Shown here: positions 1-64,000 of the stretch, piece by piece
Layout of the letters: every line of letters starts with the position of its first letter
How positions within the stretch are numbered: the stretch's first letter is position 1
Origin: Fistulifera solaris
Taxonomy: Eukaryota > Bacillariophyta > Bacillariophyceae > Naviculales > Stauroneidaceae
Direction of reading: 5' to 3'
NCBI GenBank assembly: GCA_030295235.1
Contig: AP026128.1
Span: 1-64,000, forward strand
Length of the DNA: 64,000 bases
The notes under the pieces: model-generated
Databases searched by the model: none
Seen by the model: only the letters and a program-made list of their open reading frames with translations
What the model was told of the DNA's origin: nothing
Position numbers and translations under genes: made by a program

Positions 1-467
1 CTAACCCTAACCCTAACCCTAACCCTAACCCTAACCCTAACCCTAACCCTCCTAACCCTAACCCTAACCCTAACCCTAACCCTAACCCTAACCCTAACCC
101 TAACCCTAACCCTAACCCTAACCCTAACCCTAACCCTAACCCCAACCCTAACCCTAACCCTAACCCTAACCCTAACCCCAACCCTAACCCCAACCCTAAC
201 CCTAACCCTAACCCTAACCCTAACCCCAACCCTAACCCTAACCCTAACCCTAACCCTAACCCTAACCCTAACCCTAACCCTAACCCTAACCCTAACCCTA
301 ACCCTAACCCTAACCCTAACCCTAACCCTAACCCTAACCCTAACCCTAACCCTAACCCTAACCCTAACCCTAACCCTAACCCTAACCCTAACCCTAACCC
401 TAACCCTAACCCTAACCCTAACCCTAACCCTAACCCTAACCCTAACCCTAACCCTAACCCTAACCCT
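1..467. repeat. Telomeric repeat array (CCCTAA)n
   Basis: About 467 bases of CCCTAA units in the C-rich orientation expected for a left chromosome end. A few degenerate units are visible: one irregular junction near 49-55 and several CCCCAA variants between about 140 and 230. From about 230 to 467 the array looks uniform. The variants lie toward the outer end, which is unusual because the outer, telomerase-made part is normally the most homogeneous; base-calling error could explain this. Confidence 0.97.
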
Positions 468-503
468 ATTTGTGTGCAGATGTGAAATTCATCCACAATA
501 TTA

Positions 504-911
504 TTGCGGCTGGGCGTAATAATTTCACATTCGCGGCGCTTCGCAATTAGTGGCGCTGTTAATGGTTCCGATAGTGCATCGACGCATGTCGTAGCCGAGT
601 ATAGCCGGAATGATACATATTATTTGGTGGGAGAGAACTTTGCTTATGATTATGATGCAGGGCGTGATTTTGTTAGCGAAGCTCAAGTCACTATTGACGG
701 TGTTGTTTGTCAGGATTACTTCATTGAAGATAACTGCGAATTTATTGACTGTCGCAACGCTCCTAATGGAGAGCTGTATGACAATATTCCTAATTATCAA
801 TCCAACCTAAGTCATCCTCTCTATGTCTTTGATAACGAGGACAATACGATTTGCCCCGGTCAAGGCTTTGACCAGTACTACGACGACGATTACTACGACA
901 CGACCGCATGA
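504..911 (+). pseudogene. Subtelomeric gene fragment, acidic Tyr/Asp-rich
   Basis: A 135-codon open frame begins only about 37 bases inside the telomere. It has no ATG: the frame opens after a TGA overlapping an ATG at 480-485. The translation carries four cysteines, a plausible N-glycosylation site (NLS) and a very acidic Tyr/Asp-rich end. A second frame just downstream, to 1005, is Thr/Asp-rich and could continue it after a frame change. The likely reading is the 3' part of an extracellular-type gene whose 5' part was lost at the chromosome end. I do not recognise a family, and a chance open frame is possible. Confidence 0.3.
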
Positions 912-1277
912 CAGCCCCAGCACAACAAATGATGATTCTTTCACAGCGGATGACGACACTCCCACGATGAATGATGATATTCCTCCTCAGGAGGACGCAC
1001 GATAAAGGAACGGCATATAAAGGCGTGTCGTTATTGGGGCAGCTTCTTCTTCCCTCTCCTGAGCACAAGCTACGAAGATGGGACGGATACAACGGATAGC
1101 TTAATTGCCGCTTCTCAATCAATTGAACCTTCCCTTTGTGAACAAGCTTCACCTCAACTAGTTTATTTTAATCAAGCACGTTTATTTCATCTTGTGTGAT
1201 GCGCGAAATCAAACTTTGTTTATCAACTGATGGTGATATTCGTTTCCGCTAAAATGATGCTCCGTGAAGCTTGTCTA

Positions 1278-1750
1278 TCATACATTATGATACGACATGC
1301 ACACTCCGTATCCGTTTCCACCACAAATCATGGACGGATATTGTCGACAATCGCCTCGCCGCGGTCGTTCTCCCATGTAAACACACTCTTGAAAACTCCC
1401 ACATTGGATCGACGACGTGCACGGATAGCACATATCCCCCGCGAGCGGTTTTGCACACATGGGCTTGCTATTCCATTGACGCACGCAGGTGCCACTGAAA
1501 CCGCCACCGACGCACGTGACACTGTTGCGATAGTTGTTGCAATCAAACGCCGTATTCGCGCACGTACATCCCCATTCTGGCGGGGCATTTGCGGGACAAT
1601 TCGGACCGGCGTATCCAGGATATTGATTCCATGTAATGATGCAGAGATCTTTTGATTGTGTCGATCAAAGAGACCTTCGTCAAACAGAGCTTGTATTATT
1701 GTCGTCATTGCGACGAATGTGATTATGAAGTATATTGTTCGAAGCGTCAT
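1278..1750 (-). pseudogene. Secreted Cys-rich protein with a frame break
   Basis: On the minus strand an ATG at 1750 starts a clear signal peptide (MTLRTIYFIITFVAMTTIIQ, then ALFDEG). About 100 bases in, the reading moves to another frame. That frame encodes an extracellular-type region with regularly spaced cysteines (segments such as CTCANTAFDCNN, VTCVGGGFSGTCV and CYPCTSSIQCGSFQEC) and stops at 1278-1280. The join could be a frameshift. A GT...AG stretch of only about 26 nt would also restore frame, but that is far shorter than the other introns here (72-318 nt). Function is unknown; a cell-surface or secreted role is inferred from the signal peptide and Cys pattern. Subtelomeric position fits a fast-evolving family. 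Confidence 0.5.
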
Positions 1751-2208
1751 GGGAATGAAATCGCTGATGCTTTAAAAGCTATTGAGAAATATTAGAGCCT
1801 CGAGTGTTGCGAATGAAATAAGAGAGAAGGGATGAAATAGAGTCAAAAGGAAAGGATAATGTTAACAGCGTCAAAGAATAATCATCGTCGTTTGGTGTCG
1901 TGTTTTTCGCGTCCTTTGTCCTTTTTCTTCGTCGAGAAGGCTTCGAAATTTTAGGAATGCTTTATCAACTGCAAAGTAGTTTGGGAGGCCCAACGGATCG
2001 AATTTTGCATACAGTAAACAGTAACACATGAAACCGGAATGACCTTTACTTTAAGCCTTAACCCTTTATACAGGTTTGAAAGATTCGCAAGCGCTGCGAC
2101 GAAAGCGCAAGCGCAACGACCATGGCGGCAACAAAAGCGAGAATTTCATTCATTGATTTCTTCTTTCTTCTTTTCTTATTATTTCTCAACAGGAGTCATT
2201 TTGTTTCC
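1751..2208. other. Intergenic region upstream of Rab7-like gene
   Basis: No supported gene. A pyrimidine-rich tract ending in CAG (about 2150-2192) just before the Rab start looks like a 3' splice site, so the Rab mRNA may have an intron in its leader. Confidence 0.4.
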
Positions 2209-3055
2209 ATGCAGAGTAATTCTACAAAGAAAACGACTCTCAAAGTCGTCATTTTGGGCGATAGCGGGTACGTTGAAATTGCATGTTTGTGTTTGACGAC
2301 GACGACTCGTCGAGTGTTCGTTCTTTTCGTTCTACATGATTTGTTGTGTTCTATTTCTTCTCTTTCTTCTTTCGTTGTAATAAGTACGCACTTATCTTCC
2401 GCTCCTCTTACAATCCTACTTTTAGCGTCGGAAAAACGTCATTATTGAATCGCTATTCGACCGGAACGTTTACCGGTCAATACAAAGCCACGATTGGGGC
2501 CGATTTTTGACGAAACAAGTCGTTGTGACCGATTGGACGGGACAGCGTCATGTGGTACAATTACAATTATGGGATACAGCCGGACAAGAGCGATTTCAAA
2601 GTTTGGGTGTCGCCTTTTATCGGGGGGCTGATGCGGCCATGTTGGTGTACGACATCACGGATCCGGCCAGTTTTGATCATTTGGAGCACTGGCGTACCGA
2701 GTTTCTGCAACAAATAGGAGTTTCCATTCCAGCCTTACAGGAAGTACCTTTTCCGTTTGTGGTAATCGGCAACAAGAATGACAAACAGAATGAACGCTTA
2801 GTTCCAGCACAACGTGCCGAAGAATGGTGTCTTCGTGTCGGAGGGAATCGACCGCTCTATCGGGTCGAAACATCCGCGAAAACCGCACTGAATGTCGATG
2901 AAGCGTTTGAAGAACTGGCGCGTCTGGCATTGCAATATGGAGATTACAAACGCCGGACGCAACCACAACTCTTTGTGCCACCGAAAGTGCCTCCGATTGA
3001 TTTACGGCATAGTGTCAGTAGTACGGTCAGTGACAAGAACGATAAGTGTTGTTGA
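2209..3055 (+). CDS. RAB7: Rab7-type small GTPase
   Basis: A Ras-superfamily GTPase of late endosome/vacuole traffic. The start at 2209 gives MQSNSTKKTTLKVVILGDSG, matching the usual Rab7 N-terminus; an upstream in-frame ATG at 2122 would add an untypical hydrophobic stretch. One intron (GTACGT...TTTTAG, about 2268-2425) splits the P-loop and restores GDSGVGKTS. Other G boxes follow: YKATIGADF (switch I), WDTAGQERF (G3), NKND (G4) and ETSAK (G5). The C-terminus ends in two cysteines for geranylgeranylation. Just after GADF the frame breaks: a run of five T near 2505 must be six to continue into LTKQVVV, as in Rab7 proteins generally. Because every GTPase motif is intact on both sides, I read this as a likely base-calling error rather than a dead gene. 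Confidence 0.88.
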
Positions 3056-3513
3056 AGCGGATAGAAAGTGAACGACATTGGTGGAAGAACAGATGCTTTG
3101 CGAGACGGGAGTGAAGAGAAAAGAACAAAGAACGAGCTAACACCGTATATGGATCGGAGAAAAGGCAGATTGTCAAAAGGACACAACCTGTATTATCTCG
3201 TTTCTGGATCGTTGGATTGATTTCTTCGTAACGGAGTTCATGAGAATACAAAAGCATGGTCTCTAGCCTTGTAACTAAATCTAATGATGATGCTTTCGTT
3301 GTTCACTGTTTCATTTCGCACGTCGCACTAGACGTTCTAGAGAGAAGTCGTAGCGTTACCGTCACCGACTGACTCCATTTTCGCAGTCACAAAAAAGATT
3401 TTCGACAAAAGCATTTTTCTCGATTTCGATGAAACGCAATAAGCTTCGTTGAAATAACTAGTCTATTGAAACCTTCATTCCTCATTATTATTTCCTCCAA
3501 AGCATGTCTAAGA

Positions 3514-4209
3514 ATGAAACCAAGGCGCCAGAGAAGAGCTGCGATTGTATGGTTATTACTTTTCGCTCAACTATTGAAAGTCTCTGATGCGTTTCTGCGG
3601 CACCCTTTATCCGTCCAAGTCAGTTCGTTTCGTGTTCCGCCCTTCTTTGACACTCTTCATAACGACAAATGCGGAGAGAATAACGAAATGAAGAAGGACA
3701 ATAATGATTCAGAAGAGTCCACCATGCAATCATCATCGTCTGCCCTTTCGCAAGCACTATTGCTGCAAGCGCAACTACAAGCACTTCGACAAGAAATTCA
3801 GCAAGACGTTCAGAAATTACAACAACACAAAGAAGCACTCCTTCAGAAAAAATGCGACAAAGTTGATCAATGGATTGATACTCTGCTAGTCGCAACACAT
3901 GTCAATGAAGACACCCAAATGTTGCATTCGGTCGAAACGGTCGCACAAACGCTCATGGACGAACGATTCAGTCCGGAACAAGTGAATGCCATTTTTGAGC
4001 GCATGACACAAGACGATCCTCTGCAGCGAGTAGAATCGCCACTCGTTGAATTGCTGGTTGATGCGTGTAATTTGGTGGATTGTCTTGAAGAGAAAAATCC
4101 CAACAAGCGATGGAATGGACGGGTGGAAATGAAATTGCGACGAAAAATGTTTGCCATGAAGTGGGGCATTGAACTAGAAGAGGAGAAGGAGCGAAGTTTG
4201 TATGACTAG
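3514..4209 (+). CDS. Plastid-targeted coiled-coil protein, unknown function
   Basis: Start chosen at ATG 3514; the open frame extends upstream only to a TTG. The 232-residue product begins with a basic stretch and hydrophobic core (AAIVWLLLFAQLLKVSDAF) with a Phe at the predicted cleavage site followed by LRHPLSV. This resembles the ASAFAP-type junction used for import into secondary red plastids. Residues of about 85-130 are rich in Gln, Leu and Lys (for example QALRQEIQQDVQKLQQHKEA) and should form a coiled coil. The remainder is helical and charged, with a basic end. I do not recognise the family. Plastid stroma localisation is an inference from the presequence. Confidence 0.7.
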   Translation: MKPRRQRRAAIVWLLLFAQLLKVSDAFLRHPLSVQVSSFRVPPFFDTLHNDKCGENNEMKKDNNDSEESTMQSSSSALSQALLLQAQLQALRQEIQQDVQKLQQHKEALLQKKCDKVDQWIDTLLVATHVNEDTQMLHSVETVAQTLMDERFSPEQVNAIFERMTQDDPLQRVESPLVELLVDACNLVDCLEEKNPNKRWNGRVEMKLRRKMFAMKWGIELEEEKERSLYD

Positions 4210-4757
4210 TAACGGTGCGTTAAATGGACGCGTTTGGGACGACAAGGATCGATTTCAAATACTGTACACAACTAGGCAAGACGTCAATAAAATTGCCAAT
4301 TTTGATTGCTTCTATTCAAACGCGACAACCGCTCCTCATGACGCTTAGCGACATGACAGCCCATGTCTTCTTTTTGTCTTTCACTCGAAATTTAAATCCG
4401 ACGCGCGTTACCTTCGAAAAGCTCATTTGGCTTTTATTGTCGAAAAGACCCAAACTTGATAAACTTGTAGCGAAATATCAATAAAGCCACAAAATTCATT
4501 CACTATTGACCGTTTTGCAATAGCCATCTTACTATCGAAGTCGACTCGATAGTTCGACGACATAATCAGCTTTTTGTATGCGGTTGATTTGAGAATTATT
4601 TCTCATCCGATGAGTATCTTTTCTCGTCAGTCTATACTGTTGTTCGGTTGATCCACTTGACACGGCTCTTTTAATTATATACTGCAAACCGGTCTGATGA
4701 TTTGCAGGTCAAACAACGACGCCTACTCGATTAATGGCGACTGCTCGCCACCTGTTG
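4210..4757. other. Intergenic region between convergent genes
   Basis: Lies between the 3' ends of the coiled-coil protein gene and the minus-strand kinase-like gene. It holds only one short open frame (4224-4484) with no recognisable content. I see no RNA gene or repeat. Confidence 0.4.
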
Positions 4758-6356
4758 CTACCATTTGCTCTGTCTCGCGTAATAATTAACGACCGAAAAG
4801 ATATCCATTCGGTCTTCTGGCAAGGGGCGTATGCACTTTTGCACTACATCATACAATCGCCCTTCAATCAACGATCGATTTTGGTATTTGGGGTCCATCT
4901 TCGGGACCTGGCCATTCAAAATAAGTTTGCGATTCGCTTTTTGGTCCACATTCTCGTAAAATGGGTACAAGCCTGTCAACAAACTAAACACCAATGTCCC
5001 GTAGCCCCACAGATCCACTGTCTCGGTCGCCGTGCCATTTCCCCAATAGGCCTCGGCGGGCCGCAGATCACCATATGGGTAATCAATGTCGTACGGACAG
5101 TATGTACCTGCTGTTTCATTCCAATCCAGGACCATTGCATTATTCACATCACTGAGAACAACATTCCCATTGTCTAGCATAACCCACTGATCTAAAGCAA
5201 TATCGTCGTGACTAATAACCCCTTTGGCATATCCGTGCAATTCAGCCAAGCCTTCGGCCATGCTCAAAGCAAAGCTTAACTTTTGCTCGGGAGTGAATGA
5301 ATTCAACGGATCGGGATGACGGCGCAATTGCTGCGGAGTTGCCCGCCCATCATCTTCTTGCCATTTCAATCGACGTGGAATGACTTGATGCACAAAATCG
5401 TTTCCAGCCTGTAACATGGTCGAAGTCGAGCAGTATCCATAGAAATTAGCAAACGTTGGACGAGTACTGAGGGCTTCCATGAGAACGGCTTCCCGCAAGA
5501 CAGCTCGTTGATTCTTGATATTGATCGGGAAATCTTCATGATAGCGCAAATGTTTCATGACCATTTGTTCCGACTCTGGATAGACAATATTGCGTCTCAC
5601 TTTGGCACCTGATTTCCAGTACTTATTGCGAAAACGATAGGATTCTCGATAATAGCCATGTGCCAAGTATTCCACCAAAAACGGTTGTACATCCTGATCT
5701 GCCGAATATTCCAAAGCCAATTCATGAAAGACATTGCAATTGGGTTTCATAACGAATTGCCATCCGGCGGAACGACAGTCATCTTTGGTGAACTCCTGGT
5801 CCTCATATCCATCGTAGTAGCTGCGCAAATGTTTGTTGTCAATATCGTACAAGAATTGTCGTCGTTGATCATGATATAGGTCGGCATCATCCTTCGCAAT
5901 GTGTCGTTCAAAGTCATCGTATCGTCCAAAGTAACTTTCAAACTCCAGATCATTGTAATCTGGATTTAATAGATGAGGAATCGGCTCTAGTTTGTCGACA
6001 GGTGATCGTCCCGGAGGATACAATTCAATAGGATCGTCGTAAAGAAGAATCATGCGTGCTGTCTGATTGGCTGAATGGGAAGACATCCACGACGACGACG
6101 ATGGGTGATCGAGTCGCCACGACAACCGACGCAGATACGTCCACCAGCAACGTTGATGGACGTGATGCCCATAGACTGTAAACAACGTCCATAAAGATGC
6201 CGATGCCGCCACAATAAGGACACGGACGCGAGTGAATTGAAACGACCGTTGGTGTTGTTTGTGATCGACGAAACTGTTTTCTTTCGAATGCTCATTGTGA
6301 GGAAGCAGTGTCGGCGCTTTGCGACGTCGTACGGATGCCAGCATGGGAGTAGACAT
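4758..6356 (-). CDS. Membrane-anchored protein kinase-like protein (probable pseudokinase)
   Basis: Start chosen at ATG 6356 (MSTPMLASVRRRK), giving 532 residues; the open frame runs upstream only to a GTG. A single hydrophobic segment near residue 45 (VLIVAASASLWTLFTVYG) suggests a type II membrane protein. The C-terminal half has a protein-kinase layout: a beta-3-like VMK, an alpha-C-like stretch with EAVLMEALS, then VISHDDIALDQW where HRDxxxxN is expected, SDVNNA in place of DFG, and an LWGYGTLVFSLLTGLYPF segment matching the DxWSxG/alpha-F region. The HRD Arg, the catalytic-loop Asn and the DFG Gly are absent, so catalysis is doubtful. The middle is acidic and Tyr/Asp-rich. A lumenal glycosylation-type or glycan kinase is an alternative reading. 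Confidence 0.75.
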   Translation of the reverse strand: MSTPMLASVRRRKAPTLLPHNEHSKENSFVDHKQHQRSFQFTRVRVLIVAASASLWTLFTVYGHHVHQRCWWTYLRRLSWRLDHPSSSSWMSSHSANQTARMILLYDDPIELYPPGRSPVDKLEPIPHLLNPDYNDLEFESYFGRYDDFERHIAKDDADLYHDQRRQFLYDIDNKHLRSYYDGYEDQEFTKDDCRSAGWQFVMKPNCNVFHELALEYSADQDVQPFLVEYLAHGYYRESYRFRNKYWKSGAKVRRNIVYPESEQMVMKHLRYHEDFPINIKNQRAVLREAVLMEALSTRPTFANFYGYCSTSTMLQAGNDFVHQVIPRRLKWQEDDGRATPQQLRRHPDPLNSFTPEQKLSFALSMAEGLAELHGYAKGVISHDDIALDQWVMLDNGNVVLSDVNNAMVLDWNETAGTYCPYDIDYPYGDLRPAEAYWGNGTATETVDLWGYGTLVFSLLTGLYPFYENVDQKANRKLILNGQVPKMDPKYQNRSLIEGRLYDVVQKCIRPLPEDRMDIFSVVNYYARQSKW

Positions 6357-6737
6357 TGTGGGTTGGTTATGAATGTGTCGAAAATTGAAATAGCTCAAGA
6401 AACGACGATATTGGTAGGCTAGGAATAGCGACAAAACAATCCAAGGAAAAATGGAGGTGAATAATTGTCGTGAGTGTGAATGAGTGTGAGTGATTGAAAC
6501 ATGCACGAAAGGAGCAATGCCTAAATACGCGTGCACTTACGTACACAATCTCTATAGTAAGGTTCTTACAAAGTGCGTGATGCGTTGAAAATGATGATAT
6601 AACTCTGAAAAGTACAGAATGCGCCTGTCACCGTAAAGTACTACGTATTTCAGAGCTCTTCCTATGTAACGAACAAACGATTCGAATACTTAAAAAGAAA
6701 AGAGCCGTTGGTAAGGATACATTTTCTTGTCTTGCCT
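6357..6737. other. Upstream region of kinase-like gene
   Basis: Holds the 5' flank of the minus-strand kinase-like gene. No gene, repeat or clear promoter element seen. Confidence 0.35.
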
Positions 6738-7205
6738 TCATTTGTCATTTGCCGCGGTCGCGGGTCGCAGCACGCACTTTTTTAGAATGCCGTTCAGTTT
6801 TGGGATGCATGATGTTTCTTCGTCATCGTCTCTGGCTTTTGCGATGACCAAGCGATGACAGAAGGCGCTGTCGTTGTTGCGAACAGATGACACATGTTTG
6901 TTCAGTGATTCTCCGCTTCTTACAGGTTTCAATTCGGCCGCGTTCGCAGTCATAAAATACGTTGTCTTCCCAAACAGACGATCGACGTGATTACGCTCAC
7001 ACGAAATTAGTACCCTCATTCCAGAAGCGTTCGTGGCCGTCCTGGATCCGGAATCGTGGAAGAGAAGTACGGTTCGGATTATAACATCCCTTTCGACTAC
7101 GAGGAATACGGTCAAACAGCTGTCAAATCACCTTGCGAACCGCGATACTGGCAACAAACGCGAATTCCCCGGAGTTTTTCAAACGACGAAGTGCCGTTGG
7201 ATTGA
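6738..7205. other. Unresolved coding-like stretch, strand uncertain
   Basis: The minus strand is open from 7115 to 6738 and contains an ATG near 7020 (MRVLISCERNHVDRLFGKTT). The plus strand also has coding-looking pieces: a frame ending at the TGA at 7203-7205 reads SGIVEEKYGSDYNIPFDYEE and then WQQTRIPRSFSNDEVPLD, preceded by possible AG acceptor sites near 7010-7023. The plus-strand piece looks the more protein-like in composition and would be a terminal exon. I cannot place a start for it, and no family is recognised. Confidence 0.3.
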
Positions 7206-7666
7206 AGTAATACATTGTTGGGCAATATTCGTCGAGATGTGGCGATAATAATCATTCGTCTAAGCCTCTGTGGAAATATTGAATGCTCACAAGTGACTGG
7301 GGTGTTTTGGTGTCCTCATTGTGATCTGTTTACATGATATGGAACTTCTTTTATCAACAATTTACAGAGAACAACAATTCTGGATTAATGGTTTGTGAAA
7401 CACATGAGTCTACAAGCGCAGTAGCAGCGAGTCGTCGGCCTTCTGTCTCGTTCGAACGCCTGGACAATTAAAGTCTCCGACCTCTCCGCAATTCTGGACA
7501 TTCATTGTACCCTTTCCGTGAACTTGGTCCATCCTCGTGCTAGGAAAATGCATCCATTTCGTGGCGAGGAGTAACAAGTTTGCCAAAACATGCTTGGTGA
7601 GGGCTTGTAAAAAGCTCATAAAAACTTGTATACCCTCGACTTCAAAACGAGGAGAGACGAGTGAGA
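7206..7666. other. Intergenic region
   Basis: No supported gene between the unresolved stretch and the first LRR-like gene. One short minus-strand frame (7410-7619) is not distinctive. Confidence 0.35.
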
Positions 7667-9200
7667 ATGAGCCTCGTAAACATAAGTGAAGAAGATCGTC
7701 TTTCCGATTTCAGCGAAAGGCAACTTACCGTGGAGATTCAAGATTTGCAAGACTTGAGCATAATCTTGGAGACGGCAGGGGAAGCGACGGAATGCCTTTT
7801 GTGGTTACCTCAGCGTGAAGCGTTTCTCTCCAATGTTTCACAATTCGGGTCTTCGGTTCACATTCCAGGCTACAGGTGTCCTACCATGGAAATCGAGTGG
7901 TCAGACGAAGGCAGTGAGCGCTTTTCATATTGGCATGTACATGCGATGACAGTTACCTTGGAGCGTCAAATTGTCGCTCACCTCGTCACGCTCCCCGATG
8001 CCAACGGATTCACTAGTCTTTCTGTCACTTCGATGCTCGAAGACGACCAAAAAATCTCTTTCCATGCTCACCCGATCAAATCAAGAAGACCTTCCATTAT
8101 AATATTGATCGAGAATTGCACATTCAAGACTTCGCTCTGGATGAATCTCAAGCGGTTGCACTGGTGGAGCCTGAGTTGCCTTTGCGTATCAAGCTCAGCA
8201 GTTGTCAGTTTATTTCCAAAGATGCGAGCATGGCGGGACATAGCGCTTTCAATCAAGCTTTGCAAAGAAGATCAAGTCTTTGCATTCGCTGTCCTTTGGT
8301 CAAAATCTCCCTTTCCCACAAAGTCAGTTTCGACAACGTCAGCTCATTAAATTTTGGAGGATTGCCGCATCTCTCAAAGTCGTTGAGACTCTTTGTCTGG
8401 AAGACCTAGATGTCACGAAAGAAAACGGATTCGGAGAATTGTCGAGCGTTCCGCTAAAGAGACTAGTCCTAAGCGATTGCACGTTCGGACTCGAAGGGAC
8501 CGGAATTGAGATCATTGCCGAGCTCATTCACTGCGGTTGTCTATCGGAAGGTCTCGTGTGCGATGGCCTTGAATGTGAACTCGGTCCTTCATGGTACATC
8601 TTTGGCTGTGCCATCGCCAACTGTCAACTTTCAGAACTCCGTTTAGAAAATGTGGGCAGCAAAGAGGCGGCCCTATTGACGATGGGCGTCTTCGAGATGG
8701 TGGGACGCAACACCAAGCTCCAGCATCTCTCGGTCGGTGACTATTTCAACTTCTCGCCTGATGTATTTACATGGCTCATGGCAGCCTTATCTAAGCATCC
8801 GTCGTTGCAAGTCTTTCAAGTTGACAATGTCCACGAGGGCATTCCTCAAGATTTACCCGCGACGGCCCTCAAGTCGTTGGCCGAAATGATGCAGCTCAAC
8901 CGTAACATTGACGTCGATGTGCAGCTTTCTCGCTACAAAAGAAAGCTCGATGAGACCAGCTCGATTGAGCGATTGCAGAAGTTCAACCGATTCTCTCGGC
9001 AAGTTGGAAAGCTTGCCAAACTCGAAGATCTTAACGATCGTTTGACGTTGGTCGGTACGTCTGCAGTAGAAACCGGAAGTGATTTCCAAAAACTTTCTCT
9101 TTTAATCGCAGGTCATGTCGATATACTCGTGCCTTCATTCCGGGACGCAGTATATGGCGAGGAGGAAGCTTCGTCTCGAAAACGAGCACGATTAGGTTAG
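7667..9200 (+). CDS. LRR-like protein, family member A (frame changes twice)
   Basis: ATG 7667 starts MSLVNISEEDRLSDFSERQL. The product passes through three frames: 7667 to about 8095, about 8095 to 8270, and about 8270 to 9200. Each change is equivalent to one missing base beside an A-rich run. The reading across frames is continuous in character: leucine-rich segments of the ribonuclease-inhibitor type (for example LKRLVLSDCTFGLEGTGIEI and NTKLQHLSVG) and a C-terminal tail ending in KRARLG. The part around LNRNIDVDVQ...NRFSRQVGK aligns by eye with the equivalent part of the genes at 12471 and 46660, so these are paralogues. LRR-only proteins of this kind act in protein binding; the partner is unknown. 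Whether the gene is intact depends on confirming the two slips. Confidence 0.65.
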
Positions 9201-9499
9201 ACGCGCTTATGCACAGTTATATGCTTAAATGATACATCCCTTTTCGTGGATACGCGTTCAACAAACACCCTGCATACTCTGTATATATTGACGATACTCA
9301 AATCTGCACAGCAGAAACTTTACATAAAACTAGATGCACGTAAAAACCTTTAGACTTCTCACAGCATTCACCTGAGGTGGACTACACTAAGTTCTCTCTG
9401 TCGTTAGTTGCGGAGGACGATATCGAGTCGCCCCATGATAAAGCTACCACCTCACCGTAGAATTAAAACTCAATGATGAGAATAATCATAGTGTATAAG

Positions 9500-10536
9500 T
9501 CACCCCGCCTTTGTTCTTTTCGTAAGAGCTGCAATCTCCTTTCTGATCTCGTCCACAAACGCGGTGAGCGTCTTCTTCGTCTCCGCATCTTTCTCCCCTA
9601 CCAACGCCAGCTGACGCTCTCTCAACTCTTTCTTCAATGCGGAAATTTCCTTGCGAATATCCTCTTCTTGTTGCTTGCTCGTCATTTGAGCGATAGCCTG
9701 AGTAATCTGTCCGACACCCATCATCAATGCATCCAGTTTGTTATTCATATCCCCGTTGCTTGGCATAACAACGGGGGCAGCGATGACAGCAGCGGCAGCT
9801 GGAGCAGTCTCCGCCTTCTTTTCCCGGGACGCCGACCTCTTACCGGCAACTTCGAGGGAGTAGCCGTCTTAGTTGCTTTCCCATCACCACTCTTGTTGCC
9901 CGTCTTTTGTTTCTTTGTCGCTGGCGCTGCTAGACTTTCCGTCAAATTCTCCAGAGCCCCGGGAGGCAGTTTGAGCGGCATGACTACCGGAGGCGTTGTC
10001 ACGACAGCAGATATCGTGTTTTTGACAGCCGACATTCGTTCCTTGAAGTTTTTCTCTTCTTCCAAGACAGAGTAAAGTAATTTGCGACTTTCTCTTTCAA
10101 AATGCTTGACAAACTGCACATCTCGCTCATCCGTCAATTTCAAATGATCCGAGGCCAGGTAATTCAGAAGAAACTCTGCGTCTTGGTTCTTTGTATCCTT
10201 TTCCTTATGCTTCGGATCTCGTCGACGAATCTCTTTCATGATCATCAGTTTGTTGAATTTCAATGAATAACGCTTACGAAACGTTTGCTTATCTTCCAGT
10301 TGCTTCGCTTCCGATTCTGCGTAAGGACTTTTGTTCGTGATATCCCATTCGGGAAACATAGCTTGTACGATCATATAAATGTACGAGACGTGCGTCATGG
10401 AGTTGAGTGATGTCTCCATAAACTTTTGCAACTCTCCTTTCTCGGCTTCTTCTTTCGGAGGCGAATACGAGAGATCCTCGGGATTCAAGGCATCCAATTC
10501 CTCCGTCGACTTTGTATTCTTTCTTTTCCCGGCCAT
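9500..10536 (-). CDS. Unknown-family protein, tandem paralogue 1
   Basis: ATG at 10536 starts MAGKRKNTKSTEELDA. An N-terminal block (NPEDLSYSPPKEEAEKGELQ, then IVQAMFPEWDI, SPYAESEAKQL and MKEIRRRD) is followed by a Ser/Thr/Lys/Ala-rich linker. The end is a heptad-like coiled coil (ALKKELRERQLALVGEKDAE). Near 9860 the reading must change frame by one base (TT to TTT) to pass from the linker into the coiled coil. The adjacent gene at 10991-12079 has the same block order and aligns over the whole length. I do not recognise the family. The basic linker and EIRRRD motif make a nuclear role possible but unproven. Confidence 0.7.
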
Positions 10537-10990
10537 TGTGAAGTGAATTTTAGTGAAAAATGACCTTCTTTTGCTACAATGGCACAACAACAAAAGTTTG
10601 AAAATGCGCTGCAACTGCAACACGATGCGCGATGTTGACGTGCAGCGGCGATGACCGCGTGCTATGTGACCAATGACGAGGAAAACCCTAATAAACCTTG
10701 TCGGAACGGGATGTAACACCTGAAACTACGGAAACATATAATTTCAAAAAATAGCCTAAACCCGGATTTAGCTAGGCTTTGTGACCATGATAGATCATGA
10801 TTCTAGCTCAGGTCAATTTGACTTTTCCATCTCCTTTGAGGCTATAGAGTTATATCTCAGCTGCACGTAGGAATCCAAAAAGTAAAATTATCTTGTTATT
10901 AGTTGCCTGTCATTTCCAACTTCATAATGCAGACCGCCGTCGTGTCGCCCATTAGAGCTGTCATACCCCGTGCAGCGAGCATCCACTTTT

Positions 10991-12079
10991 TTACGCCAGC
11001 CTCTGTCTCTTGGCTGTAATCTCCGCGATTTCTTCCTGCATTCCTTCGATCAAACCAAGCAAAGTTTGTTTTGAGGCCGGATCCGGTTCTTTCGCCCACA
11101 CTATCTGTAGCTCTCGACGCTCCCTTTTTAGAGACGCCAATTCTTTTCGTAATTCTTCATCTTCGACCGATTTGGCTTCCTGACGGACCGCCACCATCGT
11201 GTCCGCGATGCGGGTAATGGCATGACTTAGTTTGCTGACTTCAACCAGCAACTTGTCGAGCGTGTTATTCATGAGAATACTATTCCGATCCGGGCCGGTT
11301 GCTGTCGAAGCATGATTCGCGGCGGGCGGGCGTTGCGGAGACGAAACAGTACGAGAATGGGCCCCTTGCGACGGTCGACTGCCGGGTGTTGTTGTCCTCG
11401 AGGTGGAATTTCGCTGCGCTGCCGGAGCGGCACGGTGAGAGCCTGCCATATCCACTTGCCTTCCATCGGCTGCAGCAGCATCTCTGCTTTTCTCAAAATC
11501 ACTTCTCCTTTGCAGAAAAGCTCGAATCGTCGCTCGCAATTCCCTTTCGCGATACTTCAAGTAAAGCACATCTCGAGGATCTCTCAAGGGTAAACGCTCG
11601 AGTTCTTCAAAGAGCGCACTGATTGTCTTGTTTTTCGAATTTCGTCCCAATGAATCATCGCGTCGACGAATTTCCTTGACGAGTAATCGTTTGACGATTT
11701 TGAGAGCTTGATATTCACGGGGCTTTTTATCCTTCAGCTCTTTCATTTCGTTTTCGGCATACGGAGTTTTGCGGGGAATATTCCAATCGGGAAATGCGGA
11801 TTGTACTAACATAAAGACGTACGATCGATGATCACCGGGAGCCAAATAAGTTTCGTCTTCCATGCATCGTTGCAAATCACCTTTTTCGATATCTTCGACA
11901 GGCGGCGTGTACCTCGGATCCTCCGGATTCCAAACGTCTAAATCATCCACGGGCGTTTCATTTTCGTCAAAGGAAACGCTATCGTCGAGTAACGGGTCGT
12001 CGGAGCTGCTCTCATCATCGTCATGATGAGTCGGACGATGCTGGTGATTCTGGTGATGATGATGGGAAGGGTCGCTCAT
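10991..12079 (-). CDS. Unknown-family protein, tandem paralogue 2
   Basis: A single uninterrupted frame from ATG 12079 encodes 362 residues. It starts with a His-rich and acidic stretch (SHHHHQNHQHRPTHHDDDES) absent from its neighbour. It then shares the block order of the gene at 9500-10536: NPEDPRYTPPVEDIEKGDLQ, LVQSAFPDWNI, TPYAENEMKELKD, VKEIRRRD, a disordered Ser/Thr/Pro/Arg linker, and a C-terminal coiled coil (RKELASLKRERRELQIVW). The two are head-to-tail on the minus strand about 450 bases apart, so a tandem duplication is the simplest origin. Divergence is substantial outside the motifs, so the duplication is old. Function unknown. Confidence 0.78.
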   Translation of the reverse strand: MSDPSHHHHQNHQHRPTHHDDDESSSDDPLLDDSVSFDENETPVDDLDVWNPEDPRYTPPVEDIEKGDLQRCMEDETYLAPGDHRSYVFMLVQSAFPDWNIPRKTPYAENEMKELKDKKPREYQALKIVKRLLVKEIRRRDDSLGRNSKNKTISALFEELERLPLRDPRDVLYLKYRERELRATIRAFLQRRSDFEKSRDAAAADGRQVDMAGSHRAAPAAQRNSTSRTTTPGSRPSQGAHSRTVSSPQRPPAANHASTATGPDRNSILMNNTLDKLLVEVSKLSHAITRIADTMVAVRQEAKSVEDEELRKELASLKRERRELQIVWAKEPDPASKQTLLGLIEGMQEEIAEITAKRQRLA

Positions 12080-12470
12080 GCTTTCTCGATAATATGGTGT
12101 CGCTTGCTGGTGGGTTCTTTGTCGACACCATGACAATGAAAGGCACACCCGTGCGCCCGCAACGGGTCATTTTGGGTTTGCTGCTGCTGCATCGAAAAAC
12201 TGCCCGTCCGATCCATCGGAGCGGCAGCCATAACACGGTTTGCGGAGTGAATTCAGTCGCGAACCGTCTACTTCTCACCATGATACTGTTAAAGATCATT
12301 ATTATACTGTAGAACGTGCTTGAGGAGGCCTTTTTACAACAGCCTCATTTTATTCTTTTCTGTTATTGTTTTTGTTCTTCGCCACCAGCTCGGTGCCTGC
12401 TTTTGAGATACATTCGACCTTTCGATCCATTAGAGTCTCTTTTTCAACGCTATTATTACAACTCCGTATC
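12080..12470. other. Head-to-head intergenic region
   Basis: Shared upstream region of the minus-strand paralogue 2 and the plus-strand LRR-like gene B. Contains a T-rich tract (about 12350-12380). No clear promoter motif identified. Confidence 0.35.
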
Positions 12471-14035
12471 ATGTCTTGCCTCCCGTTTGACACTTTGCAC
12501 GACTTGTTCAGCTATCATGAAGCCAAATTACGCGGTCAACCGCAACACGATTTTCGTCTCGGGTCATCCGTCGTGCAATTGCGTCTTTCTGAATCGTGCA
12601 CCTGTTCATCTATTTACCGACAAAGCAATAGACATGCAGTCGAGGTAGAGTTTGTTTTGATGCGACGGCGATTTGATGATCGGGGTTTATTTGTGGCAAT
12701 TCATGATGACTCTTGGGAAAAGCTGATTCCAGCGGCAACACAGATGCTGAGTTTACCGGACGAGTATTACGAAAAACTGGTCTATTGTCGTGCTTTGCCA
12801 TCTCATGTGTTACAGCAACTATTGCCCTTGCATCCATCGCGACGACAATGCTTATTTTGGGATGCTTCTTTCTCCAATAAGGAAGTCGCATCGTTGGCTA
12901 CTCTAAAAGTACCTATTCATCTCATTTTGCATCCTGGAATGTTCCAGAAAATGAAGAAACAGAGAAAAACCGCTAAATCTGAAAATTCACAAGAGCAAGA
13001 GAGTGATTTTGGCCAGCACTTTGTTCAATGTTTGGCAGAACGCACCAGCCCATTTGGCTCCTTGACCATTTACGAGAATGCATTTTCCGATACAGCCTGG
13101 CAACAATTTTTGCAACTATTAAACATGGAAACAACAACACCGATGCTCATACAAACACTGGAATTGATTGAACTAGACATACGCGACGCATCACTCCTAT
13201 CGAATGCCCGTGTGGAGACATTATCTTTATCGCACTGTTCTTTGGCGGATGATGGAGAGAGCTTGCAACAAGCACTGGAGCAGGGGGAGTGGTCCGACGC
13301 GTCTCGTGTTGGATCAAATTGTTGGCTGGGAAGGACGTTTGCATCATTCCCGCAAGACGGTACCTTTTGACGCGTGGACGAATCTCATGTTGACGTTTGC
13401 TAAACCGACCTGTCGGATTCAGCATCTGGAATTGGGGTCATCTCCCTATTACGACATTGGTGGTTTCTTTCTGGCTTTCTTGGAAGGCCTGGCACACAAT
13501 CACAGTCTTGTATCACTGGTTATTCGGAAATACGATGGTACGTAGTAGAAATTGGACGGTTGGCATTAAAGTTTGTTCGCCTATTTCTCATGAAGTCGTT
13601 TTCTCTCCAGGCATACTCAGTTTTTGGGACGACTTGGCAGACATTGTTCTCCATCACAAAACCTTACGAAGCATTGACTTGATTTACGAATCCACGGTGT
13701 GTCACGATGCAGCCCGTATGTTTCGACCGCTATCTCGTCTTTTGGACACGAATCGGAGCATTGTTATCTCGTACGAAGGGAAGAATCACAATCGAACGTT
13801 TGAACGCCTGATTGTACCCAAATTACGCATGAATCGTTTTCATAATGGCACACAAACACTCGGTCAAGTTTCTAGTGATTCTTTACTAGCATATTTGTTT
13901 GCACAAGCCCTGATCGGTGGATGCCGGGCAACGAACAACGTTGCGATAATGTTATCACAACAAGATTACTTGTTACGCACTTGGTGGTTGCTATCACGAA
14001 ATACCGACATACTGGTGAATTTCTTGCAGCGATAA
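12471..14035 (+). CDS. LRR-like protein, family member B
   Basis: ATG 12471 starts MSCLPFDTLHDLF. Leucine-rich segments follow (LHPGMFQKMKK, LTIYENAFSDTAW, IQTLELIELDIRD, VETLSLSHCSLADDGES). Near 13287 the frame changes at a run of five G (four G would keep it open). One intron is well supported: donor GTACGT at 13538 and acceptor TCTCCAG at 13610 (73 nt), joining KYDG to ILSFWDDLAD. The end reads NRSIVISYEGKNHN...MNRFHNG...NTDILVNFLQR and aligns with LRR-like members A and C. The likely role is protein interaction; no other domain is visible. Confidence 0.68.
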
Positions 14036-14124
14036 GAATAAGATGATTATAAAATACTAAGGAGGAGTTGCCTATATCTTACAGACTAGACAACCCGACG
14101 GGACTATCAATCAACTAAGGATGC

Positions 14125-14606
14125 CTAACCATCAATGTTGCGTTGTCGTTGACTGCTGATACCAAAGATGGGATTCATGTTGTGATAACGCATGTAAGCA
14201 CGCGTCGCTGCTTGGTATTCCGGGTCCATGGTGAACGGAAGCTTTTGGTTGGCTAAAGAATGACAAAAGAGAAGAAACATAGAAATGGTGAGTCTGTAAG
14301 GTCTGTCTGTCTACACGATCCGAACAAAACAAGTCTGTTTCGCTTTGCTGTTCTTTTGAAATCGAAACATGCCGTCAAAGCTAACAGTTTTCCATTCTAT
14401 CTCTTCATTTACTACGTACCAACTGGAAGATAACACAATACCAAGGAAAAGAGGACACCACCCGCCATGAGCGGTCCTTGACGCATGCGCGAAATCTTCT
14501 CCAACGTCGCTTTACCAAACAAGCCACCGCCCTGTGTTCCGTAGGGACTGCGATTCAAATCGGTACCAGGACCGTACGGAGGAGGTTCATACCAAACGCG
14601 GACCAT
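14125..14606 (-). CDS. Small single-TM protein, two exons
   Basis: Exon 1 runs from ATG 14606 to 14420, exon 2 from 14252 to the stop at 14125. The 167-nt intron has GTACGT and TTTAG ends, and joining keeps frame for 104 residues. The N-terminus is MVRVWYEPPPYGPGTDLN, followed by one hydrophobic helix (GPLMAGGVLFSLVLCYLPV) and a Tyr/Met-rich tail (DPEYQAATRAYMRYHNMN). The size, single helix and polar ends resemble accessory subunits of respiratory complexes, but this is inference. It is divergent from the eL19 gene with 362 bases between starts, suggesting a shared promoter region. Confidence 0.68.
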
Positions 14607-14968
14607 TTTGGATAAGAGAAGTAAAGAAACAAACGAATAATAGAAACGATTCACCGCAACGCGATGACTTTTTTGTGCGTGTTATTTGCGCTGCGGCGAC
14701 GCCGCAGCAGCGAGTGCCGAATGCGAACTTTCGCGTTTCCCGAAGATTGCATCATCAATGTCGCAGCATCACATAACACGTCACCAGAATATGACCATCC
14801 GCCGTCCGTCCGTTCCTTCAGACATGAACGCCATAGTTACCGCGTTACTAAAAGAACCGAAACACGCAGTCTTTATCGTTGCTGCTGCGGCAAACACGCA
14901 GCGAAACGCAACAAGGACTTTTTTGTTGTTCATCATCATTGTATTTCCTGTATTTTGAATAGATAACA

Positions 14969-16172
14969 ATGCCGTGTAAGTTTTTCTATGAGTTACAATT
15001 GAAAATAGCAAAGAGTGGGCAGAATAAACGAGAGAAAAATGGAGGAACAACAAGCGACCGAGCGAAAGAAATGAACGCGCTGTTGGCTGTTTGCGGCTGT
15101 TAATTCTATCACTGCAATCAGACCTTTTTGTTATTTTATGAAAAAGAAAAACGGGGCGCATTAGGGAGCATTGGCTAAATCAGAAGCGCGCCCCTGCCTT
15201 CGCCTTTGAACGTTTTGCATTTAGATTCATCATCAACTAATTTCCTTTTTCTTTTTTTCCATTTCTTTTGCAACAACAACAGCCCTGAAATTACAAAAGC
15301 GATTGGCCGCCGACGTCCTCAAAGTCGGAGCTAAGAAAGTTTGGTTGGATCCCAATGAAATCAACGAAATCAGTTTGGCCAATTCACGACGCAACATTCA
15401 AAAGTTGTACAAGGATGGTTTGATTATGAAGAAACCCAGTGTAGTGCACAGTCGTGCGCGTGTGCAACTTCGAAATGAAGCCAAGCGTAAAGGACGACAC
15501 ACCGGTAAGTTGGTTGTTTCGTTCAATTCGTTGAATGTTGTTGCTCGCAAAAAAGTGCCTGTTGTATACTGGTGGTGTTGGTGCTTTATTTCTTCTATGC
15601 GCTAGTACTGTTTGTGCAGGCCTATACAAACCTCGTTGCCATTTTCATCATTCGCTTGATGAAAACGGCAGCAACCGGCCAGACAACCGGTCTTGGGGAC
15701 TCGACCTCCACGCAGTGTTTTCTTTGCTTTCGTGAAAACATTTGTACTATTTGGAGAGACTACATTTCGTTTCAAGAAACAAAACTAACTCCTCTTTTCT
15801 GCTATCGCGTCTTGATAAACAGGTGTGGGTAAGCGTCGTGGTACTCGAGAGGCCCGTTTGCCCATGAAGGTCATGTGGATCCGTCGTCAGCGTGTTTTGC
15901 GTCGATTGCTCAAGAAGATGCGCGATGCCAAGAAAATTGACAAGCACATTTACCATTCGCTGTACATGTTGGCCAAGGGTAACCAGTTCAAGAATAAGTC
16001 TGTCTTGATTGAGACCATTCACGACATGAAATCTGCCAAGACCCAAGAGAAGACGTTGGAAGAGCAGGCCGTTGCCAAGAAGGCCCGTGCTAAGGCTCGT
16101 TTGGAGCGCAAGGCAGCTCGGGAAGCCAAGAAACTGGCCGATGCGGAAGCGGCTGCCCAAAGCGAACAGTAA
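14969..16172 (+). CDS. RPL19: 60S ribosomal protein eL19
   Basis: Three exons: 14969-14975, 15283-15504 and 15823-16172, giving 192 residues. The first coding exon is only seven bases (ATGCCGT), spliced through a 307-nt intron to give [18 protein letters not shown], the usual eL19 start. The second intron (318 nt, GTAAGT...AACAG) falls in [17 protein letters not shown]. The family's basic core ([36 protein letters not shown]) and the long charged helical tail ([20 protein letters not shown]) are all present. It is a component of the large cytosolic ribosomal subunit. No frame problem is seen. Splicing right after the start codon is common in ribosomal protein genes. Confidence 0.95.
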
Positions 16173-16420
16173 ATTATAAAAAAGCACTATTGGATCCACC
16201 TTTTACTCTGTTATAAAATGTATTTGTAGGGTGCTGGCTATGTTTTGCGGAGGATCCTTGTGTTATTTGGAGCTAGGTAGACACCAATAGGCGCTTTGTT
16301 TCTTCAACGAGAAGCAATCAAACAATCTCGTTGCGGTAAGAAGCTTATAATTATAAGGAGTAAGAAGCTGCATTCTACATAGCGGAAAGGGTGTGTTATT
16401 TTTTCCTTGAGTACATCGTA

Positions 16421-17532
16421 TCATATCGTCCACAAATCACCTACAGTCCCTGAGAATTGATTGTCGAGCCACTTCTGTATGTAGGGAACTTGGTAGGCAG
16501 GTTCTAACAAGAGCTCATTCCCCGGGATATCAATTAAAGGAGTCTGTGTAATGAATTCTTCCCACATGTATATAGCAAACCCAAACATGGCGACTCGGCC
16601 GTTCTGTAAAAACGAGTGTGTGCGAAGACGGTGAGAAATGATATACGACCATCAATTGCGTAATTAGCAGAACCAGCGTACCAGTAACTCGCGTTCTTGC
16701 ATATTCCGTTTCATTCGATCGTTTCCACCATCCATGATACTCAGCGGATCCCAAAAACAATCGGCGGGCAAGAAAGCTTCTCCAGTTTGTGAATCTTTCA
16801 CCGCCTGTGAATAAATATCGAGATATCCCAACAGCAGCATAATGCCCGTCATGAGTAAGGGAAAGTACGGCAAGGTGACCGTCGCCTGAAAGAGAGGCCG
16901 TCCGTATTCAGCATCATCCAGCAGCAGTCGATCAAGCATTTCCTGTAAGGGCCAAAACACGGCCGCCAGCATCGCCAATCGACCGTGTCGAATTTCGGCT
17001 TCACGATAATCGCGCAAAATCAGCGCCGGAGGCCGCTCCATGGAAGGGAGTCCCCACAGAAAGCGCTGTACATTTCCGATGGTATCTTGGGTCGATAGAC
17101 GTAAGGGATCAAAGCCGTAATCGCCCGGCAATTGATCATCTCCGACACCCGCACTGACCGGGACGACGCCTTGCGATAACGCTTGTTCGAGAAATTGAAA
17201 TCCTATTTGTTGCTGCTGTTGTTGCGGTCGGCTCGTGGTTTGCTTTGTGTCGGCTTGGTCGCTTTCGATGTGATCATCATCGTCGCTGACCAACAATTGC
17301 AACAGTTCCTCCAAGCTGGCTTTCTCAGTATCATTTTCATTTTCTTCCAATTCGAAAAACAAATCTTCAAACGACTCTAGCTCATCTAGTTCCCGTTGTA
17401 AAACAAGGCATCGTCATCGTCATTATCATTCATAATATCATTGATACGTTGAGATGACAAGGTCGGAAGACTCGGGTGGGTCGTCGAGAAGATTCGCGTT
17501 GCAGGATTGTTGCTGTTGTAGGGAACGATCAT
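16421..17532 (-). CDS. Light-harvesting (Lhc-family) chlorophyll-binding-like protein
   Basis: The main exon runs to 16682; a 78-nt intron (16604-16681) follows and the last exon is 16421-16603. The N-terminal part is unusual: an acidic, Asp/Glu- and Gln-rich region (EEN...VSDDDD...QQQQQQ). It is followed by the Lhc core: PGDYGFDPL, then REAEIRHGRLAMLA for helix 1, a hydrophobic middle helix (PLLMTGIMLLLGYLDI), and ERELLNGRVAMFGFAIY for helix 3, formed across the intron. The Glu and Arg/Asn-His residues that bind chlorophyll are present. A one-base slip in a G run near 17391 separates this from an upstream frame starting at ATG 17532 (MIVPYNSNNP...). No signal peptide is found, so the true 5' end may lie in another exon. 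The assignment to Lhc is firm; the subfamily is not. Confidence 0.82.
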
Positions 17533-17769
17533 TCTCAATTGCGGATAAAGGACGTAGAAAGAGGGAAGAAATAAGAAAAGAATGAAAAGAGAGGAACGTC
17601 AATGAAGTTTATAAGAAAAAATGGTTTACTTTGTATCCTGGTCTCTGTTAAATTCATAATACGCTTCTTGTTGTTGTCGAGAAAAAAAGGCGCGCAGAAA
17701 ATGCGTTTGCTATTTGTACCTGGTACGTTCGTTTTCTCAAACTTCAAGGATCGTTGAGTCCCGGTTCAG

Positions 17770-18717
17770 TCACGAGGCGTGCCTCACACGCAATCGTGCT
17801 GGCTTTCGCGTGTGTCGTCTCCTTCGTGGTGATGGGGGTGCGGTTCTCCGAGAAGGTCGCAATTCACCACTGGATTCAGTATCCTTTGTTTCCAGTTGAG
17901 GAGGACGGGGAACCGTTGCTTGGCGCTGTTTTCTCCTTCGGGGCGTCTCGCAGAGATCCTCGTTGCTGGAGAAGAACAGTAGACTAATATCGGGATCGAT
18001 GGTGCTTTGACTGGTTTCATAGTTCGGCATAATGCTTTCGTAGGAATCACCCGAATCACATCTTCTTTCAAAATTGTCTTCTCTCCAAGAATTGCTCCAA
18101 TCGGAACTCATACTGGAATGGTTGTCGTCGGCTACATTCACTTGTTCCAGAGGCAGCGAAGTCAGCAGCAGAGATATTTGGTCGTCATCATCATCGTCGT
18201 AATTCTTCTTTTTGCTTTGTTGTGATTTTTTCAACGAGTTTCTCTGAAACAGAGATCGCAACGTGGCTTTCCGAACTCGGTTACTTTGTGTCGACTTGGT
18301 GGATGTCGATGAGGATGTAGACGACACCGAACAAACACTGGATGTCATGTGTGGCTTACGGGGCGTCATTTCTAGCGAGGAAGGAGACGAAACATACGGA
18401 CAGTAATGTCCTCTCGAAGATTCGTCGTCATCATTGTCGACAATCTTGTTGCGAATAGGGCGTTGCTTTCGCCGGGGAGAGTGGATTTTGGTCAAAAATG
18501 CGTGCAGCCCAAATGATGGACGTCTCTGTTCTTCTCCGTCAATGATGTTCATGGTGCCTCCGCTTAATGCTCTCTCGATCAAGAAAGATTTGAACGAAGT
18601 ACGTCCTTTCAAAAGCAAAAGACCGGTTGGAAGATGTTTGCGCTTGTGATTGTGGAGCATGATAAATCTTAAAAACATCATGATGTGTCCTCTTTTCATT
18701 CCGGTGTCCAATGTCAT
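17770..18717 (-). CDS. Low-complexity Ser/Arg-rich hypothetical protein
   Basis: Open from an ATG at 18717 to 17770, about 315 residues; a start at a later Met is equally possible. The sequence is mostly disordered: Ser-rich stretches, a poly-Asp run (NYDDDDDDQ), basic patches and a C-terminus rich in Arg and Pro (SRRTAPPSPRRRRHTRKP). No domain recognised. The composition suits a regulated nuclear or cytoskeletal protein, but I cannot say more. Confidence 0.5.
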   Translation of the reverse strand: MTLDTGMKRGHIMMFLRFIMLHNHKRKHLPTGLLLLKGRTSFKSFLIERALSGGTMNIIDGEEQRRPSFGLHAFLTKIHSPRRKQRPIRNKIVDNDDDESSRGHYCPYVSSPSSLEMTPRKPHMTSSVCSVSSTSSSTSTKSTQSNRVRKATLRSLFQRNSLKKSQQSKKKNYDDDDDDQISLLLTSLPLEQVNVADDNHSSMSSDWSNSWREDNFERRCDSGDSYESIMPNYETSQSTIDPDISLLFFSSNEDLCETPRRRKQRQATVPRPPQLETKDTESSGELRPSRRTAPPSPRRRRHTRKPARLRVRHAS

Positions 18718-19727
18718 TATCTGTCGTGCTTTCGATTTAATCACTACAACGCGCTACTTTTTTCAGAACAGCAGGTCTTCTTCCCTTCACTACAGAAATA
18801 TATCCGATATCATCGCCGCCTACAAAAACTTCTATTCATCACTGGCTAAAGCTTTCCGACGGTAGGCAGGACAATAATAAGCCCCGAAACGCCCAACAAG
18901 TTGAGTTTCCGTCTTCCCTACATAACTCACCTATTGAAACTCTTCAGTTAAAGTAAGTGTGACTGTATAGTTTGCCACTTAGTTTACGACCCAAGACCGA
19001 ATACCGAATACCGAATACGGCAGCAACAAACGGCATTGAGGCAGTCACAGCGTTACTAGTCTAGGGCATTGAAAATTGAAACGGATCCACAAAACAACAG
19101 TAAAGTAATACTTTAGGTTTTGAGCTTTCGCGCTCGGAGCGGTGATGAAGGTTTACCTAATCAGGCCTAAGATGAATTGGATTAGTAGACAGAATTTCAT
19201 TGAAAACAAGCTTACCAGGTATCATACCAAAAGCTTGTTTGCACCATCATCAAGGCTTCAAGTGGCCATTAGCTAGGAACTTCATCGTACCAAGAATCAG
19301 CTGATTATTCATGTTGCGTGCTGAGAAAACAAGGCTAAAAAAGAATCAAATATTCTCGTTCAATTTGTTAAAGCGATCGACCTAGCGTGAATGTACTTGT
19401 ATTTTCGTCAGATAGGCTTTCATCGTTGCTCCAATCAAATTATAGAGAACCTTGTTCCGAATGACTTGCTACCACGTTATTTGTACGCGGTGACACCGAT
19501 GTCCGCGGAAGGAACAATGTGGTTCGACGTGGCGATGACGTGGACAATTTCTTGCAATCTTTCGCTTCCCGCTTCCGCTTTTTTTTCATTTTTTTGGCTT
19601 CGGCATGAAACGAGTTTTTCATTTGGTTCAACAGGAAAGCAGCAAAATACGCCAGAAGTGCATGCCCTCATTACTTGCTTCGGCTACAATCAGTCCTGTT
19701 TCATTGTAAATCGTTTTTTCTTCCAAA
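18718..19727. other. One-kilobase intergenic region
   Basis: No supported gene. It holds a short tandem of GAATACC-like units near 19000-19017 and a perfect 10-base inverted repeat (AAACAAGCTT/AAGCTTGTTT) at 19204-19240. The remaining open frames are short and undistinguished. Confidence 0.4.
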
Positions 19728-20369
19728 ATGCCGCATCGAGCCGCTCTTCGGGCCGTCGAAACGAGGAATTTCGCCAAGATGATGCAACAACAAACGCACT
19801 TTGAGCCTCCTTTAGAAGCGTTTGTGCCTATTTCGAACACGACTTTGTCCACCGTAGATGAATTTATGGAAGCCTTTAACGATGTCGATTCGGCTGCATT
19901 TTTAACCAATGGGCGAAAAGGATGTCTTCGTCGTCATCGAGATAAAGCCGAGTCATCGTCATCTTCGCGCTCGGTTCAGTTCTCAACCGTAGAAGTTCAT
20001 TTACATGAAATGATATTAGGCGACAATCCCAGCGTGCTCATGGGACCACCTTTGACGATTTGCTGGTACGGATCTTGTCACGAAACTTTTAGTTTGGAAG
20101 AGTTCGAACAGGCTCGCGGACCGCCCAAGCGAAGAAATGAGATGATATGGAACCGCGAAAGACGAGAAAACATTCTCATTCACTCAGGTTACAGTCGGCG
20201 AGAGATCGACAAGGCGGCCGAAGCAGTCTTTAAAGCTAATCAACAACGAATGGAAAGCACAAAAGACTTTAGGAAAAAGAGATCGGCTTTTCGAAAGTTC
20301 CTTGACGTTTTCAAAAAGCCTGGAGAGCCAAAGAAAGTGGATCCAATGCACTTGAAACGAAACTTTTGA
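19728..20369 (+). CDS. Hypothetical conserved-looking protein, 213 aa
   Basis: ATG 19728, uninterrupted. The middle has a compact, non-repetitive block (FSTVEVHLHEMILGDNPSVL, then GPPLTICWYGSCHETFSLEE) followed by a basic helical region (YSRREIDKAAEAVFKANQQR) and a Lys-rich tail. The block VEVHLHEMILGDNP followed by GPPL.I.WY looks like a conserved motif of a family widespread in diatoms, known to me only as uncharacterised. No targeting signal. Function unknown. Confidence 0.7.
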   Translation: MPHRAALRAVETRNFAKMMQQQTHFEPPLEAFVPISNTTLSTVDEFMEAFNDVDSAAFLTNGRKGCLRRHRDKAESSSSSRSVQFSTVEVHLHEMILGDNPSVLMGPPLTICWYGSCHETFSLEEFEQARGPPKRRNEMIWNRERRENILIHSGYSRREIDKAAEAVFKANQQRMESTKDFRKKRSAFRKFLDVFKKPGEPKKVDPMHLKRNF

Positions 20370-20628
20370 GACCAAGCTTGACTTTTCTATGATCAACCAT
20401 TTCTATCACACGCGAGCCTATACCATTTTTACGCTAAGAACGGACGCGCTGTGTTTTTTTCTCATGCAAGTCACATCGCTGCCGCATACCAGCCATTGAA
20501 AGCAGATTCGCCTAAATACGTTAAAGCAATAGCATGTATTTCAATGGTGGTAACAATGATTTGCGTTATCTTGAGGGATATAGTCATTTTATAAATTATG
20601 TAAACTGCTTTATGAATCATCAATTGCT

Positions 20629-21235
20629 TCACGCAAAGAGCTCCTTGAGAGAACTATGTTGACGTTGCCTGTTACGGGATCGCTTCCCTGTATTTGACCG
20701 CTCGCAATGAAACGCACCATGGCTATCCAGAGAAAAAGCATCGCCTTCAAAGACATCACTCAATCGCATACTTGAATTCATATCGATCGTCTCTGCGGTG
20801 TGATTGGAATCATTGAAAAGTTTGGATACGACCGATGGATCCTTGGGAACAGTACAATTCAATTCATCTTCATCCTCGTCTTCATCCTCGGTACTTAAGC
20901 TCTCCGAGATCTCAACAAGCTCGTCATCTTCTTCGTCAGAACTATCCAGCCATGTAGAAGATGAAGCATAGAATGCGCATGATACCATGCTCTCTTGCAA
21001 GCCTTTGCGCAAACTTCTTTCAAACTCGGCGAAAATCGCCGCATCGGAAAAAATCTGAATAGCGCGATTTGGCATTCGATGATGATGATTCCTCGTGGAC
21101 CCAACTGTTTTCATACTCGTCCATTAACAGACTTCGTTTCGATCCAGACTTGTCCTGATAGGGCATTTGCGACACGAGCGAACGCAGCTTGCTCCTCGCT
21201 TGCTGATCTTTCATACTGTGCGAAATTCTCATCAT
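20629..21235 (-). CDS. Hypothetical acidic Ser-rich protein (one frame change)
   Basis: Start at ATG 21235 or 21232 (MMRISHSMKDQQARSKLRSL). Near 21045-21060 the reading changes frame at a run of six T: with five T it continues into FSDAAIFAEFERSLRKGLQE. The C-terminal half is acidic (SSDEEDDELVEISESL, then EDEDEDEDEL) and ends in a basic patch (KRSRNRQRQ). No domain recognised. Confidence 0.5.
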
Positions 21236-21996
21236 CGACGAGGAGTAGTTGGTGCAAGTGAATACGTCAAAACGAAGAATGGGCTTTGTTTCAATTCCAA
21301 AACGATGATGTGCTTTGTGATTTTTATTCTGCAAACTGAGATGAAGACGAATTATCAGAAGTCAGAAGATGAAGTCTCAGATCGTAAAAAGAAATGCAGC
21401 TAATCAGTGAGAACAATATGCCATAATTGTCTTATGAGATGTTTTTCCAGAAGAAGGGGCAATTGTCCGAAAAAATGAGTACTTCTTACACAGCTATCAC
21501 CTACCGTATCACCTATCACCTATCACCTATCACGTTCTACGTTCTACGGTATACGGAGAATGTAGCAAAGTCTTTGTCATCTAAAAGTAAGTGTACGTTA
21601 AATTCTGGTCATTTCTCGTTAATGACTAATAAATTTAGGTCAACCTCGGGACTGAAACCTCTCTAGTGACTAACGGTCGTACGACGTACGACGTACGACG
21701 TCCGATAAGATCGCTCGTCGCGGGTCGGTCGCGGCGGCGTCGACAACGACCAACGACTGGAAACGACGTTAAAATTCTGCCTGGCCGTAGGCTCTACGTA
21801 GAAATTTGTACTGTTAGGCGGAATTTTAACGTCCTTTCCTGTTGCGACAAGAAAAACGAAATAATCATGTTGACCATGATGATGCTTTCATTTACTTCTG
21901 AACAGCATCGACTCTCCAATTTTGACCTTTCTCTTTGCAACACAATCTACAAGACTCTGTTCCCGTAATTACCCGCTTACAAGAGAAACACAAACA
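21236..21996. other. Intergenic region with inverted and tandem repeats
   Basis: Upstream region shared by the acidic protein gene (minus) and the PWWP/TFIIS gene (plus). Contains short tandem units (ATCACCT about 21498-21531; ACGTACG about 21677-21698) and a 17-base inverted repeat at 21765-21833 with one mismatch. No gene supported. Confidence 0.45.
21765..21833. repeat. 69-bp inverted repeat
   Basis: Arms of 17 bases (GACGTTAAAATTCTGCC and the complement of GGCGGAATTTTAACGTC, one mismatch) around a 35-base loop. It lies about 165 bases before the PWWP/TFIIS gene start. It could be a cruciform or hairpin regulatory site or the remnant of a small element. Confidence 0.55.
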
Positions 21997-24216
21997 ATGA
22001 GTAAGAAGAAAGACACGAAAGAAGACAATCAGATGAACGAATCCTCCGATTCGAAAGAGCAATCCTTGCGCGAGGCCTTTGAAGAGGAGCGCGATGAAAT
22101 TCTAAAACAGCTTCCGGATACTTACAAGAGTATGTTTGGGAGAATTGGCTTTGCCAAGTGGTCCGGAATGACTTTACCAGTTTTGATTTTGAATCCGTAT
22201 CATGTTCCTCCGTATCCAGTCCGTCAACAATGGTTTAAACAATATGAGAATGTAAGTCTCCCTTGCGCTGTTCTGAATTTAATTTCCATTTCCTTCTAGT
22301 CAGACTCTCGCTGACTTCTTTTCTTGGTTATGATCAATTGACGAATTACTTTTAGTGTCAAAAAATCGGAAAAATGGAACGACTGCCCTACTTGGTATAC
22401 TGGTACGGAACATTGCAAATGGACGAGGCGTACTCTTTCTTGGGGCCCAAATTAGTCACTCTTTACGAAAACGCCGTCAAGAAAAAGACGCATCAACTAC
22501 CAACGGCGATTGTAAAGAAGCAAAACGATCCTAATAAGGTGTTAAACGACAATGATAGGAATGTGGTTCGTGGCTACGCCGAAATGGAAGAAGATCTTCC
22601 CTTGGAGCCGGCCGATCGAAAGCGGGGTGTAACGGAATTCCAAGAAGATTATGAGCTCCAGTTATTGTACGAAGAGAATGTTGATGTCGAGGAAGAAGAG
22701 GATGATGTTAAAAAGGAAGCACAACCGAAAAAGAAACGAAAACAGATGAAGCAACAGGAAGCACAAAGTGACGAAGAAGACGGAGATTCGGCCAATCAGC
22801 CAAAAAAAGAAGCAAAAGAAAACGAAGCAGGCAAAGACAAATGAAGGAAAAGATGCCGATAAATCCAAGAGCAACTCGAAACCGAAAACTAAACCGAAGA
22901 AAGTCGACAGCAAGGTAAAAGAAGTGCGCGACGATGAATTTGGTTTTGACGAGGATGAAGACTCTACGAGTCAGAAACTAGATCCTGTTGAAGAGTACGA
23001 GCAGGTTTTAGCAGCCGACAAATTAGCAGTCTCGGATGATGAAATGGATGATAACTACGATCCCCCGTCGGAAGTCGAAGAGAAAGAGCCTGATTACGAA
23101 GAAAAGAAATTGTCGAAGAAGGGAAAGGCCAAAGGAGAAAAGGAAGATCGCAAACCTGTCAAAGTTGAGAAAAGAAAAAGAAAGAACCCAGACCTGCAAA
23201 GGTTCTTTCCGAGGAAGAGTTGAAGAAGCGCGAGTTAAAAGCGTTTCGCCAATGCGAGGAACGATTCTGTCCATTGCTAGAGCGGTGGCAAAAATATTGG
23301 TTGCATCTCAAGATCCAGATGGTCTTCAGAAAATTCTGCACAAACTTCTTCCAGTTGTAAGTGACTTTTCCGCCATTTTCATTGAGGCCTATGATATTTC
23401 GAAAATGTTGAAGGAGACCAGAAACGTACTAAAAGCTAAGAATGCCAATTTGGAGAAATGTTCAGAAGTGAAGGAAGCTTTTCGCGAATCGTATTCTTCG
23501 AAGAGGCCTCAACTTCCCAGCAATCTCAAGATTAGGAAGAACGTCGAACTTGGAAAGAGCGTGTCGTTTTCACCTGTAAAAGCGGAGAGAAAAGTTGAAT
23601 CCGACGAGTCTCGACCTGCACCAGCTAAGGAAGAAATGCTTTCCCTTTCAAAGTCAAATGTGAGCAACAGCAGTAATTCAGGTGCACCACGCAAAGAATC
23701 GTCATCGGAAGGTCGATCACTTTCTCCAAAACCTGCTCCAGCGAAAAAGAAGTTTAGTTTGACGAATTTGATGGCAAAAGCGAGAGTCGATCTCGAAGCC
23801 GATGACACGAAAGAATATAGAAGCACTCCGGCAACTTCCAAGAAAGCGATAGTCCTACCCGCCTGGATGACGCACGAGATTCACGATCCTTCTATTTTGG
23901 AGGACCCCCGTGCGCTGGCTTTAGAGTTTCTTTTGGACATGGCATCGTTCTTTCCTTCGTCGAAAGTGAACAAAGAAAGTATAGCAAGAGGAGTAGAAGC
24001 TGCCATACACAGAAGTGCAAACACAAAATCGTCTGATTGGGTACCTGAATACTGGAAAAAGTGCATCTGCTTGTAGCAGGCATATGCGGCAAGTTGCAAC
24101 CAACAAGGCTTTTCAGTTTGGTGATGAATGGTCGATTTGAGACAGCAGACCAATTGGTGGCACTACCAGACAAGAAACTCATCGACGCCTTTGAAGGCCA
24201 TTTGATAGATTTCTAG
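21997..24216 (+). CDS. PWWP-like / TFIIS-type chromatin or elongation protein
   Basis: ATG 21997; intron 22252-22355 (GTAAGT...TTTTAG). The first 150 residues resemble a PWWP module of the HDGF/LEDGF type: GRIGFAKWSGMTLPVLI, then LVYWYGTLQMDEAYSFLGPK. A long charged linker follows. Around 23250-23480 there is a helical region of TFIIS-N/LEDGF-IBD character (LQKILHKLLPVV, ISKMLKETRNVLKAKN). The end resembles the TFIIS central domain (RGVEAAIHRS...WVPEYWKKVHLLVAGI...RFETADQLVALPDKK). The gene changes frame several times, at A7 near 22806, near 23195, near 23310 and at A5 near 24058, so the protein can only be read in pieces. The domains are coherent across the breaks. Role inferred: histone-mark reading coupled to transcription elongation. 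Confidence 0.65.
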
Positions 24217-24303
24217 CAAGAGAGGATGTGGTTTATAACGTATATATCATGATAAAGCGGTTGAATAGTAAACTGGGGTCTAGTTTGGTAGAAAATCATT
24301 CAT

Positions 24304-24612
24304 TTAGCGGACTACATGTAAATTCTCACGCGCTGTTCCTTTTCTTCTAGTTTGCCTTCGTCCTCTTGATCGCAAGCTGCGTTGTGAGGGCGGTCGCAAT
24401 GTTCGAGCTAATCTTGGAGTTGCATAAGGAGTGGCATCTTCAGCTCCGCTGCCTTGAGACTGTTCAGCATTGCTGCCCTCAGAGCTGCCCTCAGAGTCGG
24501 TAGCATTCGTTCTCGCTTTTCGATTTCCGTGACAATATTCCCTACCAAAAAGAAGTCCAAATCCAAGATCATCCTCGTGTTCATTCGAAAACAACGAGTT
24601 GTTGGAACTCAT
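24304..24612 (-). CDS. Small basic-tailed hypothetical protein, 102 aa
   Basis: ATG 24612. The N-terminus is acidic (SNEHEDDLGFGLLFGREY), the middle Ser/Gly/Glu-rich and the C-terminus strongly basic (RSLRSRGRRQTRRKGTARE), which could serve as a nuclear localisation or nucleic-acid-binding tail. Convergent with the PWWP/TFIIS gene, with about 87 bases between ends. No family recognised. Confidence 0.5.
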   Translation of the reverse strand: MSSNNSLFSNEHEDDLGFGLLFGREYCHGNRKARTNATDSEGSSEGSNAEQSQGSGAEDATPYATPRLARTLRPPSQRSLRSRGRRQTRRKGTARENLHVVR

Positions 24613-24907
24613 GATAGCAAATAATGATGATGGATGACAGTCAACAGAAAGAGAAAAGTAAGCTCAACAAATTGTTTTGAGTTCGCATGATAGATAGCAG
24701 GGAATACCATACGAAAGAACGCCGGTCATTTCACTTCAAGTAGATCTGCTTTCTTTTGTCAGGCATTGATCATTGCATTATGTCTAAGGAAGACTTTGCG
24801 TACTTTTGATCGCACAGCTTTTCTATCTTCAACAAGACGCATTAACCAGTGACCTATGACACTTTTGAAATGTTGATTGACTATTGCCTACTGCCGTAGA
24901 CCTTTAA

Positions 24908-25294
24908 CCCTTTCAGTACCGGAAATTTTTAAGAGTAATATTTGACTCTTTACTAATAAACCGGTGATTTTCTTGTCAATAAACCGATTTACCATGAAAC
25001 GAATCTCACAAATCCAAATAATAAATATTGTTGAAGAAAGTATAATAAATATATTTCTTTGTTTTGGCTTAGGATAAAATCAAAAATGGCAACATCTAGA
25101 GATTGTAAAAAAAAAAAAATATATATATATATATATATATTTACTCTTTGGCTTTTTGGTCAAAATATCGGAGCTGTAGATGTCCGTTGAAATAATTTTA
25201 GCTGTCGCCGATGTGTACGGCGGACACCGATGACGTCATATAATCGGCCCACTAAGAGTAAAATGTTACTCTTAAGGAATCGGTATTGAAAGGG
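24908..25294. mobile_element. piggyBac-type MITE (non-autonomous DNA transposon)
   Basis: A 387-bp element flanked on both sides by TTAA (24904-24907 and 25295-25298), the target duplicated by piggyBac transposons. Its ends are inverted repeats beginning CCCTTTCAGTACCG (left) and CCCTTTCAATACCGA (right, complement). Similarity extends inward through AAGAGTAATATTT versus AAGAGTAACATTT. There is no coding capacity. An A-run followed by an AT microsatellite (25107-25140) lies inside. TTAA targets plus CCC-starting ends fit non-autonomous piggyBac elements. Confidence 0.82.
25107..25140. repeat. poly-A / (AT)n microsatellite
   Basis: A run of A followed by about ten AT units, inside the MITE. 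Confidence 0.9.
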
Positions 25295-26446
25295 TTAACC
25301 TAACTTTTACGAAATAACATAACATACGGAGTAACAAGTAGTAACGTCATACGTCATCGATAATTGGGCCTCATGCTTGTATTGTTGACGGAAGACTGAA
25401 GACTGACATTTGACAGGCGCAAGACGCAAGAGCTAGCTGCGCTATCCTTATTACAACTATCTGGAGCTAGAGCTCTGACTCTGAGGTCTCAGGTCTCAGC
25501 TACTTTCTGTTTACTTTTTCCTAATTTCAATATGAATTTTTCTTCTTCCATTGGTTCATTCAAGATTCATTATTCATGAAACATTAGCCATAGACTTAGA
25601 TCACTTAAACCACGACGTCGATCGCTTATATTCGATGCCCGCCATTCGCTCATTGATACCAGGGTATTATTGTTTGTGGATTGCGGCAGTTCCAGTTTTC
25701 CAAATTTTTGAGAAGGATCTATGCGGCGGCGCATCTATGTTTCTTCAATCTAATCTTTTCTTGGTTTCTGATGGTGTCTTGGATTCTCCACAAAGTTCAT
25801 GCGACTCGTATTTGTTTCAATGAAGCATTATCAGCCCTTTTTTGAGAGGATAGCCTTGGTATTTTGTGAAACTCGCTTCGGCGAGACATAGATATCCCCG
25901 CACCTGGTAAGTGTCGTCCCGGGGAAGCATTTTCCGTCCTTTGACAAAATTATCTGTATTGCTTTGATCGATTTGAAATTGAAAGGACTGTCGCAGTTGA
26001 TTTGATTTACAGGCATCATCAAAGCTGTGAATAGACTAGCGCCGCACGAAAAACATGAAGCTAAGAAGAAAAAGGCAAACTAAAGACTGGTTTCTCTAGT
26101 TTCTCCGAAGCCGAAATTGACCGACACTGACACTACGGAAGTCACAAGTTGTGACGAGTCATTGTTGTGCTACGTCAAAAAGTCATCACTTGTAACTGAC
26201 ACTCGCTTACAGAGAAGGGACGGAGTCTACGGACAAATAATAATACGTAGTAGGGCAAGGACAACTTTACTATAAATGCAAAAGTACAATGAATGCCACA
26301 GGGAAAATGAAAACCAAAACACGAGATCGCGATCGTGATCGTGAACATGCCGACGACGAAGAATAATGCTGCTATCCTTTTGTTTGTTTGGAGCAATAAA
26401 TCCAGTCTTCAAGACCATTTCAGGCCTACACTGTCGGGAATGAATC

Positions 26447-28468
26447 ATGTTTGGTCTGAAAAGGGACGGGCAAACAAAAGAAAACAAGTTGGACTATCAT
26501 TTCGGCAGTGAAGAATTTGGTGGCTCGGGCACCGCTTTCTGGGATGACACGGATCGACGCGGTCGATTACGTCGATCAACCAGCTTTGAATCAATTTTAG
26601 AGACTACAACACACGTGGATCATGACGCAGCAGTCACAAAAGTGGTTGGCTCCATGAGAAATCTGATGCTGCAAAGCAAGAGTAATCTATCATCGATCGG
26701 CAATAAACAGTCATTTAGTGATACTCATACTCGACAAGCACAACCAAAATCCTCAGTGATCGTTGGGTCCGTCAGTCACATGCTGTTGCAAGGCAAGAAC
26801 ACTTTTGCAGCAACGGGCAACCAGTCATTCAATACTTTGGACCAATTATCTCATGCCCGAAAAGGAACCTCCTACAAACTCGACAGCAGCGGCGAATTTA
26901 AATATCCAAGTCCCAAGAAGACCGAAAACAATATGTTCTTTGATTTGATCGACAAGAAACATGAAAAGAGGGTATCAATGGAAAAAGAGGATGGATTCGG
27001 CAATGCGTCAGAGGCAGATACCGCATCGGACGAGGTGAACGGCTACAGTCACGTCCAACGGATCTCGAATGAGGAAAGGAGACCAACAACCCACCTTTTG
27101 CGACAGAAGAGTGACTCATCGTTGTTCTTTGGCTCCAGAGAAGACACCGTCATAAACGATGCTAAACCAGATCCTCGTTTTAACATGCAGTTGAATACCA
27201 GCGAACATTCGCTGCATCAACGACGGTCTCGTCGCAGATTTGGAATCCAAAAATTTGACCGATCCAAAGAGGACCTGACGACATCGTCTGGCTTAGCTGT
27301 CAAACGTGCGGGGAGTGATCCAACGCTCGAATCAAGATCGCGACGTACGACGAGTCGTAAGAAAAGCGATACGCCTCACCATCTCGGGCACCAACATCTT
27401 CATCACAAATCTCGGCAATTGCTGTCGGGCAAAAAAGAAACAACCAGCAATGATTGCAGCGCTCCTTCCAATTCTCACACCCGTGGTCGACGCATTGTGA
27501 TTGGACTTTCCAAAGGCGAAGACGATGATGACATGCACGCCACCACTGACAAGCCAAAACGAAAAAGAAGGCCTAGAATTGACATGGCGGAAAGAGGGAA
27601 TTCCAGTTCGAGAAGCTCGCTCAATTTTAATGATGATGACGATCAAACCGATCATGAAGAAAAAGAGGATTCACCAAACTCGAATGATGCATCTTTTGCA
27701 TTTCTGGAAAGGGCTCCAGTTGAGGATAAACTCCAAACGAGTAACCATTCAATAGACATCCTCGACGATACGCCCCAAAATGAATTGATTGAGGCAGGTC
27801 ATCGAAGCTCCGTACACAAGCCTCGAAACGAGAAAGAAAGAAGGGATACTCGGCACGGCTTGCGAAAGGCTTCTAGCGACAAAGAACAAAAATTGCGCAA
27901 ACATGGCAGCCAAAGCCATTCAGAGACAGTGAACACCCTCAGTTCGTCTCAACACGAAAAGCTTGAGTCACTCAAGCACAAACTGAAATTCGGAAAGGAT
28001 GGCACGACATTGAGTGCGTTCGAGAGTTGTGACCTTGAAACAACTCCTGTTGGCTGTCGGGGCCGTGATCGTAATCACTTCAGTTTTCACTTTGGTGACG
28101 ACTTTGAATTCAGTCCCTTGAAGAAGCCGGATGAAGTGATTGATAGTAACGACGAAGCGGATGGAGAGAAGAAGGAGCCATCCACTGTCGCTGACGAATC
28201 CGCTTCGCTCATCAAGCTGATAAACACTTTGGATTTTCCCGTTCCCATCCCAACCGACGGAGAAGACGACCAACTAGGAAAAAGCCATTCGAATCATACA
28301 GCGTCGAGCAAGACATCGAAACGATCCAAACGACCACCGTCGTCGTTGGTGCGAGCATCTTCGAAGAAAAGCTTGTCGAGGGCATCTACGAAAAAGACGG
28401 AACCCAATGACTCGAATAGTTCTCTCTCTTTGGGTTTGTCTTCGGGAAGCCTTGACGGTTCGTTTTGA
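26447..28468 (+). CDS. Large disordered Ser/Lys-rich protein, 673 aa
   Basis: ATG 26447 and an uninterrupted frame of 673 codons. The composition is rich in Ser, Lys, Asp and His, with repeated short motifs. Two related segments near the N-terminus (VGSMRNLMLQSKSNLSSIGN and VGSVSHMLLQGKNTFAATGN, each followed by QSF) show an internal duplication of about 40 residues. Basic patches (KPKRKRRPRIDMAERG) alternate with acidic ones. There is no globular domain and no signal peptide. The many Ser-Lys/Arg contexts suggest phosphoregulation, but this is inference. Unknown family. Confidence 0.72.
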   Translation: MFGLKRDGQTKENKLDYHFGSEEFGGSGTAFWDDTDRRGRLRRSTSFESILETTTHVDHDAAVTKVVGSMRNLMLQSKSNLSSIGNKQSFSDTHTRQAQPKSSVIVGSVSHMLLQGKNTFAATGNQSFNTLDQLSHARKGTSYKLDSSGEFKYPSPKKTENNMFFDLIDKKHEKRVSMEKEDGFGNASEADTASDEVNGYSHVQRISNEERRPTTHLLRQKSDSSLFFGSREDTVINDAKPDPRFNMQLNTSEHSLHQRRSRRRFGIQKFDRSKEDLTTSSGLAVKRAGSDPTLESRSRRTTSRKKSDTPHHLGHQHLHHKSRQLLSGKKETTSNDCSAPSNSHTRGRRIVIGLSKGEDDDDMHATTDKPKRKRRPRIDMAERGNSSSRSSLNFNDDDDQTDHEEKEDSPNSNDASFAFLERAPVEDKLQTSNHSIDILDDTPQNELIEAGHRSSVHKPRNEKERRDTRHGLRKASSDKEQKLRKHGSQSHSETVNTLSSSQHEKLESLKHKLKFGKDGTTLSAFESCDLETTPVGCRGRDRNHFSFHFGDDFEFSPLKKPDEVIDSNDEADGEKKEPSTVADESASLIKLINTLDFPVPIPTDGEDDQLGKSHSNHTASSKTSKRSKRPPSSLVRASSKKSLSRASTKKTEPNDSNSSLSLGLSSGSLDGSF

Positions 28469-28788
28469 CTCTTTATCTCTTTTTGATTGAGAATGAATGA
28501 ATAACAAGGAAATAACCCGATGAATAAATGCAAAGTTAGTGATGTTCGTCCATATTGAACGCAAAGGTGAGGGGGAGGCGCGCGTAGGCTTCCATTATTT
28601 AATGTTTCCGTTGAGTCCCGGATTTTGTAATTATGAAACACAAAATTACCCGCGCCTCGTGCCCAATTACGCGCATCGCGAAAACGAAAAAAAAGAGAAC
28701 TTCGTTATAAACTTAGACTAGAGGATTTAAACTCACATCTTTCAACAATAGCAATACTAAAGCCTTTGGTTGCAACACAACACACAAT
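28469..28788. other. Intergenic region
   Basis: Short region between the disordered protein and the two-TM protein. Nothing beyond AT-rich sequence is seen. Confidence 0.35.
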
Positions 28789-29990
28789 ATGCCGTTTATT
28801 TATACCTGCTGTCAGGGAGAGCTGTTCTTGCATCTCCCGGGGCTGGGATTGACGCATGTTCCGACGGACTATCGGGAACTTTTGCAGGGATTGTCGATCA
28901 TGTTACCAGCTTATGTTGCGGGTTGGGCCATTCTGTCGTGGTTGTGCTGGATCTTGTTATGCCGTATCGTTCCGTCCTCATCAAAAGACCCAGTTAAGCC
29001 GACATCATTATTTTATATTCACAGCAGTTTGCCTCTATGGAGTATGCTACTGGCGTACGGGTGTTTGTCGCACGTGCTGTTGCCGGGAGAAGTCGGCCGA
29101 CAAATCTGTCGGATCGCTTTGCCGCCTTCGCAAAATTGGTATTACCGCTACAAAGACGCCAAGGCGCGGCTGAAAGAATGGGAAAACAATCCGCTGTCGA
29201 GTCCACTGGGAAATGTGACGGCCTCGCAGGGACCGGAAGGTGCCTTGGATGTCTTCTTTTCGCCGGAACGAGCCAACGAAATTTATGAGCGCGTCCTAGC
29301 CTTGAAAGAAACACACTGGGTCTATTCGGCACCACTGGGTCGAGGTTCGGGTTTGTTTTTATTGGGTCGGAAATACGATGGCGCGAAACAAGCAGGGCAA
29401 TACTTGAGTTTTGAGCAACAAACGGATTTGGGTCAAGAAATGTGGCAGTATTTTGGAGATGTCATGGAAGAACTACGACAAGGAACCGAGCGATTGGTCA
29501 AAAGGAAGCTCGATTGTATCGCGAAAGTTGGCCGCCGACGTTCATCTTGCACGCCGGATCGGCTCTCTCGGTGCATCAAGACATTATGAATGTCCATGTG
29601 GACGCGATTTTAATGAAGGAATTTCAAGAAAAACATCATCAAGACACGAAGTTGACCTGTCAATGGGATCATCAATTGACTTTACTCGTTGCGTTGCACT
29701 TGCCGCCGCACGGGGCTCATTTCCAGTACTACGACTCGCATGGCAAACGGTACCGAGTTCCCCATGTTTTGGGTAAAGGGCTGGTCTGCGAATGTCAGCG
29801 TCCCCACAATCTAGGACCCTTTCATCCACTCGATGCCGATTCCGATGAATTGCGCGTCGTATTACACGCGTTTTTAGTGCCGTGTCGCAGGGACGATAAC
29901 GACAGTGATGTGCATTATCAAGTCATCGGTCCACTTGGGTTTGGAACGCCGTATTCGACCTTTGAAACGACGTTGGAAATGGCGAGTTAG
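28789..29990 (+). CDS. Two-TM membrane protein of unknown function (one frame change)
   Basis: ATG 28789. Two hydrophobic segments lie near the N-terminus (MLPAYVAGWAILSWLCWILL and LWSMLLAYGCLSHVLLPG), then a soluble domain. Near 29500-29515 the reading changes by one base at an AAAA run, from ERLVK to EARLYRESWPPTFILHAG. It then continues to 29990 through SALSVHQDIMNVHVDAIL, LPPHGAHFQYYDSHGKRY and PHNLGPFHPLDADSDELR. The soluble part is rich in His and aromatic residues, but I recognise no enzyme signature. Likely membrane-anchored with a large soluble domain; compartment unknown. Confidence 0.62.
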
Positions 29991-30646
29991 ATAAGGTTGT
30001 ACTTACGTGAACCGATCTAAGTTGAGGAAAGGAAATCTAGTAAACAAACAAGTAGCTTGAAGGGCACTATTCTGGAACCATTATGAATGTGCTTATCTCT
30101 CAAAAGCCTAATCAAACGAAATAACCTTTCGTTTCCTTTGATCTTGACGTGTTTTAAACGAGACGTTGTTTTGTCTTCAGTTACTGCCAAGCTAGATGAT
30201 TCGCCTGATCTCCGAATACCTAGCGCCAGACGCGCTTTCGGTTTTCAGAAAGTCTTCCTTCCTCATTCCTGAATCAGGATTGGGTTTCTGTGCAGTCTGC
30301 CCTGAAGAGTAAATCGGTGTTTTGTCTTTCGTACAGTATTGTATGCTATTTCTCGTTGTTCGCGACAATAGGGAATAAAGAACCCCATCCAATTCGAGGG
30401 AACTGTGCTGTGCCGGGTGCCGGCATTAACAGATTTCCCGAAACCCTCTCTGTGCAGTTTTGCTGCCGCCAGCCGCCGCGCCGCTATAAAGTGTGTCCCC
30501 GTTTGTTCGAGCAGCCGCAGAAAACAAAACACAAAAACAACAAAGCAAACAGCGCGAACTGCCTTGAAGCGAATATCGTCGACTCTTTCTACCAAACAAG
30601 CCACTTCATTCTTTTCATTCCCTCGCTTAATTCTTAATCATATAAC
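29991..30646. other. Intergenic region with TATA-like box
   Basis: No supported gene. A CTATAAA sequence at about 30484-30490 in a GC-rich context lies about 160 bases before the G-alpha-like start and could be its TATA box. Confidence 0.4.
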
Positions 30647-31405
30647 ATGGGCATTCGTCCTTCGAAAGAGACGCTAATATCGCGAGAAATCGATTCGCAC
30701 AACCGCAAACGAGCCGCTACACGAACACCCGTACTGTTGTGTTTGGGAGAACCCTTACCGCCCGTGTGTTCTTCTTTGGAGTGTGATTTTCATTACATCA
30801 AACAACAACGATCGCAAAAATGGTTGCAATTACTGGCGGCCGCCGAAGATACGACACAAGCCATTGTATTTACCGTCCCATTAATTTGGTACGAAGAACC
30901 CGTCGAAAACTCGAGAGGCAACAAATTACAACAAGCCATGGAATACTTTCGTGTCATTCGAAGGCATTTACGAAATCGTTCCATTATTGTCATATTAACG
31001 CATCGACCGGAATTTGCGGCTCGCATTCGTGATGGAGATGTCGATCTGGCGGATCAGTTTTCAGAGTATCAAGGACCTCCGGAAGATCCGGCGGCGGCCT
31101 TGCATTTTGTAAGGAATGAATTCAAACGACTGTTTTATGAATCCAGTAAAGCGTCGTGGGCTCATTTGTTTCTATTGTACGATGATGGTTGCAAACAATT
31201 GCGGAGTACCTTTCTCGCACAAGCGGTCGATGCGATTCGGAAGACGGATTCCTTTGCGCACATTGAAGACATGCTGACGCCGTGTCACGGAGTCAAAGTA
31301 TCCTCCGCTGTAAAGGCGGCAAACAGTATGAAACGTCGGGAAGAGACGCGGACTGTTCAACTTTCCAGTCACGAAAGTTCTTTGGAGTTGATGGAGCGGA
31401 TATAG
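30647..31405 (+). CDS. Miniature heterotrimeric G-alpha-like protein (probable non-GTPase)
   Basis: ATG 30647, uninterrupted, 252 residues. Starts MGIRPSKETLISREIDSHNR; Gly2 and Ser6 suit N-myristoylation, and the S...ID pattern resembles a G-alpha N-terminus. The second half follows the G-alpha GTPase fold: AIVFTVPLIWYEEP (as VIFCVSLSDYD), NKLQQAMEYFRVIRRHLRNR (as NRMQESLxLFDSICNNKWF), SIIVILTHRPEF where the NKxDLF motif is expected, a DQFSEYQGPPEDP segment, FVRNEFKRLF, and FLAQAVDAIRKTD at the end. The P-loop position reads LCLGEPLPP and lacks GKS/T; the NKxD motif is lost; and there is no room for the 120-residue helical domain. So it should not bind GTP normally. A decoy or scaffold role is speculative. 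The family call rests on motif spacing by eye. Confidence 0.5.
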   Translation: MGIRPSKETLISREIDSHNRKRAATRTPVLLCLGEPLPPVCSSLECDFHYIKQQRSQKWLQLLAAAEDTTQAIVFTVPLIWYEEPVENSRGNKLQQAMEYFRVIRRHLRNRSIIVILTHRPEFAARIRDGDVDLADQFSEYQGPPEDPAAALHFVRNEFKRLFYESSKASWAHLFLLYDDGCKQLRSTFLAQAVDAIRKTDSFAHIEDMLTPCHGVKVSSAVKAANSMKRREETRTVQLSSHESSLELMERI

Positions 31406-31575
31406 TGCTGCTGACACAATGTCAGTGTGTTGACTAGCTTTTGTAAGTAAGAATAGTCTATATTTTTTCTATTGAAATTCTTTCTTTAGACAAGTCAGAA
31501 CGCGCTCTGTATTCAAATGTGTTTTGCAAGGTTTACGATGGGACGTTTTCTATTACTCAGGTTACTATTCATCAG

Positions 31576-33116
31576 TTAACCAAAGATTTTACTAAACGCC
31601 GCACGGAATCCATTCGCCTGGGCCTTCTTTTGTTCATCGACATTGGGCACGAGTAGTGATTTGGCATCTCCGGAAGGTCGGAAACCAGCAGGAAAGAGTT
31701 CCGATTGCGACAATAGTTCACATTGCGTCGGACTACTGCAATAGACTTGTTCGACAATTTCACGGAAGGACACCCAACGATTTTCGGCCGCCGACTTGTC
31801 GGCAGCAATGGCCATAATCAAAGCGACCAAACCATCTTCGCCCGTGCACGGGACGGGTGTGTCATTCACCAAGGATTCGCAAAACGCAATGGTTTCTGTC
31901 ACATACGCTTCGTTGTAACGACTCAAAAAGAAGTCAAACGGCATGTCGGCATTGCCCGTAAAGTCGGGTTTGAAGATTTTGGCCGTGTTGGGGTACACAT
32001 TGTCGGTTTGAATCATGCCCTTGGTTCCCAAAACTGTTGAAAGATGAACGGCGAAGGTGAGATGACAGTCTACTTCAACACTCCTACAGTTCACACATCC
32101 AATTACGACTCACCTTCCGCACGCTGATCGTATCCAAACGAGGATTGACGGCACACATCAATCATCGCCTGGACACCATTCGGATACCGCACCAAGCACG
32201 AGGCCGTATCGTACTTTTCACTACCGGGCAAATCGGTAATACTCTTATCAATGTGACACGATCCAATGGCCAAAATATCAATCGGATCACTGCCCGCCAA
32301 GAAACGACTCATATCCAAATCATGCACGGCCATGTCGGCAAAGATGCCACCACCACCCTTGACGTAGGAATACGGCGGCGGCGCCGGATCGCGCGAACAC
32401 AATTTGATCATGATGGGTTCGCCGACTTCGGATTTACGAATCGCCTGTTCGACGCGACGAAAGTTTTGATCGAAACGACGTTGTAAGCCAATCATGAGTT
32501 TGACGCCGGCTTCGTTGCACGCATTGATGGCTTCGACGGTTTCATCCAACTCGGTGGCAATGGGTTTTTCACAAAAGACGTGTTTCTTGTTGGCCGCACA
32601 AGCTTTGATTTGTTCGGCGTGATATTGAGACGGAGAACAAATCCAGACCGCGTCGACTTCGGGGTCTGTAATGACGTCCATGGCATTGTCCGTAAAGCGA
32701 GGGACATTGTATTGCTTGGCGGCTGCAAATAGAAAATAAGTGAGAAAGAATATGAGTGAGTGAATGTGAGTATGTGAATATGCGAGTGATTCTCAGACAC
32801 GGAAATGCGAGCCAATTCCTTGATTCTTTCTTATCCATTAAACGTCTTTTTTCTTCTTCACGCAACGCACCTGCTTCGGCTTTGGAAACGGTCGGATTGG
32901 AAACAATGACTGGACGAACACCGGGAGCTTTCGTAATGGCTTCCAAATGAACTAAACCGATACGTCCCATTCCGATGACACCAACACGAATATCTTGTTT
33001 CGTGTCATTTTCTTTGTAGTCATGAACAAAGATGAGGACGACGGCACAACCGTGCGCATCGGCTGAAAGCCATGCACCGCCGTCCACAAGACGAGTAGTA
33101 AGGATGATTTCAGCAT
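31576..33116 (-). CDS. Gfo/Idh/MocA oxidoreductase (inositol 2-dehydrogenase-like), plastid-targeted
   Basis: Three exons: 33116-32871, 32722-32114 and 32033-31576, with introns of 148 and 80 nt (GT...AG). The N-terminus is a signal peptide (MLKSSLLLVLWTAVHGF) with Phe at the junction and a Ser/Arg/Thr-rich transit-like stretch, as in secondary plastid import. The Rossmann motif VGVIGMGRIGLVH follows. The family's cofactor/substrate motif is VFCEKPIATELDETVEAI (EKP), then FADMAVHDLDMSRFL with the catalytic-type HDLD. It probably oxidises a polyol such as inositol with NAD(P). Just before the Rossmann fold the frame slips by one base at an A run near 33018. The exons sum to one base short of a multiple of three, which agrees. 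Confidence 0.85.
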
Positions 33117-33702
33117 GCTTCGCAAGAAATTCTGGAAAAGCAGAGCGTCGTTTGAAAAAGAAAGAATCAAAGGAAATAGTTTTGATTCAGTAAAAGGAAG
33201 GATTTTAGAGGAGTAAAATCGAACCTGTGAGTTTCTTCTTGGCAAAGGCTGTTGAATCCACGAAACACACTGCTCTGGACCTTTTTTCTTCTTTCTCGTT
33301 GTCGTTGTCGTTGTTGTTACTTGACATTTCAATTGTTCGCCCACAAGAAGATATACGGTACGTTTGACGTTTGACATGCGACGATCGCGAGCTTTGCAAC
33401 TTCAACCGCCGACGCCCTGGCGGATGGACAGATGTCAACTACTAAGCGTATTGGAGTACGGCGTACTTCTCCGTATTTTCTCTACAGAGAGATGTCTATC
33501 CGTCGTCGGATCCATCGGTCGAACGTCGACGTCGCTCATTCTTTCTTCGCCGCATTTCTCCGCTTTGTCCATTTGCCAGACAGACACATCTATCCAGCTA
33601 GGGCAAACAAGCGAACTAGCACGACTAATAATAATAATAATAAAGAATAGATAATTGTATAGGATACTAGTAGTATAGTAGTAGTATTAGTTACAAATGA
33701 GC
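33117..33702. other. Intergenic region
   Basis: Upstream of the oxidoreductase and downstream of the ARM-like gene. Contains a (TAA)n tract near 33626-33646. Two overlapping plus-strand frames here have no distinctive content. Confidence 0.35.
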
Positions 33703-34865
33703 CTAATGCTCCCAGGTCCGATACAATTGCTGCGCAAGCTCACCCAATCGAGCATGACGATAGTCTTCGGCGACAGGCAAATGCACTTGAATGCGTTGTT
33801 TCGTCTCGGCCGAGACTTGTGCTAGGACTTGCAAAACACGAATCGCCTGACACGCTTCGTGGGGTTTCTCGTGGCCCACGGAAACCTCACTTAATAGACT
33901 GGCCAAGAGTGCATCGTTCAGCAATGCATCGCGGCATTTAACTTCGAGGTTCGAATGCACCGATTCCAAGCAGTTGGCAATGACTTTCATGGCAGCTCGA
34001 TGCATTTGACATTCATTCGATCGTTCCATCTCGTAGTCGTTGTTCGTTGGCAGCTGCGCAAAAGAAAGTATAAAGTCAAACAACTCGGTGTTTTTAAATA
34101 TCATGGCCGCCGCCGCAGGACTGCCGTGACTCATTTGCGAGAGCGATTCGAGCGCCATGAGTTGGGCATCCAATGATCCTTGTTTCATCAATGAAATCGC
34201 AATCTCAATGCCTTCATTGATGCAGGATTGTTGCTCTTCTTCACTGACAGGAGGAAGGCATTTCGGTAACGGAAGTGGCCTCGCTGCGGATGTTGAAGGT
34301 AATCCCTTGGCACTGCGGAGGACGCATTTCGCGAGTTGATGAAAGGAAAACGAGCATCCGCAACATCGTTGTGCTTCTACAATGAGACAATCATCGTCCG
34401 TTTGAAAGAATCGCATCACGAACTCAACGTGATCGACGGATTCGCATGCAATCGAGACCTTTGGAAGAAAAAGATAGTGAGCAAGTCCGTTCGTTCGTCT
34501 ACATATAACTCCGCGAGGCGGTATCTCCGCCGATCTAACACACTTACCTCCTTGTGATCGTAAGTTGTAGCAATCGATTCATGATCGAGAATCGCCGATA
34601 CGCGTGACATGACTTCTTCGGCGGTAGCATCGTGAATTCGGACATGCGTGCGTTCGAGGAAATAGTCGTCCGGAAACGCCGGAAAGCGCACAATTGCAGC
34701 AGATTTGTTGTTGACAGGAGTTGTATACAATTTCGTTTCTACCGAAGAAGATACTTTAAGGGGCGTTAAAGGTTGCATCAAAGGCATCAACGGTGGTGAA
34801 ACGAGCGCTACGCTCCTCATCGTAGGAGAGTCCTCCACGATCTTTTTCCGATCATTTGTACTCAT
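33703..34865 (-). CDS. Hypothetical helical-repeat (ARM-like) protein
   Basis: Exon 1 34865-34548, intron 34459-34547 (89 nt, GTAAGT...AAAG), exon 2 34458-33703; 357 residues in frame. The first ~60 residues are Pro/Ser/Lys-rich and disordered. Exon 2 contains CRCCGCSF-type cysteines (QRCCGCSFSFHQLAKCVL) and then repeated amphipathic helices (LDAQLMALESLSQMSHGSPA, MHRAAMKVIANCLESVHSN, ACQAIRVLQVLAQVSAETKQ) like armadillo/HEAT repeats. A scaffold role is likely. A related but unconfirmed possibility is an E3-type or chaperone adaptor. Confidence 0.7.
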
Positions 34866-35354
34866 TTTGTTATTTCGTATTGCCTTATAAGTTGCGACAG
34901 TGTTGTGTGTGACTTGTTTTGAAACTATAAAATACAATCGTAATGACTTCCTCACAACAAACAGTTGTTTGCTTCGTGTTTATTAACAACCAAACGGAGA
35001 TACTCGTATTCGCGTTTTTTTACTCGTGGTGGCTCCTCTCTCCGGCGAGGGAAGTGAGCCGATTGTTGCGGCAAGTCGTGCTGCGGCGAAAAGGTAAAAA
35101 CAAGGATGTCGTTTGTTCCTCTCTTTTCCGACAGTGTCGGTCAATTTACTATGACACAGTAAGTAGTAATCCGCGTCTTTCTTGCCCCTTTCTGGATTGA
35201 CAATGAATTCGTGGGAAGCAACGAAACGCTCGAGTCGCAGATCCTGGAAGATCCTCGATGGGATCGCGGAACTTAGAAACTGGAAGGAGCGATCCTAGCC
35301 ACACTTTGTCGTAGAGTAAATATTCTTTATTTAACGTCCCGGATTCCTTCAACT
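34866..35354. other. Intergenic region
   Basis: No supported gene. A plus-strand frame with ATG at 34943 (85 codons) begins inside the flank of the ARM-like gene; its content is not convincing. Confidence 0.3.
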
Positions 35355-35777
35355 TTATTTACTGTAAACAACCAATCTTCCGGAGATACAGAAGTGTACT
35401 TGGTCAGGAACACCGAGTACAATTTGACGGATAGCTATTTCGATCACGGACCGAAGTCTCGAAATGTGGGTCACGTGCATAATTGAATCAGATTTAACGG
35501 TCCACGTCAGGCCACGCGTTTGACTACAAACTATCTCATACTGAATGGAAGCGTTGGTGTGAAATTGAAAACCAAGAAACCATTGCTCGTGAACCGCGCG
35601 CGCGCGTCCCAGAAAGCGAGCCGTCCGTCGACCGACAGTATAATCAGTACCGATCGGATATTCATCCAGTCTCTCACCATTCACCATTATTTCGCGGTTT
35701 TCCCACCATTCATCCACCATGATGACAAAAGTGCGACGGCTTGTAAAAAGTTGATCATACCTGGTACGACGAAACAT
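35355..35777 (-). CDS. Hypothetical protein, 140 aa
   Basis: ATG 35777, 140 codons, uninterrupted. Composition is globular with many Trp, Tyr and Phe (VDEWWENREIMVNGERLDEY, HEQWFLGFQFHTNASIQYEI, LTWTVKSDSIMHVTHISR). Weak glycosylation-type sites. No signal peptide or known domain. A second exon is possible. Fairly isolated between two intergenic stretches, so gene status is uncertain. Confidence 0.42.
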   Translation of the reverse strand: MFRRTRYDQLFTSRRTFVIMVDEWWENREIMVNGERLDEYPIGTDYTVGRRTARFLGRARAVHEQWFLGFQFHTNASIQYEIVCSQTRGLTWTVKSDSIMHVTHISRLRSVIEIAIRQIVLGVPDQVHFCISGRLVVYSK

Positions 35778-36562
35778 ACATCATGTATAATGGCTTCTCT
35801 CAGCCTCGATGAATAGAACCATGCACTACCAATGGTAAGCGATTGACAAGATGTACCTTTTTTCGTTCGACCTTTCGCCAGCATATTCCCATGACGAGTC
35901 ATCAACAACAATTACCATCTTTCGACTGATTGGAGCTTCACACGCTTCATGAAAGAGAATTTATCCATGTTTACCGAGGATATTTGAAAGTGTTGACTGT
36001 AACGTGTATATGTTATCAACGGTTTCTCATCTGCATTCCTACAGATCTCGCGCACTGTTTCGATTGTTGAAAGCACAACATTATGAACACACTGGCAAGC
36101 CGACCGCTAGTGGAGAAAAATAAAAGAGCATTACCTACTGCACGCACATGAAGCGATGGACGGCACACATTTCGTTTTCAAAGAATGAGGGATGAAAAAG
36201 ACCACAATAACAATTCGTTTCGTGGGCTCCATTTGTACAGGGAGGCGTAATTTGCTTTGAAGACAGCTTATAGCCTTCCGGCGCAGTATCTATTGAAGTG
36301 GTAAACAATTATCGATGATGATTAGCATCATTTATCTTTTCCTTGCGATGATGATGATGATGATTATCACATAGCAAATGCTGAATGTCGTATCGTGTAT
36401 GAAGTATAGATGATGAAGTAGGTAAAATGCCTCGCCAAACGTGCTTTCGGCTTTCGCGGTTTTCTTCTTTTCCTTTTTTTTCTTTCGACGAACATCGCCT
36501 CGCATTATTTATCAACACCTCATTATTTGCTTCAAACGTTTCAAATATTACCTTATCGAACA
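35778..36562. other. Intergenic region before ankyrin gene
   Basis: Contains a short (ATG)n tract (about 36345-36365) and no supported gene; the minus-strand frame 36309-36911 is a shadow of the ankyrin gene. Confidence 0.4.
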
Positions 36563-37858
36563 ATGAATCCTTCCGTAGAACTTCCCGAATGGGTTTCATT
36601 GTCCAAGAATTTGCCACTCGATCGAACCACAAAACGTTGCAAACGCATCGAAGATGGAATGCAACAGCTTTCGCTCGAACACCAAACCTTGCCCAGTTTC
36701 TTGTTTGAACATCGCCAAGAAGATGTACACACGTGTTTGATTCGAATATTGAGCGTCGGAAATGTACAGGACGATGCACAACAATTGGAATGGATGCATC
36801 GGCATGTGCAACAAACCCTCGCTTCCTGCACGAACCTTGCACCCACCTTGTCGAGAAGAAGTACAACGGCGTTGCATGTGGCGATTCGAAATTACGGCAG
36901 TTTTCGACCACTGTTACAGACGTTGATTGAGGCAGATCCTACCATGCTGTCCGTGTTTGATGACACGGGAGAAACTCCGATCCATACGGCCTGTCGTCTA
37001 GGAATTCCTCTCCAAAGTCTACAGCTCTTACTGTCGCACATGACTCCATCGAAGGCATCACTGCTGGGTGCACCAAACCATCGTGGATGGACCCCTTTTG
37101 ATTTGGCGTGGATCCGATATTTGGAGATGGACGACATTGGTACCTTGTTGCAACGACACGATATCGGTGGTGGAAATAGTCTAGCCAACCAACGACTTTC
37201 GCAACTCTTTGCCAAGTTATTGACCGAGACCGTGGACCACATCCTACAATCAGAGCATAGGGACTCGGCCATGAAAGCTGTGGCGCCCATGATGAACGTG
37301 ATTTCGTGTCTTTTAGAAGCGTCGGTGACACACCCTGATGAAGAATCCACGCAGTATCGGATTCATCAGGCCTTTCAAGTCGTTTCGTGTTGGGATGGTT
37401 TACCTTTGATACCACTTCCCATCCTACAACTCCTTCTCGTTCAATATCCGCACCAAGTGGAGTGGGCCGATCAGCATGGAAAATTGCCGTTGCATTATGC
37501 TGTATCGATTCGACCGCGTCCGACCAAACATGAGAGAAGTATTCCACCAGCAGAGTTGAGACGCTACGTTCAAGACGTTTTGAACCAATATCCACAGGCT
37601 TGTTTGGTCAAAGATGCGGTAGGACGACTCCCCATTCACTACTGCCTCGAAAACAGAAATAATGAGACATGCGACAATTGTGTCGACTGGATAGTAAAGG
37701 ATGTCATGCTGGCATGTCCCGCCGCTATCGAAATAGTCGATCCAGTATCCTGTCTGTATCCGTTCATGATGGCGGCAACCGATTCTAACCTGTCTCTGGA
37801 GTTGCTGTACATGATGTTACGATTCCATCCGCAATGTCTCCCATCCTCTGTCCATTAA
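36563..37858 (+). CDS. Ankyrin-repeat protein
   Basis: Start at ATG 36563 (MNPSVELPEWVSLSKN); the frame runs upstream only to a TTG. 431 residues. Ankyrin repeats are visible at about residue 105-200 (TTALHVAIRNYGSFRPLLQT, DTGETPIHTACRLGIPLQSL, HRGWTPFDLAW) and again at about 305-385 (HGKLPLHYAVSIRP, AVGRLPIHYCLENR). Such proteins mediate protein-protein contacts. The intervening part is helical and may be degenerate repeats. No enzymatic domain or targeting signal. Confidence 0.85.
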   Translation: MNPSVELPEWVSLSKNLPLDRTTKRCKRIEDGMQQLSLEHQTLPSFLFEHRQEDVHTCLIRILSVGNVQDDAQQLEWMHRHVQQTLASCTNLAPTLSRRSTTALHVAIRNYGSFRPLLQTLIEADPTMLSVFDDTGETPIHTACRLGIPLQSLQLLLSHMTPSKASLLGAPNHRGWTPFDLAWIRYLEMDDIGTLLQRHDIGGGNSLANQRLSQLFAKLLTETVDHILQSEHRDSAMKAVAPMMNVISCLLEASVTHPDEESTQYRIHQAFQVVSCWDGLPLIPLPILQLLLVQYPHQVEWADQHGKLPLHYAVSIRPRPTKHERSIPPAELRRYVQDVLNQYPQACLVKDAVGRLPIHYCLENRNNETCDNCVDWIVKDVMLACPAAIEIVDPVSCLYPFMMAATDSNLSLELLYMMLRFHPQCLPSSVH

Positions 37859-37897
37859 ATCAATAAGTTAGTTCGCTTTATAGAAAATATCTATCAT

Positions 37898-39871
37898 TTA
37901 AGAACAGGCTTCATAGAAAAGTAGGTACGCTTGGCAACGACGGACTTCATTCCAAGTCACTGGCCGTACCGTCAAATCCGAAGTATAATACCACTGCCCC
38001 GAACTAGGATTACGTCGATAACATACGTAATGCCCATAAAAGGCATTGCCTTGATGCTCAATCACCGAAGAAAGACGATAAGGAATAGGACGACACCGCT
38101 CTGGTGATAAAAATCCTTCCGCGAACGAGATACCACCATGGGCACAATATGGTGCCACATCCAAGACTTCCGGAAACACCACGTGCTGGGACGTCTTGGT
38201 CATTCGATTGGTAGAGGGATCGTAGTACCGACGTTGCACGTGAATCGTCAAGACCGCCGGCAACCGTGTCAACAACATTCGTTTCAACGCGGTTCCGCGT
38301 CGAATAGGAATCGAGTCATTGTACCAGTAAAACTCTTCGGAACACAAAACATCCTCCAGTGGGGCATCATCATCGGGATCGATGGAGTAAATGGCTCGCA
38401 ACTTTGCGGTTGCTTGATCCAGTTCGTGTTGCAAATGATGCACGTCTTCGGAGCCTCGTTTGGACGATTGTGATTCCATCGCTTGCTGAAACATGATGAT
38501 GTCTTCCAGCAATTCCGTTTTCTTTTCTTGAATCGTACAAGAGCGACATTCCACATCTTGTACCACTTCCACTGCCGCAAATTCCGCCAAACATTCTTCC
38601 AAACGACACGGTGGTATGTGCTGATTTGTAAATGACTTTTCGACGCGTGAGGGTTGTAAGGATTGTGACACTTCTAGGGGAACAACAGGAATGGAATGAA
38701 TCGGTGTATTGTGAATGGGTCTCCGGTGTTGACAAGTACGACATTTCAAGGCCGATCCCACCCAACAACTCATGGGCGATGCGGACGGAGTACTCCTCAT
38801 ATGGCGCATGGCGGTCGAAAACGAATGTATGGAAGATGTCACCTTTTCTTCTTGTTCTTTGTCGTCTTTCGTGTGCATCATCTCCATGTCCTCTTCCGAA
38901 TCGATGCGAGGAATAAAGACATCAAACTCCATTTCGTCTTGTTTCTTTTCTTCTCCTTTGAGCGGAAATCTTCGAATGATACCATCTTCTGGATGAGTCT
39001 TCTTGGTCGATGCCGACAAACTCGAAACGACCGTATCGTCGTCCCACTCCAAGGGCCGAAAGGTCGTCCACTCCTCCGCTTCCTTTCCCAAACAATTCAT
39101 CAGTATCTGTAACAATTCTTCCGCATCTTGGGGATGTTTTCCGATCGGTCCGGCCGTCCGAAACGGTGCATGATGGTGTGCGACTTGTTGTAAAATATCA
39201 CGAACGTCCGGTGGTTCTACTGAGGAAGAATGAAGGTACTGCAGGACGTGCCACAGTCGGGCAGTGAGTGACTCCTGCGTGGGTTCATACCGTTGTTGAT
39301 TCCATTCGACGAGTTGTTGCAAATAGAGTTGAAAGCTTTCTAATGATGCCAGTGATTGCAATACCGTATTCAAGTAACACGTTTGACCATAATTCCGCAA
39401 TCCTTTCACTTCGTTCGATGAAGACGGAGGAGACGGAGGATGTTCTCTTGCGAAATAAGACGTCAAGTGCTTCCGCCGCGGATACAAAAATTGTTGCACT
39501 ACAATGGAAAGGAATGGTTTTGACCACAAGAACACAAAGGATAACATCCAACTCATCCACGGTGATAAAATGGCCTCTTCATTTCGCAAGTTGGTGAGTA
39601 TCGTCCGCCGTGATGAAGACGATGATTCGTTGTTGTTGTTGTTGTTGTTGTTGTTGTTGATTCGAATGCGTCGTCTCATTTGAATGGGCACTTCTTCGAA
39701 ACTGGAAAAACGAGGCTGTCGTTGTTCTTGCATAATCGGTGGAGGCAGTGTAATGGTTTCTTGATCATCCAGCAAAATCGCCCGATTGGAGATTTTGGGT
39801 GTCGCTTCTTCTACGACAGCCACCGTCTTTTGTTTGTCGTGTATTGTTGTTGCGTGATTCATTTCTTCCAT
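37898..39871 (-). CDS. Membrane-anchored ubiquitin-specific protease (USP family)
   Basis: ATG 39871 (MEEMNHATTIHDKQKT) gives 657 residues; further upstream the frame has only an inner ATG and a GTG. The Cys box is NYGQTCYLNTVLQSL, the QQD-like box HPQDAEELLQIL, and the His box HQGNAFYGHYVCYRR with the closing block CQAYLLFYEACS. Paired zinc-finger cysteines lie in the middle (CRTCQHRRP and CRSCTI). Before the Cys box is a poly-Asn/Ser stretch and a hydrophobic segment (MSWMLSFVFLWSKPFLSIVV) followed by basic residues. Anchor-then-catalytic-domain order resembles mitochondrial outer-membrane USP30/Ubp16. The function is removal of ubiquitin from membrane proteins; the compartment is inferred. 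Confidence 0.9.
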   Translation of the reverse strand: MEEMNHATTIHDKQKTVAVVEEATPKISNRAILLDDQETITLPPPIMQEQRQPRFSSFEEVPIQMRRRIRINNNNNNNNNNESSSSSRRTILTNLRNEEAILSPWMSWMLSFVFLWSKPFLSIVVQQFLYPRRKHLTSYFAREHPPSPPSSSNEVKGLRNYGQTCYLNTVLQSLASLESFQLYLQQLVEWNQQRYEPTQESLTARLWHVLQYLHSSSVEPPDVRDILQQVAHHHAPFRTAGPIGKHPQDAEELLQILMNCLGKEAEEWTTFRPLEWDDDTVVSSLSASTKKTHPEDGIIRRFPLKGEEKKQDEMEFDVFIPRIDSEEDMEMMHTKDDKEQEEKVTSSIHSFSTAMRHMRSTPSASPMSCWVGSALKCRTCQHRRPIHNTPIHSIPVVPLEVSQSLQPSRVEKSFTNQHIPPCRLEECLAEFAAVEVVQDVECRSCTIQEKKTELLEDIIMFQQAMESQSSKRGSEDVHHLQHELDQATAKLRAIYSIDPDDDAPLEDVLCSEEFYWYNDSIPIRRGTALKRMLLTRLPAVLTIHVQRRYYDPSTNRMTKTSQHVVFPEVLDVAPYCAHGGISFAEGFLSPERCRPIPYRLSSVIEHQGNAFYGHYVCYRRNPSSGQWYYTSDLTVRPVTWNEVRRCQAYLLFYEACS

Positions 39872-40271
39872 TCTGTATGAGATTATTTCCTTGTCTCGAT
39901 TATAACTTAGAGTAGCTAGTAAGCAACCTCTTTTCCTTCTCTTTTTCGCTTCTTTCGAACGAACGACGACGACGATCATTATGAGCACCGCAAAAGCTGT
40001 GTTTTGTTGCGAATGTCACTATACGTGTCACCACGTACGGTGTGACGGACTTTTTGACGTACGCATTTGCTTTGGCTAAGGATGCTATCTCTAACGAATC
40101 TTTCATCTACCAAAATCATAGCTTGTTCTCAAATAAAACAGAAGTAGACTGCGAATCAAATCAAATCAAATCAAATCAAATCAAATCAAATCAAATCAAG
40201 TAGATCCTATTACTCATATTAAAGAAGTATTCGTCAACAAACCCTATTTAAAGCCCATCGTCCGCTCTGCC
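39872..40271. other. Intergenic region with pentanucleotide repeat
   Basis: Separates the USP gene from the chalcone-isomerase-like gene, both on the minus strand. A 68-codon frame (39900-40106, ATG) lies in another frame and shows no domain. The (AAATC)n tract lies within. Confidence 0.4.
40153..40199. repeat. (AAATC)n microsatellite, about nine units
   Basis: About nine perfect ATCAA-type pentanucleotide units between the USP and CHI-like genes. Confidence 0.95.
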
Positions 40272-41009
40272 TTACAATTTCGCAATTCCGGCCAAGACTT
40301 GTTCTTTATGACCGGGCGAAACACATTGTTTGCCATAATACACATCACACAAGGCCTTCGTCAAAGTGAGAGAATGAACGGTACCGACCCCGCCGGTGGG
40401 ATTTTTGAACAACAACGTGTCTCCCCGAATCGTCATTTCGACTTCGGCACCCGGAATGAGTTCGACGGGCGGCATGAGTTTTTGAAAGGCTTCGAGTTTA
40501 TCAAGGTCGACTCCCATCATACGAGGTTGTAAGGCTTCCACAATGGCAGCGGTGAATTTTTCCGAACTCAAATTGCGATTGAGAATGATTTTGATGGTCC
40601 GCGGATACGTGGGATCCAGCAAGGCTTCTTCGACGGCCGCCGGAGAGTGTTTGACGGCACCAAGGGCGACGGGATCAACGTAGGTAGCGACGGCATAGAC
40701 TTTGACGAATCCGTATTTGACACGGACACCGCAGCCGGCAAAGAACATGCCATTGCACAGTTGCGGAAACAAAATACCCGTGGCCGCTTCTTTGATGGGT
40801 GTTCCGGCCGATATAATGTCACAGCTGGTTAGTGTCGGAGAGAGAATGGATTTGTAGTGACTGTCGTTAGTTGTTTGCCACGCGACGACGACGGCCATGG
40901 TCGAAACTCCGGCGGCGGCGAGCCATAATTTGTTATTGTTGCTATGACGAAACGCCGACGAGTGGAAGAACTTTCTTCCCAAAAATCGAGTACTACGGGC
41001 CGTAAACAT
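40272..41009 (-). CDS. Chalcone isomerase-fold protein, probably mitochondrial
   Basis: ATG 41009 (MFTARSTRFLGRKFFHSSAF) gives 245 residues. The basic, Ser/Arg/Phe-rich start suggests a mitochondrial presequence, followed by a possible TM helix (LWLAAAGVSTMAVVVAW). The CHI-like fold begins with AGTPIKEAATGILFP and continues through CGVRVKYGFVKVYAVATYVD, RTIKIILNRNLSSEKFTAAI and GDTLLFKNPTGGVGTVHSLT. Members outside plants bind fatty acids or organise mitochondrial membranes (as yeast Aim18/Aim46) and lack the chalcone catalytic residues. The gene is divergent to the PPR gene with 425 bases between starts. Confidence 0.83.
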   Translation of the reverse strand: MFTARSTRFLGRKFFHSSAFRHSNNNKLWLAAAGVSTMAVVVAWQTTNDSHYKSILSPTLTSCDIISAGTPIKEAATGILFPQLCNGMFFAGCGVRVKYGFVKVYAVATYVDPVALGAVKHSPAAVEEALLDPTYPRTIKIILNRNLSSEKFTAAIVEALQPRMMGVDLDKLEAFQKLMPPVELIPGAEVEMTIRGDTLLFKNPTGGVGTVHSLTLTKALCDVYYGKQCVSPGHKEQVLAGIAKL

Positions 41010-41434
41010 GATGAAAAAGCCAAAGAATGATAACAATTTGGTACTTTGTTAGAAAGAAGACAACAGCAACAGAAGGAGAAGCTTCTTATTTGCGTTCATT
41101 GTCAATCAACAAACCAGCGAAACGGATCTCGTTTTCCTTCGCCGTATCTTTTCTGTTTCGCCTTTTTGACACGTTTCTTCGTAAACTACAAAAAGAAGCA
41201 GAGTAGAATGTCGGAACGGGATGACGCACAGAGATCCGTTTCGTGACTCGTTCAGATTCGTGACCCAAGGAAAAGCAAACATCAAACATAGGCGGGAGCG
41301 TCCGTTTGACCATCCGTTTGACCCGATCCACAGAAAATGTTTGAATACGGAGTATAAAACACGAAGACGACGATGATGATCAATTACGCATTTGAGAAAC
41401 AAACAGGTTAAGATATTGATACCCTCTCAACAAG
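41010..41434. other. Bidirectional intergenic region
   Basis: Between CHI-like (minus) and PPR (plus) starts. No repeat, RNA gene or convincing frame. Confidence 0.4.
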
Positions 41435-43975
41435 ATGCTCGGTAGTCGAAGGAGATGTATAGCAGTCGTGTTGAGAAGTAGCACAAGCCGTCGAAGGCCT
41501 CGACCCTCGTCGTGGTCGATGACAGTCTCATCGTCCATTTCTACTGTTTCTCCCTTTCTTTGTTTCGAGAACCGAGGCTTCTCGAGTCGTTTTTTCTCCA
41601 TTGCAGCACCCACTGATACTTCGGTGGATGATTTTCTGACGCGTGTGAGTGCCCAACTTCCACACATGGTGCAACACATTCTTCCGGAGAATCCGTCCAT
41701 CCAATTCCGATGGCAACAAGAAGTTTCACATCTTCAACGGAGACATCACACGCCACAACAAACTACCCCTTTAAGTAGACATCGTCTACAGGAATGGCAA
41801 GAATGGTGCTGTCGGGGCGTGTGCGAGGATATAGATGACATTTCATGGCAGAACAATAGAGGATATGGACCATGGCTTGGGGAACTGCCATTAACATGTA
41901 GCGATGATACTGCTGCTGAGATTGATGTCGTTTCATTTCAAAATGCAACGATGGCGCTGTCACCGAAAGCCGATTTACCAGACGGGTTGTCGTACGCTAC
42001 TACAGCGATATCGAGGTATGATGCGGAGATAAGAACGAGCGATCCAGAACGAAAACAGGCGCTGTTCAAGGCCTTGGCCTTGTTACGAGTCATGACAACG
42101 TCGGATTGGGCGCCATTGGATAATGTTGAGGAAGAAAGCATTTGCAACAACGATCATGATTTGGAGAGGACGATAATTGTGACTGAAGAGGACGATGTCC
42201 TGTTCGCCGACGACATTCCCGATGACGTTTTCATTGACCAATTGCATGCTTTTTCCAAAGAGACATATATATCAATGGATGACCACAATTTGCTGTTGGC
42301 CCGTCTAGCTTTGGCATTGGATTTGGAACGCGATGATGTAGCCGCTCTCCTCATGCATGAATTCACGAGCATGTGCCAGGCGAAAACACCGGATGCGGCG
42401 TCGTACGAGATTCTACTGAGTGCGCTGGTGCATCGTCTGCAACAATTCGATTCCGCCACGCAAGTAGTAGAACACATGATACAGAATCGTTCCTCGTGGA
42501 CACCGGAATGCTTGACCGCCGCCATGTATGCTTATAAAGGTCGGGGAAGGAGGGATGATGCTTGGGATCTACTGCAAACGGTGTATACGAATCCAGCCAG
42601 AGAGTTCAAGATACAAAACAAAACGTTTCAAGTGGTGATGGAAGTGGCATTATCCGAGCAGCGCAGCGATGAAGTATTACAAATCATGGAAATGGCTATG
42701 AAGGAAACAAGACGGCGGTCCGATACGAATGTCGAAAAAATTCTACTTTTAGGACTCAACTGTTCTTCTACCAAAGACCGACAGGCGACCGAGTTTTTGA
42801 CCAAAGTCATGACCATTTTGGAAGAACGCACTGTTATGGTTCCCAGTGATCGAGTGTGGCGGCATTTCATTTACGTCGCTTTCAGCCGAAGGCGTCGGAA
42901 AGATAAAGTACTTGGTCAGCTGATCCGACAAGCATTTCACAACTGGGCACTGTTTAAGCCATCGTTTCGTCCGAGCGACTCATTCTTAAGCATTGGGTTG
43001 GCCGTCAGCGAAAGTCTTTGTGATGCAGAGTTTGCCGCGGATCTAGTGTTGCGCTGTTTACGACGAGATGGTGGAAAAGTCGATTCTGCCTCCATTCCCA
43101 TACTGCAAATCATTCGGGCGGTGAATATTTGCATTGAAAGTGGAGACGTACACAAAGGAAGATTGATTTTAGATCGGTGCATTGCACACCCCAACATTCA
43201 TACGGCAATGAGGCACAAAATGTATGCATCAGTGCTGCGAGGATATGCCGAAGCGGGTGATACTGTTGCAGCTCGACAACTTCTTTCCGTAATGGCCGAG
43301 TCGTCCATTCCAATCAAGTAAGAAGCATTCATTGGACTGTATTTCTTTCGAGACGTTAGCCTAAGCTCACTTTTTTGTTGACACGACAGTCAAGACAACC
43401 TTGCCGTGATGATTCGTGCGTATGCGTTGCGCAAAGATCTGACTTCCGCCTCTTTGTTTTTGGGAGCGGTGGAGGACGGTATATTCGATGTCGAACCGGA
43501 CGCTTCAATTTATGGTAGTTACATCCTTTGTTGTGTTCGTGTGGGTGCCTGGCAAGAGGCCATGGACACTTATGCCAAATTGAAAGAACGAGACCTGATA
43601 CCTGCGGCATCCACAGTCTATTGTCTTCTACTAGCCGCCAACAAAGTGAATGGCGTGACGTCCACGGAAGAGTTTCTGCAGGACATTGTCCAATCGAATG
43701 CACAAGTCGACATGGCGTGCTGTATCCTAGCGTGTTCCCTTCTTCTTTTCCCCAAAGTCGGATCCATGAACGAACTCCGCACCCAACTCCGCCATTTGAC
43801 AGACAGCGACGAAGCAGTTCGTGAAGAAAGTCTTCAATTGTTGAAAGAACTACGAATGGCAGAACTGGAGCGAGGAGACAGCTCGGACCGTTGGCGACAG
43901 GCCCTTTCGTCTCTTCTTGATCTAGTTCGGGCCATGAATCGGAAGGATGATGGTAAACAATACTCTGTTGAATAG
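41435..43975 (+). CDS. PPR-repeat organellar protein
   Basis: ATG 41435; exon 1 to 43317, a 72-nt intron (GTAAGA...GACAG) and exon 2 43390-43975, giving 822 residues in frame. The N-terminus is basic and Ser/Arg-rich (MLGSRRRCIAVVLRSS), suggesting organelle import. Helical 35-residue units with PPR character include AASYEILLSALVHRLQQFDS, WTPECLTAAMYAYKGRGRRD, HKMYASVLRGYAEAGDTVAA, SIYGSYILCCVRVGAWQEAM and ASTVYCLLLAANKVNG. The family binds organelle RNA. A long acidic insertion (about residues 235-280) is unusual. No frame problem. Confidence 0.75.
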
Positions 43976-44462
43976 TCGTGTAATTATTGAATTCGGAAGG
44001 AAAGTGTTGACAGACTACAATTTGCGCAGTCGTATGAGTATGGTCCGATAACCTAGCTCCTGCTTCGCCCAGCCCTAGCTCCAGTCAGTCCTGTGTACAG
44101 TACGGACGTCGAACCCGTGTCGGAAGTCCCTTGTAGATGTGCCAGCTAAGACACTCCCGCAATCTGTAGTCTCAGTGACGTAGGTGGAACATCCTGGGTC
44201 TTGGGAAAGCAACGTCATACGTCATTGATAGTGTGTACCGGTACGCTGAGAACAGATTTTTCAGAACGGCATCGGGTCATTGTCCACATAACAGCAAACG
44301 TGTTCGTAATAGGAATTACGGGTTTGCGCAATTTTGCGTTCTGTTTCGTTTTTGTGGCTCATTTCTTGCGCAAGTTCTTGCTCTTTTCCTCTACAACAAT
44401 AACAAGTAGTAGCTAGTATCCTACCTTCCTTTAATTACCTAACAAACAAACCGAATCAAGCC
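43976..44462. other. Intergenic region
   Basis: No supported gene. Contains CAGC/TAGCTCC-like short direct repeats near 44050-44080. Confidence 0.35.
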
Positions 44463-44833
44463 ATGACCAACGAAAAGAAAGACGCCGTTGAAACTGCGAT
44501 TGACAAATTAAAGCCCGTCTTGTCGAATATTTCCTTCGGTGCCGTCATGGGCTATTGCAGTGGGACGGCAATGAAACAGATTGGCAAAGCCACGGCCTTT
44601 TGGTCGGTCTCGGCTTCATTGGCTTGCAAGGACTCGCTCATTATGGTTATGTGCAAATTGATTGGATGAAAGTGAAAGAAAGTGCCCAAAAGTCCATTGA
44701 CACCAACGGCAATGGATCCATCGATGCCGAAGACTGGAAAGCATACTGGAAGTCGTTGAAGAAGATCTTGACGAACAAAGTGCCGGCGGCGGGAGGATTC
44801 AGTCTCGGATTCTTGTACGGATTGCGTAATTAA
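44463..44833 (+). CDS. FUN14-domain protein with EF-hand-like loop
   Basis: ATG 44463. FUN14 features: LKPVLSNISFGAVMGYCSGT (first helix), KQIGKATAF, then LVGLGFIGLQGLAHYGYVQI (second helix) and an end GGFSLGFLYGLRN (third helix). Between helices 2 and 3 lies DTNGNGSIDAEDW, which matches an EF-hand calcium-binding loop (D-x-N-x-N-G-x-I-D-x-x-D). The frame slips by one base at a T run near 44601 (four T where five are expected), directly before LVGLGF. FUN14 proteins sit in the mitochondrial outer membrane or plastids; FUNDC1 is a mitophagy receptor. The calcium link is inference. Confidence 0.85.
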
Positions 44834-44997
44834 GAGATGAGAATGATCTAATAGTGCTTGTGTATGTTTATGATGATGAAACAGAACGATAATTCAGAAA
44901 AAAAACGATATAATTTACAATTGATCATGAATGACTGTTGCTGCTTTCTGTTGTAGTTATTGTTTTCTTCTAGTGTTTTTCTCATTCATTTGTAGCG

Positions 44998-46309
44998 TTA
45001 GATGGCTTTTTCTTCTTCTTTGCTGGGCTCACTAATTGCCCCGGTAGTGTCCATCGGTGTCGCCTTTTCTTCTTCTTTCATGACGACATCCGATCGCTGT
45101 ACTTCCTCGATTTTCGCAGTTGCTTCTTCCAGGTTGTGGGTGCAGAGTGGCTTCTTGTGTTGTTGTTGCTGCTGCTGCCGCTGGATCGGTAGTAGTCACT
45201 TCCGCAGCAGTCGTAATAGTAGATTCTTCGGCTGTAATTGACGTTTCCATCGGTACGGGGTCTTGTGAAGACGGTCGTTCATTCTTTCCCTCGACTGTGG
45301 GGACGTCCTGGATAGCCACATCGACGGGATTCGTCGTAGATGGATTCGTTGTCGCTGGTTCCACAGCAGTGACATCCATCTTTGCGGGCGAGGATTCTTC
45401 TACAACAGTGCTTTTCAATTGAATGGGGATTTGTCGTCCTTTCGTGGCCCCGTACGTGGATTTTGGCTTGGGCGGCGCGGCCGGGACGGCCAACGAAATT
45501 TTGCGTTGCACTTTGGCGCCACTGACAATATCGTACGTCCGGGCCGTCAATTGATAGGGTGCCGGCGGCAAGACGACACCGCTAAAGCAGTGCGAAGGTA
45601 TCGGTGGCAACGGCATCCGATTGATGTGTTGCGCGACTTGATGGAGTTTGGGAATTTGCGCCGTCGTCGCAATGCGAAAATCGGGCCGCAATTGAACGGC
45701 CAATTTGAGGTCGCCTTCTTGGATATCGATGCGATTGGCGGCAAAGGCCAAATCGTGGGCATGGCCCATCAATTCTTGGGCAAAGCGTCGGGCTTGTTCC
45801 AACAAGCACGTCATGGCTTGCGGTGTCACATCGGCGGTCGTTAATCCGTAATGACTCAAGACTTGTTCGACCAACGGTACTTGTTCGGGCAATATGCTGC
45901 TATTTTGAATTGCAGCTGAAGTATCCCACAAGACATCTTCAATACGATACCATAAAGGATCCATTTTTCGAGCTTCCGCTTGCGCTCTTTGTTTCGCTAA
46001 ATCGGCTTGCGCCAATTTGGCTTGTTGCAGAGCCGTCGGTGTTGTTGTATTCTTATTGTTGTTGTTGTTGGGGTTCGTTGCCACAGGCTTCTTGCGCGAT
46101 GCGGGTTTCTTTACTTTGGCTTGCGTTCCGGCGGCGCCGGAAGCTTTTGTGACGGTTTTTGTTTTCGTACTGCCGCTTTTGCTCTTTGCGGTAGGAGCTG
46201 ACGGGGCGGGGGCGTTTGTAGTTGCTGTAGCTGGAGGAGCGTTGGCCGTCGGAGGAGCCGTTGCGGCTGATGGCATCGGTTGCGACGCTGTGGAAGGATT
46301 GCTCGTCAT
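44998..46309 (-). CDS. TAF9: Transcription initiation factor TFIID subunit 9 (TAF9)
   Basis: ATG 46309 starts an Ala/Pro/Thr-rich, then Lys-rich, disordered region. The histone-fold core follows: VEQVLSHYGLTTADVTPQAM, LLEQARRFAQELMGHAHDLA and RIDIQEGDLKLAVQLRPDF. Next is the TAF9 conserved region PLPPIPSHCFSGVVLPPAPY then QLTARTYDIVSG. TAF9 pairs with TAF6 in TFIID and SAGA. The C-terminal end slips frame near 45135-45150 (a C run): the coding frame continues in an acidic tail (LEEATAKIEEVQRSD...KEEEKATPMD...) and stops at 44998. One slip only; the core is intact. Confidence 0.88.
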
Positions 46310-46659
46310 TAGGTCTTTTTGATATCTCTTAGCAAGCTCTTAGCAAGAGCGGTAATTCCTATACGTCTTTTTGTTTTGTATCAATAGAATAGAATATTAT
46401 AAGTCGGATGTTCGAAAAAATAGACGCAATAATTGAAATGAATGAATAAAGAGCTTTTGCTGCGACGATCGCAACAAAAATAGAAGCCGGCAAGTGGTTT
46501 GTGTTTTCGTCTTCACGGTACTAACTGCTCTATGACCGAAACGTCCAGTAAAAATCTAGGGAGAGTGGAATGCGAAAACGCCCGGGGGCCGTGCTTCCCG
46601 CCAACAGTTTTTAGCAATGAGTGTTTTTCCAAATAAATAGGCGTTCTCATGATTATTGC
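46310..46659. other. Intergenic region
   Basis: Upstream of TAF9 and of the LRR-family relic. The minus-strand frame 46513-46809 is a shadow; nothing else seen. Confidence 0.35.
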
Positions 46660-47116
46660 AGTCATTCCATTGTAAAAACGCAAAGAGAAGAGAGTATGAG
46701 ATTCTAGTTTCGTATTTAAATCGAGTTGCTGAATTGGGCCATTTCGAGTCATTAGGCCTGTCCCTTGCTCGTTATGGGGCGGGAGTTCGATTCGGAGAAA
46801 TCCGAGCATGTTGCAGATGCAATCATTGGTGCAATCATCGCCAATCGGAAGCTGGCTTCAATAGATCTGAGCGAAATTCATTTTCTCTTCTATCCCACAA
46901 GCTTCTTTGATCGGATTCTCCAGTCAATGGAGGGGCATGAAGGACTTCGCACTGTTATTGTGAAAGCCTACCCATTTGTGTACAAGAACGCAGACTACAT
47001 TACAGATCTTCGATATGACGAAGACTCTTTGACGATTCTTCAAACGAAGAGGACTTTTCCGCACTCGAGCGACTGCTGTCACGCAACAGAAACATCGTTG
47101 TTCTTGACAAATATGG
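46660..47116 (+). pseudogene. LRR-like family member C, left part (relic)
   Basis: Coding-like sequence of the same family as the genes at 7667 and 12471. It has LRR-type segments (VAELGHFESLGLSLARYG, NRKLASIDLSEIHFLFYP, GHEGLRTVIVKAYPF) and ends in SALERLLSRNRNIVVLDKYG at the boundary of a Copia element. The reading changes frame at about 46785 and 47030 and no start codon fits, so the 5' end is lost. The family continues on the far side of the element at 59139. This host gene was already degraded or was disrupted by the insertion. Confidence 0.72.
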
Positions 47117-47343
47117 TGTTGAGAATAAATCCCTTATTTCAATCACTAGTCTCACCAATTCTATCAAACTACCACAATAGAATGAATGTATGGTCTTTAC
47201 TAGATTATCATAAAGAAGTGACAGCAACGGCTGCTGCTGCTGTTTCTTCCCTCAGCCACTGGTGTCCTTTTTGGTTCCGCGTCCGGGCTTTCCGCGCCCG
47301 GGATTCAAATCACTCATGACTGGATTCACTTTTTTTTCCAACA
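47117..47343 (-). repeat. Outer Copia LTR, distal copy
   Basis: A 227-base LTR; near-identical to 58913-59138, with a few differences in the GC-rich region about three quarters along. Confidence 0.9.
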
Positions 47344-47975
47344 CACTCCTGTGGTGCAGCTTCAAGCCTTCTCTACATGCTGCACCAAACCTTTCTTGCT
47401 TGCTAAATCCTTCGACTTAGTCTCCTTAGACTTTCCTTTGTCGTTTGCTACCACTCCCATTATCTGATCCCCGAAACTTAGTGAACAGACCACCTTGGAG
47501 CGGCTTCGTCATATAGTCCCCAATCATATTTCCTGTCGGGCACCAATCCACCGATACTTCTCCCTGAGCAATCCTATCTGTGATGAAGAAATACCGAACG
47601 TTAATGTGCTTCGTGCGTTTACCGCTAGAAGCCTTGCCATTCTTTCCAACAGAATAGCACTCTTGTTGTCTTGATACAACACATTGTCAACGACGTCGTA
47701 GCCCCGCGCTTTCATGAAATACCGAGTCCAGCAAATCGCAGGCATGAAATCATCAACACCAATAATCTCCGCTTCCGTGGAGCTCTTTGCATTCAACTTT
47801 TGCTTGGTAGAAGTTACAATCGGGAAACCTCGCCCCAACGACAATCCACCACCCGAATGCCCGCGCATATTTGGATGCACTGCAAATGCAGCATCCACCC
47901 ACCACTTCAAGATACCCGATCCATTGGCACTCAAAATCAACGGTAGGTCGCATGTACCGCGAAGGTAGCGCACCA

Positions 47976-48488
47976 TGACAAATTCCGGGAGCGCACAGAT
48001 AGCTCACCCGAAACGAATCTTCAAAACAGTAATCGAGACTGAAAGAAAGCTTGTCTTCAGGAGACAGGATGCGATAGAATAGAGCGAACAAGGAAAGTCG
48101 AGGCAAACCAAATTCACTATTGTTATTCATGTGAGACTGCAAAAGAGGGCGGAAATGAAGTCAAGATCTTGTGAACTTGAACCAAATCTTGTCGACGTCG
48201 ACACTTGACCAGTACTATGCCGTCGTAGACTTAAACATAACTTCCTTAGCTCTGGTACCAACTTATACGTCACGTAGAACACTATACCACACACTACGCA
48301 CACCTCTGCGACGTGTCAAGAGAAGAACTTGCACATGCACCAAACTTCCGATGACGTGTGCGGAAGCGAACCCCAAAAGATACCATGAGTACCGGATACA
48401 CAAACTCACTATCACAAAGACAGTAAGTACACTCCACACACACTAGGAGTCCCGAATACTCATGACCAGAACTAAATATAATTTGACA
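47976..48488 (-). repeat. Inner Copia LTR, distal copy
   Basis: A 513-base LTR, matching 54405-54915. Confidence 0.92.
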
Positions 48489-51400
48489 CTCCCCGTCTTC
48501 TCGCAGACACGGTCTCCAATCCAAATCCAAACCAATTCAAACCAAACCCCATCCCTGTTTGCCTCGCTCAGACATATAAACATGTAAAACCAGTCAACAC
48601 ATAACCACAAATATCACTCGACACCTTGGAATCCTGAACTAGTCTTCGATCTCCGAGGTGTCACCCATCCTAAAACAACACAGCCTTCAAACGCGGCCAG
48701 ATCTGCGAGTATCCCCAATGCTTACTGAGAATATCGGCCGGGTTCATGTCGCCAGGGATGTGAAGGAAAGCAATCATACCAGACGCAATTGCCTCACGAA
48801 CTCGATGAAAGGAAAGCATCGTGTGACGCTTGTGAAGCTTGGCATGAACTTGCGTCAGCTGTTGACAACCGATTGATTGTCGCCAAACATATAGGCCTTG
48901 TCTCGAATAGGAACACCCAAATAGCGAAGTGTGTTTCGAATGTCGATGATTTGTTCAACACAAGTCCTTGCAGCGACGAACTTCCGGATCCATACGTAGC
49001 CGTCTCGACAGTAGCTTGCTTCTTGGAATACCAATCGATCGGCCGTCTGGTTAAGGAAATGTAGAATACCAGTCACAGATCTCCCCGTAGCCACGCAATG
49101 CATCAAGTTCGCATCGACATAATGCGTAGAAACAACTGCCTTGCCGAGAGGTCCAGGAGCATCATGGGGAACAACCTCTTTCACGTCACCGTAAACCGAC
49201 TTGGACCAATCGTACTCAAAATTAGGTAGATCGGACAAATCAGGAACCCCTGTACGAAAGCGAATGGCGGCGTTCCGCATCTTCGAAACGTATCCAAAGA
49301 TCCGCTTAACGCGATCCAAATGACCCTTAAGCGGGAGCAGAACGAAACGCGGACATCGTCATAACAGCAGTCATGATGTCGAAGCGCCCGATACTGATCA
49401 ACCATTGCAACGAACCAATCAAAGACTGGTAATCTCGAGTACCTTTCTCATCCAGAAACTCTGAAGTGTCCAATTCCGGATGATCGCCCTTTTCTAACGG
49501 GGTGAAGTGACATTCTGTTTCGGCTGACTCCCGTACATTCGTTCGTGAATTCGCGATGATCTTTTCGGTGTATTTCTTGGGAGACATGCAAAGAGTACCA
49601 TCCTTGTCACGAGTGAAGTCCATTCCGAGATGGAAACTGACTGGGCCGGTTCCCTTCAACTTGAACTTGTACTCTTTCGTTAGCAAGTCGACAAACGCTT
49701 GAGGATCCTTCATCGCTAAGGCCAAATCATCAACATAGACCGCAACATACTCGTAAACATCTTCGTTGCGTCGTAGCCAAATGTAGGGATCGGCCTTGCA
49801 TTGTTGAAAACCCAATTCGCATAACGTCAGCCAATCGATCGGCCCATTGCACGCTGCTGGTACGTAGTCCGTAAAGGGCCTTGCTGATAAGAAGAATATG
49901 ACCAGCCAATTCCCCGAACTCAGGTCCAGCCTCAATGTAGACGCGTTCGGAAGTAAACGCTCGAGATAGGCATTGCCGATGTCGGTAGCCCAGAACTTGA
50001 GAGAATTAAGCTCGGCAAGAAAAGTAACCAGACGGAAACTCCGTAAACTGACAACGCCGGAGTAGACAGACTCAGTAGGGATATCGGTTAAGTGTCCGTC
50101 TGCCACCAGTCGAGCCTTGTGACGTCCGTCGTGCTTGACGTCAAAAACTAAGTGGACGCTGAATTTTCTTGTAACCTTGAGGAGGCCTCCCAACCGACTT
50201 GTGACCTAAATCCTTGAAGGTCTCGTACTCTTGAATTTGAAGCAACTCTAAGGCAACGGCATCCTTCCACTTGGTGTTCTTGTTTTGCTCGTCTAGGCGC
50301 ATCGCATGTGCATAGTCTCGGGGAATTTCGAAACCATACTTGTATCGCGGAGCCGTGTTGTAGGAGCGAAGCTTAGCATGGTTCACCAACCGGACGAACT
50401 TCTTGTGTCTTTTTTGCGATGGACTTGAATCTTTTCCAACCGGGAACATCCAAGAGGTTATTTTCCTTGGCATAAATAGCACAAGTCACAGGGTCATCGG
50501 AAGCAATAACATTTAGAGGCTCAGCTGTGATCTCCCCGTTCTCCCATTCGATCAATACATTGTAGGAAGAACCTTTGTAGTCGAGATCTCCATCTTTAAG
50601 GGGACCTTGATGCGAAATGATGTGCTTGAACTTCCAAACAGGGGCATCCGCGTCTCGAGCTAGGTATGCCATGATCTGGGCATAGCTGAAAACTTCTTCG
50701 GCTTCGGATTCTCCAACCTTGCACACAAACTTGATTCGTTCTGGTACTCGTTCAACGGAAGAATCGAAATCGTTGACGAGACGTGCAATCTTCGCTCGGT
50801 GTTTCTGACCATCAGAAGCCACATCCGTCAGAAACGTTCGACCAATCAAATCTTCGACATCAACGAGCGGTGGAGGAGGAGGCACGGTCGCTGCGTCGTC
50901 GGAGGGCTGAGAGAAAACGAAATTTTCTCTGTGACTGAATCCTTGCGGGACAGGATGACAGGAGCAGAAGTAGTAGAAGACATCTCCCCGGCAGCCTGAG
51001 CGGCGCGCAAATTAGGGTCGTCCTCAGTGTACGGACGAACGGAAGATCGGCAAATGACTGTCTTGGTGTCAGCAGTGAGAATCTTCCAGCAAAGAGCGGG
51101 CCCAACATGTTCGGAAATACCGACGATATTGCCAAGGCCTTCAGGAGAATCAGAAGGGAAACCGTAGTCGTGCTTCAAATACAAAACACGTTGCCAGAAG
51201 TAGAAGCGCCAAAAGAACGCTAACATCAGGAGTCAAACCCGTCAACGCCAACAACGGAACAGTCTTCAAAGTTTGATTGTACGTGTGGTTTAGGAGGAAG
51301 CACACGTATTGAAGACAAAGAAGCCACGTAGAAGGCGGCGCGCCGGTACGGTCTAAGATGCGGTTGGCAGTATTCTTGATCGTCTGGAAACGGCGTTCGG

Positions 51401-54400
51401 CAGGGTTTTGTTGCTGTTGGTGGGGCTCACTTTGCCACGCGCCGATACAGAAAGTACGAAGAACGTCTTGAACCGCGTTGCTGATCAAAACTTGAGCGAT
51501 CGCTAAGGAGACGAGTTGGGGCTCCCCGTTCGCGAATATTGTCTTCCAAGGTCCGAATGAACTGGCTATCCGTCTTGATACCATAAACATCGGTAACCAT
51601 GGTATCATAGCCAACAAAGATAACGGCAGACTTGTACCCATTGTCAATAGCCGGTGTATTGGCGTGAGACGATATCACAGGCGGCTTCGGAACGACGATG
51701 AACATTGAGAGCCGGATTTGAAGACTTGAAGGCAGCGCTTGAGAAGAGTGCTTCCAGGGAGAGGAAGGCGAGCATACTGGGTGGTTCTTGATCAGATCGT
51801 TGGAAATCCAGCCAAAGTAAGGACGGAGTCGACCTAGATCCGGGTCTTGGCGCTGAATAGTACGTGGGCGTGACGGGAAGGGCTTTCACGGGTGGTCCAG
51901 TCACGCCGTCGTCGTCATCAACATGGCCTTGTGCGACAAATTCGTTGTTGTAGACCTCGAAGTGGCGGGCAATAGCCTGGAAAGCGGCGGGCTCAATACC
52001 GTAAGCTTCGTGGCTTAACTCGATGATTTCGTCAAGGGCCGGAAAGATCGGGAGGAAGGGCGACGTGGGCAAAAACGGCGATCTTCGATGTCCATACTAT
52101 CTCCGCGATGGTAGTCGCCGAATTCGTCGAAGAGGGGACGAGGATCTTCAAGATCGAACGTGTCGCTGACGCGATCGAACCAATCATCTTGATCGTTAGC
52201 ATGATCGAGAACAGAAGGATCCCAATCGAGAAAGCTCGTCATAATGACGTCGCGGGAGAGAAACGCCATTCGTCGTCGGGTAAACGGACGAATAGGAAGG
52301 CGAGCGAGTCCCTGTTGAACTTGAAGAGGGATCACGTAACCGTCGAGAGTCGCGATGCACTGCCGCCCCGCCCACGTGGATAGACTTGTCATCGACAACG
52401 TTCTTGAAGTGCTCCAACTGTCCGGAAGCGTGAATGGTAGGGCCTTTTCCATACAACGCGTACTGGTTGAAAACAGCTATGACCGGTCCGTGTTGCGTGC
52501 GCACTATCGCCAACAGTACCGAGTTCGAGATCGGTCATCTGATGGTTGTCGATGCCTTGAATGTTGACACGCCCGATGGGGAAAATCCTTGTGAATGACT
52601 CGGACGTCACAGCCGGCAACACCACCGTTGGCACCGCGATCGAGTAGCGAATCCACAGGAGAAAACGTGTTGAAGGGACGCGATACGTCGTCAAAGTGTT
52701 AACTTGACGACTCGAATTGTTCTCGCGAAGAACGAGACAGAAGGCGAATATCGTGCGGGGCCAGAGTAGAACTAGAGCGAGCGGCATTCACAAGCACGGT
52801 AGACTCACCATCAAGCACGGCACTTGGAGGATCTTGAGCAGCATCATGAAACTCTTCAGTAGGTTCCGGAGGGGAAGAGTCGTGAGATGCAATAGGGTCA
52901 AGGTCGTGAAACTGCACCGTGCGACGGAGGATGGACGGACGACCGGTCTGAGTCATGGAATGCGTGTCACGATTTCCGCCATTGACATCACGTCCGGGAG
53001 CGGAAAGCAAACCAAGAATGATGGCTTTATCGCGATCCGCCAAAGAATCCCAAATTTGACGCGCGTCATCGCTCAACTGGAACCAACGTTAAGCGGCATT
53101 CGGCGTTCTAGGAGCAGACCCAGTTGAAGGAGAACCACGGAATCCAACAGAACGCCGGTCAGTAGCATTAACTTGCCACTCAGAAACAGGAACATCGGAG
53201 TCCACAAGATAACCAGAAAGGTCAACTTCCCCAGTACCGGCCTCATCATAGAAATCGGAAGCATAAGTCTCATGGAAGTTAACAGTACCGACAGCGAGAC
53301 TTGCGTTTGGCTTGTTCTTCAACTGAGACACAGCGGGAAATCAAGAGAGCGCAGTACTGCTCGAAAGTTAACTCCGTTCCATTCTTGGTCAACTCCAAAT
53401 CAGCACTAGTTTTGACCTGACGGAACTCAGCGACAGTACTAACAGCATTCTCAAGTAGGATTCGCTTGTGCTTATCGGAAAAGGGGTCACCGGACATGCG
53501 CTCATAACGGCGAACTTGCTCAATCCAATCATGCACGGATCCAGATGCAGTACCACCACGATGACCTTCTCCATAACGAACGGAAGTAATGTAGGATAGA
53601 ATCGTTGCCGAATCCATCTGGGCCTTGGTAGACTGTAGGTGATGGCGCTTCAACGCTGCATAGACCTTTTGGGCGTCGTAAGTGTCTTCGTAGTCGCGAA
53701 TAAGGGCTTTTCCTTGGTCCGTAAGCACCTTACTCTCCAAGGCGAGTAGAGAAACTTCTGTTTTCGTCGAACAACTCTCTTCGTCTTCAGTAGTAGGGGC
53801 ATAATCCTCGTTGAGCACCTCTTCCACATCTTGAGCTCGGGCCTGATTGACAAAAGAACGATGCCAGGCCGTTGAAGCTCGTCCTTGAGAGTAGGAAAGA
53901 GAGAAGGATCACGTTTAATACCACGCTTGAAAAGAGCTGCGGGAGACATTCCCTCGCGCACGGGATGCAACAGGAGGGGGAACAGGAACCCCGGGGGCCT
54001 CGAGGTTGTTCGCGATCGAAAACGCGTTCGGGGCTTAAGCGGAACTCATTGAACCCGTCTTCAGTGACCGCCAACCAGTCATCGATCGGGTCACCAGAAC
54101 GACCACGATGAGACACAAACTCGAGGAAGGCATACAACAAAGTCTTATCACCACGAGCGACTGGGAAGTTTTCGCCCGGCCGTTCGCGAAACTCAAGACT
54201 TCCGATGTCCAAAGGACGTAACTCGAGGAGCAAGTAGATGTCCAGAAACCCTCGCGGACACCAACGCTTGCTTAAGAGTAGAATCATCACCACGGCCAAG
54301 GACATTGTCCATCACGTGGTTGAAAGCGGCCCAGCGATTGAGCTCGAGAGAGAACCATGGCGGGACGGAAAGCGAACTTGAAAGCGAAACTGCGACTGTT

Positions 54401-54404
54401 AATC

Positions 54405-54915
54405 TGACAAATTCCGGGAGCGCACAGATAGCTCACCCGAAACGAATCTTCAAAACAGTAATCGAGACTGAAAGAAAGCTTGTCTTCAGGAGACAGGATG
54501 CGATAGAATAGAGCGAACAAGGAAAGTCGAGGCAAACCAAATTCACTATTGTTATTCATGTGAGACTGCAAAAGAGGGCGGAAATGAAGTCAAGATCTTG
54601 TGAACTTGAACCAAATCTTGTCGACGTCGACACTTGACCAGTACTATGCCGTCGTAGACTTAAACATAACTTCCTTAGCTCTGGTACCAACTTATACGTC
54701 ACGTAGAACACTATACCACACACTACGCACACCTCTGCGACGTGTCAAGAGAAGAACTTGCACATGCACCAAACTTCCGATGACGTGTGGAAGCGAACCC
54801 CAAAAGATACCATGAGTACCGGATACACAAACTCACTATCACAAAGACAGTAAGTACACTCCACACACACTAGGAGTCCCGAATACTCATGACCAGAACT
54901 AAATATAATTTGACA
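54405..54915 (-). repeat. Inner Copia LTR, proximal copy
   Basis: A 511-base LTR; the inner element's gag side (5' end) adjoins it. Confidence 0.92.
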
Positions 54916-57900
54916 CACCAGATGAACCAACTTTTTCCAATCATCTTTGTCTGGTTCCCGAACTCGCGTCGTCAAAAACGCGATTGCCGTACACGTATCT
55001 GGGCGTGCTCTTTTGGTAGCATACAATATCTTTGCCACCAGATTATGAAATTCCACCGCTTTATCATGCGGTAGTTTCTCCGCCTTTTCATCAACTCGGA
55101 AAAGATTTTCTGGAGCCGCTGTGTTCTTTGTTCCGCCACCTTTTGGCTCAGATTTGTCAAACGCAGCAATGATCTCTTTGATGTAATCAAACATACTGAT
55201 CTTCACCTGGCCAGCTTCACTAAAGTCCAACTTCATTCCGAGATAGTCGTGGATCTTTCCCCTGCTGACAGTCATCTTTCCAGATCCGTCTTCGAAAATA
55301 CTCGTATTCCTTACGAAGCCAATCGATCATGTCATCCACACACGATTTCTTTTTGTGACTCACTTTACAGTCATCAACATGGAAGCATATTGTCATTTGC
55401 TCACCATCGATCATCTTATTGGCCACACATGGATCATACGGATTCAACTCGAACCCGATACGCAACAAACTGCCAACGAACTTTCGGTAATACAACAGAC
55501 TGGCCACCATTGTACCGTAAAGCGCATTCAGACACTGGACTAGCAACTGCTTGTCCCCTTTTCTGTCAATAGTAACAAAATCTTTGTAAACGTCTGGAGC
55601 AATGTCGACCAAAATATCAACCAAAACTCCCCGGATCTTAATGTAGACCATATCTTTCTCGTCCTCAACCCGCGTCTGAATAAACGCGTTTGGAATATCA
55701 ATGATGGCTACCTCTCTTCCTTCCTCTGCATCAACAATGCAAGTCAACAATACAGACTCGGTAGCAACCGTCGGCGAACTGGCATCCTCTTTAGAAATGT
55801 AGTCACGCTGTTTGTTGCCACCTGCCACGGTACGCCCCTTTGATGTCACCGCAGCGTTTTCTTTTTTAGGAACATGTGGGATTCCAACACTTTCATTCTT
55901 TGTTCCGGTGTCAGATCTTTCCAATGCATTGGCTTAAACGTGTTCCGGAAATGCAACTGCTTCATCTCCCGAATAAGCTGCCAAGTATGCTTTCTTTCCC
56001 CACTCTTTTAATCCCGCCTTAAGCGACAACTGTGTCATGATTGCTGCCACTATGTTAGTGTCGGCCTGATAGAAAGCTGTTTGTTGAAACATATGCATAT
56101 CGGGGTACTGAACTCCATCAGTCTCCAACTGGGTTACGGCATACGCATACCGAGCTCCACTAGAATGGCTCGGGATATATGCCTTGGGTGGCATCCGATT
56201 TCTGGTCGAACGCCGAAGTTCCGGTACTGCCGCAGCTACCGGTGCTGCTATGGTAGACTCAGCGGTTTCAAGTTGCACTGGGTCTGGGGCTGGAGTGCTG
56301 TCGAGATCATGAATTCCGACTTCCGTTCGCGTTTTGGGGGGCTCAAACGGAGCCTCCTCCTCGCTCACTCCTGGGAGCTCGACATCATCTGAAGAGACGG
56401 GCTCACTCGCTGGTGCAGCATCAAGCTGCGAATCATCCAATCCTGGGACGATAGGGTCCTCAAATGGTTAACACTGGTGAAACAGATTTTCCGACTGAGT
56501 GTCAAAAGAATGGAATTCCATTGACAAAGAAAATGTCAATTGCAAGAGTCACATCTCGATGCAATGACAAAAGTTCCGTGGGAATCTTTACAAAGTCGCT
56601 GACCACCGGAACTGGCTTCTTCCGAACGGTCTTTCCTTTAAGTGCGGCAATGTCTTTTCCCCAAATTTGGTGCGCTGTCTCAATATCTGCCGCCGTCACT
56701 GGGCAGTCTTTGATTTGATTGCTTTTAACAAGCCACTTAAAATCCTTTTCCGAAGGATACTGTAGCGCTTCATAGAGATGCCGTGCGGCCTTCGCTCCCT
56801 TAACTTGTCTAGCCGAGAGACCCTCCAAGTTCTCTCGCGACTGTTTCAACAAAAGCAAATCCTTTCACTTTCATTGGAGCGTACACGTGAAGACCACTTG
56901 CGTGCATTTTAAACTCCATATTCGACTTTCCTGGTCGATGGACAACAAACTTTCCTTGTAAGCTGTCGACGTAACTCGATACAGCTTGATCAAGTTCTTG
57001 AGAGCAATAATGTTAGTAATGGCTCGGTCATCAAACCAAACCTCTTGCTCGTATCCCGCCATGGTCGCTTTCTTTGTTACTTTCATTGTTCCACCGTTGC
57101 TTTTAAGTTGCATGACTTCCTTTGTGTCGCGAACGTTCGACACAAGTTTACGGTTGCAGAACAAATCCATCGTGGACTGACTGTCCAACAGAATCACCTT
57201 AGTGAGGTCGAAACGGCTTTTGTTGTGACTCTGCTTGAATAATGTAGCGATCCTTGGCATAGGGTCATCAACTTGCGTGAAATCCATGTGCAAGCTCCTC
57301 GAACTGAAAATGTGGACGTCTCTTCTTCCGACTCAGAAAGATCAGAATCGGCCTCTTGTAGCGCCTTCAACTGCGTGTTCACACTTTCGTACTTCTTTTG
57401 CATCTTTTTCATTTCGTTGGTGAGTTTCTTAACGCTAGATGCAGTCGACTTTACGGACTTCTCGTCGCCGTCTGACTTCGACTTGTCCTTTCCTTTTCCT
57501 TTTTCCTTTTTATTCGGACAGCTCCAGGACGGATGTCCCACTTCCCTCACAAGCGTGACACTTTTTATCTGCCCAATATTTCTTATCAAAGTCGCCAGTT
57601 TTGCCTTTCCCTCCTTTCTGAGCGAATGCAGTCCCCTCGGACTCAACCGGCTTCTTAATAACACTCTTGGTATACTTGTCCAACAAATGTAGGGTTTGCT
57701 GGCGCTCGTCGGATACTTTTGCTCGCCCGTAGTGAACTCGTCCTTCAAGTCACCCTGTAGCTTAGCGTGTTGTTTTCCGCTCTGTCTGAGGAACATGTAC
57801 GCTATGAACCGCTCCTCTTGATCTTTCACAACCGCTTCCTGCTCGTCTTCCGATAAATCATAAAACGATTTTCCGTCATATGACTCTTTGGCAACATACT

Positions 57901-58912
57901 CAAGTAGGCCCTCGTGTCTGAATGACATGCCCACGGATCTCGCCACATCGATTTTTGTGTTGAACCTCTCGTACCACTGTGCATTGGACATCGCATCCTG
58001 CTGAAATCCACTTAGCGACAACATTTGTTCATACACGGTTGCAAACGGGTACTGATCCTCCGTCTCGCCAACACGGTCTTTGTAATCAGCCTGTACAATG
58101 CGATAGGATCAAAAGAATTGCTGACTGTCTCCCACGACATATCCTGTTTCATTTTGTCCATCAGCAGAGGAGTACACTGTCCCTCAATCAAGCTGTACGA
58201 CTTTCCACGATGCAGCTGTAGCTTGTCCATACGATCCCTGTATGTGTGCCACTCTGCCTTATTGTGTGCCGCTTCCTCCCGGGCGTCAACTCTGGTACAA
58301 TAGGCTGCTCCGCCGCAAAATCAGCTTGAGCAATTTCGTTCTCTAACTGTGCCAGCCGCATAGGAGCTTCAAGATTGGCTCCCGTTGTATCGGCTTCAAT
58401 CATGCGCTGCAACAACTGTCTTTGTGCCCTCGCGCGTTCTGTAGGTTTTCATGGGCCTGTCTCAAAATGCGCTCCCTCACTGCATTCCTCTCCATAATTT
58501 CCTCACTGTACACCGGTTTTGGGATGATGACCGGTCTCAAATGCAGTAGCTCATTGCAAATGTCCTGCCCATAAGTCGCTCCCACGTACTGAGTGATCTT
58601 CGTCCAAGTAGTTCTCATCAGATCGGCCGAATTCTTCTGTCCATAATCGAATACATTCGAACCAAGTTCGGCACAATTGCCCTTTTTCACAACGGCTTTC
58701 GAACCGCTGTAGTTTTGTCCTCTTCCGCTCGCTTTTGGCCACGACCTTCCTTGCCGCCACCACGCTGCTCTGCCTCCTCTCCCAGTCATCCGTTAGCTGA
58801 GAAAATGAGAAGGTAAACGATAAATGCCCCGATGACTCGGTGGCTGCCTGTCAATATGACTTTGCACCTCTGTTGTTACTTACACGGCTCTGCCGATGCT
58901 TCTTTATGATAA

Positions 58913-59138
58913 TGTTGAGAATAAATCCCTTATTTCAATCACTAGTCTCACCAATTCTATCAAACTACCACAATAGAATGAATGTATGGTCTTTACTAGA
59001 TTATCATAAAGAAGTGACAGCAACGGCTGCTGCTGCTGTTTCTTCCCTCAGCCACTGGTGTCCTTTTTGGTTCCAGCGTCCGGGCTTTCCGCTCGGGATT
59101 CAAATCACTCATGACTGGATTCACTTTTTTTTCCAACA
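58913..59138 (-). repeat. Outer Copia LTR, proximal copy
   Basis: A 226-base LTR; the outer element's 5' end adjoins it. Confidence 0.9.
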
Positions 59139-59375
59139 GGCGAAGTGTGCACCAATGGGTCCAGTATTGATGAGTTGTATGCCCTGAATCGCTTCTATAA
59201 TGGATCGGCATCCTCGCTGCAAGAATCTACCTTTTGGCGGGCATCGCTAATAAGCACGGCATTGACAACAGGCGCCTTGAATAATTTCCAATATACAGCA
59301 CTGCTGCTCTCTAATCATGTGGACATGTTGTTCGATTATGTTCAAGCTCTGGATCTTTTGCTAGTCTATTCTTAA
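59139..59375 (+). pseudogene. LRR-like family member C, right part (relic)
   Basis: Continues the relic at 46660-47116 beyond the Copia insertion. The frame GEVCTNGSSIDELYALNRFY runs to a stop at 59373-59375 (DALLLVYS-type end: QALDLLLVYS). The section NRFYNGSASSLQEST...LLLSNHVDMLFDYV aligns with MNRFHNGTQTLGQVS...LLSRNTDILVNF of the gene at 12471, and spacing across the insertion matches that paralogue almost residue for residue. Little or no host sequence was lost at the insertion. Confidence 0.75.
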
Positions 59376-59636
59376 AAGGCGGAGAAAATGAATGATTAAA
59401 CCGTACCCAGGTAACTAACGCGACCGGTACCTCTTATCTGAAACTGCAGTAAACACTTTTTGCCTAGGTTCTGATTAATACGTTTCTCGATTGCGACCCA
59501 AAATAATAATTTTTCAATTGACGAGTGAATGAAAGACCTAGCTTAGATCGATCGGTCGACGTACAGTCACGCATGAACGCATTATTCTGCAACCAAAACA
59601 TCATTATTTCTCATACAAAATAACTCTTTTGATTCT

Positions 59637-61875
59637 ATGAATTCACAAGAAGCCCTCGAAGCTATTCAGTTCCTTCAACAGGAGGCGCGCAACGAAGAAG
59701 AGCGCTCTACAGGCGCATCGCAACGTTCGGCGTCTCCTCTTTCGTTGCGATTATCACCGATTGCGCCGAGATCTGCTGTTTCAAGTCCTAGCAGTTCTTT
59801 TGATAACGATGATCGACACAACAATTTACCAAATCACACGCGAGATGCTAGTCCTATTCGTACCGCATTTGCTCAATTGCTGGAATTGTCCTTCGAATCG
59901 CAAATAAGGCATCACGATGGTGAAGAGGAAAATGCTGACACGGAGCAGCACGGAAAACATCCTATTGCGATGCAACAAAGGGTAGAGGATCCTCTTCAGC
60001 AAAGAGTACAAACACTTCTTCCTCCACCGCCGCCGCCTCCTCCTCCTCCATCACCACGTCCTGCTTTTCGGTCTGATGATGTCAGTTCGACGACAAGTAC
60101 CGAACACATAGTAACAACCAAAACGCATTATTCCGTAACCAATCCGCTCGCAAGCATCGATACTTCCATTGTTGATGAGAATGATGATGTTGAAGACGAA
60201 AGTGATGATGAAGACACATTTTCGGAGCCCTTCGAATCGTCATTTGAGAAAAAGAGTCGTGAAAATTCTTTGGAGACGTATGAATTGAATGAAACCAGCC
60301 GTGAAAACTCACTCGATCGATCCGACCGAAACTATAGTATCAATCCGCAAATGAACTCGATTCTGGAAAGTGACGCCAATGTTTCGAAAGAAGACCTGGC
60401 TACGGAAACATTGGAGGATCCTGATGCTCGCAATATTTCGGCGGCAGATTTACTGGACGAACATTTGGATGGACTGCTAGCGTCCGACAAGGGCAACGAA
60501 GAGAAAGTTCGAGGTGATGCCAAGGGTGTTGCTGGGCGGGTCAATCAAACTATTCATAAAATCAAAGAAATGGCTACGCCGTATCTCCCGACAAAGCTAC
60601 CGACAACGACTTGTCTTTCTAGGGACAACGAGGATAATAAGACGACGTACGCAAAACGTCCATTTCCAAAAAATTCATCGAATGATGTTACTGCCGTCAC
60701 TGTGATTGATACAGGTCACATCTCATCTGTTGCAAGGGATGGACCCAGCAAATTGTTATCGGTCGACCAACAAAGAGTACCGATGATGCGAATGCGCCAT
60801 CCCGCCGCACAAGACTTTCTCACGGAGCATGAAGCATCCTCACCACACCATGAAGAAGAGTTTGTGAAGGGAACGTCACAACAATCGAGAGCGCAAGCCA
60901 CGGAGAAGCAGCGGCAGCGGCGCGTGAAAGAATCGTTAAATGGACCGGATGATATACTTGTGTGCAACAACGTTGTATGGAAGGGGTTTGAGAATTTTGT
61001 GGTTTCTCGCTGCGGCAATGCGTCAGATGCTGTCGTCGAGAAAGCGGCCAATCGCCAGAAGGAAGCATCAGCGAGGCAATACAGCCCGGCATGCAGTGTG
61101 GCCAGTGAAAAAAGTGAAGGTTCAGAGAGTATGATGCGCCGGCTTTCCCAACGTTATCTCAAATCCGACGCCACGGTTGTCAGTTCTCTGGACGGCAGTG
61201 CATCCAATCGGTCGGGAGGTGGAAGCCGACCGACTCAGGATGCACCGATTACTGTATTGAACCCTATTCCGAGGCATGTCACTGGCGCTTCAGCACAATT
61301 TCCTGCGCAGCCAGCCATTAGGGAAGGGGACTGTTTGCCCGCTGACCAATTTGTACGAAAGTTACGAAACGAAGGACTTGATATCTTGATCCATAGAAAA
61401 GCTCACGCGGCTGACGTCATGGCAAAGCCTTTGAGAGCACATGTTTATTTGGAAGATGCGAAAAGGGGGGAATAAGGGGGATTTTTGGGGTCCTTGGCTT
61501 GTTTGGTTTATCGGAGACAGCCCAGTGCGGAAGGGCATTGACCTGTTTGATATACGATCGCTCGACAAAGCGTCCGCACTGCAACTTGAACAATATCCCT
61601 TAGCCATGCCTGGTCGTAGTCTATTGCTGCTCATGAATGAAGGGCCGGATCATGTTTTTGAAATGCAGGACGAAGCTTCAGCAGTTTCTTTCGTGCATGG
61701 CATTCGTTGGCTGATCGCTCATTTATCATTTAATCTTATTGCTGGAAATGTCAATGTCAGTTGTGACATGATTGAGGTCACCGACCACCAAACTCCGTGG
61801 CTGGAGTCCCATCTGTCCAGTTTGATGAATGACTTGACTAATGTTCTTGTAGATAAGTCGGCGACTGCAATGTAG
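59637..61875 (+). CDS. Disordered protein with PH-like C-terminal domain
   Basis: ATG 59637. The first ~550 residues are disordered: Ser/Thr/Arg-rich, a poly-Pro run (LLPPPPPPPPPPSPRP), acidic patches (DENDDVEDESDDEDTFSE) and two related motifs (SRENSLETYELNETSRENSL). The C-terminal ~150 residues are globular (KAHAADVMAKPLRAHVYLED, GDFWGPWLVWFIGDSPV, FEMQDEASAVSFVHGIRWLI), with the beta-rich pattern and final amphipathic helix of a PH-like fold. The frame slips by one base at a G run near 61468 (six G; five keeps frame), right within the domain. Likely a membrane- or phosphoinositide-linked signalling protein, by inference. Stop at 61873-61875. Confidence 0.6.
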
Positions 61876-63425
61876 AATGAATGCGCAGAGGGCTATATCT
61901 AATCAAAAAGTAAATGCAGAATTTCAGTTTCTAGTCTACTAAGGCTGATGTTTATGTTGAAAACGCAGAACAAACCAGGAAATCTAAGTTGCGACAAAGC
62001 AGCGGCAGGTGCGAAGTCATTCGACTGTATCCGATCCACCTCTGCATTAATCATCAGCTCCAGGGATTCTCAAGAGATGTTTCCGGTTCACCTCAGCCTT
62101 AGACGTGAGCAGCACAAACGGAATGTTTCTCAACATTGCTTCGATCCAAAATCCTTCCTCTAGAGTCGTTTCTTACATGAATTTCGTCATCGTCACTAGT
62201 AAGCGATCATTGCATCCGATATCATAAAAAGAAAGTTAATCCCATCCTTTTGTTACCCCAAATGAATTTAGATCTTAAGTGACAAATCTGGCAACCAATA
62301 ATGCGAAGGTGTGATAAATATAGATTTCCGTCTGAAAAACTTTCTGAATATGAAGGAGCACAAGAACACATAAATCATTTCCGTCGCTTCATTCAATTCG
62401 TTCGTTACACCTGGTTGAAAAATAACTCTCTCTTAGAATGTATTGTCGCATGGACATTTCGGGATCTTGTATTTGGAATGGTTACCGACAACAGAAAGAA
62501 ATGATTATTAAAAGATTCGATAAGCTATTGCTTCATAAAGAATATGCAAAACGGAAGGAAGCAGTTATGTTTTTAAGCTAGTGAAATATTCTTTCACGCC
62601 GCATAAAGCTAACAAGCAGTGGACAAGCTCGACATCTTGAGTTGAAAATCGCAACGAAGCATAATCACCAATGTATTCAAAGATGCTCTGCCGCCAAAGA
62701 GGGCTGATCTCAAAGTATGGTGATTATATTGCAGTTTAAAATCGTCGCCTGTCCGTCTATAGTTTTGATTCGTTCGATTAATTTAATGGATTTATGATGC
62801 AACGCGGCAGGCAAGTCTTAAGTAAATAATAGAACGCTAACAAGATATGGGTAGAGCACTATCGATTGATTCAATGGATATCGCAATTTATATTCTTTCA
62901 ATGAACATGATACAGACATTAAAACATCTCATCTGTATTGGTATGTGGCCCTCTGCGGCGCCGCATCTATACAATGGCTATACAGTACTACTGCATCGCC
63001 TGGAAAGAATTTATGTGTAAATACCATATGTTTTGAATAACTGGTTTTGACCAACGGCAAAGCGGATAGCTACGAGATACTGAATTGAAGGGTATCAACG
63101 AATCGATTCTTAGCACTCCCGCTACAATTTGATGTGCGTGCATGGTATCCTCACTTGCTAATCAGGCCATAAAGAAATTGACAGGTAAAAGGACATGAAA
63201 ATTGCGACACCATCGTTTGCCTGCTTATCAAGCGTCGTCTTGTGACAATCGGTTGCTTGGGGCAGATTACACGAGACAATAAGGCAGCCATCTCCCCGAC
63301 CGCTTAATCTTGCCTTCGCATAGGCTTTAGGGGCCTTATCATTTTCATGGATTTCGGAGCTGGGATATTTCTTTTGTAAGCCTTTTCATGTTTTTTGTAA
63401 TTAGTCCTGTAAGACTTCGGCGCAG

Positions 63426-63560
63426 ATTTCACCCATTCTCAAATATTTCCCAGGAATAATTTAATCGAAACCTTTGCTTGAAAGCTGCTCGAAATGGTTC
63501 TAGATTACACAGATACCGACCTGGCCACTTAAAGACGACACCTTCGCTTCATCAAGAAAT
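63426..63560 (-). repeat. Diverged duplicated segment, copy 1
   Basis: Similar to 63842-63975, about 415 bases further on. On the minus strand the two read as related peptides: FRAAFKQRFRLNYSWEIFEN in this copy and IRAALKQRFRLNYFCEKIEN in the other. Likely the remnants of a duplicated coding or repeat unit. Confidence 0.55.
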
Positions 63561-63841
63561 CGCTCTTATACACCACATTTCAGGTTGCCGAAACAGCATG
63601 CTTTTACCAAATCCTATCTGTTATCTCGAGATGGTTCCCGGTCAGCCAATGGGATAATCTTTGGATGCAGCCAGTTTGAATCAGTTTCTAGAGGCTTCTA
63701 TCAAGTGAGCTAAACCTAAAACGTGGATAGGATTTAAAAATCCAAATTTATTTATAAACTTCTTTATGACTGGAGGCTTACAAAGTTTTCAATTTAATTA
63801 ACAAGTGTATGGATACTTTCAATATAAATAACTTTGGATGA

Positions 63842-63975
63842 TTTCCCCATTCTCAATTTTTTCGCAGAAATAATTCAGTCGGAATCTTTGTTTTAAGGCT
63901 GCTCGGATTGAAATGAAAGCATACAAAACCGACTTGAAAAGTAAGGCAACACCTTTGCTTTATCGTTCTATTGCC
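63842..63975 (-). repeat. Diverged duplicated segment, copy 2
   Basis: Partner of 63426-63560. Shared landmarks include CCCATTCTCAA and GCTGCTCG. The array could continue beyond the window. Confidence 0.55.
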
Positions 63976-64000
63976 AATATTTCTCGGTCTTGCTCACCAT

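Follow-up and report, generated by a model that had tools for sequence, protein, structure and literature searches.

Most one-base frame slips at a Fistulifera solaris chromosome end and its homoeologue are probably residual assembly errors

Residual errors in homopolymer length have been described for long-read assemblies (PMC8812927, PMC8011154, PMC12007338) and, among diatoms, for two assemblies (PMC8147415). In Trypanosoma brucei, correction and phasing of the assembly removed apparent frameshifts (PMC8445201). In Fistulifera solaris itself, homoeologous chromosomes have unequal gene content (PMC5935921).

The slips analysed here resemble long-read homopolymer errors in that single bases are gained or lost at runs, frames of protein genes are broken and repeats are harder to correct. 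With T. brucei they share the setting of a eukaryotic long-read assembly in which genes appear truncated by indel errors; there, however, allele collapse added errors, whereas here the two subgenomes form separate contigs (PMC8445201). In contrast to the reported homopolymer cases, the present alga is allodiploid, so that the death of one homoeologue has to be taken seriously and excluded. The unequal gene content described in PMC5935921 resembles the present pattern in that one member of a pair is missing; unlike there, some genes here that have no spare have slipped in both homoeologues, for which loss cannot account.

The window, that is the whole stretch of 64,000 nucleotides analysed, is a chromosome end of this allodiploid diatom, whose identity agrees with two published CRISPR target sites that match exactly. 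It lies on contig C13, and we used the homoeologous partner contig, C14, as an internal standard; the two differ at 13% of aligned bases. One interior contig pair (C1/C2) was sampled for comparison. Most regions looked at present as two diverged copies in the assembly. A search of window positions 1-6000 against a plasmid collection gave no match, and neither did Rfam over the window at gathering scores. The chromosome end itself is marked by one feature, recognised from its sequence and from self-similar matches to the end of C14:

1..468, + strand: telomere repeat (CCCTAA)n

Frame slips in window genes

A sequence-only reading of the window had listed twelve genes that each keep a recognisable product only if one base is gained or lost. 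We assigned its labels to genes from ORF layout, Pfam matches and translations. Nine of the twelve have at least one slip where the C14 copy keeps one frame, and the runs named as examples (T5, T4 and G6 in the Rab7-like, FUN14 and PH-like genes) are present. The nine genes, followed by one with a probable slip that had not been listed, are:

2340..3052, + strand: Rab7-like gene (PF00071), slip at T5 2504-2508
7622..9197, + strand: LRR A, slipped twice, close to A6 8049-8054 and close to 8277
9503..10725, - strand: tandem paralogue 1, slip near 9811-9850
12324..14032, + strand: LRR B, slip at G5 13283-13287
16667..17532, - strand: Lhc-like gene (PF00504), slip at A4 17400-17403
22356..24197, + strand: PWWP/TFIIS gene, slip near 24055
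28717..29987, + strand: two-TM gene, slip at A4 29500-29503
44292..44830, + strand: FUN14 gene (PF04930), polarised slip at T4 44598-44601
59577..61875, + strand: PH-like gene, slip at or near G6 61465-61470
19710..20386, + strand: gene off the earlier list, probable slip at T4 20308-20311

The Rab7-like gene is a single frame of 241 aa in C14; its slip was polarised to C13, and past the slip the two proteins are 97% identical. LRR A takes three frames in C13 and one, of 529 aa, in C14. Its slip near 8277 was polarised automatically, and the one at 8047, ambiguous in that procedure, was settled by a separate frame comparison. In FUN14 the PF04930 match covers the whole profile (1-92 of 92) in C14 versus 24-92 of 92 in the window. 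The Lhc-like gene (317 aa in C14) and the PH-like gene (597 aa) are likewise single frames in the partner, with the frame change in C13, which for the PH-like gene falls between 61462 and 61490. The names LRR, PWWP/TFIIS and PH-like are those of the sequence-only reading; Pfam searches with LRR A, the PWWP/TFIIS gene and the PH-like gene returned no match.

Several of the nine are less simple. The slip in tandem paralogue 1 (353 aa in a single C14 frame) amounts to a net 4 nt, not 1. In LRR B, C14 spans the slip in a single frame of 411 aa and is itself split at a second junction near 13.5 kb. The confirmed junction of the PWWP/TFIIS gene is the one near 24055, earlier ones at about 22.8 and 23.2 kb being broken in both copies. 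The two-TM gene has slipped in C14 too, at other places. The case for the gene at 19710..20386 (257 aa in a single C14 frame) is less strong, as the slip is followed by just 80 nt of coding flank.

For two of the listed genes the proposed slip was not confirmed, and a third listed gene, the acidic Ser-rich one (20632-21334), lies where nothing in the fetched C14 sequence aligns. Together with a ribosomal protein gene that seemed broken in both copies, the two are:

about 31579..33000, - strand: Gfo/Idh/MocA oxidoreductase gene (PF01408/PF02894)
45035..46339, - strand: TAF9, single frame through the TFIID-31kDa domain in the window
15303..15880, + strand: ribosomal protein eL19 gene (PF01280), intron 15505-15822

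For TAF9 the clear slip is in the partner copy: the domain is continuous in the window (profile positions 4-121 of 122), and it is in C14 that the match stops, at 107 of 122. Two more frame-changing clusters in this gene, at 45128 and 45582, are ambiguous in side. The oxidoreductase gene, judged from its splice-site motifs, appears to be interrupted by two introns with GT-AG borders, at 32870-32723 and at 32113-32034, and requires no slip. We rejected eL19 as a gene broken in both copies, as a GTAAGT...CAG intron and an exon join are present in both; Rfam gave only one chance-level match to this intron. Unrecognised introns can thus mimic slips, as in eL19 and in one of the twelve listed genes. 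As a general account introns are refuted and have next to no probability, however, since C14 reads through in all nine confirmed genes, with an offset of a few nucleotides.

On inspection, several tblastn slip rows were judged false and discarded: the subtelomeric 1198_1960 (three rows), 6990_7245, the overlap row 2425_3052 and, from the eL19 intron, 17666_18317 and 15508_15829.

Slips on both subgenomes and at runs

The earlier reading had reasoned that constrained genes such as Rab7 and TAF9 would not all be dead. This reasoning does not suffice in an allodiploid: because most regions looked at exist as two diverged copies, one subgenome could tolerate a non-functional Rab7 or FUN14. Since constraint by itself leaves room for dead copies in such a genome, we sought other tests. 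The alternative to be weighed is loss of homoeologues after hybridisation, with the C13 copies as young pseudogenes and the C14 copies functional. One copy is dispensable in principle, and the nine window genes, open in C14 and slipped in C13, fit one-copy loss.

Alignment of C13/C14 and C1/C2 yielded 80 net frame-changing clusters; 27 were dropped for short flanks, leaving 53 with flanks of 60 nt. Among the 40 retained for C13/C14, 17 could be placed on C13, of which 11 fall in the window, and 9 on C14; among the 13 from the interior pair, 5 and 4 could be placed on the two sides. The remaining 18 of the 53 have no side, 13 being ambiguous and 5 lacking an open frame in either copy. Against one-copy loss, C14 thus carries 9 of the 26 polarised C13/C14 slips and the interior pair behaves likewise; slip frequency is similar there, and both subgenomes are hit. 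The third-position bias of between-copy substitutions is kept in coding ORFs on both sides, which, with the high identity of the Rab7-like proteins, speaks against pseudogenes; the argument is weak, as the picture would be no different after a very recent loss. Automatic tests also gave some in-frame stops, as loss would predict: stop codons opposite sense codons (6 and 8 in C13/C14, 3 and 2 in C1/C2) and stops inside protein matches (14, 26, 2 and 10, telomere repeats accounting for 10 of the 26). These counts are not clean, many of the stops lying in ORF ends, in introns or past a slip, and we did not rely on them.

Lone single-base changes make up 25 of the 35 polarised events across the two contig pairs. 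Gains and losses both occur among them (6 and 19), as had been claimed. A run of at least 4 is touched by 15 of the 25, against a background of 7.3% among coding positions (binomial p = 1.4e-11), and T is the most frequent base at slips (17/25). No run of at least 3 is touched by 7 of the 25, when only the bases beside the gap as placed are considered. Since 10 of the 35 events are not lone single-base changes and these 7 touch no such run, some slips may reflect natural indels, which favour runs too, or effects of the alignment.

Genes without a spare copy and a published run length

CCT subunits are essential. Each of CCT-alpha and CCT-epsilon, identified against solved CCT structures, was found as one homoeologous pair only. 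The next full-length genome matches outside the pair are 37% (alpha) and 36% (epsilon) identical; shorter pieces reach 39% and, over 57 residues, 58%. When we read the frames, both copies of both genes proved to be broken, by 2 and 1 slips in CCT-alpha (C3/C4) and by 3 and 1 in CCT-epsilon (C25/C26). Over six pairs of the CCT family, the coding sequence is divided between frames in 7 of 12 copies, 4 seen as sequence and 3 from coordinates only; this tally omits C27/C29 and C19/C20, where breaks may be introns, and C21/C22, C46, C60, C61 and the C3/C4 matches near 0.9 Mb, which were not identified.

In dde, too, both copies have slipped. CRISPR target sites in F. solaris have been published (PMC13276009, Tables 1-2), and of the 14 gene-by-target sites in these tables 12 agree exactly with the assembly. 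The two misses are the gDDE2 site in both dde homoeologues, given as T6 in the tables and present as T5 in the assembly. In both copies the VDE domain (PF07137) changes frame at this T5. One-copy loss would spare a functional homoeologue; with CCT-alpha, CCT-epsilon and dde disabled in both copies, we consider it very unlikely as the source of the slips.

Recoding, such as programmed ribosomal frameshifting, would allow translation to pass the slips. Slips favour runs, T most of all, where ribosomes can slip, and for dde and one PWWP/TFIIS junction the position of the break is shared by the two copies. Most polarised slips, however, are in one copy only (by construction), gains occur as well as losses, the CCT slips lie at different places in the two copies, and inspection, by eye only, revealed no shared site. 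The run length in the published dde target fits the frame. Recoding therefore seems wholly improbable.

One of the 12 exact sites, the gAPT4 target in L026, contains a run of six G that agrees with the assembly. Only the dde slip was compared with a published sequence, and the older assembly behind that sequence could have run errors of its own.

Source of the slips and consequences for annotation

Most one-base slips are almost certainly assembly mistakes at runs, not dead genes or new biology. Their best explanation, on the sequence comparisons above, is very probably residual homopolymer-length error in a long-read consensus, which is also what the sequence-only reading had favoured; the broken CCT pairs, the T5 of dde against the published T6 and the slips on both sides and in the interior pair all support it. 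Runs would have been called one base short chiefly, less often long, and incomplete polishing would leave such calls in place. The errors would fall on both subgenomes, and genes would only look broken, with a base missing or extra. As we found no paper describing the assembly in the literature, we infer the sequencing technology, as we do the polishing history and the nature of each single window slip as such an error.

Part of the error might instead have arisen not in raw base calling but during short-read polishing, if reads came from the other homoeologue or from another repeat copy. Reads are difficult to place where every region has two similar versions and retrotransposons are repeated; a comparison of two copies of a Copia piece gave 14 substitutions and 14 gaps over 1,585 aligned bases. 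A cross-placed read would, however, also import base changes of the other copy, and we regard such a contribution as possible and rather doubtful. It is less likely still that some of the window slips, a minority hidden among more numerous assembly errors, are genuine and reflect the recent loss of one base at a run; such losses would have begun to switch off C13 copies, for example LRR A or the two-TM gene.

Residual homopolymer-length error carries a warning to users of the assembly: automatic annotation would call many sound genes pseudogenes, and counts of homoeologue loss would be inflated by such slips. A simple test can do without reads: genes that have no spare are examined for breaks in both copies. 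Over the two contig pairs, the 35 polarised frame-breaking events fall in 47,196 aligned coding columns per copy, two copies being compared, which corresponds to one event in about 2.7 kb of coding sequence in each copy; for the 25 lone single-base events by themselves the figure is one in 3.8 kb.

Contig C14 as an internal standard

F. solaris is described as allodiploid in two reports (PMC13276009; PMC5935921). The window comprises bases 1–64000 of C13, one of 61 contigs in an assembly of 51.7 Mb, and has telomere repeats at its start. Contig C14 runs parallel to C13. Within the window, the larger blocks are ~80–89% identical; over the window and 20 kb beyond, 13.2% of 55,049 aligned bases mismatch. 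Ras-family matches were mostly paired across contigs, and two published CRISPR target sites of F. solaris had two exact matches each (C7/C8 and C38/C39), while a reversed control of the sites gave 0 matches. Since the organism is allodiploid and its contigs are paired, two diverged copies are expected for most regions, and C14 can serve as an internal standard for C13.

We aligned 84 kb of C13 with 90 kb of C14, retained ORFs in which substitutions were mostly third-position, and asked for each frame-changing indel which copy holds the open frame, adding a protein-level check. There were 61 clusters with a net frame change; in 40 of them, the coding flank on each of the two sides measured 60 nt or more. 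These 40 comprised 17 slips (frame-breaking gains or losses) in C13, 11 of them within the window, and 9 in C14; 10 clusters were ambiguous and 4 open in neither copy. An interior sample, 20 kb of mid-contig sequence from C1 together with its partner C2, yielded 19 clusters. Among the 13 whose flanks sufficed, C1 carries 5 slips and C2 carries 4; another 3 are ambiguous, and a single one has an open frame in neither contig. Slip density per aligned coding base was about the same in the two contig pairs; as far as sampled, slips are not local to the window.

The sequence-only reading had named twelve genes as slipped by one base. With its labels assigned to genes by us, nine of the twelve have a C13 slip that C14 reads through. 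The oxidoreductase was dropped, as its sequence indicates two introns, and so was TAF9, whose clear slip sits in the C14 copy. The twelfth, the acidic Ser-rich gene, falls in a part of C13 that has no partner in the C14 stretch compared. The PH-like slip falls short of the 60 nt flank and rests on protein-level and frame comparisons with C14. A Pfam search found no family behind the names LRR, PWWP/TFIIS and PH-like. One further probable slip, absent from the earlier list, was found at 19710–20386. The C13 stretch compared shows one copy of this gene; C14 has a second, partial copy at 22232–23229 and 23782–24279 (2232–3229 and 3782–4279 of the fetched piece L011).

Homopolymer runs and genes without a spare

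The two contig pairs gave 35 slips that could be assigned to one copy, including 25 lone single-base changes. As proposed earlier, the latter usually lie at runs: 18 of the 25 touch runs of at least 3 (background 22.3%), 15 touch runs of at least 4 (7.3%) and 7 runs of at least 5 (2.2%). Gains occur as well as losses (6 and 19, respectively), T being the commonest base. The association with runs cannot by itself tell error from mutation, because natural indels favor runs too.

It had also been argued that genes under constraint could not all have died. This argument fails in an allodiploid, where the C14 copy could do the work, and we therefore sought genes without a spare. A whole-genome search with the CCT/Cpn60 family found 7 of 12 copies, in six pairs, split between frames with touching or nearly touching coordinates. 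At the DNA level, the C25/C26 pair (CCT-epsilon) has 3 slips in one copy and 1 in the other, and the C3/C4 pair (CCT-alpha) has 2 and 1. Protein searches, in which only the best candidates were scored, revealed no further copy of either gene in the genome: the next full-length matches were 36% and 37% identical, and shorter pieces outside the pairs reached 39% and 58%, the latter spanning 57 residues. CCT subunits are essential in eukaryotes, and a living cell should retain at least one intact copy of each of these two. With CCT-epsilon and CCT-alpha frame-broken in both copies (L028–L031, pieces of the four contigs), gene counts from the assembly would miss indispensable genes. Uncorrected long-read error is supported as the explanation, on a stronger argument and a list shorter by two genes: most slips are very probably residual indel errors of a long-read assembly, and a few may be real losses.

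Published dde sequence

PMC13276009 prints 23-base CRISPR target sites for both homoeologues of apt and dde, 14 sites in all. Twelve match the fetched loci exactly, including one with a run of six G. The two failures concern a single site, once in each dde copy: six T are published, and both copies have five T here. The VDE domain (PF07137) of either copy passes into another frame at profile position ~115–128, the location of this T run. The change in the C7 copy is as expected for the loss of a single base. The C8 copy has another T run, ~30 nt upstream, that likewise falls one short of its length in C7 and contributes to the break. The T length printed in that paper agrees with the reading frame. 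Run errors may also exist in the older assembly from which the printed sites derive, but one that happened to fit the frame is unlikely.

Repeat region and eL19 intron

About 13 kb of C13 without a C14 counterpart (46.3–59.5 kb) contains pieces of Copia-type reverse transcriptase (PF07727). Over 514 positions, the members of an LTR-like pair (47976–48489 and 54405–54916) differ at two gapped bases and by no substitution, which marks a young element, yet the ORFs between these repeats are short and overlapping. Over 1,585 aligned bases, another copy on contig C5 shows 14 substitutions and 14 gaps relative to the element, and 10 of the gaps are single bases. These findings fit poorer correction in repeats but do not prove it, since the element may have been defective at insertion. 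The insertion as a whole (~46300–59500) holds two nested pairs of repeats; no substitution separates the members of the 514 nt pair and one separates those of the 228 nt pair, and such near-identity indicates that it is young.

The gene for ribosomal protein eL19 has an intron at 15505–15822, in which the block 15556–15790 is 97% identical between subgenomes (226/233 aligned bases), compared with 76–85% elsewhere in the intron. The block is possibly an intron-borne small RNA; an Rfam search returned no family for it.
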